Assembly: GCF_027579695.1 (NCBI RefSeq)
Contig: NC_083571.1
Location: forward strand, 84,519,888 to 84,583,887
Direction of reading: 5' to 3'
Length of the DNA stretch: 64,000 nt
Source of the DNA: Neoarius graeffei
Lineage: Eukaryota > Chordata > Actinopteri > Siluriformes > Ariidae
Shown here piece by piece: positions 1 to 64,000 of the stretch (its first letter is position 1; each line of letters begins with the position of its first letter). The translations under genes and the position numbers were made by a program. The notes beneath the pieces were generated by a model, which had not been told where the DNA came from, did no database searches, and saw only the letters and a program-made list of their open reading frames with translations.

Positions 1-63
1 ACTGGGCTCAAATCCAGAACCTTCTTGCTGTGAGGCAACAGAGCTAACCACTGTACTGCCCCA
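1..63 (-). repeat. tRNA-type SINE head, cut by the window edge
   Basis: Reverse complement of the 5' (tRNA-like) end of the dominant SINE of this window. Only the head, with its promoter-like GGTTCGAG-type box, is inside the window. Confidence 0.85.
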
Positions 64-157
64 GGTGTACACTGCAATTGCTTAATTAGTGATCCAGATA
101 CTTTTTTTTTTTTCTTTTAACTACTTTTTTTTTTTTTAAATAAAATAAACTCAGACA

Positions 158-530
158 GGGCGGCAGGGTGGTGTAGTGGTTAGCGCTGTCGCCTCACAGC
201 AAGAAGGTCCAGGTTTGAGCCCCGTGGCCAACAAGGGCCTTTCTGTGCGGAGTTTGCATGTTCTCTCCGTGTCCGCGTGGGTTTCCTCCGGGTGCTCCGG
301 TTTCCCCCACAATCCAAAGACATGCAGGTTAGGTTAACTGGTGACTCTAAATTGACCGTAGGTGTGAATGTGAGTGTGAATGGTTGTCTGTGTCTATGTG
401 TCAGCCCTGTGATGACCTGGCGACTTGTCCAGGATGTACGCTGCCTTTCGCCCGTAGTCAGCTGGGATAGGCTCCAGCTTGCCTGCGACCCTGTAGAACA
501 GGATAAAGCGGCTAGAGATAATGAGATGAG
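158..530 (+). repeat. tRNA-type SINE with GATGA tail, full length
   Basis: Full copy of the main SINE family (Mermaid/DANA-like by memory). It has a tRNA-like head with A-box-like (GTGGTTAGCGCTG) and B-box-like (GGTTTGAGCC) sequences, a conserved body of about 300 bp and a short GATGA tail. A 13-bp target duplication, ATAAACTCAGACA, lies at 145-157 and 531-543, as expected for LINE-machinery retroposition. The long frame inside it is not a gene; the same frame recurs in every copy. Confidence 0.92.
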
Positions 531-543
531 ATAAACTCAGACA

Positions 544-848
544 TTTCCCAGTTCACATGTACCTATTTTAAACCTTGATTTTCTAACTGTAGGGTAACTT
601 GAACCCATCCATCCATTCGTTTTCTGTATCGCTTATGCATTGAGGGTCAAGGAGCCAGTCCCAACTGTCATTGGGCAATCTTGGGTATCATTGGTTAGCA
701 GCACATGCAGTCTGGATGGAAAAGTGGGGAACATCATTTTTTATTTAGGCTGAAATATTCGGGGGTAAATATCAGGCATTCCTCTTGAATGTGTGTGGGT
801 TTTGTGTTTTTGTTTTTGTTTTTTTGTTTTTTTTTTTGGGGGGGGGTC
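544..848. other. Gene-free stretch with an old SINE scrap
   Basis: AT-rich sequence. About 604-690 resembles the 3' body of an older, diverged SINE of the same general type (CATCCATCCATT start, then degraded body). A T-rich and G-rich homopolymer run at 803-846 precedes the next element. No coding signal seen. Confidence 0.5.
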
Positions 849-850
849 TA

Positions 851-1876
851 TAGACCCCTTTCACTGACGTCACCCAAAACCGGAAGTAAACAGACCCTGC
901 GCCATTTTGGAAGACCAACAAACTCGTGATTAGGGGGAAATAACGGCAGCGGTATGTGAATCCACGAGAATAAAGTGGAGTGGCAAATGACTTAAACAAA
1001 CAAATCTGAGCTGTTTTATTTATGATTTATTGGCCCAACAGTAGACTTGAAAGAAACCTGTGTGAGACTTGGCAAAAAACTGTGGATATAATGGATAAGT
1101 CTGTGCATGATCTGTGGACATTGAGGTAAGCAAACGCAAGAAATTCAGATTTAAAACATGCTAAATTGGCCCCAAGTTGATAACTGTATGAGGAGCAAGC
1201 CTCCCAGACTTCTACAATTTAATAATAATAATAATTTAGGATGGTTTGGGGCTTGCTCGCTGCTGCCAGGTTGGTTGTTGAGTAGCCTGACTTTTTTTTT
1301 TTTCTTGCGTGTGGTATCATTGTTGACGCGAGGTTGTTTTTTGAACATGCCAATGCGGACACGATTTCCCCTGATGAGTTATGACTTCAGACGCGATGCG
1401 TGTGTGGAGGTGTGGAGTCCGCGTGATATGTGCGTAAGATAGGCTTCTCATGTGTTTGGAGATCCGCGCTCCGAGACAAGCGCAAGCGCCCCCCCAAGGG
1501 AAAAAAAGGGACCCCCCGAAAATATCGGCATAGTTCGAACACTGAGTGTAGGCACTGGGTGTAAACAACAAATAGTTTACAATGTCTGGGTAGCAAACAG
1601 ATGGCAGAATTGGTGTCCGGTCCTCCTTATGTTTCCATTCTCCCTTGCCGCGAGTCTTATCATATGGGTCAAACCCATCAATCACAGCCAGTTTCTCCAC
1701 ATACCGTGCCCTTTCTGCAGCTGGTAATGTACTCACATAACCAGAATTATCAGCCATCGTGTCACTTTACTCTCGCTCGTACTTTTTGTTTTATATTGTG
1801 AGTGCATGTACTTGGTCTTCCAATATGGCGCCTAACAAAATCTCGCGGCGCGGTGACGTCATGTGAAAGGGGTCTA
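851..1876 (-). mobile_element. TIR DNA transposon with a SWIM/YqaJ-associated gene start
   Basis: A 1,026-bp element. Its ends are inverted (TAGACCCCTTTCAC at 851, GTGAAAGGGGTCTA ending 1876) and each carries a TGACGTCA-like box. It is flanked by TA on both sides (849-850, 1877-1878). Just inside the termini lie GCCATTTTGGA (901) and its inverse TCCAATATGGCG (about 1820). The minus strand has an open frame starting at 1757. Its first ~75 residues (RARYVEKL..., DPYD, CYPDIVNYLL) resemble the gene carried by the element at 26697, then lose similarity. I read it as an internally deleted element of the ISL2EU/Kolobok-like, THAP-plus-nuclease sort. The superfamily is inferred. Confidence 0.6.
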
Positions 1877-2754
1877 TAAAGACAGCTTTGATTGCTAATG
1901 AAAAGGAACAGCAAAATTTTCAACTGCTTGCTGTGACTTCTCGCTCCATTACCTCAGATTTGAGAAAATGTGACTGGACAGCGCTAACCTGCTGTAAAGT
2001 AATTGGGTAAATATAACCTACTGTAAAGTAAGTGGACAAGACAAGCATGGTGTAAAGTAAATGGGTGGGGCTAGCATGCTGTAAAGGGAATGGGTAGGAC
2101 GAACTCGTATTTCTAGGCCATAAAGGATGATGGAAGACATGATTGTAAGGTAGTAAACAGGTGAGGGACGTAGAAGATGAAGCTGTAATTAAACGTGCAT
2201 AAGGGAAACTAAAGGAAAGAAGAACAGTGAGTGAATGAATCTGTTGTTACAGTTGTCTCTAGTTCTGTTGGTTTCTATTTTGTTGTCTGACTCAGTGTCT
2301 CTTTTTCATGGGGTCCAAAAGGACTAAATTAGTATAAACTATCACAACCAGAATGGTGAAAGTTGTCTTTTACTCTGCCTGTGTGATTTAGAATACCAGG
2401 CATTTTGCCATGACCAGAGTACCACAGAGAATTGCGTGTAGTTCAGGGGGGAGCCAAATGGGCCTGTATTAATCTCCTGTTTGTCCCTGAAATGTAGCTG
2501 GTTTTTAAGCACCTAACTGAACCATGCAGTTGCTTAAAAACCCCCATGTTGTTCAATGCTTTGCTAAAATAGTCATAACAAAATAATATTGATGAGATTA
2601 ACTTTAAAATCTGTACTATATTTTACTGTCTATAAAATATCAACTAGACTGTTTGTTTTTTGGGAGCCCAATTTAAATTGTGTCCACATCTAATGCTAAA
2701 GCAATAGTAGCTAGTAATGTGTTCGTGTACTGACACTATTTATCTTTCTTTCAG
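1877..2754 (+). other. Probable plpp6 intron with minisatellite
   Basis: No gene of its own. It lies directly upstream of the plpp6 splice acceptor (polypyrimidine tract then CAG ending 2754), so it is read as intron. Positions 1979-2100 hold about four degenerate tandem units of roughly 35-40 bp centred on TGTAAAGTAAATGGGT. No upstream plpp6 exon was recognised in 1-2754; it is probably left of the window. Confidence 0.6.
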
Positions 2755-3122
2755 GTTTGGTGTTGGACCTGGTGCTAGTGGCCATAGTTAAAGCCATGGT
2801 GCGTCGCCGGCGTCCTGCCCATAACCGCATGGACATGTTTGCCACGTTCTCTGTGGACCGCTACTCCTTCCCATCAGGCCATGCTACTCGGGCTGCTATG
2901 TGCGCCCGTTTTCTGCTGGCCCACTTGGTCCTTGCTGCTCCACTGCGTGTCCTTGTCATGCTCTGGGCAGTTTTTGTTGGTTTCTCCCGGGTCCTTCTTG
3001 GGCGCCACAACGTCACAGATGTGGCCTTTGGCTTCTTTATGGGCTACTGCCAGTACAACCTGGTGGAGGCGCTTTGGTTGTCACCAGCTACGCTGCAAAA
3101 CATGATTGGTCAGATGGAGTGA
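2755..3122 (+). CDS. plpp6: Polyisoprenoid diphosphatase plpp6, last coding exon
   Basis: C-terminal exon of a PAP2-superfamily lipid phosphatase. The best fit is PLPP6, which dephosphorylates presqualene and polyisoprenoid diphosphates at the ER and nuclear membrane. The three catalytic motifs are complete. Numbering from the TTG codon at 2757: C1 KxxxxxxRP at residues 12-20, C2 PSGH at 39-42 (catalytic His), C3 SRxxxxxHxxxD at 77-88 (nucleophile His84, Asp88). Hydrophobic spans at about 57-76 and 89-106 would be membrane helices. The exon starts after a TTTCTTTCAG acceptor (AG at 2753-2754), with two bases of a split codon at 2755-2756; upstream the frame soon meets a stop. Translation ends at TGA 3120-3122. 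Family members run near 290 residues, so about 170 N-terminal residues are missing from view. PLPP7 is the nearest alternative, but the RRRRPAHN context and intact PSGH favour PLPP6. Confidence 0.9.
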
Positions 3123-3520
3123 AGCTAGAAGGAGGCAGTAGAGACCAAGTGATTCCAGAAATGGACATACAAAGACTTGATCTGTAGTCACTGTGATATA
3201 TTAATGGTGATATGAAATGGGTGGGGTTTTTGTTTGTAAATTTTGCCCCAGTTTGGAATTGTGTACAGTATTTCTGCTAAGTATTTGGAAGGTAAATGTA
3301 AACTTGATCCACTCTTCTACTGATCTGGTTTTAAGGAGTGTCCTAAATCCAGCAAACTGATCATACAAGTTAGGAGCAAAATTGGCAAAAGTCATGGTCA
3401 GAAAGGACCTCTCTGACCTCTCCTGATTGATGCTGCTGTGCCACTGTGTAATGGCCTGCATTCGCATTCACTATCATAATAATCATAATAATAATAAATC
3501 ACTTTAAACTCCTCAGAACA
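3123..3520 (+). other. plpp6 3' untranslated region
   Basis: Sequence after the plpp6 stop. The first plausible polyadenylation signal is AATAAA at 3493-3498. The large inverted duplication begins inside this stretch at about 3248, where homology to 47341-47396 (minus) starts. The minus-strand open frame across it has no recognisable content. Confidence 0.5.
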
Positions 3521-4242
3521 ATGTAAATTTTCTAAGTGTATCACATTAGTAACTTGGTATTAACTGCAATGCTCGAATTGAAAACAATTTTCTCCTTCCA
3601 GATGTTTTTTGATATTTTCAGAAAATTAATGAAGAGAAAGAAAATCCCCAGTATTACTAGGTGAATGGGTAATATGGGTTTATGTTCATATTAATCATTG
3701 AGGTGTGATTGGTTACGTTTTCAATACTCTGTAGCTGCGAGTGGCTGCTAATATCTGATACCGACCTGGTACTCTCTGTGAGCTTCTAGATTCATCACAG
3801 ACATGAAGCTGAGAAGCATGCTCTAAGAAGTGTGTCCTGTCACTAAACATCACATGCAGTTGTAACACTAAATGCATCAGATCAGAAACAGTGGATTGGA
3901 AAATCCAGTTCAATTCCAATTCAGTGTTTTCTATAGTCTGTGTATGCCTAATATTTAAGCATGTGGATTATGGTGAACCTCACTTGTGTTGTCGTTGTGT
4001 GCGATTGTTTTTCGTCTCTACATGCTTTCCATCTCTTTTGGTGAATGTAGAGAGTTTTAATGCACTATTTTCTCTAATTACATGGTGGTCTTTGTTCGTA
4101 CATTTTAGACCACTGATGATTTTATGAAACAGGTTGTTTTATTAAATGAGCTTCATTTTTGTTCCTTTATAGAAATAGATATGTTGTGTATATTGTGCTT
4201 TTTCTTGACATTGTAATTATTTTGACCACACAGTTTAATAGA
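3521..4242. other. Gene-free plpp6 downstream DNA, arm sequence
   Basis: Ordinary AT-rich sequence with no coding signal. Most of 3660-4242 has an inverted counterpart at 34240-34500 plus 36184-36530, so it is duplicated host flank. I see no counterpart for 3310-3655. Confidence 0.6.
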
Positions 4243-4950
4243 AACATCTGCAGACCCACCTGCTCATTCATGCAATTAGCCAGTAAGACACGTGTGGCAG
4301 CAGCTCAGTGTATAACATGCAGCTACAGCGCCGCCCCCCCATCCCCCCCCCCCCCCCCCCAAAAAAAAAAAAAGATGCAAAGGCACGAATTTAAAAAAAA
4401 ATTTTCCAATGAGTGGCAGTTCTGACACTTGTTGATGAGAGAGGTCAGAGGAGAAGGACCAGACTGGTTCGAGCTGACAGTAAGGCAACAGTAACTGAAA
4501 TAACCACTCTTTACAACTGTGGTCAGCAGAAAAGCAGGTCAGTGCACAGTATGCCAAACTGTGAGAAGCTAAAACAGCAGCGAGATCACATTAGATTGCA
4601 CTCCAGTCAGCCAAGAGCAGGAATCTGAGGCTACAGGGGGCGCAGGCTTATTGAAACTAGACAGTTGAAAATTGAAAAACTTTATAGCTGATGTTTTCTG
4701 TCCAGTGTGTGAGCGTGTCCCCAGTGTAGTATCACATTCCTGTTCCTGTAATATGTAGTGCCATTCTCAGATGCTTTCCTGTTCACCATGTTTGCAAAGA
4801 AGGAGTCTCTGAGATCACATTTTTTCCCCATTCTGAAACTCTTGACCTGTATCTGTATGATACACTATACTGCTGCCACATTATTGTCTGGTTGAATAAT
4901 TACATACAGTAAATAAGCAGGTGTACAGATGTTCCAATTAAAGTTGTATA
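4243..4950. mobile_element. Fold-back, internally deleted Tc1 element
   Basis: The two ends are inverted copies of a Tc1 terminus. The left reads inward from ACCTGCTCATTCATGCAATT (about 4258); the right, in reverse complement, reads ACACCTGCTTATT. Between them, 4425-4625 (+) encodes a broken piece of Tc1 transposase (RGQRRRTRLVRADSKATVT, part of the paired-type DNA-binding domain). The right side carries the reversed start region of the same family (a GGGGAAAAAATGTG type start at about 4825). A homopolymer C then A run is at 4338-4373. The counterpart in the other arm (32885-33550) shows the insertion predates the duplication. Confidence 0.7.
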
Positions 4951-6356
4951 CTCTACTATGTTTTATAGCTAAATATAGTACTTTCATGTTATAGGAACAT
5001 TTAAGTGTCCTTTACTCTCACTGGCAGTTTAATAATTATTACTCTTAATTCAGTACGCATGAAAAACTAAAATATACAAAAACAGGACTTTTTATTTTAT
5101 AGCTTCATAGGCAGTTTGGTTTCAAGGCTTTATGCTGAAGCCAACAAAGAAGTTTGTTTTTAAGCAGGTGCTGTGTGTTGTACTCCTCTGACTCCTTCCA
5201 CTACAGCAATGATTTCGAAGAGGAGCTCAGTAACACATTAAAGCCATGAATGTAGAAGAGGCATTTCTTTATAAAAGGAAAAATATGACCAGATTTGTGA
5301 CTCAGTCACTGAGCATCTTGTCTTATTTGTCTCTTTCATACTTTCCTCACTCCTCCTTTGTATACATATTGTGCTTTTCATTTGCACCTGTAGTAGCACT
5401 CTGCTGTTGTACTTACCGTATAAGATGCTGGAGTTAACTGATTTACAGATGCTCTCTCAGTGTAGTCCTGAGGTGAGAAGTCTCTGAAACTCAACACTAA
5501 CAAGTAAATTATCCTAACTAAGTTACCTTATGAGAGGTAATGCATTGCTTACTATGATGTTGCATGCCATAAAACTGTTTTTTACTGTTTGTGTCGTGCT
5601 TTTGACTGTTGTAACCTTTTTTGGCAATACCAGCTGGTGTTTTCATCACTTAGTGCATCCTCGGGTCTGTAGCATTAGAGAATGAGAAACTAAGGCTCAC
5701 CAACAGCACTTTGTCTTGTATGAACTGCAATAATGTTTTTCCAGTTGGGTTTATTTACCAGGGACCATCTTTCAGGAGTGCAAACCTGGGCAGTGAAGGT
5801 TCATGGCCTGTATTGTATCTGGTTCACACTGATTTGATTTCTGTAGCTGTGACCAGTTCAGTCTGTGCCTCGGGTCTGCTTTCTGGTCCTGTGATGCTTC
5901 ATGCTATGCCTTCATCTCTGGTGACTTCACCAGCTGTTCACAAAAATTGCATAAATATCTAAACATATATATACTGTTGATGGTTGTATAATGTAAAATC
6001 TTTTGTCTATCTTAAAAAAAATGCTGCAAAAATGTAAAAGTTGTAAAAGTAATATATGAATGTATGAGTGTGGTGGTTATACATGTGATAAATTATGCTG
6101 TCATTCTATTACTTACTGTTTTTTTTTGTTTGTTTGTTTGTCTTGTAAATAATACATTATGACCCCCATGTTTGCTTTGTGATAAAGAGGATAAAAAAGA
6201 AACCTGATAAACAGTTCAGTAAGATGGGGAGGGTCTGTCATGATCTATGAAGTATCGTATCGTATGATGACCCGCATGAACAACTCTGTAAACATTTCTA
6301 CCTATAAAAGATCCACCTAAACCTGGAAAATTTCTCACAAAGTATTTAGGTAAAAT
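4951..6356. other. Gene-free arm sequence
   Basis: AT-rich with no convincing gene. Several short frames occur but show no domain. Most of it is matched in inverted form at 31620-32880 and 27790-28046, which marks it as duplicated flank rather than a repeat family. Confidence 0.6.
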
Positions 6357-6371
6357 ATATTGTGCCACCTC

Positions 6372-6741
6372 CGGTGGTGTAGTGGTTAGCGCTGTCGCCT
6401 CACAGCAAGAAGGTCCAGGTTCGAGCCCCGTGGCCGGCGAGGGCCTTTCTGTGCGGAGTTTGCATGTTCTCCCCGTGTCCGCATGGGTTTCCTCCGGGTG
6501 CTCCGGTTTCCCCCACAGTCCAAAGACATGCAGGTTAGGTTAACTGGTGACTCTAAATTGACTGTAGGTGTGAATGTGAGTGTGAATGGTTGTCTGTGTC
6601 TATGTGTCAGCCCTGTGATGACCTGGCGACTTGTCCAGGATGTACGCTGCCTTTCGCCTGTAGTCAGCTGGGATAGGCTCCAGCTTGCCTGCGACCCTGT
6701 AGAACAGGATAAAGCGGCGAGAGATAATGAGATGAGATGAG
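6372..6741 (+). repeat. tRNA-type SINE, left-arm-specific insertion
   Basis: Near-complete SINE lacking its first few bases. A 15-bp target duplication, ATATTGTGCCACCTC, is at 6357-6371 and 6742-6756. The inverted counterpart (around 27780) is uninterrupted here, so the insertion came after the duplication. Confidence 0.92.
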
Positions 6742-6764
6742 ATATTGTGCCACCTCTGCTCTAG

Positions 6765-8869
6765 CAGGGTTCCCACGCATCCTGGAAAACCTGAAAATTT
6801 AGTGTGTCATTTTCCAGTCATGGAAATGATCTGGAAATTGATAGAAATGGCCAAATGTCCTGGAAATAAATTTTCTTGTCCTGAAATTTTATTTCTGTGT
6901 TTTCGCTTTTTAATTTTTCTGTTTGAAACAGCTCGCTGGTTGTAGTCTAGATATGAGGACAGCTGAGCTCCATCGTAGCTCGATCTGCTGCGCTATGTCT
7001 CCACCTGTTGCCTATACTGAGACGTGTATAAGCAATTTACATTTGAGTTTTGACCCTCTGAGGTTGCTCTAGCTTGTCATGACAGGAGAACAAGGGAATA
7101 TCAGTTAAATTTTTTTACTGTGTGCGTTAGGGGTGGATGATACTGGGAATTTGGGTATCGATCCGATACCAAGTAAATACAGGGCTAGTATCGCCGATAC
7201 TGTTACTTTTTACTTGAAATGTTATGATCATTGAATAATTTTGTGATTTTGCCTTTTTTAGTTGATTGAGTATGATAAAACACAGGACAAAGATTTTAGG
7301 CAAATAAAAATGTTTTTTATTAACTAACTACAACAGTGTAAAACAACATAACAGTATATTAATAATAAAATAATTCCCTTATCACCTTCTGCTACACAAA
7401 ATTGTTTAAGAAAAAAGCAACAATGTAACAAAAAATGTATAAATATAACAATGTAACAAAAATTATAAATATAACAATGTCAACAACACCACAAAAAATA
7501 CCTTTCATTGCATGCAAATATTTGTGAAAAATAAAGTCAGTAATAAAGTAACAAAGTCAGTAGTGCAAAATAAGTAAACAAAAGCAAAAATGTAATAAAT
7601 ATAACAATATAAACAACACAACAAAAAAAACCCTTCCATTGCACGCAAATATATGTGAAAAATAAAGTCAGTAGTGCAAATCAGGTGTAAACTACAAGTG
7701 GCTTGTAACCTTTGGCTCTTTGCTCACAAAGCCCTCCAAGGAAGTATCCCTTGAGGTGCCCTTTTGGCTCTGTTCCCATGTTGATAACAGATTTAAAGGT
7801 TTTTGTTCAGGAACATGTTTACATGTTTTATTACACCACTTCTCTGAGTTATTAACTGTCCCGCCTTAGAGAAAATCCTTTCTGCAGGTACGGATGTTGC
7901 AATTATTCCCAGATGTTTTTTTTTGCAATCTTGCTCAGAGAGGGAAATGTAGGTTCATTCATTTTCCACCAAAGAAGTGGGTCTCCATCCCGTGGAATTG
8001 GCTTCTCTATCATGTACCGGCGCATTTCAATAGTCGCATCAGTGCCAGCTGTGCGATGCTGCTGTGATTCCAGGATTTGAGTATGAAACTCTGTCCATAT
8101 CCCGCCTTTTGCTGCAGGCGGGGATGGAGAAGCTCCTGCAGGGTAGTATGAGGTAGTTGCAGGAGCCATTGCTGAGGCAGTGCTGGTGGCAGAGCTTGTA
8201 CTAGGTTGAGGATCTGATTCTGAATAGACTGAGGACTGGCTCAGTGACTGCATTTCAGCAACAAGTTTTTTTTTCACTGTGTTAAGATTTGCCATGTCCC
8301 GGAACCCAAAGTTTGTAAATCTTGTGTCCAGGTAGGTGCTGGTACTGAGACCATAGTGGGTTTCAATATTCCTGAAACGGTGCTGGAACTGTGCTGACAG
8401 CACAGCAGCTAGCTTGCTGCCTTGGGCCTCATGAGATGCAGCTGATCTAAGAAGTCATGTTACCAGGGGGATCACCTTTGAAACTGACACGTGTTTTTCA
8501 GATGATATCTATAGTCCTTCATGGTGTGATCAACAGGCCTATACTGAACATTATGGAATTGCTCAGTATATGCCAGTGTTTGGATAGTTTTCCACAACCG
8601 AAGAGGCATTTATTTCTTTAAAAAAGTTTAAAACAGCACGTAACAAAAAGAGGTCAAATAACTGCATTATACAATTTGCATCGATGTTGCCTTTATGTAA
8701 TTTAGCATATCAGAGACACTACATCCCTGCATATTAAAAAAGAAATTAAAATGGTGTTAAGCCTGAGACTAAAGTGCATGACCGTATGACCAAATCCTGT
8801 CATGAATTACCTAAAAAAGCTCCTGGAAATGTCCTGGAAAATGATTCCTTAAAAAGAGTGGGAACCCTG
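6765..8869. mobile_element. hAT element with CAGGGTTCCCAC termini and a nested hAT
   Basis: Inverted termini: CAGGGTTCCCAC at 6765 and GTGGGAACCCTG ending 8869. CTGGAAA motifs repeat near both ends. TCTAG duplicates at 6760-6764 and 8870-8874. The inverted arm near 27770 preserves the empty site with one TCTAG. Inside, from about 7130, a different terminus-like sequence with GGTATCGATCCGATACC palindromes begins, and the transposase remnant belongs to that inner piece. So one hAT appears to have landed inside another. Confidence 0.75.
7793..8403 (-). pseudogene. hAT transposase, C-terminal remnant
   Basis: Minus-strand remnant of a ZBED-type hAT transposase. The frame 8403-7903 carries a Ser/Thr-rich linker, then IPRDGDPLLWWKMNE and FPSLSKIAKKNI, the conserved stretch leading into the hAT dimerisation domain. 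After one frameshift near 7900 the family signature ATSVPAERIFSKAG continues, and the frame ends at TAA 7793-7795. The N-terminal zinc finger and catalytic core are absent. This is a dead copy. Confidence 0.85.
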
Positions 8870-8972
8870 TCTAGGAGTTTTAATCTGTGTTATGCTGAGG
8901 ATATAGTTGAAATGGCAGACTCCTATATACAGTATATTGTATACATCTACTGTATATAGAATGGGCCACACC

Positions 8973-10499
8973 CAGGGCTCGAAATTAACTTTTTTTCTTT
9001 GTGTCCCCTAGTGGTCCCGAATTCTGTGTTGTATTGTCCCGAATGGAAGCAACAGTGTCCCCATTTTTTTCCTCTCTGAAATAACCAGTGGTTAATATTA
9101 TCATATGAAGTTACTATTATATTTGTAACTATGCGATTTTGAACCCTTTATATCATTTTTACAATAACTCACAAGACACAAGCGACACATGTCCTATACA
9201 TCATCTACTTCAAAATTACAGTTATTGCATTTTCAGTTTATTAAACTTTGGCAATCTCACTGTATGAATAGATACCCGTTTATTTAAAGGGGCCAACTAG
9301 CTCATTCAGAAAATGTTTCAACTCCCTACATCTGCAGTACACTTTAGTTGAAAATAAGACCCCTTTTATGTTCATTTCATCTACTTATACCTTGAATATC
9401 TGTTGGCACTTATAAGGCCAACTTATCATTTTCACCATTACCGTTATCCATTTTTATGAACTTTCCGTTATCCATTACCTTTATCCATTTTTATGAACTT
9501 TCCGTTATCCATTTTTATGAACTTTCCGTTATCCATTTCTATGAACTTTCCGTTATCCATTACCGTTATCCATTACCGTTATCCATTTTTATGAACTTTC
9601 CGTTATCCATTTCTATGAACTTTCCGTTATCCATTACCGTTATCCATTTTTATGAACTTTCCGTTATCCATTTCTATGAACTTTCCGTTATCCATTTCTA
9701 TGAACTTTCCGTTATCCATTACCGTTATCCATTTTTATGAACTTTCCGTTATCCATTACCGTTATCCATTTCTATGAACTTTCCGTTATCCATTTCTATG
9801 AACTTTCCGTTATCCATTTTATGAACTTTCGCTGCCGGGTGCAAATTAGCAACATCAGCATAGTGGCAGGTCCGAGCCTAGTTGTGCTGCTGACTGACTA
9901 AACTTTCTGAACTAGAAAGACACCAAGAAAACTCACTTATTCTGTTGAACGGTATCTTCCGTCAATATCATCCACATCATTCCTGTTGTATTCTATAACG
10001 TGTCTAACAGTGTTCATTCAGTTGCTAGCGTTGCCTGCAGACCAGGCGATGACACTTTGGATCCTGAAGGTCCCGGAGACGTTATGTCTGGGCTTTCAGT
10101 TTCTTCCCCGCGGTCGGTCCGCTTCAACCACTTCAGCATTTTTGTTCTGGCAAGAGTCGGCGCAGCGTGTGCGGTAGCAATTCCATTCCAACTCCATATA
10201 ATGCGGACACCGGCCGAAGATTCTAGAACAGAATGCGCTGCTCTGTAGCCTGCGGATGCAGGTGCATCGAAAGTGTAGCTATGTATTTTTCGCTGTTAAC
10301 GTTTTAAAATTAAAATTGACAAATTAGGTGAATGTCTACGTATGTGTGACGGCTTTGTAAATAATATTAATGTAGAACTTTTTTTCTAGATCTATTTTTT
10401 TCCATTGTCCCGGGATTGTCCCAGATATGATAATTTTGTGTCCCGATGACATTTTTTATGGTCCCCGGGACATCGGGACACCGTTAGTTTCGAGCGCTG
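8973..10499. mobile_element. Non-autonomous hAT with 8-bp TSD and internal minisatellite
   Basis: Inverted termini CAGGGCTCGAAATTAAC (8973) and GTTAGTTTCGAGCGCTG (ending 10499). Exact 8-bp target duplication GCCACACC at 8965-8972 and 10500-10507. GTCCCGAAT/GGGACA motifs cluster near both ends, as in hAT subterminal repeats. The middle holds a large minisatellite and then a CpG-richer stretch (about 9840-10260) with short frames and no recognised domain. No transposase. Confidence 0.85.
9440..9830 (+). repeat. Minisatellite of CCGTTATCCATT and ATGAACTTT modules
   Basis: About 390 bp of mixed tandem units. One module is TTTCCGTTATCCATTTTTATGAAC (and a T-to-C variant), the other the 12-bp ACCGTTATCCATT form. 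Modules are shuffled rather than simply repeated. The frame through it is repeat-encoded (HFYELSVI repeats), not a gene. It lies inside the hAT element above. Confidence 0.95.
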
Positions 10500-10727
10500 G
10501 CCACACCTCATCTGGAAAAAGTGAAGCCATCACAGGTCTAGCGCCCCTGCTGGCTGGTTGAAGTACAATTTTAGCCAAGCCCATCCCTATGAGTTTCAAT
10601 GACAAAATAGCATACCTGTCAACACATTTCAGAGTCCAACCTTACAAGCCCTCACAAAAACCCTGAAGGCAAAAAAAAAAAATCCTTACAAACTAAAAAT
10701 GAGACACCTATATTTTGTTTTGAGGCA

Positions 10728-11011
10728 TGTGGCAGCGGGGGCGTGGTCTAGCATTGGTCTGTGACAGGAGGGCGGAGTCAGGGAAGTTAAGTGGCAGAAT
10801 CACTACACCTGTTGTTAATTGATGTGTTTGTGTGTCTTCCCAGTGACCGCGCCCTTCTTAAGGAGAGAGAGTGAGAGCAGAGGGACTCTCTCCACAACCA
10901 GACGGCTGATGTGTGTGCGTTTGCAACTGAAAAGTGCAAATAAAAGAGAGTTTTGTTAAAACAGTTCTGTCCTGCCGTCCTGTGCTCCACCCACCTACAT
11001 GGACTGCTACA
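10728..11011 (+). mobile_element. 5' LTR of a Gypsy-type retrotransposon
   Basis: Starts TGTGGCAGCG and ends GGACTGCTACA. A polyadenylation signal AATAAA is at 10939-10944. Directly after it, TGGTGCCGAAACCTGGGA (11013-11030) looks like a tRNA primer-binding site. About 284 bp. No 3' LTR is present in the window for this copy. Confidence 0.75.
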
Positions 11012-12973
11012 GTGGTGCCGAAACCTGGGACTCGAGCACAGAAGACAACAGCCCCATGGAGTCCTCCACCTTTGCCGACCTGATCCACGCCCTCGCCACG
11101 GCCCAACAGAGCCAGCACCAGGCGCTGCTCGCCCTCCGAAAGGAGCAAGAACAACAGTTCGAGGCCCTGGTGCTGGCGCAACAGGAAGATCGTCGGGCGT
11201 TCCGGCACCTCCTCGCGTCGGCGGGGTCCACCATCTCCACCGCCGCGGGCCCTTCCCCCCTCACCCTCATGAAGATGGGCCCGCAGGACGACCCCGAGGC
11301 ATTCTTCACGCTCTTTGAGCAGGTAGCAGAGACCTCGGGGTGGCCAGTGGAACAGCGCGCGGCGCGCCTCCTCCCCCTGCTAACGGGAGAGGCGCAGCTG
11401 GCCATGCTACAGCTCCCCGCCGACCGCCGGCTGGCCTACGCGGACCTTCGCCGGGCCGTCTTCCAGCGGGTGGGACACACCCCGGAGCAACAACATCAGC
11501 GTTTCCGCGCTCTGCGCTTGGAGGAAGTCGGCCGGCCGGTCGCGTTTGGCCAGCAACTCCGGGACGCCTGCTGGCAGTGGTTGAGGGACTCATCGACCAG
11601 GTGGTACTGGAACAATTTGTCGCGCGTCTACCAGCGGGAACCGCAGAGTGGGTCCAGTGCCACCGCCCGGCATCACTGGATCAGGCAATCGAGCTGGCGG
11701 AGGATCATCTGGCGGCTGTCCCGATGGCAGGACAGCAGACGACCTCTTCTCTCCTCTCTCTCTCCCCTCCTCCTGTGTCTTCTCCTTGCCCCATTCCCCC
11801 ACCGCGGAGACGGGGGCCGGCGCCACCTCAGCCGGCCCGCTGCACCTGCGGTGCTCTTCCGTGTCTCCCTTCTGTGTCTGTCTCTCCCCCCCCTCAGGTG
11901 AGTGAGCCCCAGAGCACTAGTGCAGAGAGGAAGCCCGGGCCAGTTTGCTGGCACTGCAGGGAACCGGGCCACCTCCAACAGCAGTGCTCGATAATGGAGG
12001 TGGGCGCGGTGGTTCGGATCCCCAATGCGCCAGGAGCTGCCCTCGGTCGGGCCGGAGCGTATCGCATACCGGTGAGTATCCAAGGGGATACATATCAGGC
12101 GTTGGTGGATTCTGGCTGTAATCAGACCTCAATCCACCAAAACCTGGTGCAAGATGAGGCATTGGGGGGAGCACAATTGGTGAAGGTGTTGTGTGTGCAC
12201 GGGGATGTTCACAACTACCCTTTAGTGTCGGTCCACATTATTTTCAGAGGGGAAAAATTTATAGTGAAGGCGGCGGTTAATCCTCGCCTTACCCACTCTT
12301 TAATTTTGGGGACTGATTGGCCGGGATTTCGGGGTTTAATGACACACTTAGTCAAGAGTGGGTCCTGCCATTTGACAGGGGGAGGTCCCGGTGTCGCTTT
12401 GGCGGGAGCAGCTGTCACAGAGCCGTCTACGTCATCTCCGCGCCAGAGTGAGGAGCCGCCAGCTCCTCCTCTCTCTATTGGGGAATCCCTCGCGGATTTC
12501 CCATTAGAGCAATCGCGAGACGAGACTCTGCAGCATGCTTTTGACCAAGTGAGAGTAATCGATGGTCAAACGCTCCAGCCGAACGCCACCCCGTCCTTCC
12601 TCTACTTCGCGATTATGAAGGATAGATTATACCGAGTGACACAGGACACTCAAACTAAAGAGCGAGTCACGCAGCTTTTAATTCCGAAGAGCCGCCGGGA
12701 ATTGGTATTCCAGGCGGCTCACTTTAATCCCATGGCTGGACACTTAGGGCAGGATAAAACACTAGCCCGAATAATGGCCTGATTCTCTTGGCCGGGGATT
12801 CGCGGCGATGTCCGTAGGTGGTGTACGGCATGCCACGAATGCCAGTTAGTAAATTCAGCGGCCATTCCAAAAGCGCCTTTGCACCCTCTACCGTTAATCG
12901 AGACCCCGTTCAAAAGAATTGGGATGGATCTCGTCGGGCCATTAGATCGGTCAACATGAGGAGACAAGTTGCT
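11011..12973 (+). pseudogene. Deleted Gypsy retrotransposon: gag, protease, integrase start
   Basis: Internal region of a Gypsy element in damaged form. The gag capsid-like part is open from 11056 (ATG, MESSTFADL...) to about 11590. A frame change moves the reading to the frame of 11340-12782. That frame carries a CCHC zinc knuckle at about 11943-11990, then an aspartic-protease signature (VDSGCN) near 12106. Reverse transcriptase and RNase H are missing. The sequence jumps to the integrase HHCC zinc module (about 12720-12850), broken by TGA at 12780-12782, and to the first residues of the integrase core. At about 12973 it is cut off against a Tc1 element. The copy cannot move by itself. Confidence 0.85.
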
Positions 12974-14286
12974 CAAGTTTAGGGATAGGAATGTTAACCC
13001 ATTCTTGTCTAATGTAGGATTCTAGTTGCTCAACTGTCTTAGGTCTTTTTTTGTCGTATCTTCCGTTTTATGGTGCACCAAATGTTTTCTATGGGTGAAA
13101 GATCTGGACTGCAGGCTGGCCAGTTCAGTACCTGGACCCTTCTTCTACGCAGCCATGATGCTGTAATCGATGCAGTATGTGGTTTGGCATTGTCATGTTG
13201 GAAAATGCAAGGTCTTCCCTGAAAGAGACGCCATCTGGATGGGAGCATATGCTGCTCTAGAACCTGGATATACCTTACAGAATTGATGGTGTCTTTCCAG
13301 ATGTGTAAGCTGCCCATGCCACACACACTAATGCAACCCCATACCATCAGAGATGCAGGCTTCTGAACTGAGCGCTGATAACAACTTGGGTCATCCTTCT
13401 CCTCTTTAGACCGAATGACATGGCGTCCCTGATTTCCATAAAGAACTTCAACTTTTGATTCGTCTGACCACAGAACAGTTTTCCACTTTACCACAGTCCA
13501 TTTTAAATGAGCCTTGGCCCAGAGAAGATGTCTGCGCTTCTGTATCATGTTTTGATACGGCTTCTTCTTTGAACTATAGAGTTTTAGCTGGCAACGGTGG
13601 ATGGCACGGTGAATTGTGTTCACAGATAATGTTCTCTGGAAATATTCCTGAGCCCATTTTGTGATTTCCAATACAGAAGCATGCCTATATGTGATGCAGT
13701 GCCGTCTAAGGGCCCGACGATCACGGGCACCCAGTATGGTTTTACGGCCTTGACCCTTGCGCACAGAGATTCTTCCAGATTCTCTGAATCTTTTGATGAT
13801 ATTATGCACTGTAGATGATGATATGTTCAAACTCTTTGCAATTTTACACTGTCGAACTCCTTTCTGATATTGCTCCACTATTTGTCGGCGCAGAATTAGG
13901 GGGATTGGTGATCCTCTTCCCATGTTTACTTCTGAGAGCCGCTGCCACTCCAAGATGCTCTTTTTATACCCGGTCATGTTAATGACCTATTGCCAATTGA
14001 CCTAATGAGTTGCAATTTGGTCCTCCAGCTGTTCCTTTTTTGTACCTTTAACTTTTCCAGCCTCTTATTGCCCCTGTCCCAACTTTTTTGAGATGTGCTG
14101 CTGTCATGAAATTTCAAATGAGCCAATATTTTGCATGAAATTTCAAAATGTCTCACTTTCGACATTTGATATGTTGTCAATGTTCTATTGTGAATACAAT
14201 ATCAGTTTTTGAGATTTGTAAATTATTGCATTCCATTTTCATTTACAATTTGTACTTTGTCCCAACTTTTTTGGAATCAGGGTTGT
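12974..14286 (-). mobile_element. Tc1-type transposon, one end lost
   Basis: Right terminus (TTTTTTGGAATCAGGGTTGTA ending about 14286) with inner copies of TCCCAACTTTTTTG at about 14078 and 14262. This is the typical long IR/DR layout. The left end is truncated where it meets the Gypsy fragment. It contains the transposase below. Confidence 0.85.
13039..13977 (-). CDS. Tc1 transposase, nearly complete
   Basis: A 312-residue open frame on the minus strand. The likely true start is the Met of [10 protein letters not shown] about 18 residues in. There is an N-terminal paired-like helix-turn-helix pair ([19 protein letters not shown]... and a second domain with GQGRKT between), then the DDE core. 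[10 protein letters not shown] gives the first Asp, [11 protein letters not shown] the second, and [11 protein letters not shown] the Glu. The frame stops after [10 protein letters not shown], slightly short of the usual C-terminus near 340 residues, and the element's other terminus is gone. The reading frame is unusually well preserved for this window, but it probably cannot mobilise its own copy. Confidence 0.85.
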
Positions 14287-15037
14287 ACTTAAGCCATAAC
14301 AAACCTTGAATTGTGGGCGTCTTCATAGATAACTTCAGTCACTTCTGATCATATCACAAATTCAAATGACTGTCAATAATTACGCATTTGCCCAATTAAT
14401 TAACTGGGGGATTATGTCCCTTGCCCTGCTTGACAACATGTGTTTTGCTAACTAAGCAGTAACCATCAGTGGTGATACGTAAACAAACAAAAGAAACTTC
14501 CAGTAAAGTATTCTAGAACGAATGGCAATTAAATAAAAGTGCGATATAAACATTCATGAATGACAAAACAGCCAAAATTAATATCTTAATTGTTTATAAT
14601 ACAGCAATCGTGAAGCAAGAAGACGATGAAGAACGCTAAAATGTAAGGGTTGTTTGATCATCAACACAAGTCTCAAAGCTGTGGCAGCATGTTTATATTT
14701 GATTTCAATTTTTTTTTGTTCCATGCTATCAATCAATAAAAACTGTTATTTAACACTAAATTATCAAATCTATAAACCACAAACACTCATTTGTAGATTG
14801 TGTGAAAAAACTGCAGTGCACAGATTACAGTCAATTTGTACAATTCAGTCAGATCAAGAACAGCTTGCACTTTATTTGAATAATAATAAAGTCTACTGTG
14901 TTTTTGCATTGTTCTTTGAACCTGTCATTGAAATAACAATGGAATAGATGGCAAAAATTTTCACTTCTCTTTTCCTATTCTTTTTTTTTTTAATTGAGCA
15001 CTTGGTGAACAGAAATGGATGTATATACTATGGCCAA
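14287..15037. other. AT-rich stretch, nothing recognised
   Basis: About 750 bp of AT-rich sequence. Short frames exist at 14654-14947 (+) without any motif. I see no gene or repeat that I can name. Confidence 0.5.
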
Positions 15038-15087
15038 GTTTACATTAGACCGTATCTGTCTCGTTTTCTTCGCGGATGCACTGTCCG

Positions 15088-18000
15088 TCTCGTCTCGTCT
15101 TCTTCCGCTTATCCGGGACCGGGTCGCGGAGGCAGCAGTCTAAGCATGGAAGCCCAAACTTCCCTTTCCCCAGACACCTCGGCCAGCTCCTCGGGAAGAA
15201 CACCGAGGCGTTCCCAGGCCAGCCGAGAGACATAGTCCCTCCAGCATGTCCTGGGTCTTCCCCGGGGCCTCCTCCCGTGGGGACATGCCTGGAGCACTTC
15301 CCCAGGGAGGCGTCCAGGAGGCATCCGAAAAAGATGCCCGAGCCACCTCAGCTGATTCCTCTCGATGTGGAGGAGCAGCGGCTCTACTCCGAGCTCCTCC
15401 CGAGTGACTGTGCTTCTCACCCTATCTCTAAGGGAGCGCCCAGCCACCCTGCGAAGGAAACTCATTTCGGCCGCTTGTATCCGCGATCTTGTTCTTTCTG
15501 TCATTACCCAAAGCTCATGACCATAGGTGAGAGTCGGAACGTAGATCGACCAGTAAATTGAGAGCTTCACCTTTTGGCTCAGCTCCTTCTTCACCACGAC
15601 GGACCGGTAAAGTGACCGCATCACTGCGGAGGCTGCACCGATCCGCCTGTCGATCTCATGCTCCATCCTTCCCTCACTCGTGAACAAGATCCCGAGATAC
15701 TTAAACTCCTCCACTTGAGGCAGGACTTCTCCACCAACCTGGAGAGGGCAAGCCACCCTTTTCCGGTCGAGAACCATGGCCTCGGACTTGGAGGTGCTGA
15801 TACTCATCCCAGCCGCTTCACACTCGACTGCAAACTGCCCCAGTGCATGCTGAAGGTCCTGGTTTGAAGAAGCCAACAGGACAACATCATCCGCAAAAAG
15901 CAGAGATGAAATCCTGTGGTTCCCAAACAGGATTCCTTCCGGCCCCTGGCTGCACCTAGAAATTCTGTCCATAAAAATTATGAACAGAACCGGTGACAAA
16001 GGGCAGCCCTGCCGGAGTCCAACATGCACTGGGAACAGGTCTGACTTACTGCCGGCAATGCGAACCAGACTCCTGCTCTGTTCGTACAGGGACCGGACAG
16101 CCCTTAGCAAAGAGCCCCGAACCCCATACTCCCGAAGCACCCCCCACAGAATACCACGGGGGACATGGTCGAATGCCTTCTCCAGATCCACAAAGCACAT
16201 GTGGACTGGTTGGGCAAATTCCCATGAACCCTCGAGCACCCTATGAAGGGTATAGAGCTGGTCCAGTGTTCCGTGACCAGGACGAAAACCGCATTGTTCC
16301 TCCTGGATCCGAGGTTCGACTATTGGTCGAATTCTCCTCTCCAGTACCCTGGAGTAAACTTTCCCTGGGAGGCTGAGAAGTGTGATTCCCCTATAATTGG
16401 AGCATACTCTCCGGTCCCCTTTCTTAAAAAGAGGGACCACCACCCCAGTCTGCCACTCCAGAGGCACTGTCCCCGACCGCCACGCGATGTTGCAGAGGCA
16501 TGTCAACTAAGACAGCCCCACAACATCCAGAGACTTGAGATACTCAGGGCGGATCTCATCCACCCCCGGTGCCTTGCCACCGAGGAGCTTGCAAACCACC
16601 TCAGTGACTTCGGCTTGGGTAATGGACGAGTCCACCTCTGAGTCATCAGCCTCAGTCTCCTCAGTGGAAGACATGATAGTGGGATTGAGGAGATCCTCAA
16701 AGTATTCCTTCCACCGCCCGACAATGTCCCCAGTCGAGGTCAACAGCTCCCCACCCGCACTGTAAACAGTGTTGGCAGAGTACTGCTTCCCCCTCCTGAG
16801 GCGCCGGACGGTTTGCCAGAAATTCTTCGAGGCCGACCGATAGTCCTTCTCCATGGCCTCCCCGAACTCCTCCCAGTTCCAAGTTTTTGCCTCCGCAACT
16901 GCCCAAGCTGCAGCACGTCTGGCCTGCCGATACCCGTCGGCTGCCTCAGGAGTCCCGGAGGTCAACATGGCCCGATATGACTCCTTCTTCAGCTTGACGG
17001 CATCCCTTACTTCCGGTGTCCACCACCGGGTTCGGGGATTGCCGCCACGACAGGCACCGGAGACCTTGCGGCCACAGCTCCGAACAGCTGCATCCACAAT
17101 GGAGGTAGAGAACATGGTCCACTCAAACTCAATGTCCCCCACCTCTCTCGGAAGCTGGGAAAAGCTCTCCCGGAGGTGGGAGTTAAAGACCTCCCCAACA
17201 GGGTGCTCAGCCAGACGTTCCCAGCAGACCCTCACCATATGTTTGGGCCTGCCAGGTCTGTCCAGCTTCCTCCTCCGCCAGCGGATCCAACTCACCACCA
17301 GGTGGTGATCAGTTGACAGCTCAGCCCCTCTCTTCACCCAAGTGTCCACAACATAGGGCCGGAGATCAGATGAAACGACTACAAAGTCGATCATCGACCT
17401 CCGACCTAAGGTGTCCTGGTGCCACGTGCACTTATGGACACCCCTATGCTCGAACATGGTGTTCATTATGGACAAACCGTGACTAGCACAGAAGTCCAAT
17501 AACAAAATACCACTTGGGTTCAGATCGGGGAGGCCGTTCCTCCCAACCACGCCCCTCCAGGTGTCACTGTCGTCGCCCACGTGAGCATTGAAGTCCCCCA
17601 GTAGCACAATGGAGTCCCCAGTCTGAGCACCCCTCAGTACCTCTCCCAGGGACTCCAAGAAGGCCGGATACTCTATACTGCTATTCGGCCCATAGGCACA
17701 AACAACAGCAAGAACCCTCTCCCCAATCCGAAGGCGCAGAGAGGCGACCCTCTCGTTCACTGGGGTAAACTCCAACACATGGCAGCTGAGCTGGGGAGCT
17801 ATAAGCAAGCCTACACCAGCCCGCCGCCACTCACCACGGGCGACTCCAGAGAAGTGGAAAGTCCAGCCCCTCTTGAGGAGCTGGGTTCCAGAGCCCAAGC
17901 TGTGCGTGGAGGTGAGCCCGACTATCTCTAGCTGGTACCTCTCAACCTCCCGCACAAGCTCAGGCTCTTTCCCCCCCAGCGAAGTGACATTCTATGTCCC

Positions 18001-18297
18001 AACAGCCAGCTGCTGTGTCTGGGGATCAGGTCGTCGAGGCCCCTGCCTTCGACTGCCACCCAATCCACACTGCACCAATCCCCTACTGCTACCTCTGTGG
18101 GTAGTGAACCCACAGGAGGTCGGGCCCACGTCACCTCTTCAGGCCGAGCCTGGCCGGGCCCCATGGGCAAAGGCCCGGCCACCAAGCGCTCGCATACGAG
18201 CCCCAACCCCGGGCCTGGCTCCAGGGTGGGGCCCCGGCTGCGTCATACCGGGCGACGTCACGGTCCTTGCTTTTTTCTCCATAGGGGTTTTTGGTGA
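15088..18297 (-). mobile_element. Rex3 (RTE-clade) LINE, near complete
   Basis: Full-looking LINE of 3.2 kb inserted in the MITE with an 8-bp target duplication ACTGTCCG (15080-15087, 18298-18305). The 3' end lies at the left, with an ACGAG-repeat tail. The GC-rich 5' end reaches 18297. It carries endonuclease and reverse transcriptase in one frame, with a single nonsense codon. Confidence 0.9.
15109..17955 (-). pseudogene. Rex3 endonuclease-reverse transcriptase with one TAG
   Basis: One minus-strand frame runs from 17955 to 15109. It is interrupted only by TAG at 16507-16509, where the context (GLS-stop-LTCLC) suggests a former Trp TGG. The upstream 482 residues hold an AP-like endonuclease: [10 protein letters not shown] is the catalytic GDFN block and SDHHLV-type STDHHLV the terminal one. 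The downstream 465 residues hold the RT: FVDLEKAFDHV, GLRQGCPLSP and FADD at residues 204-207, followed by the Rex3-typical C-terminus (HIERNQLRWLGHLFRMP). One point mutation separates this copy from an intact ORF over the visible range. The true N-terminus lies upstream of 17955 and is not clear. Confidence 0.9.
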
Positions 18298-18944
18298 ACT
18301 GTCCGTTTACATTAAAATGCCTGGAAACGCCGGGAAACGGGAATCCGCCGGGGTCCACGTATTCAATCTAGATCGTGTCTGGTCCGGTGCTGTGTAAACA
18401 TTGAGAATACGCGGATACGCTGTGCTGAGCTCTAGCTGGCGTCGTCATTGGACAACGTCACTGTGACCTCCACCTTCCTGATTCGCTGGCGTTGGTCATG
18501 TGACGCGACTGCTGAAAAACGGCGTGGACTTCTGCCTTGTATCACCTTTCATTAAAGAGTATAAAAGTATGAAAATACTGCAAATACTGATGCAAATACT
18601 GCCCATTGTGTAGTTATGATTGTCTTTAGGCTTGCCATCCTTCCACTTGCAAGTGGTAAGTGATATGCACTGAGATCACACACACAGCGGCTCAGTCCCA
18701 AATCACTGCTCGTGCACTACACTCGCGCGCTCTGTGAGCTGCACAGGGCCGGAGTGCTCACCCTCCAGAGGGCACTCGCTGTTCAGGGCGGAGTGATTTG
18801 GAGCACAGGATGCCTGCGGAGCCGAGCGTATCCGTGTATTGGTGTTGCTGTGTGCACGCGAATCATGTATTGGTGTTGCTGTGTGCATGCTAATCGTTTT
18901 AAAAACGTTAATCTGATGATCCGCTGATACGGTCTAATGTAAAC

Positions 18945-19673
18945 CCCACCTATGATATCCACCGTAGTATGGAAATTAATTCATAATAAACATTCAGTGT
19001 TCTTGGATCTTGTGCTAAAGAACTTAGAGTTGTGCTAAGAGACTTTAGAACTAGTGCTAAAAGACTTTGGATTTGTGCTAAAAGGCTTTAGATGTGTCCT
19101 AAAAGACTTATGCTAAAAGACTTTTGTGTTAAATAACCGTAAACCATTAGGTTAACTGGCTACTCTAAATTGCCTAGAGGTGTGAATGATTGCTTGGCTG
19201 GTGAAGCGTGGTGCCTGCAAGCCGGTGGTGGATGAGGCATGTTCAAGCTAGATGCAGACAGCCTCGTAAGAGGACAATTGGCCTACAGGCATCAGGGTGA
19301 GGGAGGGAGGGGAATGCCTCATGTGCTTCATGAGGCTCCATCTGCCCATCACTTCGAATTGGCAAGTGATCAAACAAATTGAGATATTATGGATTAAAAA
19401 TGGAACTTAATGCAACTGAGTAAAACTCTTACAGTAAACATAAATATAAGATTCTTTGTCAGTACAGTCCATGATTATTTTTTCATATAAAACTCATTTA
19501 CACAATCCCAATATCCTAATATAGCTAGGGCTAACACACCCAAAGACACTTTTGAAGTCCTGTAGTAGTAGCTGAATCATGAAAAAAAAACAAAACTAAT
19601 TAGTCACATGTGATTTGGATGGCTATACCACTGATTTCCTCAGGAAACTAGGGTTAGGGTTAGGTTAGGGTTA
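18945..19673. other. Gene-free stretch: minisatellite, SINE scrap, telomere-like repeats
   Basis: 19010-19130 contains about five degenerate tandem units around TTGTGCTAAAAGACTTTAGA. 19150-19190 resembles a decayed SINE body (GGTTAACTGGCTACTCTAAATT, one side only). 19650-19674 is a short TTAGGG-type run (GGGTTAGGGTTAGGTTAGGG). No coding signal. Confidence 0.65.
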
Positions 19674-20445
19674 GTTTACATTAGACCGTATCTGTCTCGT
19701 TTTCTTCGCGGATGCACTGTCCGTTCACATTAAAACGCCGGAAAACGGGAATCCGCCAGGGCCCACGTATTCAACCCAGTTCGTGTCTGGTCCGGTGCTG
19801 TGTAAACATTGAGGAGACGCGGATACACTGTGCTGAGCTCTAGCTGACGTCGTCATTGGACAACGTCACTGTGACATCCACCTTCCTGATTCGCTGGCGT
19901 TGGTCATGTGACGCAACTGCTGAAAAACAGCGCGGACTTCCGCCTTGTATCACCTTTCATTAAAGAGTATAAAAGTACGAAAATACTGCTAATACTGATG
20001 CAAATACTGCCCATTGTGTAGTTATGATTGTCTTTAGGCTTGCCATCCTTCCACTTGCAAGTGGTAAGTGACTTGCGCATGCCCGATATGCACTGGGATC
20101 ACACACACAGCGGCTCAGTCCCAAATCACTGCTCGTGCGCTTCACTCGCGCGCTCTGTGAGCTGCGCAGGGCCGGGGAGTGCGCACCCTCCAGAGGGCAC
20201 TCGCTGTTCAGGGCGGAGTGATTTGGAGCGCAGGATGCCTGCGGAGCCGAGCCACTGAGGAGAAATTTACACATTACACATTTACACATTTCAACTTACG
20301 TGCCGTCTACTTAGTCATGTGATTAGCGTATCCGTGTATTGGCATTGCTGTGTGCACGCGAATCATGTATTGGCGTTGCTGTGTGCACGCTAATCGTTTT
20401 TAAAAACGTTAATCTGATGATCCGCTGATACGGTCTAATGTAAAC
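19674..20445. mobile_element. MITE copy B, intact
   Basis: Same inverted termini as copy A (GTTTACATTAGACCGTATC / GATACGGTCTAATGTAAAC), 772 bp, no interruption. It abuts the TTAGGG-type run on its left. It keeps the GCACTGTCCG site where Rex3 entered copy A, and so serves as the empty-site reference. No transposase. Confidence 0.85.
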
Positions 20446-20829
20446 CCCACCCAAGGATTACAATATATATATTTACTCACAAGGGCTGCTTAGTGCTTGG
20501 TTAATGTTTTTGTTTGTGTTCCTGCTGATAATGTTGCTGGAAAAAAAGGCAACCGTTTTGCAAATGTATTCAACCCCCCGGCTTTTTACCTATTTTGTTA
20601 CATTACAACCTGTAATTTAAAAATTTTTTTTTGTTTTTTTTTATCTGAATTTTATGTAATGGATCTGCACAAAATAGTCTAAGTTGATAAAATGAAATGA
20701 GAAAAAAAAAATTAAAAAAATTTTTAATAAAAAACTGAAAATTGGCATTTGCATATGTATTCACCCCCTTTGCTATGAAGCACCTAAAAAGTTCTGGTGC
20801 AACCAGAACTGGAGCTGCAGAGTTCCACA

Positions 20830-21557
20830 CTAGAGACTGGAGTATCTGTCTATAGGACCACAATAAGCTGTAAACTCCACAGAGCTGGGCTTTATGGAAG
20901 AGTGGCCAGAAAAAAGTCACTGCTTAAGAAAACGCGTTTGGAGTTTGCCCAACAGCATGTGGCAGACTCCCCAAACACATGGAAGAAGATTCTGTGGTCA
21001 AATGAGACTAAAATTTAACTTTTTGGCCATCATGGGAAATGCCATGTGTGGCACAAACCCAACACCCTGAGACCACCATCCCTACAGTGAAGCATGGTGG
21101 TGGCAGCATCATGCTGTGGGGATATTTTTCATCTGCAGGGACAGGAAAGCTGGTCAGGACTGAAGGAAAGATGGATGGCACTAAATACTGGGCAATTCTG
21201 GAGGAAAACCTGTTTGAGTCAGCCGGAAGTTTGAGACTGGGACAAAGGTTCACGTTTCAGCAGGACAATGACCCTAAACATACCACTAAATCTACACTGG
21301 AGTGGTTTAAAGGGAAACATTTAAGTGTGTTGGAATGGCCTAGTCAAAGCCCAGACCTCAATCCAACTGAGAATCTGTGGTCAGACTTGAAGATTGCTGT
21401 TCACCGGCGGAACCCATCCAACTTGAAGGAGCTGGAGCAGTTTTGCCTTGAGGAATGGGCAAAAATCCCAGTGACTAGATGTGGCAAGCTTATAGAGACT
21501 TATCCAAAGCGACTTGTAGCTATAATTGCTGCAAAAGTTGTCTCTACAAAGTATTGA
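20830..21557 (+). pseudogene. Tc1 transposase remnant
   Basis: The N-terminal DNA-binding region is deleted. From about 20920 the frame reads GRVARKKSLL...FAQQHV...WKKILWSNETKI, where the first catalytic Asp position reads Asn, then TAA and a frameshift near 21030. The open frame 21039-21557 has VKHGGGSIMLWG, FQQDNDPKHT (second Asp) and SPDLNPTENLW (Glu), and ends at the normal C-terminus. Not functional. Confidence 0.85.
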
Positions 21558-21613
21558 CATTGGGGGGGGTTGAGATAAACCCTCAAACAATCCATTTTAA
21601 TTCGAGGTTCTGA

Positions 21614-22096
21614 AGGCCAATTTATGCTGACAACCCAGTCCTCGTAGATGGCCTCGCAGACAGCGTCTGCGTAGCCCCCCCACCTTCGCAGACGCTCTGC
21701 GCGCACCTCCCAAAAATTGTGACCACCGCAGAAGCCTCACAGACAAGAGGGCTCTGATTGGTCCACTCTACATCCGCTGTACACGCACTTCCGCTTCCCT
21801 ACTTTCCCGGTTTGGTTTGTTTTCACGACCGCCATTTTTAAAAACACGAGCGAAGATGGAGCAGCACGAAGAGCGGTTGATCGAGGAAGTGAGGAAGTAC
21901 GTACATCTATATGACTCCAGTTCTAGTCATTATAAGTAACCGGAGGATAAACACTCCACTAACCACACCCACCAACTACACCGTTGTGGCGGTGAATAAC
22001 ATCACGCACGCCTATTACTCCCCGCTCAACGATAAATTACAACTGTCTGCGAAAAGCTATCTGCGAAAGCCTTGTCGCAAGAGCATGCAGAGGCCC
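21614..22096 (+). mobile_element. PIF/Harbinger-derived MITE
   Basis: Inserted in Tc1 with a 3-bp duplication TGA (21611-21613, 22097-22099); removing it restores the usual Tc1 sequence TTCTGAGGCAAC. Ends are imperfect inverted repeats (AGGCCAATTTATGCTGACAAC versus GTCGCAAGAGCATGCAGAGGCC). 21856-21939 encodes a 27-residue start of the Harbinger MADF/Myb-like accessory protein (EERLIEEVRKYVHLYDSS) ending in TAA. It is therefore a shrunken copy keeping the 5' part of an autonomous element. Confidence 0.7.
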
Positions 22097-22154
22097 TGAG
22101 GCAACAAAACCCGAAAAATGGCAAGGGGGGTGAATACTTTTGCAAGGCACTGTA

Positions 22155-23282
22155 TGGTAATGGAAGTACTGATGCTGTTCTCCTTAGTATTTTGTTTTGA
22201 GAGTTCCTAAGGGTAAGTCAGTTCAGTTTGGTAGACTTCTCATTGGCTCTGGCAGAACTACAAATGAAACCAAGGCTGGCATTCTCAAGTAGTTGCATGA
22301 AGAATATTCTGGAGACCTCAAAGACTATTAATTTGATCAGCTGCATTTGGCAGACAAACATAATCCAGCATTTGGTATGTAGCATCATGTTGTCTTAATA
22401 TTTGTGTAACTATTTTCTCATGCTTGTTAATGTTCCAATTGGCCCAGTTAAAACTCTAGCGGTTGAGGCCTTCTGTGCGGTGTGATGACTCAATGTTTCT
22501 GTGTATCCAGGAAAGTTGAATACCCAACTTCTTGGTTAAGACAAGTAAGCGTGATCTTGCTAAATAGGATGTTGATCCAACTGGTATCAAAAGTTGAGGT
22601 TAAAGACTACATGCTTCCTACTATAGTGCAGTTCAAAGTAGTGTTTTAACATTCTTTTTGCAGTATACATCAAGCATGATGCGTTACCATTGGACAGGAA
22701 AGCCTTGTGCTACTGTAAAACTTCACTTGCCTTATTTATCTTGTCACATGTGACTGACTGAAATTAAGGGCTGGTCAGTTGTATTCCTAGCCCAAAACAA
22801 AATGGGTTGCCATTACGGATTTAGTGGGGTTTTTTTTGTTTGTTTTTTGTTTTAAATCCATCTGCATTTTATGTTGGTCTCTTCGCAAATGTTCAGCAAG
22901 TCAGATTAGTAGTTGCAGGGGAAATACATACATCCCCCACTTGAGTTTGGGAGATGCTCTGAAGATGGTCTGTCCAGTGGCCCTACAGCGATGATTGTGA
23001 ATCTTGGCATGTCCACAGATGCTGCCAGGCTAAAGGGTGTGAGTTTTTGCTTTAGGATTGGATTTATTTTCAGAGAATGTTTGCGTGTGGAGCATAACTG
23101 GATTATCTGGCACTGAGAGAAGCATTTGATTTTTGTGAATGTCTGGCAACCTGTGTATCAAGCTTCCACTACCTGTGGATTTGCCTTCAAAGTTATGGAG
23201 GGTAGACTAGTCCTCGTTACACCATAGACAAGCAACTGCTGGCAATATGAGGTACTGTAATTCTGCATTTATGGGTTTCTAT
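22155..23282. other. Unassigned 1.1-kb stretch
   Basis: No recognised gene. Around 22225-22370 one plus-strand frame reads LLIGSGRTTNETKAG, then continues past two stops (HEEYSGDLKDY, FDQLHLADK). It looks like a decayed coding piece of unknown origin. The rest has no motif I can name. Confidence 0.4.
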
Positions 23283-23656
23283 GGGCGGCACGGTGGTGTA
23301 GTGGTTAGCGTTGTCACCTCACAGCAAGAAGGTCCGGGTTCGAGCCCCGTGGCTGGCGAGGGCCTTTCTGTGCAGAGTTTGCATGTTCTCCCCGTGTCTG
23401 CGTGGGTTTCCTCCAGGTGCTTCGGTTTCCCCCACAGTCCAAAGACATGCAGGTTAGGCTAATTGGTGACTCTAAATTGACCGTAGGTGTGAATGTGAGT
23501 GTATATGGTTGTCTGTGTCTATGTGTCAGCCCTGTGATGACCTGGCGACTTGTCCAGGGTGTACCCCACCTTTCGCCCGTAGTCAGCTGGGATAGGCTCC
23601 AGCTTGCCTGCGACCCTGTAGAACAGGATAAAGCGGCTAGAGATAATGAGATGAGC
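23283..23656 (+). repeat. tRNA-type SINE
   Basis: Complete head (GGGCGGCACGGTGGTGTAG) and body, ending in a short GATGAG tail. No convincing target duplication was picked out by eye. Confidence 0.9.
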
Positions 23657-23699
23657 TGTTGTAACACTTTTTTTCCTTCTCAACAGGTTACAGAACTAA

Positions 23700-24110
23700 T
23701 TTAACAGTTAGGTTTCTCTTCCCTTTTTTTCCAACACGTTACACAGGTATGAACAACAATCAATACCATGACCACCAGATAAAACAGAAATGTGAATACA
23801 AAAAAAGATGTTTTAAAAACCCTGATCCAGGAGGTATGCATTTGCTGCTGACTTAAATATGTCCACATCTGGAGTGATGGGAACACAGTTGCTGGGAGTG
23901 AATTCCACAAACAGCTGGTCCTGGGAATGTAGGATGAGAGATGGAGATTCATATGTGATCTTGCAATATTCACAGCAAAGGGATGACCACTCAATGGAGG
24001 ATCTAGTAGTTCTTATTCTAGGTGCCTTCCTGGGAAGAATGTTGGACAATTCAATGGATGGCTGCAGAAACAGGTGACGGTAGAAAACACCAAGCAAGGC
24101 AACATTTCTT
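23700..24110 (-). pseudogene. LINE ORF2 C-terminal fragment
   Basis: Minus-strand reading in two frames gives the motif YIPRTSCLWNSLPATVFP followed, after frameshifts, by DVDIFKSAANAYLL. This is the C-terminal tail common to fish jockey/CR1-group LINE reverse transcriptases. It is a short frameshifted fragment with no RT core. Confidence 0.65.
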
Positions 24111-24126
24111 CTATGAGCTAGTGGTA

Positions 24127-25735
24127 CAGTGGTGCTTGAGAGTTTGTGAACCCTTTAGAATTTTCTATATTTCTGCATAAATATGACCTAAAACATCATC
24201 AGATTTTCACACAAGTCCTAAAAGTAGATAAAGAGAACCCAGTTAAACAAATGAGGCAAAAACATTATACTTGGTCATTTATTTATTGAGGAAAATGATC
24301 CAATATTACATATCTGTGAGTGGCAAAAGTATGTGAACCTCTAGGAGTAGCAGTTAATTTGAAGGTGAAATTAGAATCAAGTGCTTTCAATCAATGGGAT
24401 GACAATCAGGTGTGAGTGGGCACCCTGTTTTATTTAAAGAACAGGGATCTATCAAAGTCTGATCTTCACAACATGTTTGTGGAAGTGTATCATGGCACGA
24501 ACAAAGGAGATTTCTGAGGACTTCAGAAAAAGCGATGTTGATGCTCATCAGGCTGGAAAAGGTTACAAAACCATCTCTAAAGAGCTTGGACTCCACCATT
24601 TCACAGTCAGACAGATTGTGTACAAATGGAGGAAATTCAAGACCATTGTTACCCTCCCCAGGAGTGGGCGACCAACAAAGATCACTCCAAGAGCAAGGTG
24701 TGTAATAGTCAGTGAGGTCACAAAGGACCCCAGGGTAACTTCTAAGCAACTGAAGGCCTTTCTCACATTGGCTAATGTTAATGTTCATGAATCCACCATC
24801 AGGAGAACACTGAACAACAATGGTGTGCATGGCAGGGTTGCAAGAAGAAAGCCACTGCTCTCCAAAAAGAACATTGCTGCTTGTCTGCAGTTTGCTAAAG
24901 ATCATGTGGACAAGCCAGAAGGCTATTGAAAAAATGTTTTGTGGACAGATGAGACCAAAATAGAACTTTTTTTGTTTAAATGAGAAGCGTTATGTTTGGA
25001 GAAAGGAAAACACTGCATTCCAGCATAAGAACCTTATCCCATCTGTGAAACATGATGGTGGTAGTATCATGGTTTGGGCCTGTTTTGCTGCATCTGGGCC
25101 AGGACGGCATGCCATCATTGATGGAACAATGAATTCTGAATTATACCAGTGAATTCTAAAGGAAAATTTCAGGACATTTGTCCATGAACTGAATCTCAAG
25201 AGAAGGTGGGTCATGCAGCAAGACAACGACCCTAAGCACACAAGTCGTTCTACCAAAGAATGGTTAAAGAAGAATAAAGTTAATGTTTTGGAATAGCCAA
25301 GTCAAAGTCCTGACCTTAATCCAATCGAAATGTTGTGGAAGGACCTGAAGTGAGCAGTTCATGTGAGGAAACCCACCGACATCCCAGAGTTGAAGCTGTT
25401 CTGTACGGAGGAAGGGGCTAAAATTCCTCTAAGCTGGTGTGCAGGACTGATCAACAGTTACTGGAAACATTTAGTTGCAGTTATTGCTGCACAAGCGGGT
25501 CACACCAGATACTGAAAGCAAAGGTTCACATACTTTTGCCACTCACAGATATGTAATATTGGATCATTTTCCTCAATAAATAAATGACCAAGTATAATAT
25601 TTCTGTCTCATTTGTTTAACTGGGTTCTCTTTATCTACTTTTAGGACTTGTGTGGAAATCTGATGATGTTTTAGGTCATATTTATGCAGAAATATAGAAA
25701 ATTCTAAAGGTTTCACAAACTTTCAAGCACCACTG
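24127..25735 (+). mobile_element. Complete Tc1-type transposon
   Basis: Both termini are present (CAGTGGTGCTTGAGAGTTTG at 24127; its inverse ending CAAGCACCACTG at 25735), flanked by TA (24125-24126, 25736-25737). Long inverted repeats of about 210 bp have inner copies (GGCAAAAGTATGTGAACC at about 24325 and its inverse near 25530), the IR/DR layout. About 1.6 kb, the normal size. Another copy is at 47477. Confidence 0.92.
24490..25515 (+). pseudogene. Tc1 transposase, broken
   Basis: From ATG 24492 (MARTKEISEDFRK) the frame is open through the paired-like DNA-binding domain to TGA 24927-24929. It then carries frameshifts and several stops. The first catalytic block (WTDETKIELF) is at about 24945; the second (QDNDPKHTSRSTKEW, about 25218) and third (SPDLNPIEMLW, about 25305) remain readable in pieces. 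The termini look good, so the element could in principle be moved by transposase from another copy. Confidence 0.88.
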
Positions 25736-25737
25736 TA

Positions 25738-26196
25738 TGTGGAAAACTATCAGGATCAGATAGTTCTATGTCTTGAAATCCTTCTCACCCAGGTGTTGGG
25801 CAAAGTATTGTTCTAATTTCTCAATTTTGATAAACAGCCGATTTGACTTGAACAATGCTGTATAGTTCGTTGCTAATCGGAGCTCCTCTTCAGTGTTTCT
25901 TTGCTCACTGGCCAGATTGATCTTATCAGCCAATTTGACAAAACAGGACAAACACCAAGGGGGATGAATACTTTTGCGAGACACTGTATATGTAATGAAC
26001 AGACAGAGCATGATGCTCGAGCTGCAGCCAGTCTCTTCTGGGAAAGCTGTCAATCAGGTATATCCATGATTTCTTACTTTATGGTAGAGTAACATTTTCA
26101 AAACTCATTTCTGGGGGAAAATAAAAAAGAATGTGTGGATATTAGCATAGGGAAAACTAACTGTTTGAATTAGAAACTGTAGATGGAAAGATGATT
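25738..26196. other. Unassigned, with a Tc1 terminus scrap
   Basis: 25955-25990 (CAAGGGGGATGAATACTTTTGC...CACTGTA) is a Tc1 terminus of the 20.5-kb family. The adjoining minus-strand frame (26053-25766) includes KLADKINLASEQRNTEEEL and KIEKLEQYFAQHLGE, helical in look, but I do not recognise it. Confidence 0.45.
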
Positions 26197-26210
26197 TGGA
26201 TGAGAAAAGT

Positions 26211-26581
26211 CTCATCTCATCATCTCTAGCCGCTTTATCCTTCTACAGGGTCGCAGGCAAGCTGGAGCCTATCCCAGCTGACTACGGGCGAAAGGCGGGG
26301 TACACCCTGGACAAGTCGCCAGGTCATCACAGGGCTGACACATAGACACAGACAACCATTCACACTCACTTTCACACCTACGGTCAATTTAGAGTCACCA
26401 GTTAACTTAACCTGCATGTCTTTGGACTGTGGGGGAAACCGGAGCACCCGGAGGAAACCCACGCGGACACGGGGAGAACATGCAAACTCCACACAGAAAG
26501 GCCCTTGCCCGCCACGGGGCTCGAACCCGGACCTTCTTGCTGTGAGGCGACAGCGCTAACCACTACACCACCATGCCACCC
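26211..26581 (-). repeat. tRNA-type SINE
   Basis: Full copy in reverse orientation with a 14-bp target duplication TGGATGAGAAAAGT (26197-26210, 26582-26595). It sits just outside the inner edge of the right duplication arm. Confidence 0.92.
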
Positions 26582-26828
26582 TGGATGAGAAAAGTAACCT
26601 GGAAAAATAGACTATTTTGTCATTGAAACTGATAGGGATGGGTGTGGCTAAAATTGTACTGCAACCAGCCAGCAGGGGCGCTAGACCTGTGGTGTATAGA
26701 GAGCGTGCACGTGACGTCACAAGGTCACGTGATATTTGTTTATCTGCCATCTTGGACGGCATGGCCACGCATAGAACTTAGACGAACCCGTTCTAATTAT
26801 CAAGTGTGTGGGAGTAGATCTTCTGAGG

Positions 26829-27006
26829 ATGGTTATATCTTGTTCAGCATTTGGTTGTACCAATAGACAGTGCCAAAAGGAGGGCCTGTCATTTTATAGA
26901 TTTCCTGCAGACGAGGGGAGACGCGCAAAATGGGTGTCCACTGTGCGAAGAGAAAACTGGTACCCCAGTTCTACCAGCCAAATTTGTAGTGAACACTTCA
27001 TATCAG
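26829..27006 (+). CDS. THAP zinc-finger domain exon
   Basis: First exon of a THAP-domain protein, a DNA-binding module used by transposases and host factors. From ATG 26829: C5 and C10 (CSAFGC) form the first zinc pair, with YRFPADE (the THAP proline), the conserved Trp in KWVS, and C-x2-H in ICSEHF. This is the C2CH pattern in the right order. The exon ends at CAG 27006 before a GTAGGT donor. The next exon, which would bring the AVPT-type end of the domain, is not in this element. Probably the DNA-binding gene of a deleted transposon rather than a host gene. Confidence 0.8.
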
Positions 27007-27219
27007 GTAGGTGTAATCTTCTAATACATTTATATCTGATATTGAATAATAATTCTGCACAGATAAAGATAGCGGTGATTTGTGATTTTTTTTTTTTCAG
27101 ACAAAAACGTACATATTTACAACCCTGTCATTATCTGGAACTGAGTTTAGATTTCGAACATTTTTACGATAAAACGTCCTGCATAGTCTCCTTATGATAA
27201 AAGTCTTAATGCTACTTAC

Positions 27220-27603
27220 CCGTGAGGTTATCAAGTAGACATTCTTCTTCAGAACCTTCCAGAGGTGTAGTTGGGATACCCATCCCGCAACAAAATATTT
27301 ATAAGCTTCCAGGCTCTTGTAAGCTTTGAGGGCTTTGCCAGTGTAACACGATTCATGATAAACAAGAAAATTGTAAATGTCGTGGTAGGCCAGATCGGGC
27401 AAATCGCCAGCACCACAGCTCCGAATTTCCCTGAACAAGGATTGCGGCAAGTTGTACGGATCTGCAATCCCCAACCTGGAACACTTTTCCATGTAACGCT
27501 GCCTCACGTCACCTTCAAGATGCTGAACAAACTTAGACAAGTTATCGCGCGATGTAGATGGGGTATTTTCCGAATTTTCTTGGGGATTACTCCCTGGATC
27601 CAT
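27220..27603 (-). CDS. N-terminal exon of SWIM/YqaJ-type transposon protein
   Basis: Minus-strand exon from ATG 27603 (MDPGSNPQENSE) to a splice donor (GTAAGT starting 27219). It contains RQRYMEKCSRLG, DPYNLP, DLAYHDIYNFLVY and LKAYKSLEAYKYFVAGWV. I associate these with large fish proteins that continue into a SWIM zinc finger and a YqaJ-like nuclease. The later domains are absent here. The related gene start at 1757 (minus) shares the RARYVEKL / DPYD / YPDIVNYLL pattern. It faces the THAP exon, with only about 210 bp between the two donors. Confidence 0.6.
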
Positions 27604-28299
27604 TACGCTCGCGCAAGGTAAACAATCCTGATGCCGTCCAATATGGCGGAGTAAACACGGACGGGTCACGTGACTGCACATCGTCTATATACAGTAGATG
27701 TATACAATATATATAGGAGTCTGCCATTTCAAATATATCCTCAGCATAACACAGATTAAAACTCCTAGAGCAGAGGTGGCACAATATATTTTACCTAAAT
27801 ACTTTGTGAAACATTTTCCAGGTTTAGGTGGATCTTTTGTAGGTAGAAATGTTGACAGAGTTGCTCACCATACTGTACTTCACTGATCATGACAGACCCT
27901 CCCCATCTTACTGGACTGTTTATCAGGTTGCTTTTTTTATCCTCTTTATCAGAAAGCAAACATGGGGGTCATAAATAATGTATTATTTAAAAAAAACCTA
28001 GGTAATACAATCACAGCGTAATTTATCACATGTATAACCATCACACGCACACGTACGCAGCAACCGGCAGTGAGTGAGAGCTTGTCATCCTTGTGTTGGT
28101 GTTTTAATGTGTTTTTTAATGGTTTTCTGTGTCCTTGTGTTTTATTTTCTGAGTTATATGATTGAGTACTCCTGGTTGCACTAATCTAGATGGATATTTT
28201 TTTATTTCGCAGTGCTGTGGCTTCTTTTGTACCGGCTGTTTGCTTGTGACGTTTGTGGGGCTGCAGGCCAGGTGAGGACACAATATTCCAGAGATGCAC

Positions 28300-31250
28300 T
28301 GTTGCAGCTAAACTTTGTTAGTTTAGCTCGGAGGAAAGATCTCACACTACAGCTACTGGATTTTATTTTGAGAGACTTTCATGGATCGAGTGGCGTAAAG
28401 AGGGACAAGAAGAGGAAGCGGGTGTCAGATTACGCCTAAGAAAACAGTGGCACAACCAGATTCCTCTGCCCTCTATTATCATCCAGTCCCTGAAGAATAA
28501 GGTGGACGAACTCCAAGGAAATACTCGTTTCCAGAAGGATATTAGAAACTGCTGCGTCATGGCCTTCACTGAGATGTGGCTCACCTAGCGAGACCGGGAC
28601 ATCGATGGTTTTGGAGCTCCTTTCAATCTGAACCAACTGGCAGAGATAACGGGCAAAACTCAAGGAGGTGGAGTATGTTTATATATGAACAAACAATACT
28701 GTAGCTCTGTAATGGTTCGAGAGCACATCTGTATGCCAGATGTAGAACTTTTATCTGTGTCGTTGCGCCCTTTTTATCTACCCAGTGAGTTTCCTCAACT
28801 ATTTATAACAATGGTATCTATTCACCTGAAGGCAGATCCCACCTCCAGTACTGTTTTGGATGTAGTGCAGAAGCTGCAGTCAGTATCACCTGATGCACCA
28901 AACTTTATACTGGGTGATTTTAACTGCATCTCTCTTAAAAAGTCACTCAAACTTTTATCAGTATGTTTCCTGTCCAACTAGACGGGATAAGATATTAGAT
29001 CTTTTTTATGGGTCAGTAAAGGATGCTTTTAAGTCTTTCCCACTTCCTCCTCTGGGATCTGCTGATCATAATTGCGTGCATCTATTGCCTATATACAAGA
29101 CTGTTTTAAAAAGAGACAAAACAAAGACCATGAACATAAAGGTCTGGTCAGAGGAATCCATGCTCTGTCTGTAGGAATGCTACAACTGCACTGATTGGGA
29201 TATTTTCACACAGTCTTGTGGTAATAATCTGGATTAATTGGTGGATGTAACCTGCTCATATGTTGCCTTTTGTAGGAATATGATTATCCCTAGTAGGTGG
29301 GTTAAAATCTATCCTAACAACAAACCATGGGTCACCAAATCTGTTAAGTCTTGCCTACAAAGGAAGAAACTTGCTTTTAAACAGGGAGCAGCCTCTGATC
29401 TGCACTCAGCTACTAAAGAGCTGAAGATTGAAATTCTAAATGCAAAACACAACTATAAATCAGATCTGGAGAGTAAGACGGCTGCAAACAAACTTGGCTC
29501 AGGTTGAGCGAGTATGAGGATTATAGCAGGACTCCAGAATTTACAGAGCAGTAATCATGTCATTTTAGATGGTTTTAACTCTGACGCTGAATTTGCTAAT
29601 GCTCTTAACTGTTTTTATTGTCATTTTGACACTTTTGATTTTAGCAAGGAAATCCGGGAATTAAGTCTTAAAGTGCGGATTGTCCTTGAGTTTAACATTT
29701 ACCTTAAGGAGGTTCAAAAAGCCTTCGTTTCTGTTAACGTAAATAAGAACCATGGTCCTGACAACATCTGTGGTCGTTTACTTAAATCTTGTGCTAAAGA
29801 ACTAAGCTCTGTATTTCATTATGTATTTAATAAGTCCTTGCAGTTACAACATGTGCCCAGCCTCTGGAAGGATGCTGTGGTTGTTCCTGTCCCTAAATCC
29901 AGTTGTCCAAAAACCCTTAATGATTTTAGGCCAGTTGCTCTGACTTCAGTTTTAATGAACATTCTTGAGAAACTGGTCAGGGCTGAGATTTTGAGGCAAA
30001 CTGAACACACATTGGATCCTATGTAATTTGCATACAGGCCTCACAGAGGAGTAGAGGATGCTACAGTCACCTTATTGAACATGCTTCTTAGACACTTTGA
30101 TGGGACTCATGCTAGATTTTTATTTGTGGACTTCTCCTCTGCTTTTAATACAATTCAATCCCACATTTTTTTTTTGGCGGGGGGGGGGGGGGGGGGGGGC
30201 TTTTTTCACCTTTATTGGATAGGACAGTGTAGAGACAGGAAATGAGTGGGAGAGAGATGGGGAAGGATCAGGAAATGACCTCGGGTCGGAATCGAACCCG
30301 GGTCCCTGGATTTATGGTATGGCGCCTTATCCACCTGAGCCACGATGCCCCCCAATCCCACATTTTAATCAGAAACCTTTTAGAACACTTTGATTTAAGC
30401 AATAATCTGGTGGGCTGGATACTTGACTTTTTAACAAATAGGACACCGTGAGAGTCAACTGTATCTTATCTGACAAAAAGTGTTTTTCTACTGGCTCCCC
30501 ACAAGGGTGTGTGCTGTCACCCTTATTGTTCATTCTCTACACAAACGTGCCAGAGCAGATGTGAAAACAGAACCATCATAAAGTATGCAGATGATTCTGT
30601 TATTGTCAGTCTGTTCTATGGCAATGAGTCCAGCCACAGCCCGGTCACTGACCAGTTCATACGGTGGTGTGAGGAGTCGTATCTACAGATAAACATATTG
30701 GAAACCAAAGATATGCACATCGACTTTAGGAAGAAAACTCACACAAATGCAGTCACTGTAATTAAAGGTCAGGCCATTGAACGTACAATCTTATAAATAC
30801 CTCGGGACCATTATTGATGACAAGTTAAACTTTGAAGCTAATTGTGAAGCTGTGTGCAAAAAGGGGTCATCAGCGCTTGCATTGTTTAAGGAAACTTTCA
30901 TATTTTAGCACTGATCAAACCAGAATGACCATATTTTATTGTGATTTTATTGAATCTGTTTTGTCTTTTTCTTTGGTGTCATGGTTTGGTCACACATCCC
31001 TGAAGGAAAGAAATTCCTTAAACCAAATTATGAAATGGTCTAGTTGGTTGATTGGAGAGTCACAGCCTTACTTAGCATCCCTGTACAGCAGCTAGCTAAC
31101 TCTATCTTAAATAATGACTCCCACCCTTTGCACACAGAGTTTCAGCTTCTTCTCTCCGGACGGAGGTTCTTAGTCCTGAGGTGCAAAACAAAGTGGTACA
31201 AAAACAGCTTTGTTCCTGCTGCTATTACTGAACTGAACAAGACATACCGG
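28300..31250 (+). pseudogene. CR1/Rex1-like endonuclease-reverse transcriptase, decayed
   Basis: Readable in pieces across frames. Endonuclease: CVMAFTEMWLT near 28553, GGGVCLYMN near 28668, FILGDFN near 28905 and LGSADHNCV near 29053. RT: NKNHGPDNICGRLLK near 29743, WKDAVVVPVPK near 29870, FRPVALTSVLM near 29928, FLFVDFSSAFN near 30118, and KYADDSVIVS near 30580 (catalytic ADD). The FSSAFN and WILDFLTNRT wording is typical of the CR1/Rex1 group. There are many stops and shifts; one break is the nested SINE. Confidence 0.82.
30168..30353 (-). repeat. Second SINE family, nested in the LINE
   Basis: Reverse-oriented tRNA-type SINE. Its head (in reverse) is GGGGCATCGTGGCTCAGGTG with B-box-like GGTTCGATTCC, and its tail reads CTGTCCTATCCAATAAAGG then A/C runs. 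A target duplication CAATCCCACATTTT flanks it (about 30155-30168 and 30353-30366), splitting the RT frame after AFNTIQ. Unrelated in sequence to the main SINE family. Confidence 0.85.
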
Positions 31251-31712
31251 TACCATTATTTGCACATTGGCACAGGTCCATTGATTGCTGGAGCTTTATT
31301 TATTTATTGGTACTACCGTATTTATTATGGTTTTATACTTGCCTTTTATCTTGGTTTTTAGGGGATTATTTTATTTGTCTAAGTGATTTTTGTTCATTTT
31401 AATATTTCTCATTATCTTATTGATATTTATTTCTTTATTTCTATGTTTTGACTGGTGGAGCCCTGAGTACTTTTATCATCTTTTAGTATGCTTATTGTCT
31501 GGTGTCGTGTTACAGTTGTTCTGTAACCGGGTGCCAAATTGGAGGTGTCTCATTTTACTGCAAAACAAATCTACCTACAGGTACAAATAAAGTAACCTGA
31601 CTTGACCTGACACTCACACATTCATATATTACTTTTACAACTTTTACATTTTTGCAGCATATTTTTTTAAGACAGACAAAAGATTTTACATCATACAACC
31701 ATCAACAATATA

Positions 31713-32035
31713 TCCATCCATCCACTTATCCTGTACAGGGTCGCAGGCAAGCTGGAGCCTATCCCAGCTGACTATGGGCGAGAGGCGGGGTACACCCTGG
31801 ACAAGTCGCCAGGTCATCGCAGGGTTAACATATAGAGACAAACAACCATTCACACCTACAGTCAATTTAGAGCCACCAATTAGCCTAACCTACATGTCTC
31901 TGGACTGTGGGGGAAACAGACACAGGGAGAAAATGCAAACTCCACACAGAAAGGCCCTCATCAGCCGCTGGGCTCAAACCCAGGACGTTCTTGCTGGGAG
32001 GCGACAGTGCTAACCACTACACCACCGTGCCGCCT
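31713..32035 (-). repeat. tRNA-type SINE, right-arm-specific
   Basis: Diverged copy in reverse orientation, about 320 bp, tail ATCCATCCATCC. Approximate target duplication TCAACAATA on both sides. The left arm at about 5975 has no SINE, so it inserted after the duplication. Confidence 0.88.
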
Positions 32036-32884
32036 TCAACAATACATATGCTTAGCTATTCATAATTTATGTAATTTTTGTGAATAGCTGGTGAAGTCAC
32101 CAGAGATGAAGGCATAGCATGAAGCATCACAGGACTGTAAGGCAGACCTGAGCTCACAGACTGAACTGGTCACAGCTACAGAAATCAAACCAGTGTGAAC
32201 CAGATATGTGTGAATACGGGCCATGAACCTTCACTGCCCAGGTTTGCACTCCTGAAAGATGGTCCCTGGGAAATAAACTCAACTGGAAAAAAGTTATGGC
32301 AATTCACATAATACAAAGTGCTGTTGGTGAGCCTTAGTTCCTCATTCTCTAATGCTACAGACCCGAGGATGCACTAAGTGATGAAAACACCAGCTGGTAT
32401 TGTCAAAGAACCATACAAACAGTAACAAGTCTGGTTTCCTACCAGTTTTATGGCATGCAATATCACAGTAAGCAATGCATTACCTCTCATAACGTAACCT
32501 AGTTAGGATAATTTACTTGTTCATGTTGCGTTACAGAGGCTTCTCACCTCAGGACTACACTGAGAGAGCATCTGTACTGTAAATCAGTTAACTTCAGCAC
32601 CTTATAAGTACAACAGCAGAGTGCTACTACAGGTGCAAATGAAAAGCACAATATGTATACAAAGGAGTGAGGAAAGTATGAAAGAGACATTCATGGCTTT
32701 AATGTGTTACTGAACTCCTCTTCTAAATCATTGCTGTAGCAGAACCAAATTGCCTATGGAGCTATAAAATAAAAAGTCCTATTTTTGTACATTTCAGTTT
32801 TTCATGCATACTCAATTAATCGTTATTACTCTTAAACTGCCGGTGAAAGTAAAGGACACTTAAATGTTCTTGTTCTCATCAAGT

Positions 32885-33550
32885 ATACAACTTTAATCAG
32901 AACATCTGTACACCTGCTTATTTGCTGTATGTAATTATTCAATCAGACAATCATGTGGCAGCAGTGCATTGTATCATATAGATACAGGTCAAGAGTTTCA
33001 GAATGGGGAAAAAATGTGATCTCAGGGACTCCTTCTTTGCAAACATGGTGAGCAGGAAAGTATTTGAGAATGACATGACATATTGCAGGAACATGAATGT
33101 GATACTGCACTGGGAATGAGCTGACAAACTGAACAGAAAACATCAGCTAGAAGTTTTTTTTTTTTTTCAGTTTTCAACTGTCCAGTTTCAATAAGTCTGT
33201 GCCCCCTTTAGCCTTAGATTCCTGCTCTTGGCTGACTGGAGTGCAACCTAATGCGGTCTTGCTGCTGTTTAAGCTTCTTATAGTTTGGCATACTGTGCAT
33301 TGAGATGCTGCTGACCACAGTTGTAAAGAGCGGTTATTTCAATTACTGTAGCCTTACTGTCAGCTTGAACCAGTCTAGTCCTTCTCCTCTGACCTCTCTC
33401 AACAAGTGTCAGAACTGCCACTTGTTGGAAGTTTTTTGTTTGCACTTTGCATCTTTTTTGGGCCTGTAGCTGCATGATGTTATACACTGAGCTGCTGCCA
33501 CACATTTGTTTTACTGGATAATTGCATGAATGAGCAGATGGGGTGTGCAG
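32885..33550. mobile_element. Fold-back Tc1, right-arm copy
   Basis: Inverted counterpart of 4243-4950. It includes the same transposase scrap on the minus strand (RGQRRRTRLVQADSKATV, about 33345-33405) and both Tc1 termini. Small indels separate the copies. Part of its terminus (GAGCTGCTGCCACACATTTG) recurs at about 34158, giving a local duplication of the terminus and flank. Confidence 0.7.
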
Positions 33551-34500
33551 GTGTTATACATTGAGCTGCTCTCTTTTTGCATTATATGATAATTGCATGA
33601 GTATTGCAGGGTTTTGGCCTGGTTTTGGTTTGTCTTTCCTGCTTTTTGTCTTTTTTATCATTGCTTTTTTATTTCTTTAATCCCTGTTGTCCTATTTTTA
33701 TATCCCTTTTTTTCCTTGTCCTGTCTTTCATTCCTGTAGCCTCTAAGGAAAAAAATAAATTAAAAGGAAGGAAAAGAAGAAAGTGAAGAAAAAGGAAAAA
33801 ATGAGGAAAAAGGGGTAAACAGTGGCTATTTGAAGAATCTAAAATATGAAATTTTTGTTTTTTTAACTCTTTTTTTTTGAAGCATACAACTCCATATATG
33901 TTCTACGTGTTACTTCATAGTTTTGATGTCTTCGGTATTGTTCTACAATGTAGAAAATAGTCAAAATATAGAAAAACCTATGAATGAGTAGGGGTGTACA
34001 AACTTTTGACTTGTACTGTATATACAACAAATCACCTACACTGCATAAATCATTTAAGGATTTATTATTTATTGTTTAAATATAGTTTGCATGGTAAAAA
34101 TCAACCTCTTTGCTCATTTTACACATCTTGTATTCAATGTAAAAAAAAAAAATACATTGAGCTGCTGCCACACATTTGTCTTACTGTATAATTGCATGAA
34201 TGAGCAGGTGGGGGGTGCAGGTGTTCCTATTAAAGTGGTCAGGGAATATAATTACAATGTAAAGAGCACAATATACAACAGATGCATTTCTATAAACAAA
34301 TGAAAATGAAACTCATTTAATAAAACAACCTGTTTCATAAAATCATCAGTGGTTTAAAATGTAAGAACAAAGAACATCATGTGATTTGAGAAAATAGTAC
34401 ATTAAAACTCTTTACATTAACCAAAAGAGACAATAAACAATCACCCACAATGACTGCATTATGAAAATATAAGTGAGGTTCACCACAATCCATATGCTTA
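33551..34500. other. Right-arm flank with local duplication
   Basis: 33560-34150 is T-rich and has no left-arm match. 34158-34240 repeats the Tc1 terminus. 34240-34500 matches 3960-4240 in reverse. Short frames look like chance. Confidence 0.5.
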
Positions 34501-36183
34501 TGTGGGTGCATTTGGGTAATTGAGTGATCAATCATATTAAATCTGAAGGTTAATAATTAAATTGAATCAGTCTCATTTGAATCATTTAAAGTGAATCATT
34601 TAAAGTGAATCATACCATTGAAATATTTTCATTGAATCAGTCTCATATTATCATTAAATTACTCATGGAATCAGTCTCATTAATTAATACCATTAATTGT
34701 GGTGCTTAATAATAAATTACCAAACAGCTAAATTATGGTATATTCCAAATTATGATCACTTATCATATTACATAAATTATATGCACCTTTTTGAATTATT
34801 TGGGAGATTGGGGACTTCATAAACATTGGAACACAAATAAAACACAGTTTCAATAATAAATGAATTTATTATAACAAAGATAAAAATGGATAATAGCAGA
34901 TTGAAATATATACAAACAGTGAGGTGTGTATGTGTGTGTGTGTGTATGAGAGGCCTGGTGTGGGTGTGGCCCACAAGAGGGTTAGCTCTTGTGTAGCTAA
35001 GACAAAAGAATTAGCTTTGTGTGGCTAGCTAAGGAGGGTGTGTCACCACGTGGGGTTTGAGAACAAAGGATTTAGCTCTTGTAGCTAACTCCACGTGTGT
35101 TTGTGGGGGAGGAGTTGACCACATGTTCGGGTAGGCCTAGATTAACCTCGTGTGGCTAAGCTAAGACACAGGGGAGCTAGCTAAAGGTGTGTTTGTGTAG
35201 GCCTAGATTAGCCTGTGTAGCTAACTCCACGTGGTGGAGGCCTATTAGCTTTGTGTTGCTAAGTAGACAAAGGAATGCTAGCTCATAACACTGCTAAATC
35301 CACTGAAATCTTGATGCGGTCAAGATGTATAATAAGAGAACTAAATATGTTAGTAGGAGTAAAGAGAAGCATGCACAGCCTATCTATTAAACAATTGAGA
35401 GAACATAGAACAAAATAAATCAACACGCTGCGTGTTTAACAGTGTAACAAATAAACCTGGGTTTAAATTCACACTATTTCAATAAAAGCAAATTCCTAAG
35501 ACTAGCTTTAATTATGCCCCAAAATGCCAAGTCTTACTTCCGTATCCCGCTTCTACGCGAGATTATGAGAAGATGTCCCGAGACTTTGGAGTTTTTCACC
35601 GTTGTGAAGCTCCGTGAAGCACAGGGAATTACTCGAAGTTGAGTTTCACAGAGGCCCGTGGAGCACATCTGTGGAAAGCAGAGAATTCTTGATCCGGCGC
35701 TTCGTGGCTCGTGGGAAGAAAAACTCTGATTAAACAATGTGCACAGCGCTTCAATCAGGAGGAATTCTGGTCGCTCCTAATTATAAATTAACTGCTTTGA
35801 GCTGCAGTCGTACGTATTTAATGAATGAAACCGGTTGTAACTCACTGAGTTTAAAATCGCGCTATTCTGGATTTTTACCGTGGCCAGTGGTAGACAAAGA
35901 AATTGCGCTGAATGGTGGATCTTGCAAGAAAGAAAAGAAAAAAAAGACGTCTTATTTGGTTTGCCTGGCGGAGTGTATCTCTTTGTGCGTCCAGATGGCT
36001 TGGAATCTGGACACGAGAGAGAACGAGCTGAGCGTTTCCGGGTCTTTTATGCTTTCATGGAGGATGTGACGTTGGTGATCCCGCCCCGGCTTGATGCAGG
36101 TCAACGCGAAAGTGGGCTGATGGGAAATGTAGTTTCTTAAAGAGACGGGCTGTTGTAGTTCTTAGACGGACTGTGTACCTACA
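34501..36183. mobile_element. Probable 1.7-kb solo LTR
   Basis: 1,683 bp starting TGTGGGTGCA and ending TGTACCTACA. It has TG...CA ends, an imperfect terminal inverted repeat, and a 4-bp duplication CTTA (34497-34500, 36184-36187). The left arm keeps the empty site (GCTTAAATATT in 3950-3960). The first half has ATTGAATCAGTCTCAT-type short repeats. The middle (34980-35280) has recurring TTAGCT / TGTGGCTA motifs. No gag or pol is present. A long LTR left by recombination is the simplest reading; an unusual non-autonomous DNA element is the alternative. Confidence 0.6.
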
Positions 36184-36641
36184 CTTAAATATTAGGAATA
36201 CACAGATACAGAAACACTGAATTGGAATTGAATTGAGCTGGATTTTCCAATCCATTGTTCCTGATTTGATGCACTGAAGTATTTAGTGTTACAACTGCAT
36301 GTGATGTTTACTGATAGGACACACACTTCTTAGAGCATGCTTCTCAGCTTCATGTCTGTGATGAATCACTTAATATTGTAACAGAAGCTCACAGAGTGTA
36401 CCAGATCGGTATGAGGTCTTGGTAGTCACTCAGACCTACTGAGTACTGAAAATGTAACCAATCACACTTTAATGATTAATATGAACATTAACCCATAATT
36501 CTCATTCACCTTGTAAAAATCCAGCCACTGGGGGTGCATAAGCGTACTCTTACTTCCGGTCCCAAGCCCAGATAAATTGGCTTCTTTGCTTTGCTCCTGC
36601 TTGCTCTTTAATTTTTTTACTTTTTCACCTAATTTCCAAAA

Positions 36642-38110
36642 ATGCCAGGGGGCAAAAAATCCAGGAGATCCTGCAGAAAATGTACAGAACTAGAACAGAG
36701 GATTTCCATCCTGGAATCAAAGATTGATGCCCTGCCAAAGACAGACGAACTAAGAGAGATAGCTCACGAAAGGAGTACAGAAACAGTGGTTGAGAATGCA
36801 GAGATTACACCCCAACAGGCTGATGGCATTGCAGATTGAGTGGATGAATACATCGATCTAACAGAGCAAAATGTGAGTACAGAAAACTGGCACACGATGG
36901 GTGGCAGGCCCAAAAATAAAAACAGAAGAGTAATTACCTCAACACCAGTTCGTTCTGATACTATGCAACCCATACTCCACAGTCATGCTATTAGAAATAG
37001 AGCCAGATCTATTAACTACAATAGGATTTACAGTCCTATGGAAAATCCACAGCCCATAAGGCTTCAGAACAAATTTGAATGCCTCAGGGATGTGGAAGCA
37101 GAATTTTCAGGCGGACAAGCACATCATAGAAAGAGATCGCACCACAACCGAAGAGCTGTGGGAAGAGGCAAAAAGCAGCTCATAACACCACCTGATCCCA
37201 CAACCCTTGTTCTTGGTGATTCCACTATAAGACATTTAAAAGGACATAGGATGATTATTTGCTGCCTTCCAAATGCATCCATCTCTGACACCAAAGACAG
37301 CATTTTGAAACTCATGTCCGAGCATAAAACTATCAAACGTATTGTTGTGCATGTGGGAGCAAATGATGTTTTCAGAGAACAGCTTATAATGGCACTCTGT
37401 TTCATTACCAAATGTACCACTTGTGAGCTGCAGACACAGTAATTCTTCATGCGCATGACATGAGAGGTAGTTTCAATTTCAGGAGTCTTTAGTTGAAATT
37501 CCAAAATGTTACAATTGTCACATGACACCCAAGTCACACGGTAAGAAAACTTTATGCTCCCGTGCCTTGCGCAGCTCTCACTAAACTGACTGAATCTGCG
37601 CATGCTCTGTAACATCATCAATCTAAGAGAGCGTCATTAATACATTATATATCCACATTATCATTTTTTAAATAGCCTATTATAAATTACACTATGTCAT
37701 TACTATGCATCAAACAAAATATAAATTGCAACTATAAATTATATATATTTTCTGCATTACCATTACTGGTTTATGGCTCTTACACAGCTGTTTGTCCAAG
37801 ATGATTTCAGAAAACTTTTTTCTTACCTCTATAAGACTAGAATACAATCTTTTATCAGTGGCCCATTCCCTGCAAGGAGAAGTTTTGCATTTACTAGACT
37901 CTTCAGTCTTAACACCTGGCTTGGAAAAACTTGTTTTTCATTTGGTATGAACTTCATAGACAATTTTAACCTTTTCTGGAATCGCAGAGAATTCTTCAGG
38001 CCAAATAGCACTGAACTCAGCCAGATTGGGACCAAAGTTTTGGCTGATCACTACAGCCTCTCTCTCCAGCATGCATTCTTTTCTCAGCCAACATCGGGCA
38101 GAACTGCTGA
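36642..38110 (+). pseudogene. LINE A ORF1 with SGNH-esterase-like domain
   Basis: From ATG 36642 (MPGGKKSRRSCRKCTELEQR) a coiled-coil-like N-terminus runs to TGA 36837-36839. The frame then continues to 37385. It carries LVLGDSTIRHLKG (Gly-Asp-Ser block of SGNH hydrolases) and VVHVGANDVF (Gly-x-Asn-Asp block). A 399-bp insertion (37385-37783) interrupts it; after that, FVQDDFRKLF and IQSFISGPFP continue. Esterase-type ORF1 proteins are known in CR1/L2-group LINEs. Confidence 0.8.
37385..37783. mobile_element. Short unclassified insertion in LINE A ORF1
   Basis: 399 bp present in LINE A but absent from LINE B at the same codon. ACAGCT is duplicated on each side (37379-37384, 37784-37789). AT-rich, no open frame, no obvious inverted termini. 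Probably a small non-autonomous element. Confidence 0.6.
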
Positions 38111-38718
38111 TGTGCTCACAGACTGACCCAGTTACAGATATCAACAAAACCTCTGCAAAGCCAAAACAACTACCCATGCAAGCACAGCAGAGATGCTTCA
38201 GCAAGGACACACAGCCATCTGGGGCAGACTGCCAAGGACATCAACAATCACATGGAGAATGTGAGCATGTTGTTAACAATGGGCAGCCACAGATATCTGC
38301 ATCGCGCATCCAGATTGAGGACCTGACCAAAGACAATCATGCCAAGGCTGCATCATCCACATCACAGAGACTGTTATGGAGACAATCACCATGGAGACAG
38401 TCATGGAGACACTCACAAAGACCTCACCAAAGTCCCAATCTCAGTCTCGCTCTTCTGACTTCATTGTACCATCCCCGTCTCCCCCCTGCATGGATGTCCC
38501 TAAAAGTATGCAGAGATTGCTGCCAATGGCTGCACTCTCTTTTTCCAGCCCAAATCATTCGCGACAAGCAGTGTACCCAGTTCATCGAAAACCAACCAAC
38601 AGACTGAACTGTGTTCGCCCAGGACTTTCAGCTGGCTACCAATCTTTTTCACCATCTAAAAAATACATGACATCTCCATTCCTTCCCCCTCCCAACCTCA
38701 TGGAATATACAGAGAGTC

Positions 38719-39227
38719 TTGTATCTTGATTTTGTAGTCTTGAATCTTGATTTCTTGCTTCTAACTGTAACATGGCTGGATCAAGCAAAGAGTGCTACCA
38801 CCCTTATTGAAGCAGCTCCCCCAAATTTTAATTTCATGAGTGCTACCCGACATGGGAAAGGTGGAGTGATCGCAAATATATTCAAAGCCTCTTTTCAATG
38901 TAAACAGTCCTCACTTGGTGATTTTACATCCTTTGAACACTTATGTGCACTTCTTACATGCTCTCCTAATATATTGTTGTTAACTATTTACAGGCCTCCG
39001 AGACATTCAGCCAAAGTTTTTCTGGAAGAGTTTGGTGAACTGTTGTCAGTCATTTGCTTAGAGTTTGACTGTCTTATTATATCTGGGGATTTTAACTTGC
39101 ATGTAGATAATCCTGAAAACACTTATGCCAGAGAACTACTTGCACTTATTGACAACTTCAACCTAGTACAGCATGTACAGGGGCTGACCCACTCTCGTGG
39201 TCATACCCTTGACCTCGTTATCTCAAA
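38719..39227 (+). pseudogene. LINE A endonuclease, N-terminal part
   Basis: AP-like endonuclease reading DFLLLTVTWLDQA, ILLLTIYRPP and CLIISGDFNLHVDN (catalytic GDFN), then HSRGHTLDLVIS, where LINE B cuts in. The usual TETWLD Glu is TVTWLD here, so the key catalytic Glu is lost. Confidence 0.85.
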
Positions 39228-39582
39228 GGCAAGGCAAGGCAAGTTTATTTATATAGCACATTTCATACACAATGGCAGTTCAATGTGCTTTACAGAAGTA
39301 AAAACAAAAACAGTAAACAATAGAGAAATAAAATTACCTAAAATAATTTTATTTTTATTCTAAAACAATTAATTAAAAGGATTAAAAGAATTAAAAGAAA
39401 ATAATAAGAATTAAACAATAGTAGAAATAAAATAATAAAATGAAGTAGTAGTTCAAATAGGAGGAGAAAAAAGAAACCAGCAGAATAGAATAAAGAATAA
39501 AATAGAATAAAGTTAAAGTAAATTTAAAACATGCAGAGAAAGTAAAGATTATAAAAAATGTAAAGAAGACAATATTAATTAT

Positions 39583-40930
39583 TTAACAGAAAGCATCTGA
39601 AAACAGCTTGGTCTTTAACCTAGATTTGAAGCTGCCAACAGCAGGAGCATTTTTAATGTCCTCTGGCAGTTGGTTCCATAGCTGTACTGCATAGTAGCTA
39701 AAAGCTGCTTCACCATACTTTGTTTTAACAACTGGTTTTAATAGTAAATTTTTCTGTTTTGATCTGGTAGATCTGATTGGGTTAGGCCGCTGCAACATAT
39801 CAGAGAGGTAATTGGGCCCTGTACCATTTAGAGATTTGTATACCAGCAGCAATACTTTAAAGTCAATTCTGTAGCTTACTGGAAGCCAGTGAAGGGACCT
39901 TAGAATTGGAGTAATGTGCTCTGTTCTTTTTGTTCGTGTGAGAACCCTAGCCGCTGCATTTTGAACCAGCTAAAGTTGTTTGATGGTCTTTTTTGGCAGG
40001 CCTGTGAAAAGGCCATTGCAGTAATCAACCCTACTAGAGATGAAGGCATGTATTAGTTTTTCCAGATCATTTTTTGACATAAGTCCTCTTAGTTTGGAAA
40101 TGTTTTTTAGGTGATAAAATGCCGTTTTAGTGATTGCTTTCATATGACTGTCAAAGTTTAGCTCGCTGTCAATGAAAACACCAAGATTTTTAACCATTTC
40201 TTTAGTTTTAATCCCTTTTGTGTCAAGAATAGTGGTAATCCTGAGTCTTTCATCTTTTTTCCGAATATAATTACTTCTGTTTTATCTATGTTCAGCTGAA
40301 GAAAATTTTGTGACATCCAGCTATTGATTTGATCGATACACTGGTAGAGACATTCAAGGGGGGCATAATCATTACGTGATAGAGCAAAATAAATTTGGGT
40401 GTCATCTGCATAGCAGTGATACAAAATTGAATTTTTATTGATAATTTGCCCAAGTGGAAGCATATAAAGGTTGAAAAGTAATGGTCCAAGAATCGACCCC
40501 TGGGGGACACCACAGGTCAAGGACATTGACGTTGAGGAATAATTTCCCAGGGTAACAAAGAAGCTTCTATCTTTTAAGTATGAATTTAACCAATTGATAA
40601 CTTTACCAGTCAATCCAACCCAGTGTTCAAGTCGATATAGCAGTATGTTGTGATCAACAGTATCAAAAGCTGCACTGAGGTCCAGTAATACAAGGACCGA
40701 TGTTTTGCCTGCATCGGTATTAAGACGTATGTCATTTATAACTTTAATCAGCGCTGTTTCAGTGCTGTGATTGGCACGAAATCCTGACTGAAAATTATCA
40801 AAACGGCTGTTTGATATCAAGAAGGCAGTTAATTGATTTAAGACAATTTTTTCAAGGATTTTCCCGATGAATGGTAAATTTGATATTGGCCTGTAGTTAC
40901 TTAATACTGAAGGATCCAGATTATTTTTTT
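39583..40930 (-). pseudogene. LINE B reverse transcriptase
   Basis: Minus strand. Frame 40820-40158 has GFRANHSTETAL, VLLDLSAAFDTVDH, GVPQGSILGP and YADDTQIYFA (catalytic YADD). A frameshift at about 40190 leads to NLGVFIDSELNFDSH. After a further break near 39970, the C-terminal LLVYKSLNGTGPNYL and FSYYAVQLWNQLPEDI finish at 39583. Two small shifts; otherwise well preserved. Confidence 0.88.
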
Positions 40931-42694
40931 TAAGAAGGGGCTTTACAACGGCTTTTTTTTAGGGACACAGGAACAACGCCAGTCTCCAGGGATGTATTTA
41001 TAATTTGAAACACATCTGTAATTATAAGATGAAGAACAGACTTAAAAAAGTTGGTGGGCAGAATGTCCAATTCAGATGTTGAGGAACTGAGATTTTGTAC
41101 AGCTTTTTCAAGAGTCTCATCATGAATTAAACAAAATTCTGACACTGTGTTGATGTTATCTATCTGTATCATTGGTGATTGCAGTTTTTCAATTTTTTGC
41201 AACTGAGATATATTATGAGGAATATTCTGCCATATTTTATCAATTTTACCTTTGAAAAAGGATGCAAACTCATTGCATTTATTAACTGAGAGAAGTTCAG
41301 GTGCTAATTGTGGTGGGGGATTAGTTAGCTTCTCTACTGTTGAAAATAGCACACGGGCATTGTTCATATTCCTGCTGATGATGTTGGAGAAGAAAGACTG
41401 TCTTGCTTTATGAATTTCATCATTATAATTACAAAGCATCTCTTTATGGATTTGATAATGGATGTGAAGTTTAGATTTGCGCCATTTTCTTTCAGTCTTT
41501 CTACATTCTCTCTTTAGCAGTTTAACAGCCGGGTACTGCTTCCATGGTGCTTTCTGCTTATCATTGACTCTTTTGATTTTGAATGGAGCAATATCATCCA
41601 TAATTTGGGTCATATTTAAATTAAAAAATTCCAGTAAATCATCTACAGAGTCTGACATTTTGGTTGAGTTCTGAGAGAGAGCTTGCTCAAAGAGAGCACA
41701 TGTGTTGTCTTTTATGACTCTCCTACCTATAGTCGTTGAGCTGTTCTGAATGTGAGGAGACATAGAAACATCAAAGAAAACACAGAAATGATCGGATAAG
41801 GCCAGGTCAACAACAGTATTAGAAACAGTAAGACCCTTTGTGATGAGGAGGTCAAGAGTATGACCACGAGAGTGGGTCGGCCCCTGTACATGTTGTACTA
41901 GGTTGAAGTTGTCAATAATTGTAAGTAGTTCTTTGGCATAGGTCAAAAGTATGACCACGAGAGTGGGTCGGCCCCTGTACATGTTGTACTAGGTTGAAGT
42001 TGTCAATAATTGCAAGTAGTTCTTTGGCATAAATGTTATCAGTATTATCTACATGCAAGTTAAAATCCCCAGATATAATAAGACAATCAAACTCTAAGCA
42101 AATGACTGATAACAGTTCACCAAACTCTTCAAGAAAGACTTTGGCTGAATGTCTCGGAGGCCTATAAATAGTTAATAATAATATGTTAGGAGAGCATGTA
42201 ACAAGTGCACATAAGTGTTCAAAGGACATAAAATCACCAAGTGAGGATTGTTTACATTGAAAAGAGACTTTGAATATATTTGCGATCCCTCCACCTTTCC
42301 CTTGTCGGGTAACATTCAAAAAATTAAAATTTGGGGGAGCTGCTTCAATAAGGGTGGTAGCACTATTTGCTTGATCCAGCCAGGTTTCAGTTAGAAGCAA
42401 AAAATCAAGATTGTGTTTGCAAATAAGATCATTAATTAAAAATGACTTGTTTAAAAGTGATCTAACGTTCAGAAGAGCTAGCTTTACAGAAAGTCTAGAA
42501 GTACTATCTGCTTGTGCACTCTGATGCTGTTTTAAAACAGGAAGGAGATTAGATTGGTTCACCCCCAGGGTTAAATGTGCTCTATGTTTTCTGTTTCTTA
42601 TCAACACAGGAATAGAGAGTGGCATAGGCACATTGGGTCCCAGCTGGTTTTCAACACTACACCCATTTGCAGGGACCCAGAGTACATCAAACAA
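40930..42694 (-). pseudogene. LINE B endonuclease and linker, frameshifted by a tandem duplication
   Basis: AP-like endonuclease in frame 42694-41912: LLTETWLDQAN (catalytic Glu kept), IYRPPRHSAK, LIISGDFNLHVDN. A 91-bp tandem duplication (41851-41941 and 41942-42032) shifts the frame. Coding resumes in 41982-40930 with LALSDHFCVFFDVS (the final SDH block) and the region before the RT, ending at SLKKSRCKAPS by another small shift. Confidence 0.85.
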
Positions 42695-44019
42695 GACTTT
42701 CTAAATGTTCCATTTGGTTTGAGGGTGAAAGGATTGGAGATGACATGTATCTTTTGGATGGTGAAAAAGATTTGTAGCCAGCTGAAAGTCCTGGGCGAAC
42801 ACAATTTTGATGAACTGGGTACACTGCTTGTGGCGACAGATTTGGGCTGGAAAAAGAGAGTGTAGCCATTGGGAGCAATTTTTTCATGCTATTTGGGAAA
42901 TCCATCCGAGGGGAAGTGGAGTCCTCTGTCTTTGAATGTTGGGAGTCTTGCAGGTCAGATGTCTGTGTGTCCTTGATGACGACTTGCAAAGATGATTGTT
43001 TAGGCTTTGTAACTATGTCAGTCTGCAACATCTTATCAACTGTTTTCCTCAATGCTGGCTGAGAAAAGATTGCAAGTCTGTAATGGTCTACTAAGACTTT
43101 GGCTCCAATCCAGCTGAGTTCAGTGCTATTTGGCTTGTAAAATTCTCTGCGATTCCAGAAAAGGTTAAAATTGTCTATGAAGTTCAAATGAAAAACAAGT
43201 TTTTCCAAGCCAGGTGTTAAGACTGAAGAGTCGAGAAAAAGCAAAACTTCCTCTCGCTGGGAGTGGGCCACTGATAAAAGATTGAATTCCAGTCTTATAG
43301 AGCTCAGAAAAAAGTTTTCTGAAATCATCTTGGACAAACAGCTGTTCTCTGAAAACATCATTTGCTCCCACATGCACAACAATACGTTTAATAGTTTTAT
43401 GCTCGGACATGAGTTTCAAAATGCTGTCTTTGGTGTCAGAGATGGATGCATTTGGAAGGCAACAAATAATCATCCCATAACCTTTTAATTGTCTTACAGT
43501 GGAATCACCAAGAACAAGGGTTGTGGGATCAGGTGGTGTTACGAGCTGCTTTTTGCCTCTTCTCACAGCTCTTCGATCTTGGTGCGATCTCTTTTTACTA
43601 TGTGTTTGTCCGCTTGAAAAATCCTCTTCCACATCCCTGAGGCATTCAAATTTGTTCTGAAGCCTTATGGGCTGTGGATTTTCCATAGGATTGTAGATCC
43701 TATTGTAATTTGTAGAACGAGCTGGTGTTGAAGTAATTACTCTTCTGTTTTTATTTTTGAGCTTACCACCCATCATTTGCCAGTTTTCTGTACTCACATT
43801 TTGCCCAGCTTGATTGATGAATTCTTCCACTTGATCTGCAATGTCCTCGGTCTGTCGGAGTGCAATCTCTGCATTCTCAGCCACTGTTTCTGTACTCCTT
43901 TCCTGAGATATTGCTTTTAATTCGTCCATCTTTGGCAGAGCATCAATCTTTGATTCCAGAATAGAAATCCTCTGTTCTAGTTCCATGCATTTTCTGCAGG
44001 ATTTTTTGCTCCCTGGCAT
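42687..44019 (-). pseudogene. LINE B ORF1 with SGNH-esterase-like domain
   Basis: Open from ATG 44019 (MPGSKKSCRKCMELEQR) for 284 residues. An N-terminal heptad-like segment (LEQRISILESKIDAL) is followed by a basic linker, LVLGDSTVRQLKG, VVHVGANDVFREQ and SFISGPLP. A frameshift near 43180 moves it to the frame ending at 42687. Better preserved than in LINE A. Confidence 0.82.
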
Positions 44020-44399
44020 TTTGTATTAAAAACTAACTTATCTTATAAAGATGAAAAAAAATAGTGGAAATTAAATTAAAATTAAATTAAAAGCTTATAA
44101 AGATGAAAAATAAAATGAGAAAAAATTGTGGAAATTCAATGAGAAAGTAAAGTATAGAAATAAAGATCAAGAAAGCAGGAGCAAAGCAAAGAAGCGTCCT
44201 ACTCGCTTGAGTAGGAGGAGCATGGGTCTTACTGTTTCTACTACTGTTGTTGGCCTGGCCTTATCTGATCATTTCTGTGTTTTCTCTGATGTTTCTATGT
44301 CCCCTCACATTCAGAACAGCTCAATGACTATGGGTAGGAGAGTCATAAACGACAACACGTGTTCTCTTTGAGCAAGCTCTCTCACGGATCTCAACTAAA

Positions 44400-46468
44400 A
44401 TGTCAGACTCTGTAGATGACTTACTGGAAATTTTTAATTCAAATATGACCCAAATTATGGACGATATTGCTCCATTCAAAATCAAAAGAATCAATGACAA
44501 GCAGAAAGCACCATGGAAGCAATGCCCAGCTGTTAAACTGCTAAAGAGAGAATGTAGGAAGACTGAAAGAAAATGGCGCAAATCTAAACTTCACATCCAT
44601 TATCAAATCCATAAAGAGATGCTTTGTAAATATAATTATGAAATTGGTAAAGCAAGACAGTCTTTCTTCTCCAACATCATCAACAGGAATATGAACAATG
44701 CCCGTGTGCTGTTTTCAACAGTAGAGAAGCTAACTAATCCCCCACCACAATTAGCACCTGAACTTCTCTCAGTTAATAAATGCAATGAGTTTTCATCCTT
44801 CTTCAAAGGTAAAATTGATAAAATACGGCAGAATATTGCTCATAATATATCTCAGTTGCAAATAACTGAAAAGCTGCAATCACCAGTGACACAGACAGAC
44901 AATTTCAACACAATGTCAGAATTTTGTTTGATTGATTACAAGACTCTTGAAAAAACTGTACAAAATCTCAGTTCCTCAACATCTGAATTGGACATTCTGC
45001 CCACCAACTTTTTTAAGTCTGTTCTTCACCTCATAATTACAGATGTGCTTCAGATCATAAATACATCCCTAGAGACTGGCGTTTTTCCTGTGTCCCTGAA
45101 AAAAGCTCTTGTAAAGCCCCTACTTAAAAAGAATAATCTGGATGCTTCAGTATTGAACAACTACAGGCCAATATCAAATCTACCATTCATCGGGAAAATC
45201 CTTGAAAAAATTGTCTTCAATCAATTAACTGCCGTCTTGATATCAAACAGCTGCTTTGATAACTTTCAGTCAGGATTTCGTGCCAATCACAGCACTGAAA
45301 CAGCGCTGATTAAAGTTATAAATGACATACGTCTTAATACTGATGCAGGCAAAACATCGGTCCTGGTGTTACTGGACCTCAGTGCAGCTTTTGGTACTGT
45401 TGATCACAACATACTGCTATATCGACTTGAACACTGGGTTGGGTTGACTGGTAAAGTTATCAATTGGTTAAAATCATACTTAGAAGCTTCTTTGTTACCA
45501 TGGGAAATTGTACCTCAACATCAATGTCCTTGACCTGTGGTGTCCCCCAGGGGTCGATCCTTGGACCATTACCATTCAAACTTTATATGCTCCCACTTGG
45601 ACAAATTATCAAGAACAACTCAATTTTGTATCACTGCTATGCAGATGACACCCAAATTTACTTTGCTCCATCACCTAATGATTATGCCCCCCTTGAATGT
45701 CTCTACCAGTGTATCGACCAAATCAACAACTGGATGTCACAAAATTTTCTTCAGCTGAACACAGATAAAACAGAAGTAATTATATTTGGGAAAAAAGATG
45801 AAAGACTCAGGATTACCACTATTCTTGACACAAAGGGGATTAAAACAAAATATATGGTTAAAAATCTTGGTGTTTTCATTGACAGCAAGCTAAACTTTGG
45901 CAGTCATATGAAAGCAATCACTAAATCGGCATTTTATCACCTAAAAAACATTTCCAAACTAAGAGGACTTGTGTCAAAAAATGATCTGGAAAAACTTATA
46001 CATGACTTCATCTCTAGTAGGGTTGACTACTGCAATGGCCTTTTCACAGGCCTGCCAAAAAAGACCATCAAACGACTTCAGCTGGTTCAAAATGCAGCGG
46101 CTAGGGTTCTCACACAAACAAAAAGAACAGAGCACATTACTCCAATTCTAAGGTCCCTTCACTGGCTTCCAGTAAGCTACAGAATTGACTTTAAAGCATT
46201 GTTGCTGGTGTACAAATCTCTAAATGGTACAGGGCCCAATTACCTCTCTGATATGTTGCAGCGGCCTAACCCAATCAGATCTACAAGATCGCAGCAGCAA
46301 AATTTACTGGTAAAACCTGTTGTTAAAACAAAGTGTGGTGAAGCAGCTTTTAGCTACTATGCAGTACAGCTATGGAACCAACTCCCAGAGGACATCAAAA
46401 ATGCTCCTGCTGTTGGCAGCTTCAAATCTAGATTAAAGACCAAGCTGTTCTCAGATGCTTTCTGCTAA
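44400..46468 (+). pseudogene. LINE A reverse transcriptase
   Basis: Plus strand, 377-residue frame (44400-45533) then a 334-residue frame (45464-46468), overlapping through one shift near 45480. It includes LDLSAAFGTVDH (the usual FD is FG, so the first catalytic Asp is replaced), GVPQGSILGP, CYADDTQIYFA and the complete C-terminus ending AFC at 46468. Confidence 0.88.
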
Positions 46469-46769
46469 CTGATAAATGTCATTATCTTTACATGTTTTAA
46501 ACTTTACTTAACTTTTACAGTCTCTGCATGTTTTAAATTTTACTTAACTTTTATTCCATTTTATTCTGCTGTTTTTACTGAACTTTTACTTCATTTTATT
46601 ACTTTATTTCTATTGCTTAATTCTCATATTATTTTTATTTTTCTTCTTCCCCCTTTATTTTATGTAATTTTATTTTTTATTGTTTACTGTTTTGCCTTTA
46701 CCTCTGTAAAGCACATTAAACTGCCACTGTGTATGAAATGCGCTATATAAATAAACTTGCCTTGCCTTG

Positions 46770-47221
46770 GAGAGGGTTGCGTCAGGAAAGGCATCCAGCG
46801 TAAAATCGTGCCAAATCTAACATGCAGATTGAAAAGAGAAATACCATACCGGATCAGTCAGGGCCCGGGTTAACAACAACCGCCTCCAGTATTATTGGTC
46901 AACAGGGTGCCGGTGGAAAGTATGCTACTGTTGCATCAAAATGGAGAAGGAGAAAGAGAGGGGGGAGGCGTGTTAGGAGAGAGCATGAAAGATGGAAGGG
47001 AAGGAGCTTAGAATTGAGGGTAGGAACACTGAATGTGGGAACATTGACTGGCAGAGCGAGAGAGTTACAGTAGCAGGTATGACGGAAAGAAGGAAGTTGG
47101 ACATTTTATGTGCGCAGGAGACGAGATGGAAAGGAAGCAAGACCAAGAACATTGAAGGTGGATGCAAGTTGTTTTATTATGGAGCCGATGGAAAGAGAAA
47201 TGGTGTTGGTATTGTTTTGAG
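46770..47221 (+). mobile_element. RTE-clade LINE 5' fragment
   Basis: Begins GAGAGGGTTGCGTCAGG, the leader of an RTE/BovB-like fish LINE, and enters its endonuclease: LELRVGTLNVGTLTG, then after a shift LDILCAQETRWKG (catalytic Glu) and FYYGADGKRNGVGIV. It breaks off at 47221 against a partial SINE. Confidence 0.75.
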
Positions 47222-47342
47222 GGGAAACACAGGGAGAACATGCAAACTCCACACAGAAAGGCCCCTGTTGGCCGCTGGTCTTGAACCCAGAACCTTCTTG
47301 CTGTGAGGGAATAGTGCTAACTACTACACCACCGTGCTGCCT
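47222..47342 (-). repeat. Partial tRNA-type SINE
   Basis: Reverse-oriented head half only (GGGAGAACATGCAAACTCC to the CACCGTGCTGCC end), joined directly to RTE sequence. Its body and tail are missing. Confidence 0.88.
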
Positions 47343-47396
47343 CAACTTTGCATTTACCTTCCAAACATTTAGCAGACATACACAATTCCAAACTGG

Positions 47397-47472
47397 ATCT
47401 GATCACAGCATCACCCCCAGCCATACTTTGGATCTGAAAATTAGGGATATCATTTATACATACATTTGTTGA
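47397..47472 (-). pseudogene. Copy of the FMO first-coding-exon start, truncated
   Basis: On the minus strand this reads GTATGTATAAATGATATCCC, then a TTTTCAG acceptor and ATG (47424-47422) followed by GCTGGGGGTGATGCTG. It aligns with 56900-56967, which holds the intact FMO exon start, at roughly 85-90% by eye. After about 26 coding bases it switches to plpp6 3' UTR homology (47396 downward). Not functional; it marks a rearrangement junction. Confidence 0.8.
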
Positions 47473-47476
47473 ACTA

Positions 47477-48336
47477 CAGTGGTGCTTGAAAGTTTGTGAA
47501 CCCTTTAGAATTTTCTATATTTCTGCATAAATATGACCTAAAACATCAAATTTTCACACAAGTCCTAAAAGTAGATAAATACAACCCAGTTAAACAAATG
47601 AGACAGAAATATTATACTTGGTCATTTATTTATTGGGAAAAATGATCTAATATTACATATCTGTGAGTGGCAAAAGTATGTGAACCTTTCTTTCAGTATC
47701 TGGTGTGACCCCCTTGTGCAGCAATAACTGCAATTAAACGTTTGCGGTAATTGTTGATCAGTCCTGCACACTGGCTTGGAGGAATTTTAGCCCATTCCTC
47801 TGTACAGAACAGCTTCAACTCTGGGATGTTGGTGGGTTTCCTCACATGAACTGCTCACTTCAAGTCCTTCCACAACATTTCGATTGGATTAAGGTCAGGA
47901 CTTTGACTTGGCCATTCCAAAACATTAACTTTATTCTTCTTTAACCATTCTTTGGTAGAACGACTTGTGTGCTTAGGGTCGTTGTTTTGCTGCATGACCC
48001 ACCTTCTCTTGAGATTCAGTTCATGGACAGATGTCCTGACATTTTCCTTTAGAATTCGCTGGTATAATTCAGAATTCATTGTTCCATCAATGATGGCAAG
48101 CCGTTCTGGCCCAGATGCAGCAAAACAGGTCCAAACCATGATATTACCACCACCATGTTTCACAGATGGGATAAGGTTCTTATGCTGGAATGCAGTGTTT
48201 TCCTTTCTCCAAACATAACGCTTCTCATTTAAACCAAAAAGTTCTATTTTGGTCTCATCCGTCCACAAAGCATTTTTCCAATAGCCTTCTGGCTTGTTCG
48301 CATGATCTTTAGCAAACTGCAGATGAGCAGCAATGT
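47477..48336 (-). mobile_element. Truncated Tc1 transposon, same family as 24127
   Basis: Left terminus CAGTGGTGCTTGAAAG at 47477 after TA (47475-47476). The other half is missing from 48336, where Gypsy sequence starts. It carries the transposase catalytic part. Confidence 0.88.
47700..48300 (-). pseudogene. Tc1 transposase catalytic half
   Basis: Open frame 48268-47855 on the minus strand: WTDETKIELFG (first Asp), VKHGGGNIMVW, QQNNDPKHTSR (the second catalytic Asp reads Asn) and SPDLNPIEMLW (Glu). Past a stop at 47855 the C-terminus continues (VRKPTNIPELK). Better preserved than the 24.5-kb copy, but N-terminal half and one terminus are lost. Confidence 0.85.
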
Positions 48337-48337
48337 T

Positions 48338-48595
48338 ATATGGGCCTGCCCACTACTACATGCTCCATTAAGTCTTTAAACCCTGGCCAATCAGTGCCCA
48401 GAATCAGTGGGTGGGTGAGACTTGGGTTAACCACCGTCTTTACACAATGTTTTTCTCCCTAAAATGGAATGTGGACGGACACTAGTGGATATTTGTGAAC
48501 ATCCCTGTGCACACACAGAACCTTCACCACTTGTGCTTTCCCCAGTGCCTCACATTGCACCAGGCTTTGGTGGATTGAGGTCTGATTACAGGTGG
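48338..48595 (-). pseudogene. Second Gypsy copy, protease fragment
   Basis: Reverse complement aligns with 12115-12370 of the first Gypsy copy (CTGTAATCAGACCTCAATCC onward). It is the downstream part of the copy whose gag is at 50280-51440; the two were separated by the hAT element between. Confidence 0.8.
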
Positions 48596-48603
48596 AATCA
48601 CGG

Positions 48604-50272
48604 GCGATTGCTCTAAGACAACGAGGGAGGCTCAGCCTCCTCTAAAAATGACGAACATCGTGTAGGATGAATTGCGCTAGGCTTATGTTATAGCCGACCT
48701 TATAACATTGCTATTTCAGATCCAGAATCATAGAAATATATGTGCTCAACCCAACTACAGTGCAAAATCATTCCGTTATAACTTTCCCTAGTTCGCCTAA
48801 TGTGTGCGTGAGTTTTTCCCCCTCGTGACAGCGCGATGCAGCCCAGCCTCAGTGGACTTCAATGGCATTTGGGAGCTATGCGCTTTTCAATATCAAAATG
48901 CAAGACGATTATTGGACAAATACTGCGAAAACGTCCGCCCCACGGAGTCTCACGGACTCCCAGCCTCAGTGGACTTCAATGGCATTTGGGAGCTATGCGC
49001 TTTTCAATCTCAAAATGCAAGACGGTTATTGGACAAATTCTGCGAAAATGCCCGCCCACGGACTCCGAGCCTCACAGTGGGAGGGACATGGCAGTTTCCG
49101 CGAGGAGACTGGTGACTGGTGAAAGCGGCTGGATATTTTCTTTGATTGACAGCTCATTTCAAATATAGACAGGCAGCGGTGAATTTCAGTTCAGTCCCAT
49201 GCGGATTCGCAAGTGCTGTGGTGTATTGTAAAAGATCAGCTTACATTTCCATTTCATTCATTACATACGGTGTCTACCAGCTTTTTTAGTTTCTATATAT
49301 TTTCATTGTAAATAAAGTGTAAATATAGTGTTGTCAAGTTTGCTATCTTAGTTCCAGAAATTTCGTTTATTTGAGTGACTGAACTTGAACTTGAGGGGGC
49401 TAGTCAGCTAGCAAGAAAGCTGCACACAGATGCCAAGCATTGCTGATTTAATTTTGGCGAAGCCATTTGCCAGTCTTCCTTTTGAGGAAAAAATTAAAAT
49501 TAAAGAGCAGGGTAGACCAACGCCTCAAATTGACTTGGTGAAAAAGGTCGGGAATAATACTCGTTCCTTTCAGCTCTCCTGGTATGAGAAAGTGAATTGG
49601 CTAACAGCAAATGACCCACATCAACAACAGTAAATAGGCTACTTTAGTAATATGTCATGGATGGACCAAAAATATAGAATTTATTTAAAATGTTTATGCT
49701 GAGTATATTATATTGGAATATATATTTTTCTGGATATGAATTAAACACAGCTACAATTTGGAAAACATTTTTAAACAAAAACACAGCCGAGAACATTTCA
49801 CACTACAGACCTGGATTAAAAGTGAAGGGTTATCAAAATTGTCAATAAAACATTTCTCAGTCAAAATAAGTAAAATATAGGAAAAGTGTGTTTGAATGAA
49901 ATGTGTGGCACCCAGCTCTATGTTTGGCTCCCCAAGGTCAGTGCTTGTGCCTATTCCAGAACACTCTGCTGTTACTGCTGAGGTTCCTGACAAAGAGCTG
50001 CTTTCAATAATGATCAATTTTTAAACAACATGCCACAATTTTAAAATATAAAATGTTAAAATATACCCCCCCCCAACACCACCATCATGTATATTGGACA
50101 GTAGGCTAATGGGCCAAAAGAACCTGTTGTTTCACAGTTTGTGACCCTGCCAACAATCAGCCAGATCAGAGGCAAGAGTATGGGCAAAATTGATGTGTTT
50201 TTTCTTTTTTCTTTTAAAATCTGGAAATATCATAACCGACCAGCCTCCCCTGTTTGAAAGACTACCAGCCAC
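48604..50272 (+). mobile_element. hAT element nested in Gypsy copy 2
   Basis: Ends carry the hAT-type inverted pattern GGGAGGCT: the left reads CGATTGCTCT...GAGGGAGGCTC, the right in reverse CCAGTGGTGGCTGG...GGGGAGGCTGG. The 8-bp flanks TGGAATCA / TGGAATCC fit a slightly decayed duplication, and removing the insert rejoins the protease coding region. Positions 48844-48960 and 48961-49077 form a 117-bp tandem duplication. Confidence 0.7.
49430..49633 (+). pseudogene. hAT (ZMYM/TTF type) transposase N-terminal fragment
   Basis: ATG 49430; PFASLPFEEKIKIKEQGRP followed by RSFQLSWYEKVNWLTA. The last resembles the start of the TTF-type zinc-binding region of hAT transposases (SWYEK...WL). It stops at TAA 49631-49633; no core follows. 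Confidence 0.55.
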
Positions 50273-50279
50273 CACTGGC

Positions 50280-51445
50280 TGGAATCCACCAACGCGTGAT
50301 ATGTTTCCACTTGAACACACCAGTATACGATACATTCTGACCCAATTGAGGGTGGTCTCTGGCTTGTCTGGGATCTAGACCACAGCTCCCACTTCCATGG
50401 AAGAGCACTGGCCCTGGAGATGCCCGGGCTCTCCACAGCACAAGCATACTGGCCCAGGCTACACTTCTGCACCAGCAATATGAGAGTCACTCATCTGGGG
50501 TGGAGAAGACACAGACACAGAAGGGGGAGATGAGAGGGAAACACCACAGGTGCGCTGGGCCCACTAGGGGGGTGCCAGCCCTGCCTCCACATTGGGGGAA
50601 CAGGACGGGAATGGGAAGAGGAGAGAGAGGAGGAAGGAGAGAGATAGAGAGACAGAGAAAGAGGCGGAATTTCCACCTGCTGCTGGAACCGCTGCCAAAT
50701 GGTCTTCCGCCAACTCGATGGCCTGATCCAGTGACGCTGGGTGGTGGTACTACACCCACTCCACTGTTCCTTCAGGAAGCCAGGTGATGAACTGCTCCAG
50801 TGTCACCAGGTCGATGATCCCCTCGGTATCACAGTCCCCTGCCCTCAGCCACCGCCGGCAGGCGTCCTAGAGCTGTTGTGCCAAATGCAAATGGACAGCC
50901 GACTTCCTCCAAAGTCAGAATGCAGAAACATTGGTGATGTTGCTCTGGAGAGTGGTTGACACGCTGCAGGATGGCTCGCTTCAAGTTGGCATAGAACAGC
51001 CAACTGTAGACAGGGAGCTGTTGCTCGGTGGGCTGCACTTCCCCTGTCAGCAATGGTAGTAGATGCACCACACGTTGCTCGACCAGCCACCCCCATGCTT
51101 CGGCCGCTTGCTCAAAGAGGGCAATGAACATCTCCGGGTCATCGTGTGGTCCCATTTTTGTCAGGGTGACATGGGGTGGGTTCGTTGTGGTGGCGGTTGA
51201 GGATCCCGCTGACACAAGCAGATGTCGGAACACCTGTCGATCTTCCTGCTGGGCCAGCAGCAAGGCTTCGAAACATTGCTCCTGCTCTTTCCAGAGGGCG
51301 GTCAGCAATTGCTGTTGGCTCTGTTGGGTGGCGGCGAGGGCATGAATTAGATCCTTCAGCGGGGAGGACTCCATGAGGTGGTTCCCTTCAGTATCCTCAC
51401 ATGAGGCACCACTGTTGCAACTTTCTGATGTGGGTGGAATACTGA
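50280..51445 (-). pseudogene. Second Gypsy copy, LTR edge and gag
   Basis: Minus strand. A primer-binding-like GTGGTGCC sits near 51410. Gag opens at ATG 51374 (MESSPLKDLIHAL) to about 50829, close to the gag at 11056: MGPHDDPEMFIALFEQ, LLPLLTGE, LEEVGCPFAFG. A frameshift leads to a Pro/Ser-rich linker, and the zinc knuckle remnant is at about 50400-50460. It is degraded and carries many stops. Confidence 0.82.
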
Positions 51446-51472
51446 AGCGCAGCAGGCGGGAAATGATGTTAA

Positions 51473-51604
51473 CTCATCTCATCTCATTATCTCTAGCCGC
51501 TTTATCCTGTTCTACAGGGTCGCAGGCAAGCTGGATCCTATCCCAGCTGACTACGGGCGAAAGGCGGGGTACACCCTGGACAAGTCGCCAGGTCATCACA
51601 GGGC
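51473..51604 (-). repeat. Partial tRNA-type SINE (tail half)
   Basis: Reverse-oriented tail and 3' body ending abruptly at CATCACAGGGC. As LINE-style retroposition truncates the 5' side, this is a 5'-truncated insertion. Confidence 0.88.
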
Positions 51605-51655
51605 GCACTAATACATATATATCCCAATTTACTTATCTCAGAATTGTGTGAAGAG

Positions 51656-52053
51656 GGGGCGGCACGGTGGTGTAGTGGTTAGCGCTGTCGCCTCACAGCA
51701 AGAAGGTCCGGGTTAGAGCCCTGTGGCCGGCGAGGGCCTTTCTGTATGGAGTTTTCATGTTCTCCCCGTGTCCGCGTGGGTTTCCTCTGGGTGCTCCGGT
51801 TTCCCCCACAGTCCAAAGACATGCAGGTTAGGTTAACTGGCGACTCTAAATTGACCGTAGGTGTGAATGTGAGTGTGAATGGTTGTCTGTGTCTATGTGT
51901 CAGCCCTGTGATGACCTGGCGACTTGTCCAGGGTGTGCCCAGCCTTTCGCCCGTAGTCAGCTGGGATAGGCTCCAGCTTGCCTGCGACCCTGTAGAACAG
52001 GATAAAGTGGCTAGAGATGATGAGATGAGATGAGATGAGATGAGATGAGATGA
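51656..52053 (+). repeat. tRNA-type SINE with long GATGA tail
   Basis: Full copy with 15-bp target duplication GAATTGTGTGAAGAG (51641-51655, 52054-52068) and about seven GATGA units in the tail. Confidence 0.94.
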
Positions 52054-52314
52054 GAATTGTGTGAAGAGTATCTGGGAAGCCAACACATTTTTTTTATTAT
52101 TATTAAACAGTTATTGCACTGAATGGGTAAAAAGCTATTAGATGACATCAATTCCATGAACCTGTACTTAATTTTATAATCTACAAGCAGCCCAGAAGGC
52201 AACAAAATCTGTGTCTATTTTTGAGAAAGCTGATGCCAGAGATCACGTACCTGCATTTTGCATGTTTTGTTTGCACATCTGGTTGTTCTGTAGCAATTTT
52301 TTTGTTATTATTAT

Positions 52315-53703
52315 CCCTCACTGGTACATATGCCCAGACTGATTAATCTGTACACCTAGGGTCCACAGGGACCCCACCACTATTTCATGTACTTTGTATC
52401 TATATTTAGTATACAACTGCCTCAAAAATTGTTTAAATGATGTGTGAACTTCTAAGTCCATAGAAAAACTGATTTTTTTTTTCTGGTTATAGTGGTTTTA
52501 TTCAAGGAAAAAAGGAATACACAATATTTTCACATTTTTTACTTTATTTTTTCCACAAATTTTTGTGCTATATCAAGTCTAAAGAAGGGTGTTATCACAT
52601 CCTAGTGCTACTTTGATAATACAGTAGAAGAAAATATAATAAAGATGTACAGGTAAAGCATATATTTGGCTGATTTATCAAAATTACCCTATTGAGCACT
52701 GGGGTCCAGGTGGATCCCATGATAATAGCATGAAACTTAAGGTCCAGTTGGGCAGTTTTTCAGCCACAAAATCACTTGGCTATTAATTCAAGTGGGTATG
52801 AACATAAATTTCACTCGAACAAAAAAATCAGAGTGAAACACAACAAACACTTGGAGTAGAATAGTCTTTGCAGACATTGCTGCCACAGATAGTGCAGCAT
52901 TGCTGGGGCACATGGACAATGGAACACAGCAGAATTTAGCAGGGGGAAAAAAAGGCACGCAGCGGGTGCTAATTGTGAGCTCTCTCCTTTTTTTTAACCT
53001 CCTTGGTATCTGCAACAAACTATACAAACATAGTGAAATGAATCCTGTTAATGTTGTTGAGTATATTGTTTGAATAAAGTGTGGCTGAAAATAGCTGAAA
53101 ATTAGAGAGTCCGGCTGGGGTCGACGTGGACCCCAAATGAAAATCTATTATAGAAATTCTATAAATGCATGCAATGCAATAATCTGTGGTGTGTGGAGTG
53201 ACAACCTGGTGAGTGACAACTATCTAACATAGCAGAAAAAAAATTTGGTAACATAAAACATATTACAAAATACGGAATGCTGGGGTCTGCGCGGACCCCA
53301 TGTGTACTCATCTCATCTCATTATCTCTAGCCGCTTTATCCTGTTCTACAGGGTCACAGGCAAACTGGAGCCTATCCCAGCTGACTACGGGCGAAAGGCG
53401 GGGTACACCCTGGACTAGTCACCGGGTCATCACAGGGCTGACACATAGACACAGACAACCATTCACACTCACATTCACACCTACGGTCAATTTAGAGTCA
53501 ACAGTTAACCTAACCTGCATGTCTTTGGACTTTGGGGGAAACCGGAGCACCCGGAGGAAACCCACGCGGACACAGGGAGAACATGCAAACTCCGCACAGA
53601 AAGGCCCTCGCCGGCCACGGGGCTCGAACCCGGACCTTCTTGCTGTGAGGCGACAGCGCTAACCACTACACCACCATGCCGCCCCCATGTGTACTGATTA
53701 GGG
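52315..53703 (-). mobile_element. piggyBac-like non-autonomous element, split by a SINE
   Basis: The right end is CAGTACACATG-type in reverse, then GATTAGGG followed by TTAA (53704-53707). The left end CCCTCACTGGTACATATG follows TTAT, a probable decayed TTAA. Inside both ends, and once internally, are GGGTCC...GGACCC palindromes (52370, 52702, 53117, 53286). A minus-strand stretch near 52850-52900 reads CTICGSNVCKDYSTPSVCC, reminiscent of the Cys-rich piggyBac C-terminus. No intact transposase. Confidence 0.5.
53309..53682 (-). repeat. tRNA-type SINE inside the piggyBac-like element
   Basis: Full copy with 13-bp duplication CCCCATGTGTACT (53296-53308, 53683-53695), which splits the terminal region of the host element. 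Confidence 0.94.
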
Positions 53704-53707
53704 TTAA

Positions 53708-54362
53708 TAATATCATTGCATGTTTACTGAAGGAATTGATGTCAAAATTGTTATACGTTTTGCCCGTCACTGCATAAGATGCATCATGTAAGATTTAGTG
53801 TGTTAACAGTAAACAGTTTCCTATTAAGGCATTTCATTTATTGGTATTTAAATAAATGATCAATTTGATGAAATGTCAAATTTATATTATTTTCTGCTTT
53901 AAGACTGAGGGCATGGGGCAGATCTTGTCCATGCTCAAGAATGAGTTCAAGGACTTGTTCCTGTTTGGACAAGATAACTGTGGCTGTGCAACATCACGCT
54001 AACCACATTTTATTTATGTGTTACTTATCCATTTTATGCAATAGGGATCATTAGACTGCATCCTTGGCAGGTGCATAAAATACTCTCAGACTATCCCATG
54101 ACATTTAACAATATTCTAACAATTAATAACTGTTCAGCAATGTTAAATTATAACATTCCTGTTGGACTTTTGTTTCCTTTAGCACCTCCTACCACTCAGC
54201 TTTAGTCTTATAGCCATCGTTGTCTGACTGATGAGTGCTGAGCCTGGTAGATCATGTTTGTGCTTCTGTGGGAATGAATCTTTGTATTATTTCAGAGGCT
54301 CCAACTTGGGAAATTGCAAAGAGGGAGGGAGACAAGTTTGAGCGCCGTAGGCACGAAGGCGA

Positions 54363-54363
<1 letters not shown>
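53708..54363. other. Unassigned AT-rich stretch
   Basis: No gene recognised. A short segment at 53905-53990 (GGGCATGGGGCAGATCTTG...) looks less AT-rich but has no frame I can name. Confidence 0.5.
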
Positions 54364-54434
<71 letters not shown>

Positions 54435-54513
54435 ATATATAATGATGTGTGTATGTATGTATATAATGTGTGTGTGTGTGTGTATATGTGTGTATGTGTA
54501 TATATGTGTGTGT

Positions 54514-54563
<50 letters not shown>
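54364..54563. repeat. TA / TG compound microsatellite
   Basis: (TA)n at about 54367-54422, mixed TG and TA units to about 54515, then (TA)n to 54563. The flanking frames encode only IY/TH repeats. Confidence 0.97.
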
Positions 54564-54566
<3 letters not shown>

Positions 54567-54928
54567 GGGGCGGCACGGTGGTGTAGTGGTTAGCGCTGTC
54601 GCCTCACAGCAAGAAGGTCCGGGTTCGAGCCCCGTGGCCGGCGAGGGCCTTTCTGTGCGGAGTTTGCATGTTCTCCCTGTGTCCGCGTGGGTTTCCTCTG
54701 GGTGCTCCAGTTTCCCCCACAGTCCAAAGACTGTTAACTGGTGGGTTAACTGGTGACTCTAAATTGAATGTGAATGGTTGTCTGTGTCTATGTGTCAGCC
54801 CTGTGATGACTTGGCGACTTGTCCAGGGTGTAGCCCGCCTCTTGCCCGTAGTCAGCTGGGATAGGCTCCAGCTTGCCTGTGACCCTGTAGAACAGGATAA
54901 AGTGGCTAGAGATAATGAGATGAGATGA
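54567..54928 (+). repeat. tRNA-type SINE
   Basis: Copy with a small internal deletion after CCAAAGACTG. It lies directly after the TA microsatellite and faces the next, oppositely oriented SINE. Confidence 0.92.
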
Positions 54929-54947
54929 TTCACCACATTTCATGTCA

Positions 54948-55305
54948 TCTCATCTTCTCTAGCCGCTTTATCCTGTTCTACAGGGTCGCAGGCAAGCTGG
55001 AGCCTATCCCAGCTGACTACGGGCAAAAGGCGGGGTACACCCTGGACAAGTCGCCAGGTCATCACAGGGCTGACACATAGACACAGACAACCATTCACAC
55101 CTACGGTCAATTTAGAGTCACCAGTTAACCTAACCTGCATGTCTTTGGACTGTGGGGGAAACCGGAACACCCGGAGGAAACCCACGCGGACATGGGGAGA
55201 ACATGCAAACCTCGCACAGAAAGGCCCTCGCCGGCCACGGGGCTCAAACCCAGACCTTCTCACTGTGAGGCAGCAGCGCTAACCACTACACCACCATGCC
55301 GCCCC
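54948..55305 (-). repeat. tRNA-type SINE
   Basis: Reverse-oriented copy with 12-bp duplication CATTTCATGTCA (54936-54947, 55306-55317). It is 19 bp from the previous SINE and forms a tail-to-tail inverted pair. Confidence 0.93.
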
Positions 55306-55317
55306 CATTTCATGTCA

Positions 55318-56932
55318 AATCTTATTAATAGTAACAGATCTAGATAAATCCAGTGACTACAGACCAAATTTTAATATGCCTAAAGTCAAGGTTAATGTCA
55401 ATAATGACTATTATAAATTGACAATGGTAAACCATGATGATAATGTTCTTCTAATAATATTCTATTTCTAAGTCTAAGTGAGTAAAAGTCAGACAAAAAA
55501 AGTCAGACAAGTTGGTTAGAATCTAACATCTGGTCTAGTGATCTAACCCTGTCAGATATAGGGTCGTCTTGTTGCCGTCCAGAATAGTCCGCCATTCGTC
55601 CCTGGCGACCATCGCGACGGGCGATCCCAACTTTATCTTGGTGATTTTCTGATATTTTTCTTCGTAGTTTGGCTTTCGCCATTTCCACCAACGGAACTTT
55701 ATTTCATTATCTCATTCAAGAGAACATAAAGTTAAAGATGAGCAGGCAAAAAATGCAGACAAAATGCAGACGCAAAAAAACAAACAAAATGGTTGAGTGT
55801 CGCGGGTTTTCTCGTTCTCTCGCACGTATCAGTAATAGCGCCATCTGTATGCTTTATCGGTAACTGCTAAGACATTGGGTGGCTCAGTGTGACCCCGCGG
55901 CGGACCGAATTCCACTCCATTCATATGCGCGCATGTCTCCGGCATTCACTCCAATCCCCCCGTTACGCCGATCGGTGTGCCGACCGGGGAATCAGCATAT
56001 ACCGTGGGGTACACACTTGAGTCCACCCATACAATGTCAGACACACGAAAAGCGGAAAGTCAACTATTAATTTTCGTCAACATAAACGGATCAAGTTCAG
56101 GGCCGGAGCAGCGTTTTAAAATCACCGAGGTCCGTGATGCGCAAAGCGCGCGCCGAAAAATGTTCGCCATATTTAAATGAGAGGGGTGAATTACACACCA
56201 CACAAGAGATCTATTCCTGAAATTACTTTTAATGGTGTTTGAACTGAATATCATCAGTTTTAAAAACAAAAAATCATGTATGTGGCAAGAGTAAGAATGA
56301 TTTAAGCTTGTTTAATGGTTTGATCTGGCCCAAGCAATGAGGACAAAACTGTGCTGCTTTGAAAATGTAAATTGAACAGCTTGATGAAAGTGTGCTGATG
56401 GTGACCATGGAAACCCCGTGTCTGCTGCACTGCGTTCCTCCCCCAAGTCGCGTGCTCATTCGCTTTTGTGTTCTTGGTCTCAGAGCCGCGCGCACCAAAC
56501 AGACACAGAATCAACGTTTAACATAATTAACAATGCACTTTTTACGGAGACGTTTAAATGTTATTCTTTTTTTTTTATCCAGTTGAATATTTAGCGTATA
56601 AATGTATTTTCAGCTCTTAAAAATGACTGAGGTCCAGACCACGGGGGCCTCATAGCTGGCTACGGCCATCATCAAGTTATATTTTTTTTAACTAATCATG
56701 TGTAGTAAGGGCGGGCGGGAGATTTTTATGTTGTCAGCGGGAGGTCGGGAGGATTTTCTAAATGTTCCCTAAAGTGGGAGAGCTCCTGCCCACGGCAGGA
56801 GAGTTGGAGCCTCTGTTATTTGCAAACGGAGTGTTGGAATATGCACACCACAAAGTCATGCCTGGTTTGAGTATGTATGTTGTACAAATTAATTCAACAA
56901 TTGTATGTATAAATGATATCCCTGATTTTCAG
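55318..56932 (+). other. Region upstream of the FMO exon, mostly intron
   Basis: No recognised gene. 55560-56170 is richer in CpG, with short frames (55503-55691 minus, 55977-56180 plus) lacking known motifs; it may be a decayed DNA transposon. 56690-56770 has CGGGAGGTCGGGAGG-type repeats. The last 50 bp lead into the FMO splice acceptor. Confidence 0.45.
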
Positions 56933-56941
56933 ATCCACAGT

Positions 56942-57073
56942 ATGGCTCGGCGTGTTGCCGTAATTGGAGCAGGATGCGCTGGATTGACCAGCATAAAGTG
57001 CTGCTTGGATGAGGGTCTGGAGCCAGTGTGCTTTGACAGCAGCGATGACATTGGAGGGCTCTGGAGATTTAAG
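56942..57073 (+). CDS. Flavin-containing monooxygenase, first coding exon
   Basis: Exon 56933-57073 with ATG at 56942 and 44 codons. It has a CTGATTTTCAG acceptor (AG 56931-56932) and a GTGAG donor at 57074. The peptide [20 protein letters not shown] holds the FAD-binding GxGxxG (GAGCAG). It continues through [11 protein letters not shown] to [10 protein letters not shown], the classic N-terminus of vertebrate FMO (microsomal FAD/NADPH enzymes oxidising soft nucleophiles). Length and boundary match the usual FMO exon 2. No later FMO exon was found to 64000, so either the intron exceeds 6.9 kb or this is a partial gene. Paralogue (FMO5-like or other) cannot be fixed from 44 residues. A truncated duplicate of its start is at 47397-47472. 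Confidence 0.9.
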
Positions 57074-57474
57074 GTGAGATGTTTTGCTGGAGAAATTAGA
57101 TTTGTTCGTTTTCCAATGGATTAATACAGCAAATTAGACTGATTGATAGCTATCCTGTCAAGTAGGGCCTGACCAATAAAGGATTTTTGAAAAAAAATTA
57201 CTTAAAGCATATACACAGAGCCATTGCCTCACTTTCATTTATAAATGCCTTGAGACCTCAAGAATGGCACAGGAATAATTTTAAGTGTTAACAATAAATC
57301 TAGTGTAGTAATTTTTATGATTAAAGTGATTCATATAGGTAGCGGTCTGAGTGAATGACTTTCACGTCCGTAACATCACAGCAGGAAGTCTATCGGTCTC
57401 ATCGCCATTTCCGCTATACTAAAACACGGAGCTGACTGCAACTCCGATCCTCCATTCTGAGCTAATTTGTCACT
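57074..57474. other. FMO intron and leader of the THAP element
   Basis: No gene. From about 57330 (GGTAGCGGTCTGAGTG, later CACGTCCGTAACATCAC) it resembles the non-coding leader of a THAP-bearing transposon, but no terminus could be fixed. Confidence 0.4.
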
Positions 57475-58140
57475 ATGCCACGTAGATGTGTTGCTGGCCG
57501 GTACAGCAACATGAAAGAAGTGGATTTACGTTGCATTCATGGCCCAGGAATGTTCAAACTGCAAAGATTTGGACGCGTTTTGCGAGAAGTTCACAGGCAC
57601 ATTGGATGCCTATGAAGTGGTCTCTCCTCTGCTCTGCACATTTTACTGAGGACTCATACAAGACCTCTGACCTGTTGAGGAGCGTTGGCTATAAGCCCGT
57701 ATTGAAAGAGGGTGCAGTATCAACAATTAAATAAAACTACAAGAAAAGGATTTATTTTATTTATTTATTTTAAAGGAAAGTGAGTTTAGTTGCACCAGTC
57801 CTCCCAGAGTGTGAGCCGAGGGTTGTTGGTAAAACCCGGGACAGAACGGGACATATCACCTGGGCAGTGACCTCCCCGCGGTTGTTGCTAAAACTGGTGA
57901 CATCCCATTCCGTCCCGGGTTTTAGAATTGCCTGAGCTGAGCAGTAATGGTGGAGTAGTCAGTATGGAGAATGAGTGGACCAGCCATCTGATTTTCTCCA
58001 CTGGATATTGCTGCCATCTCGCCCTTACGTGGAAGAAGCGAATGAACGGAGAACTGAACGAACAACTGAAAGTCAGATTGTTTCAAACAATCTGCCACAA
58101 GACCAGCCTTCAAGAAGCGAGAACACAGATGGGTAAGCTC
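57475..58140 (+). pseudogene. Decayed THAP-domain gene
   Basis: ATG 57475 reads MPRRCVAGRYSNMKEVD; C5 is kept, but the second zinc Cys is Tyr. A frameshift near 57520 leads to FTLHSWPRNVQTAKIWTRF and LLCSAHFTEDSY (C-x2-H), then SVGYKPVLKEGAVSTIK, the AVPT-type end of a THAP domain. So all sub-motifs are there in order, but across two frames and with one ligand lost. 57928-58140 is a further open stretch ending at a possible donor (GGGTAAGCTCC at about 58130), perhaps its next coding part. Likely the DNA-binding gene of a THAP-type transposon; the 3' CpG patch at 58520-58560 (GTGACGTCACACAC) may belong to it. Confidence 0.65.
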
Positions 58141-58920
58141 CGACTCTCATTTGGATAAAAAAAAACAACAAAAACAACACGTTGTTTACCTGCATTTAGA
58201 TTAATACATGTAACTTGTATTATGTATTTAAGTTAGTGGTATAAGATTATTTAATTTGCTTCAGAATGTGATTGTCTCAGTTCATCTGATTATTTAATTA
58301 GCCTTTTATGTTTTATCAGTGAAAATGCACGCATGTACATGTATGTTGCATAAGTTATAACACCTATCCTGTTTTAGTAAGAGTCAACCCACAATCAATG
58401 AAGTCAAATCAGTATTAGTTGAGCAAGTCGGAAATGGTATTTCTTACTTTCACCATAAATGTTTATTTATATGACTTTGATCTATAGCTGTAAAAGGCCT
58501 CTGCCTTAAAATCGGTTACCGCTGTGACGTCACACACTCAGGGCTGGCTGGCTCAGCAGGACAATTCGAATGCCAACTTTGCGGTCAATTTTAACTCTCA
58601 AAAATATATATTTTTAATTCCCATTTATGCAGCATACAAGAGTCAAGGATGGAGATACTATCCTCTCAGAAATTTATTTAAAAAGAAAGGTTCTGCGTAT
58701 CTGCTTTAAAAATAAATAAACAAACAAACAAAAACAGTCTGAAAGCCTTTGTCTGATTGGCATGCCTTTTCTACTCTGCTTGGGTCAGCTGGTTGTTGTG
58801 AGTTTGGCTTTATAAATGTGAGGAGCACAAATAGAGTACAAATTTTTTGGGTTTTTGTTTGTTTGTTCTTTCAAATTTAGAGGATTTTGTGAACATCAAA
58901 TAAATTTCCCTGACAGGGTA
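58141..58920. other. Gene-free stretch
   Basis: AT-rich. Apart from the GTGACGTCAC box near 58530, possibly linked to the THAP element, I see nothing named. Confidence 0.45.
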
Positions 58921-59274
58921 TCTCATCTCATTATCTCTAGCCACTTTATCCTGTTCTACAGGGTCACAGGCAAGCTGGAGCCTATCCCAGCTGACTACGG
59001 GCAAAAGGCGGGGTACACCCTGGACAAATCGCCAGGTCATCACAGGGCTGACATATAGACACAGACAACCATTCACACCTATGGTCAATTTAGAGTCACC
59101 AGTTAACCTAGCCTGCATATCTTTGGACTGTGGGGGAAAACAGAGCACCTGGAGGAAACCCACGCGGACAACATGTAGACTCCGCACAGAAAGGCCCTCA
59201 CCAGCCACGGGGCTCGAACCTGGACCTTCTTGCTGTGAGGCAACAGCACTAACCACTACACCGCCATGCTGCCC
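58921..59274 (-). repeat. tRNA-type SINE
   Basis: Reverse-oriented copy with duplication GACAGGGTA / GACAGGGCA (58912-58920, 59275-59283). The inverted copy of the flank at 63970-63990 has no SINE, giving the empty site. Confidence 0.92.
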
Positions 59275-59417
59275 CGACAGGGCATCAGTAAATTTTATCT
59301 TATCTTGTCTTAGAAGAGGGCTGAAATCATAGCCTGTGCAAATCAATGGATCTTTTTGCATTTTTTTTTTTTGCAATTCATCCTCAAATGTGATGAGAGT
59401 TTGTACGATGCACGAAG
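59275..59417 (+). repeat. Inverted repeat, left copy (LINE-tail-like)
   Basis: Matches the reverse complement of 63850-63995 over about 145 bp with few differences (GAAATCATAGCCTGTGCAAA; TTGTACGATGCACG). The TCAGTAAA...TATCTTATCTT part looks like a LINE 3' tail, but the shared sequence goes beyond it. Confidence 0.8.
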
Positions 59418-60020
59418 TGAAATGCTCATTTGAACAATTTGCAAATAAATTTGTTCGTATCCAGCTTGATAAATGAGGCTCAATGATGGGGCGTGTGGCC
59501 AAAGCTGTGTGGAAGCAGGTGCTAAAGAAACTGCAAGGCCAGAAGGTTTTGTGGGGGAGCTCTCTACTTAATGTGTACATGCAGACAATAGGCAGGAGGA
59601 AGTAGCCCATCGAACCATAGGATAAGAGGCAAGGCTACCGCAGAGTCTAGAATATCTGGGGGCCTTGGACACAGGAACAGACCAGTAGACAGTAACTAGA
59701 CCATAAGTCACTGGAATCTCTACCCAGGACAGAGTCAGCAGCTCATGGTACTAGATGAGTACCTACATGATGCCCTACAATATTATGATATCCCATTCAG
59801 GGTGTATTTCTGCCTTGAATCCAGTGTTTTTGGGATAGGTTCCTGACCCACCAAGATCCTGTCCTGATCAGAATAAAGTGGTTAATGAAGATGAATGAAT
59901 GATTTTTTGTGTGTGTCATGTGCATTTTTTTTCACCCATTAAAACATACACAAAAACTCTCATCTGGAAATATAAGATGTCCACAAAGACACATTTAGAA
60001 GAAGTGGCTTGGATATGCAG
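59418..60020. other. Gene-free stretch with an old SINE tail
   Basis: 59800-59910 ends GATCAGAATAAAGTGG...GAATGAATGA, the tail of a diverged SINE relative. The rest shows no gene. Confidence 0.5.
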
Positions 60021-60080
60021 ATGCATATTGCACTCTTTTGTAACATAGTGCAAAGGCCAGTACTGTAATAATTAGTAATT
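60021..60080 (+). repeat. Long direct repeat, left copy
   Basis: 60 bp beginning ATGCATATTGCACTC and ending TTAGTAATT, repeated at 62923-62984 with a 2-bp indel. It brackets the unfamiliar element between them. Confidence 0.92.
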
Positions 60081-60114
60081 GGGTCATTCCATGCCAAATC
60101 AGCTGAGAAGCACC

Positions 60115-60298
60115 CTGTGTTATCCTCAGCTGTCTTCCTCAACGCGTAACTTGCTGCGCTGGCTGAGGATGTTGCACCAAAAAGATGCACAATCATTCTG
60201 TATTCTTTCAGGGGCTGAGTGATGTCCCCGTCTGGCCACCAAAGGAAACGGAGGAAGTTGACATGACGAGATGAGACCTTTACTTGGTGGTACATTTT
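60115..60298 (-). pseudogene. BEL/Pao reverse transcriptase scrap
   Basis: Minus strand from 60295: VNFLRFLWWPDGD, YRMIVHLFGATSSAS, ALRKTAEDN. This is the BEL/Pao RT block around LRFLWW and HLFGATSSP. Under 200 bp, sitting between two copies of the GGGTCATTCC sequence. Confidence 0.8.
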
Positions 60299-60319
60299 GG
60301 GTCATTCCATGCCAAATCA

Positions 60320-61458
60320 ACAAGAGGTTATGCTCGACCATCTCAGATTTCAATGAAATTTGGAGGGCTCAGAGATACTATTAAAAGAAGTTAATCCCCA
60401 AAACTTGAGCTTCCTATCACCAATAGTTTCAGAGATACAGGCATTTGAATTTTTCGATTTTTTTGTTTTTTGCTCAAAACATACATATTTCAAAGTGCAA
60501 TATTATCTTTATTATGCAAGATAGAAACCTAAAGTTTTGCACAGAGAGACTCAATGTCTTGTACTACAAGTTTCAACTTAGAATTTCAATGGTCATTGTA
60601 TATTAGATGGTGATTTTAACAAGGAAATTAAAAAGACAAATTTGCATTTTTAACTCATTCTGGAAGCTTGCCTGTGGCAGTAATGCTTAAACTAAGAATG
60701 TTATTCAAATCTACACAGAAATATCTACCAATTTCAGTTTTACCAAGTCTCCACTGTTCCTAGTTTGTCTGTAATAGGGTTTAGAAATTCGCCGATTTCT
60801 AAAACATGCCATTTTCAGTAGCAAGAAATCCAATGTGGGATAGCAGTTAGGAACTTGTAAATTTTTTTCAGTAATCCCCAAGACCCATATTTTATATTTC
60901 CAAATTTTTGTTCTGTGTCTCTCAAGTATTTTTAAACTACAGGGGTTTAAAAAATCCATTTTCACCAAATTCAAATTTTTGATATATTTTCATATAACTG
61001 ATATTTGAGGGTTAATAAATGCTTCAATAAGGCTCAAGTAGGTTAGGAGACATGTTTCTTCCTCAATTTTAAATAAAATTTCAATTAATGCTCAGTATTA
61101 ATTATTTGTAAATTGATTTTAATCTAAGACTGTGTAACATTAGCAATCAATGACCAGCTATTGTGTACCAGTCAACAGCCAGCCTTATCAATATCAACAC
61201 AACACAATAGGTGGCCTTTGATACCAGAACAGGTGGCTCATATCTTATAGTTTTAGAGTCTGTAAACTGCATACTTGTTCAGATAACATTATATTGCATA
61301 CATTGTAATACAGAGCACTGAGAAAATTTACCAATGTTATTAACTGAATGTGTTTCTTTGCAAGGATTGGATATTTTGAATAGTTGACTAGGGAATTTAA
61401 TTGTAGTTGCTTTCAATTTGAGATCAGTATAAATGAGTTTGTTCTTAGACATCTAGAA
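60320..61458 (+). other. AT-rich leader of the unfamiliar element
   Basis: No gene on either strand. Continuous AT-rich sequence between the GGGTCATTCC terminus and the coding region; promoter not identified. Confidence 0.45.
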
Positions 61459-62945
61459 ATGGCTGAACTTCCTCCCTGTTCTATAGGAATTGGACTAAAG
61501 AAAGATTCTGACTGCCATAAACTAACATACAACAGAAATTGTAAGTTAAATACACTCTCTCAGTATAGTTTGGAGCAAATTTCATTAATTAAACAGAGAA
61601 ATGAACTTGAGAACATTTCAAGCACAGACACAGTATGTCTGCATCATGAGAAACTGTTTCTGATGAAATATGAAGAGCTACAGAAAAGTTGTTGTGATCC
61701 ATATGAAAGGCACAAGAAAAAAGTTAAAACAGAATTACGTTCAATTCTTCCTGAAACAGCAGATTCACTTTCAAAACTTGTTAGGGTTTTGAACCTGGTT
61801 CGTTGGTGTGATGATCCAGCAAACCCCCACTAGGCCACCAGGGGAATGACTCAAATGCAGAGGCGTGAGGCAGAAGTAGAAAAAGTAACAAAAGGTTTAT
61901 TTATACTATGTACACTATATACAATCCAGGGCAAAACAAAAAAAACAAAAACAAAGAGTATAATTCAAAAAGAAAAAGGCAAAAATGCAAAAGCTCAGAA
62001 GATCCACAAAACACAGTACAAAGGAAACTGGAGATAAACATAACAGCACAAAGACTCCGTGACAAGAGGACTGAACTCAGGGGTATAAATACACAAACTA
62101 ATTAAGGACACAGGTGAAGATAATTAGGACTAACAGGCAATTAACAAAAAAAAACACAAAACACAGGAACAGTGGCGGCCTCTTGAGGCCAAAATAAATA
62201 TGACACGAAAAGGAAATAACAGCGGCCTCTAGAGGCCAAAACAGTCCAAGTCCTAACAAAACTGATGAATAAAAATATTAAACCTGGACAAAAATTGTGT
62301 TCTAAATGTTCACAGAGAGTGAAAGAACATTTAAGCCAAGCAGATTCAGCAGGTTCTACAGAATCAGAACAAGAGAGCATGTGTGTAGATGTGGATCCAA
62401 CATACACTGGTGAGGTAGCTGAATCACTTGACAAAAGCCTTGTGTCAATTGGCTACTCTCCACTGAAAATTGCCAAGTATAGCCACAAACAGAAAGCTGC
62501 ATATGGCAAAGCAAAGCTGCAACGAGTAGAAGAAACTTTACGTTCTAAAAAGGCTACAGCTGTTGGTACAACATCTTCAGATCTAGGGTCTAGTGAAATA
62601 CCATCATGTTCCAACTGTAGTGAATTGGAAACCTTGATTCAAGATGTAAAACTGAAGTGCTCAGTTTCATCCAAACAAGTTAAAGTGCAAATTCTGACTC
62701 TTGTTCCAAACAGCTGGACAATTGAGCAAACAGCAAAAGAATTTGGAGTTTCTCAATATTTGGTAAGAAAGGCTAGACTACTGAAAAATGAAAGAGGTAT
62801 ATTAGCCACACCTGAACCAAAAGTAGGAAGAACATTAACCGATTTTGTTGAAAAAGCAGTTGTTGAATTTTATGAAGATGATGAATATACCAGAATGCTA
62901 CCAGGCAAGAAAGATTTCATTGATGCATATTGCACTCTTTTGTAA
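61459..62945 (+). pseudogene. Putative HTH/zinc transposon protein split by a solo LTR
   Basis: Two open pieces, 61459-61778 and 62264-62945, are in register if the LTR (61779-62258) and one AAACT copy are disregarded, giving about 333 codons. The first piece (MAELPPCSIGIGLKK) has C-x2-H in VCLHHEKLF and the basic RHKKKVKTELRS. The second opens with C-x2-C (KLCSKCSQRVKEH); together these could form one zinc module. Later comes an acidic/Ser linker, then TIEQTAKEFGVSQYLVRKA, which looks like a helix-turn-helix, and a conserved-looking FYEDDEYTRMLPGKKDF. The last residues (DAYCTLL) come from the flanking direct repeat, so the natural C-terminus, where a catalytic core might be, is missing. The open frame from 61384 has no earlier Met. 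Confidence 0.6.
61779..62258 (-). mobile_element. Solo LTR
   Basis: 480 bp with ends TGTTAGG / CCTAACA and 5-bp target duplication AAACT (61774-61778, 62259-62263). Transcription sense is minus: a TATTTATACCCCTG TATA-like box near 62085 and AATAAACC near 61895. GAGGCCGC/TCTAGAGGCC repeats lie at 62170-62240. No internal region. Confidence 0.88.
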
Positions 62946-62984
62946 CATATAGTGCAAAGGCCAGTACTGTAATAATTAGTAATT
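62923..62984 (+). repeat. Long direct repeat, right copy
   Basis: 62-bp copy of 60021-60080 (extra TA in TAACATATAGTG). It supplies the stop codon (62943-62945) of the truncated gene. Confidence 0.92.
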
Positions 62985-63062
62985 AAGGATATATTGTGCA
63001 AACCTAATATATGATCTACATTTTCTAGTAATATTGTATTATCTTTGATAACATGGCACTGG

Positions 63063-63459
63063 GGCGGCACGGTGGTGTAGTGGTTAGTGCTGTCGCCTCA
63101 CAGCAAGAAGGTCCGGGTTCGAGCCCCATGGCCAGCGAGGGCCTTTCTGTGTGGAGTTTGCATGTTCTCCCCGTGTCCGCGTGGGTTTCCTCCGGGTGCT
63201 CCGGTTTCCCCCACAGTCCAAAGACATGCAGGTTAGGTTAACTGGTGACTCTAAATTGACCGTAGGTGTGAATGTGAGTGTGAATGGTTGTCTGTGTCTA
63301 TGTGTCAGCCCTGTGATGACCTGGTGACTTGTCCAGGGTGTACCCCGCCTTTCGCCCGTAGTCAGCTGGGATAGGCTCCAGCTTGCCTGCGACCCTGTAG
63401 AACGGGATAAAGCGGCTAGAGATAATGAGATGAGATGAGATGAGATGAGATGAGATGAG
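63063..63459 (+). repeat. tRNA-type SINE with long GATGA tail
   Basis: Full copy with 13-bp duplication AACATGGCACTGG (63050-63062, 63460-63472) and seven or so GATGA units. Among the least diverged copies here. Confidence 0.94.
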
Positions 63460-63472
63460 AACATGGCACTGG

Positions 63473-63849
63473 AGCTTCAGAGTATATTCCCTGTCAGGCT
63501 CAGCACATAGGACAGCACACATGTAGGTGACTGGAGCAGAGGCAGGAAGAACTACCTTTCTGAAGTCAGGACAGGAGAAACCAAATCCACATAGACCAGT
63601 GTTTCTCAGCAGAGTGAAATTCCCTCCTCCTATAAAAGGCTGGAAAAAATATGCAACGTAAATGAAAATATGACAAGCATTGTTTGTGCAGTCCACAGTG
63701 TGCGGTGAGTTAAAGGCTGCGAAAAGCATGAAACCATCAAAATTTATAAAGTATTTAGACAAAACACTCAAACCATAAAGACAAGTCTGTTGAATTTTTT
63801 TGTCATGCATGTCTTCACTGTTCAGGAGCAATCACTCCGTGCATCGTAC
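63473..63849. other. Gene-free stretch
   Basis: No gene or named repeat recognised on either strand. Confidence 0.45.
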
Positions 63850-63995
63850 AAACTCACTCATCACATTTGAGGATGAATTGCAAAAAAGAAAAAAAATGCA
63901 AAAAGATCCATTGATTTGCACAGGCTATGATTTCAGCCCTGTTCTAAGACAAGATAAGATAAACTTTACTGATACCCTGTCGGGGAAATTCACAT
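63850..63995 (-). repeat. Inverted repeat, right copy
   Basis: Reverse complement of 59275-59417, plus a few bases (GAATTTCCCCGACAGGG in reverse) that match the sequence left of the SINE at 58903-58919. It runs into the window edge, so its full length is unknown. Confidence 0.8.
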
Positions 63996-64000
63996 GTTGC

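What the first reader, a model, noticed from the sequence alone, without database searches (positions are those of the whole stretch)
3248..47396. Large inverted duplication of plpp6 downstream DNA, spanning about 44 kb
At least eight separate blocks of 3248-10610 recur in reverse complement and mirrored order within 26612-47396. Both arms share unique-looking 3' flank and an old fold-back Tc1, so this is a segmental duplication rather than a repeat family. The inner boundary is abrupt (GACAAAATAG / CTATTTTGTC). The original arm may have been about 3-4 kb before TE growth.
Basis: seen in the sequence. Interest (0 to 1): 0.75.

Follow-up and report, generated by a model that had tools for sequence, protein, structure and literature searches.

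The report
Old inverted duplication beside fish gene
About three kilobases next to a lipid-phosphatase-like gene in what looks like a fish genome were copied backwards nearby long ago, joined to a scrap of a neighbouring FMO gene, and then swollen by jumping genes; this is a real but ordinary kind of genome rearrangement, with one junction that hints at how it formed.

Summary
Confirmed. Ten collinear BLAST segments of 3248-10610 recur, reverse-complemented and in mirrored order, in 47396-26612: 2603 aligned bases, 7.9% mismatch, K2P 0.084. The arms differ in size through later mobile-element insertions. Two arm-1 insertions have a clean empty site in arm 2, with target-site duplications of 15 and 5 bp. 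Without insertions the arms are about 3.3 and 2.7 kb. The inverted pair at 36.6-46.8 kb is separate: one LINE nested in another.

Five bases beyond arm 2 lies an inverted 75-bp copy (88%) of the splice acceptor and first coding exon of an FMO-like gene at 56.9 kb. So the copy is compound: the right end of the local interval (FMO) is fused to its left end (the plpp6-like 3' flank), the join expected of a DNA circle, a tandem-duplication junction or a backward template switch, placed in reverse.

Genome-wide copy number is untested: the genome search did not answer in seven tries. Verdict: real, old, local segmental duplication; new member of a known kind; modest interest.

The parts
   Evidence: Pfam PAP2 E=7.1e-17 on ORF 2718-3122; splice acceptor and stop read by eye
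3248..10610 (+). arm 1 (7363 bp; 3333 bp without its three insertions)
26612..47396 (-). arm 2, inverted copy of arm 1 (20785 bp; 2710 bp without the stretches absent from arm 1)
47402..47476 (-). 75-bp inverted copy of the FMO-like first coding exon with its splice acceptor, 5 bp from the outer end of arm 2
   Evidence: 88% to 56964-56890, E=5.5e-21; best of 200 resamples 39.2 bits against 96.0
56890..57073 (+). source: FMO-like gene, intron end (to 56932) and first coding exon (56933-57073)
   Evidence: Pfam FMO-like E=1.3e-20 on ORF 56762-57124; exon bounds by eye
4240..4950 (.). old element shared by both arms (imperfect inverted ends about 4243-4313 / 4870-4947), so present before the duplication
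   Evidence: Tc1-like nature recalled, no Pfam domain in 4 of 6 frames
6372..6741 (+). SINE inserted in arm 1 only; 15-bp target-site duplication ATATTGTGCCACCTC; empty site in arm 2
6765..8869 (.). hAT-like transposon in arm 1 only (inverted ends CAGGGTTCCCAC), 5-bp duplication TCTAG; empty site in arm 2
   Evidence: hAT dimerisation domain E=2.3e-05 in ORF 7903-8454
8973..10499 (.). hAT-like element in arm 1 only (ends CAGGGCTCGAAATTAAC / GTTAGTTTCGAGCGCTG), 8-bp duplication GCCACACC; the exact empty site is not preserved in arm 2
   Evidence: hAT nature from ends and duplication length (recalled), no domain tested
26695..27683 (.). element in arm 2 only, with THAP-domain ORF 26775-27197(+) and weak inverted ends (26737-26762 / 27631-27657)
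   Evidence: Pfam THAP E=6.8e-14
28053..31620 (+). LINE-like insertion in arm 2 only
   Evidence: endonuclease/RT-like ORFs by eye, no Pfam hit in the 2 ORFs tested
31714..32047 (+). SINE in arm 2 only (with one flanking repeat copy); flanking direct repeats imperfect, about 12 bp
33484..34151 (.). extra 668 bp in arm 2 bounded by a 74-bp direct repeat of part of the shared old element
34497..36187 (.). 1.7-kb insertion in arm 2 only, ends TGTAGGTACA / TGCACCCACA, 4-bp TAAG repeat
36580..46769 (+). LINE B in arm 2 (36580-39229 + 44224-46769), interrupted by LINE A (39230-44223, minus strand) of the same family; a separate inverted pair
47227..47341 (-). partial SINE near the outer end of arm 2
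47475..48337 (-). partial Tc1 that cuts the FMO copy; Gypsy-like remnants follow; together they hide the far end of the copied segment
   Evidence: DDE_3 domain in this stretch
10611..26611 (.). spacer between the arms; no homology found between its two ends; holds Gypsy-like, Tc1, LINE and SINE pieces

Best explanation
This is an old, local, compound inverted segmental duplication. A stretch of about 3.3 kb just downstream of a PAP2-family (plpp6-like) gene was copied once, in reverse orientation, between that gene and the downstream FMO-like gene. The copy is fused at its outer end to a fragment of the FMO-like gene's first coding exon. Shown by sequence: the two arms, their mirrored order, the shared older element, the later arm-specific insertions, and the FMO fragment 5 bp from the arm end. 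Inferred: that both fragments were copied in one event. In the donor order the plpp6-like flank (A) lies left of FMO (D); in the copy D is joined directly to A, both in the same relative orientation. A circle or head-to-tail junction made from the A-to-D interval and placed backwards inside that interval gives this. So does replicative template switching that jumped back from FMO to the flank. It has no evident function; it has decayed and grown by mobile-element insertion since.
For: Mirrored collinear blocks. K2P 0.084 over 2603 columns. The first 53 columns of the FMO piece, up to the start codon, differ at 4 sites (7.5%), like the arms (7.9%); over all 75 columns 9 differ, Fisher p=0.19 against the arms. 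Clean empty sites for two arm-1 insertions and, with imperfect repeats, continuous arm-1 sequence at three arm-2 insertions. FMO fragment beside the arm end, E=5.5e-21. The only other copy of each fragment seen in the window is its source, in the same relative orientation. No copy of the phosphatase coding exon elsewhere in the window. The order change is the signature described for circle-mediated human duplications (PMC7450558, abstract and passages seen).
Against: The FMO piece is only 75 bp, and its coding part is more diverged (5 mismatches in the 22 columns before the presumed end; 8 in 28 if read on to column 81) than its noncoding part. The far end of the copy is lost under a Tc1 and Gypsy-like remnants, so a one-event origin is not proved. 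Divergence is not uniform: chi-square across 10 blocks p=0.029, with a mild decline towards the centre (Spearman -0.34, p=0.015). Arm-1 bases 3308-3653 have no counterpart found in arm 2. No host-genome copy number and no related species were available.
Confidence: 0.72

Rival explanations
1. Two separate events: an FMO gene fragment or inverted FMO paralogue already lay here, and the copy of the phosphatase gene's flank later broke into it.
For: FMO genes often occur in clusters (recalled). The coding part of the fragment is more diverged than the noncoding part.
Against: No FMO domain was found on the minus strand of 40000-54000 (3 frames, E up to 0.001) or 12000-26600 (3 frames, E up to 0.1); 26601-39999 was not scanned as whole frames, and the scan did not detect the 75-bp piece itself, so short remnants could be missed. 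The join is within 5 bp, and noncoding divergence equals that of the arms.
Confidence: 0.17
2. Fold-back inverted duplication: a broken end folded back and was copied, leaving a single-copy spacer; the FMO piece is a later patch (overlaps with the previous rival).
For: A spacer without homology between its ends separates the arms. A 7-bp hairpin (AAAATAG-A-CTATTTT) sits exactly at the inner boundary of arm 2; 10 of 63960 window positions have such a stem with a 1-nt loop, 119 with loops of 0-3.
Against: Inverted microhomology between the spacer ends is 0 bp; PMC3907307 reports 2-8 bp in 13 of 21 junctions and about 300 bp in 3 (passages seen), so its absence counts against but does not exclude. 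The hairpin was noticed after the fact.
Confidence: 0.18
3. The arms are two copies of a dispersed mobile element, or the terminal repeats of a giant transposon.
For: The interval is dense in mobile elements, and about 0.7 kb of each arm is an old element. Copy number outside the window is untested.
Against: No matching terminal motif or target-site duplication seen at the arm ends (by eye). No third copy of the arms in the window, while the SINE has at least 13 full or partial copies there. No domain in 3130-6370 of arm 1 in 4 of 6 frames. One outer end is in a gene's 3' flank, the other abuts an FMO exon copy.
Confidence: 0.08
4. Assembly artefact.
For: No reads could be checked.
Against: The arms differ by 7.9% and carry different insertions, three of them in arm 1 with exact target-site duplications; misjoined alleles would not be expected to.
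Confidence: 0.02

Closest known systems
Circle-mediated segmental duplications (human cSDPs, Chicote et al. 2020, PMC7450558; abstract and passages seen)
   Same: Donor end joined to donor start in the copy, both blocks in the same relative orientation, no long homology at the join.
   Different: Only one junction is resolvable here; the FMO block is 75 bp; the copy sits inside its own donor interval, inverted.
Fold-back inverted duplications (PMC3907307; passages seen)
   Same: Inverted copy separated from the original by a non-duplicated spacer.
   Different: No inverted microhomology at the spacer ends; inside a chromosome stretch rather than next to a terminal deletion, as far as the window shows; FMO fragment at the outer end.
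Microhomology-mediated break-induced replication / template switching (PMC2621351; listing and start of abstract only)
   Same: Compound joining of nearby segments with little homology (a possible 3-bp CAG shared at the join, read by eye).
   Different: Junctions too old to read reliably.

Membership tests
Local inverted segmental duplication | two collinear, mirrored copies, not a family with further copies nearby | tested here: met
   ten mirrored segments; no third copy in the window apart from a 74-bp repeat inside the shared old element
Local inverted segmental duplication | low copy number in the host genome | not testable with these tools
   The genome search not answered; a SINE pattern of the window is absent from viral contigs
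Circle-mediated segmental duplication | order change: donor end joined to donor start in the copy | tested here: met
   copy of FMO up to 56964 joined to copy of 3248 with a 5-bp gap at 47397-47401
Circle-mediated segmental duplication | opening point and acceptor site resolved, with only microhomology or short indels | tested here: inconclusive
   far end hidden by Tc1 and Gypsy-like remnants; inner end shows no shared bases
Fold-back inverted duplication | non-duplicated spacer between arms | tested here: met
   no homology found between the ends of 10611-26611
Fold-back inverted duplication | inverted microhomology at the spacer ends | tested here: not met
   0 bp
Dispersed mobile element / giant transposon | terminal repeats and target-site duplication at the arm ends | tested here: not met
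   none seen by eye at either end

The most novel reading that the evidence does not exclude
An extrachromosomal circle excised between the plpp6-like 3' flank and the FMO first coding exon reinserted backwards into its own locus of origin. That would make it a fossil circle junction in a fish, readable as FMO|plpp6-like flank at 47.4 kb.
Probability: 0.3. Interest if true: 0.45.

Novelty: new member of a known kind. Interest (0 to 1): 0.3.

Why it matters
It shows how an inverted duplication with arms of about 3 kb came to span 44 kb by mobile-element insertion, with each arm serving as control for insertions in the other. If the FMO junction proves to come from the same event, it is a readable scar of circle or template-switch duplication in a fish. 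No effect on either gene is shown.

Tried and rejected
Copy of the phosphatase coding exon beside arm 2: none found with 560-3300 as query. Retrocopy of a long 3' UTR: rejected, since no poly(A) tract follows the inner end of arm 2 and no AATAAA/ATTAAA lies in 10310-10610 (the nearest, at 10309, is inside the third insertion). Continuation of the arms beyond the inner boundary: the 23 bp next to arm 2 have no other match with up to 3 mismatches, and the 14 bp after arm 1 show no excess of matches (6 found, 8.0 expected). FMO exons in the spacer: none by Pfam on the minus strand of 12000-26600 (3 frames); the plus strand as whole frames, 10611-11999 and 26601-39999 were not scanned for this. 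The strong inverted pair at 36.6-46.8 kb was set aside as nested LINEs (K2P 0.084 over 4357 columns of six aligned pieces). A PDB search of the phosphatase exon gave only two bacterial-type PAP2 enzymes and does not settle the name plpp6. Literature: 'plpp6', 'fmo5', 'teleost', 'inverted duplication', at least 2 of 4: 29 papers, 8 listed, none of those 8 holds plpp6; three further searches were used for mechanism, as listings except the papers named as seen.

Full report
What is there. The window is vertebrate DNA, very likely from a ray-finned fish (judged by recall from the SINE and Tc1 types; not tested). A PAP2-family phosphatase exon ends at 3122 and an FMO-like first coding exon begins at 56933. 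Between them lies an inverted pair. Arm 1 is 3248-10610. Arm 2 is 47396-26612 on the other strand. Ten segments match in mirrored order at 80-96% BLAST identity. A block-by-block global alignment, with block limits that I set from the BLAST ends, gives 2603 compared bases, 205 mismatches (127 transitions, 78 transversions), 54 gaps, K2P 0.084.

Chance and repeat controls. 200 Markov-resampled versions of 3123-6372 reached at most 40.1 bits against the window, while the best real block reaches 848. The arms have no third copy in the window on either strand; the exceptions are a 74-bp direct repeat inside arm 2's copy of the shared old element (93%), the resemblance between that element's two ends (about 71%), and a chance-level 22-bp match. 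The SINE family, in contrast, has at least 13 full or partial copies. A 35-bp SINE pattern is absent from viral contigs, so that collection is unlikely to stand in.

Why the arms differ in length. Arm 1 holds three insertions that arm 2 lacks. The first is a SINE (6372-6741) with the 15-bp duplication ATATTGTGCCACCTC. The second is a hAT-like transposon (6765-8869) with ends CAGGGTTCCCAC and the 5-bp duplication TCTAG; its ORF 7903-8454 carries a hAT dimerisation domain. The third is another element with hAT-like ends (8973-10499) and the 8-bp duplication GCCACACC. Arm 2 shows the uninterrupted site for the first two. For the third it has an insertion of its own close by (26695-27683, with a THAP-domain ORF), so the exact site is not preserved there. 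Arm 2 further holds a LINE-like insertion (28053-31620), a SINE (31714-32047), a 1.7-kb element with a 4-bp repeat (34497-36187), a partial internal duplication (33484-34151) and a large block (36517-47341) with the nested LINEs and a partial SINE. Net lengths are 3333 bp (arm 1) and 2710 bp (arm 2). Arm-1 bases 3308-3653 have no counterpart found in arm 2.

The other inverted pair. 36580-39229 plus 44224-46769 is one LINE (plus strand). 39230-44223 is a second LINE of the same family, inserted in it backwards (reverse-transcriptase and endonuclease domains). It gives the highest-scoring inverted match in the window (3597 bits) and is not part of the duplication. Its two copies differ by K2P 0.084 over 4357 columns, the same figure as the arms, which I take as coincidence.

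The outer junction. Reading arm 2 outwards, homology to the phosphatase gene's 3' flank stops at 47396. After 5 bases, 47402-47476 matches 56964-56890 inverted at 88% (E=5.5e-21). 200 resamples of the FMO region reached at most 39.2 bits against 96.0. The matched source is the splice acceptor and the start of the FMO-like gene's first coding exon. The first 53 columns, up to the start codon, differ at 4 sites, like the arms; the coding part differs at 5 of 22 before the presumed end. Over the 75 columns the rate (9 of 75) does not differ significantly from the arms (Fisher p=0.19). At 47475 a Tc1 cuts the FMO copy next to a TA, and Gypsy-like remnants follow, so the far end is lost.

Meaning. 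In the donor the phosphatase flank (A) lies to the left of FMO (D). In the copy D is joined straight to A, and both have the same relative orientation. This is the join made by closing the A-to-D interval into a circle, or by its tandem duplication, or by a backward template jump. PMC7450558 (abstract and passages seen) uses this order change as evidence for circular intermediates, with only microhomology and short indels at the joins. Here a 3-bp CAG may be shared (by eye), but after 8% divergence that is weak. A tandem duplication followed by one inversion would give the same order, and I cannot separate these routes. The fold-back model (PMC3907307, passages seen) would favour inverted microhomology at the spacer ends (2-8 bp in 13 of their 21 junctions, about 300 bp in 3); there is none here (0 bp), although a 7-bp hairpin marks the inner end of arm 2.

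Divergence along the arms. Blocks are not uniform (chi-square p=0.029) and fall slightly towards the centre (Spearman -0.34 over 52 bins of 50 columns, p=0.015; permutation of the Pearson correlation p=0.008). This could be gene conversion near the centre or alignment effects. I do not build on it.

Verdict. A real, old, local inverted segmental duplication, compound at its outer end, enlarged by mobile elements. It is of a known kind. Of the papers, PMC7450558 was seen as abstract and passages, PMC3907307 as passages, PMC7188851 as outline and abstract; the others as listings with the start of the abstract.

Noticed in passing
36580-46769: One LINE inserted backwards into another of the same family, giving a strong inverted repeat of its own; AAGGCAAGGCAAG marks the tail side of the inserted copy.
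   Followed up: yes
15037-18950 and 19673-20451: The second stretch matches only the two ends of the first (52 bp at 100%, then 90.5% and 96%), as if a LINE copy with most of its interior missing.
   Followed up: no
26695-27683: Short element with a THAP-domain ORF on one strand and a convergent ORF (27097-27684, minus) that by eye resembles ORF 1317-1766 (minus); not compared by a tool.
   Followed up: partly
57507-57728: A second THAP domain (Pfam E=3.4e-07) just downstream of the FMO exon.
   Followed up: no
33484-34151: Arm 2 holds an extra 668 bp bounded by a 74-bp direct repeat (93%) inside the shared old element.
   Followed up: partly
26604-26618: A 7-bp hairpin with a 1-nt loop exactly at the inner boundary of arm 2.
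   Followed up: partly
9435-9830, 41849-42031, 48842-49062, 54367-54563: Tandem arrays (24-bp minisatellite, 91-bp and 117-bp doublets, TA repeat).
   Followed up: no
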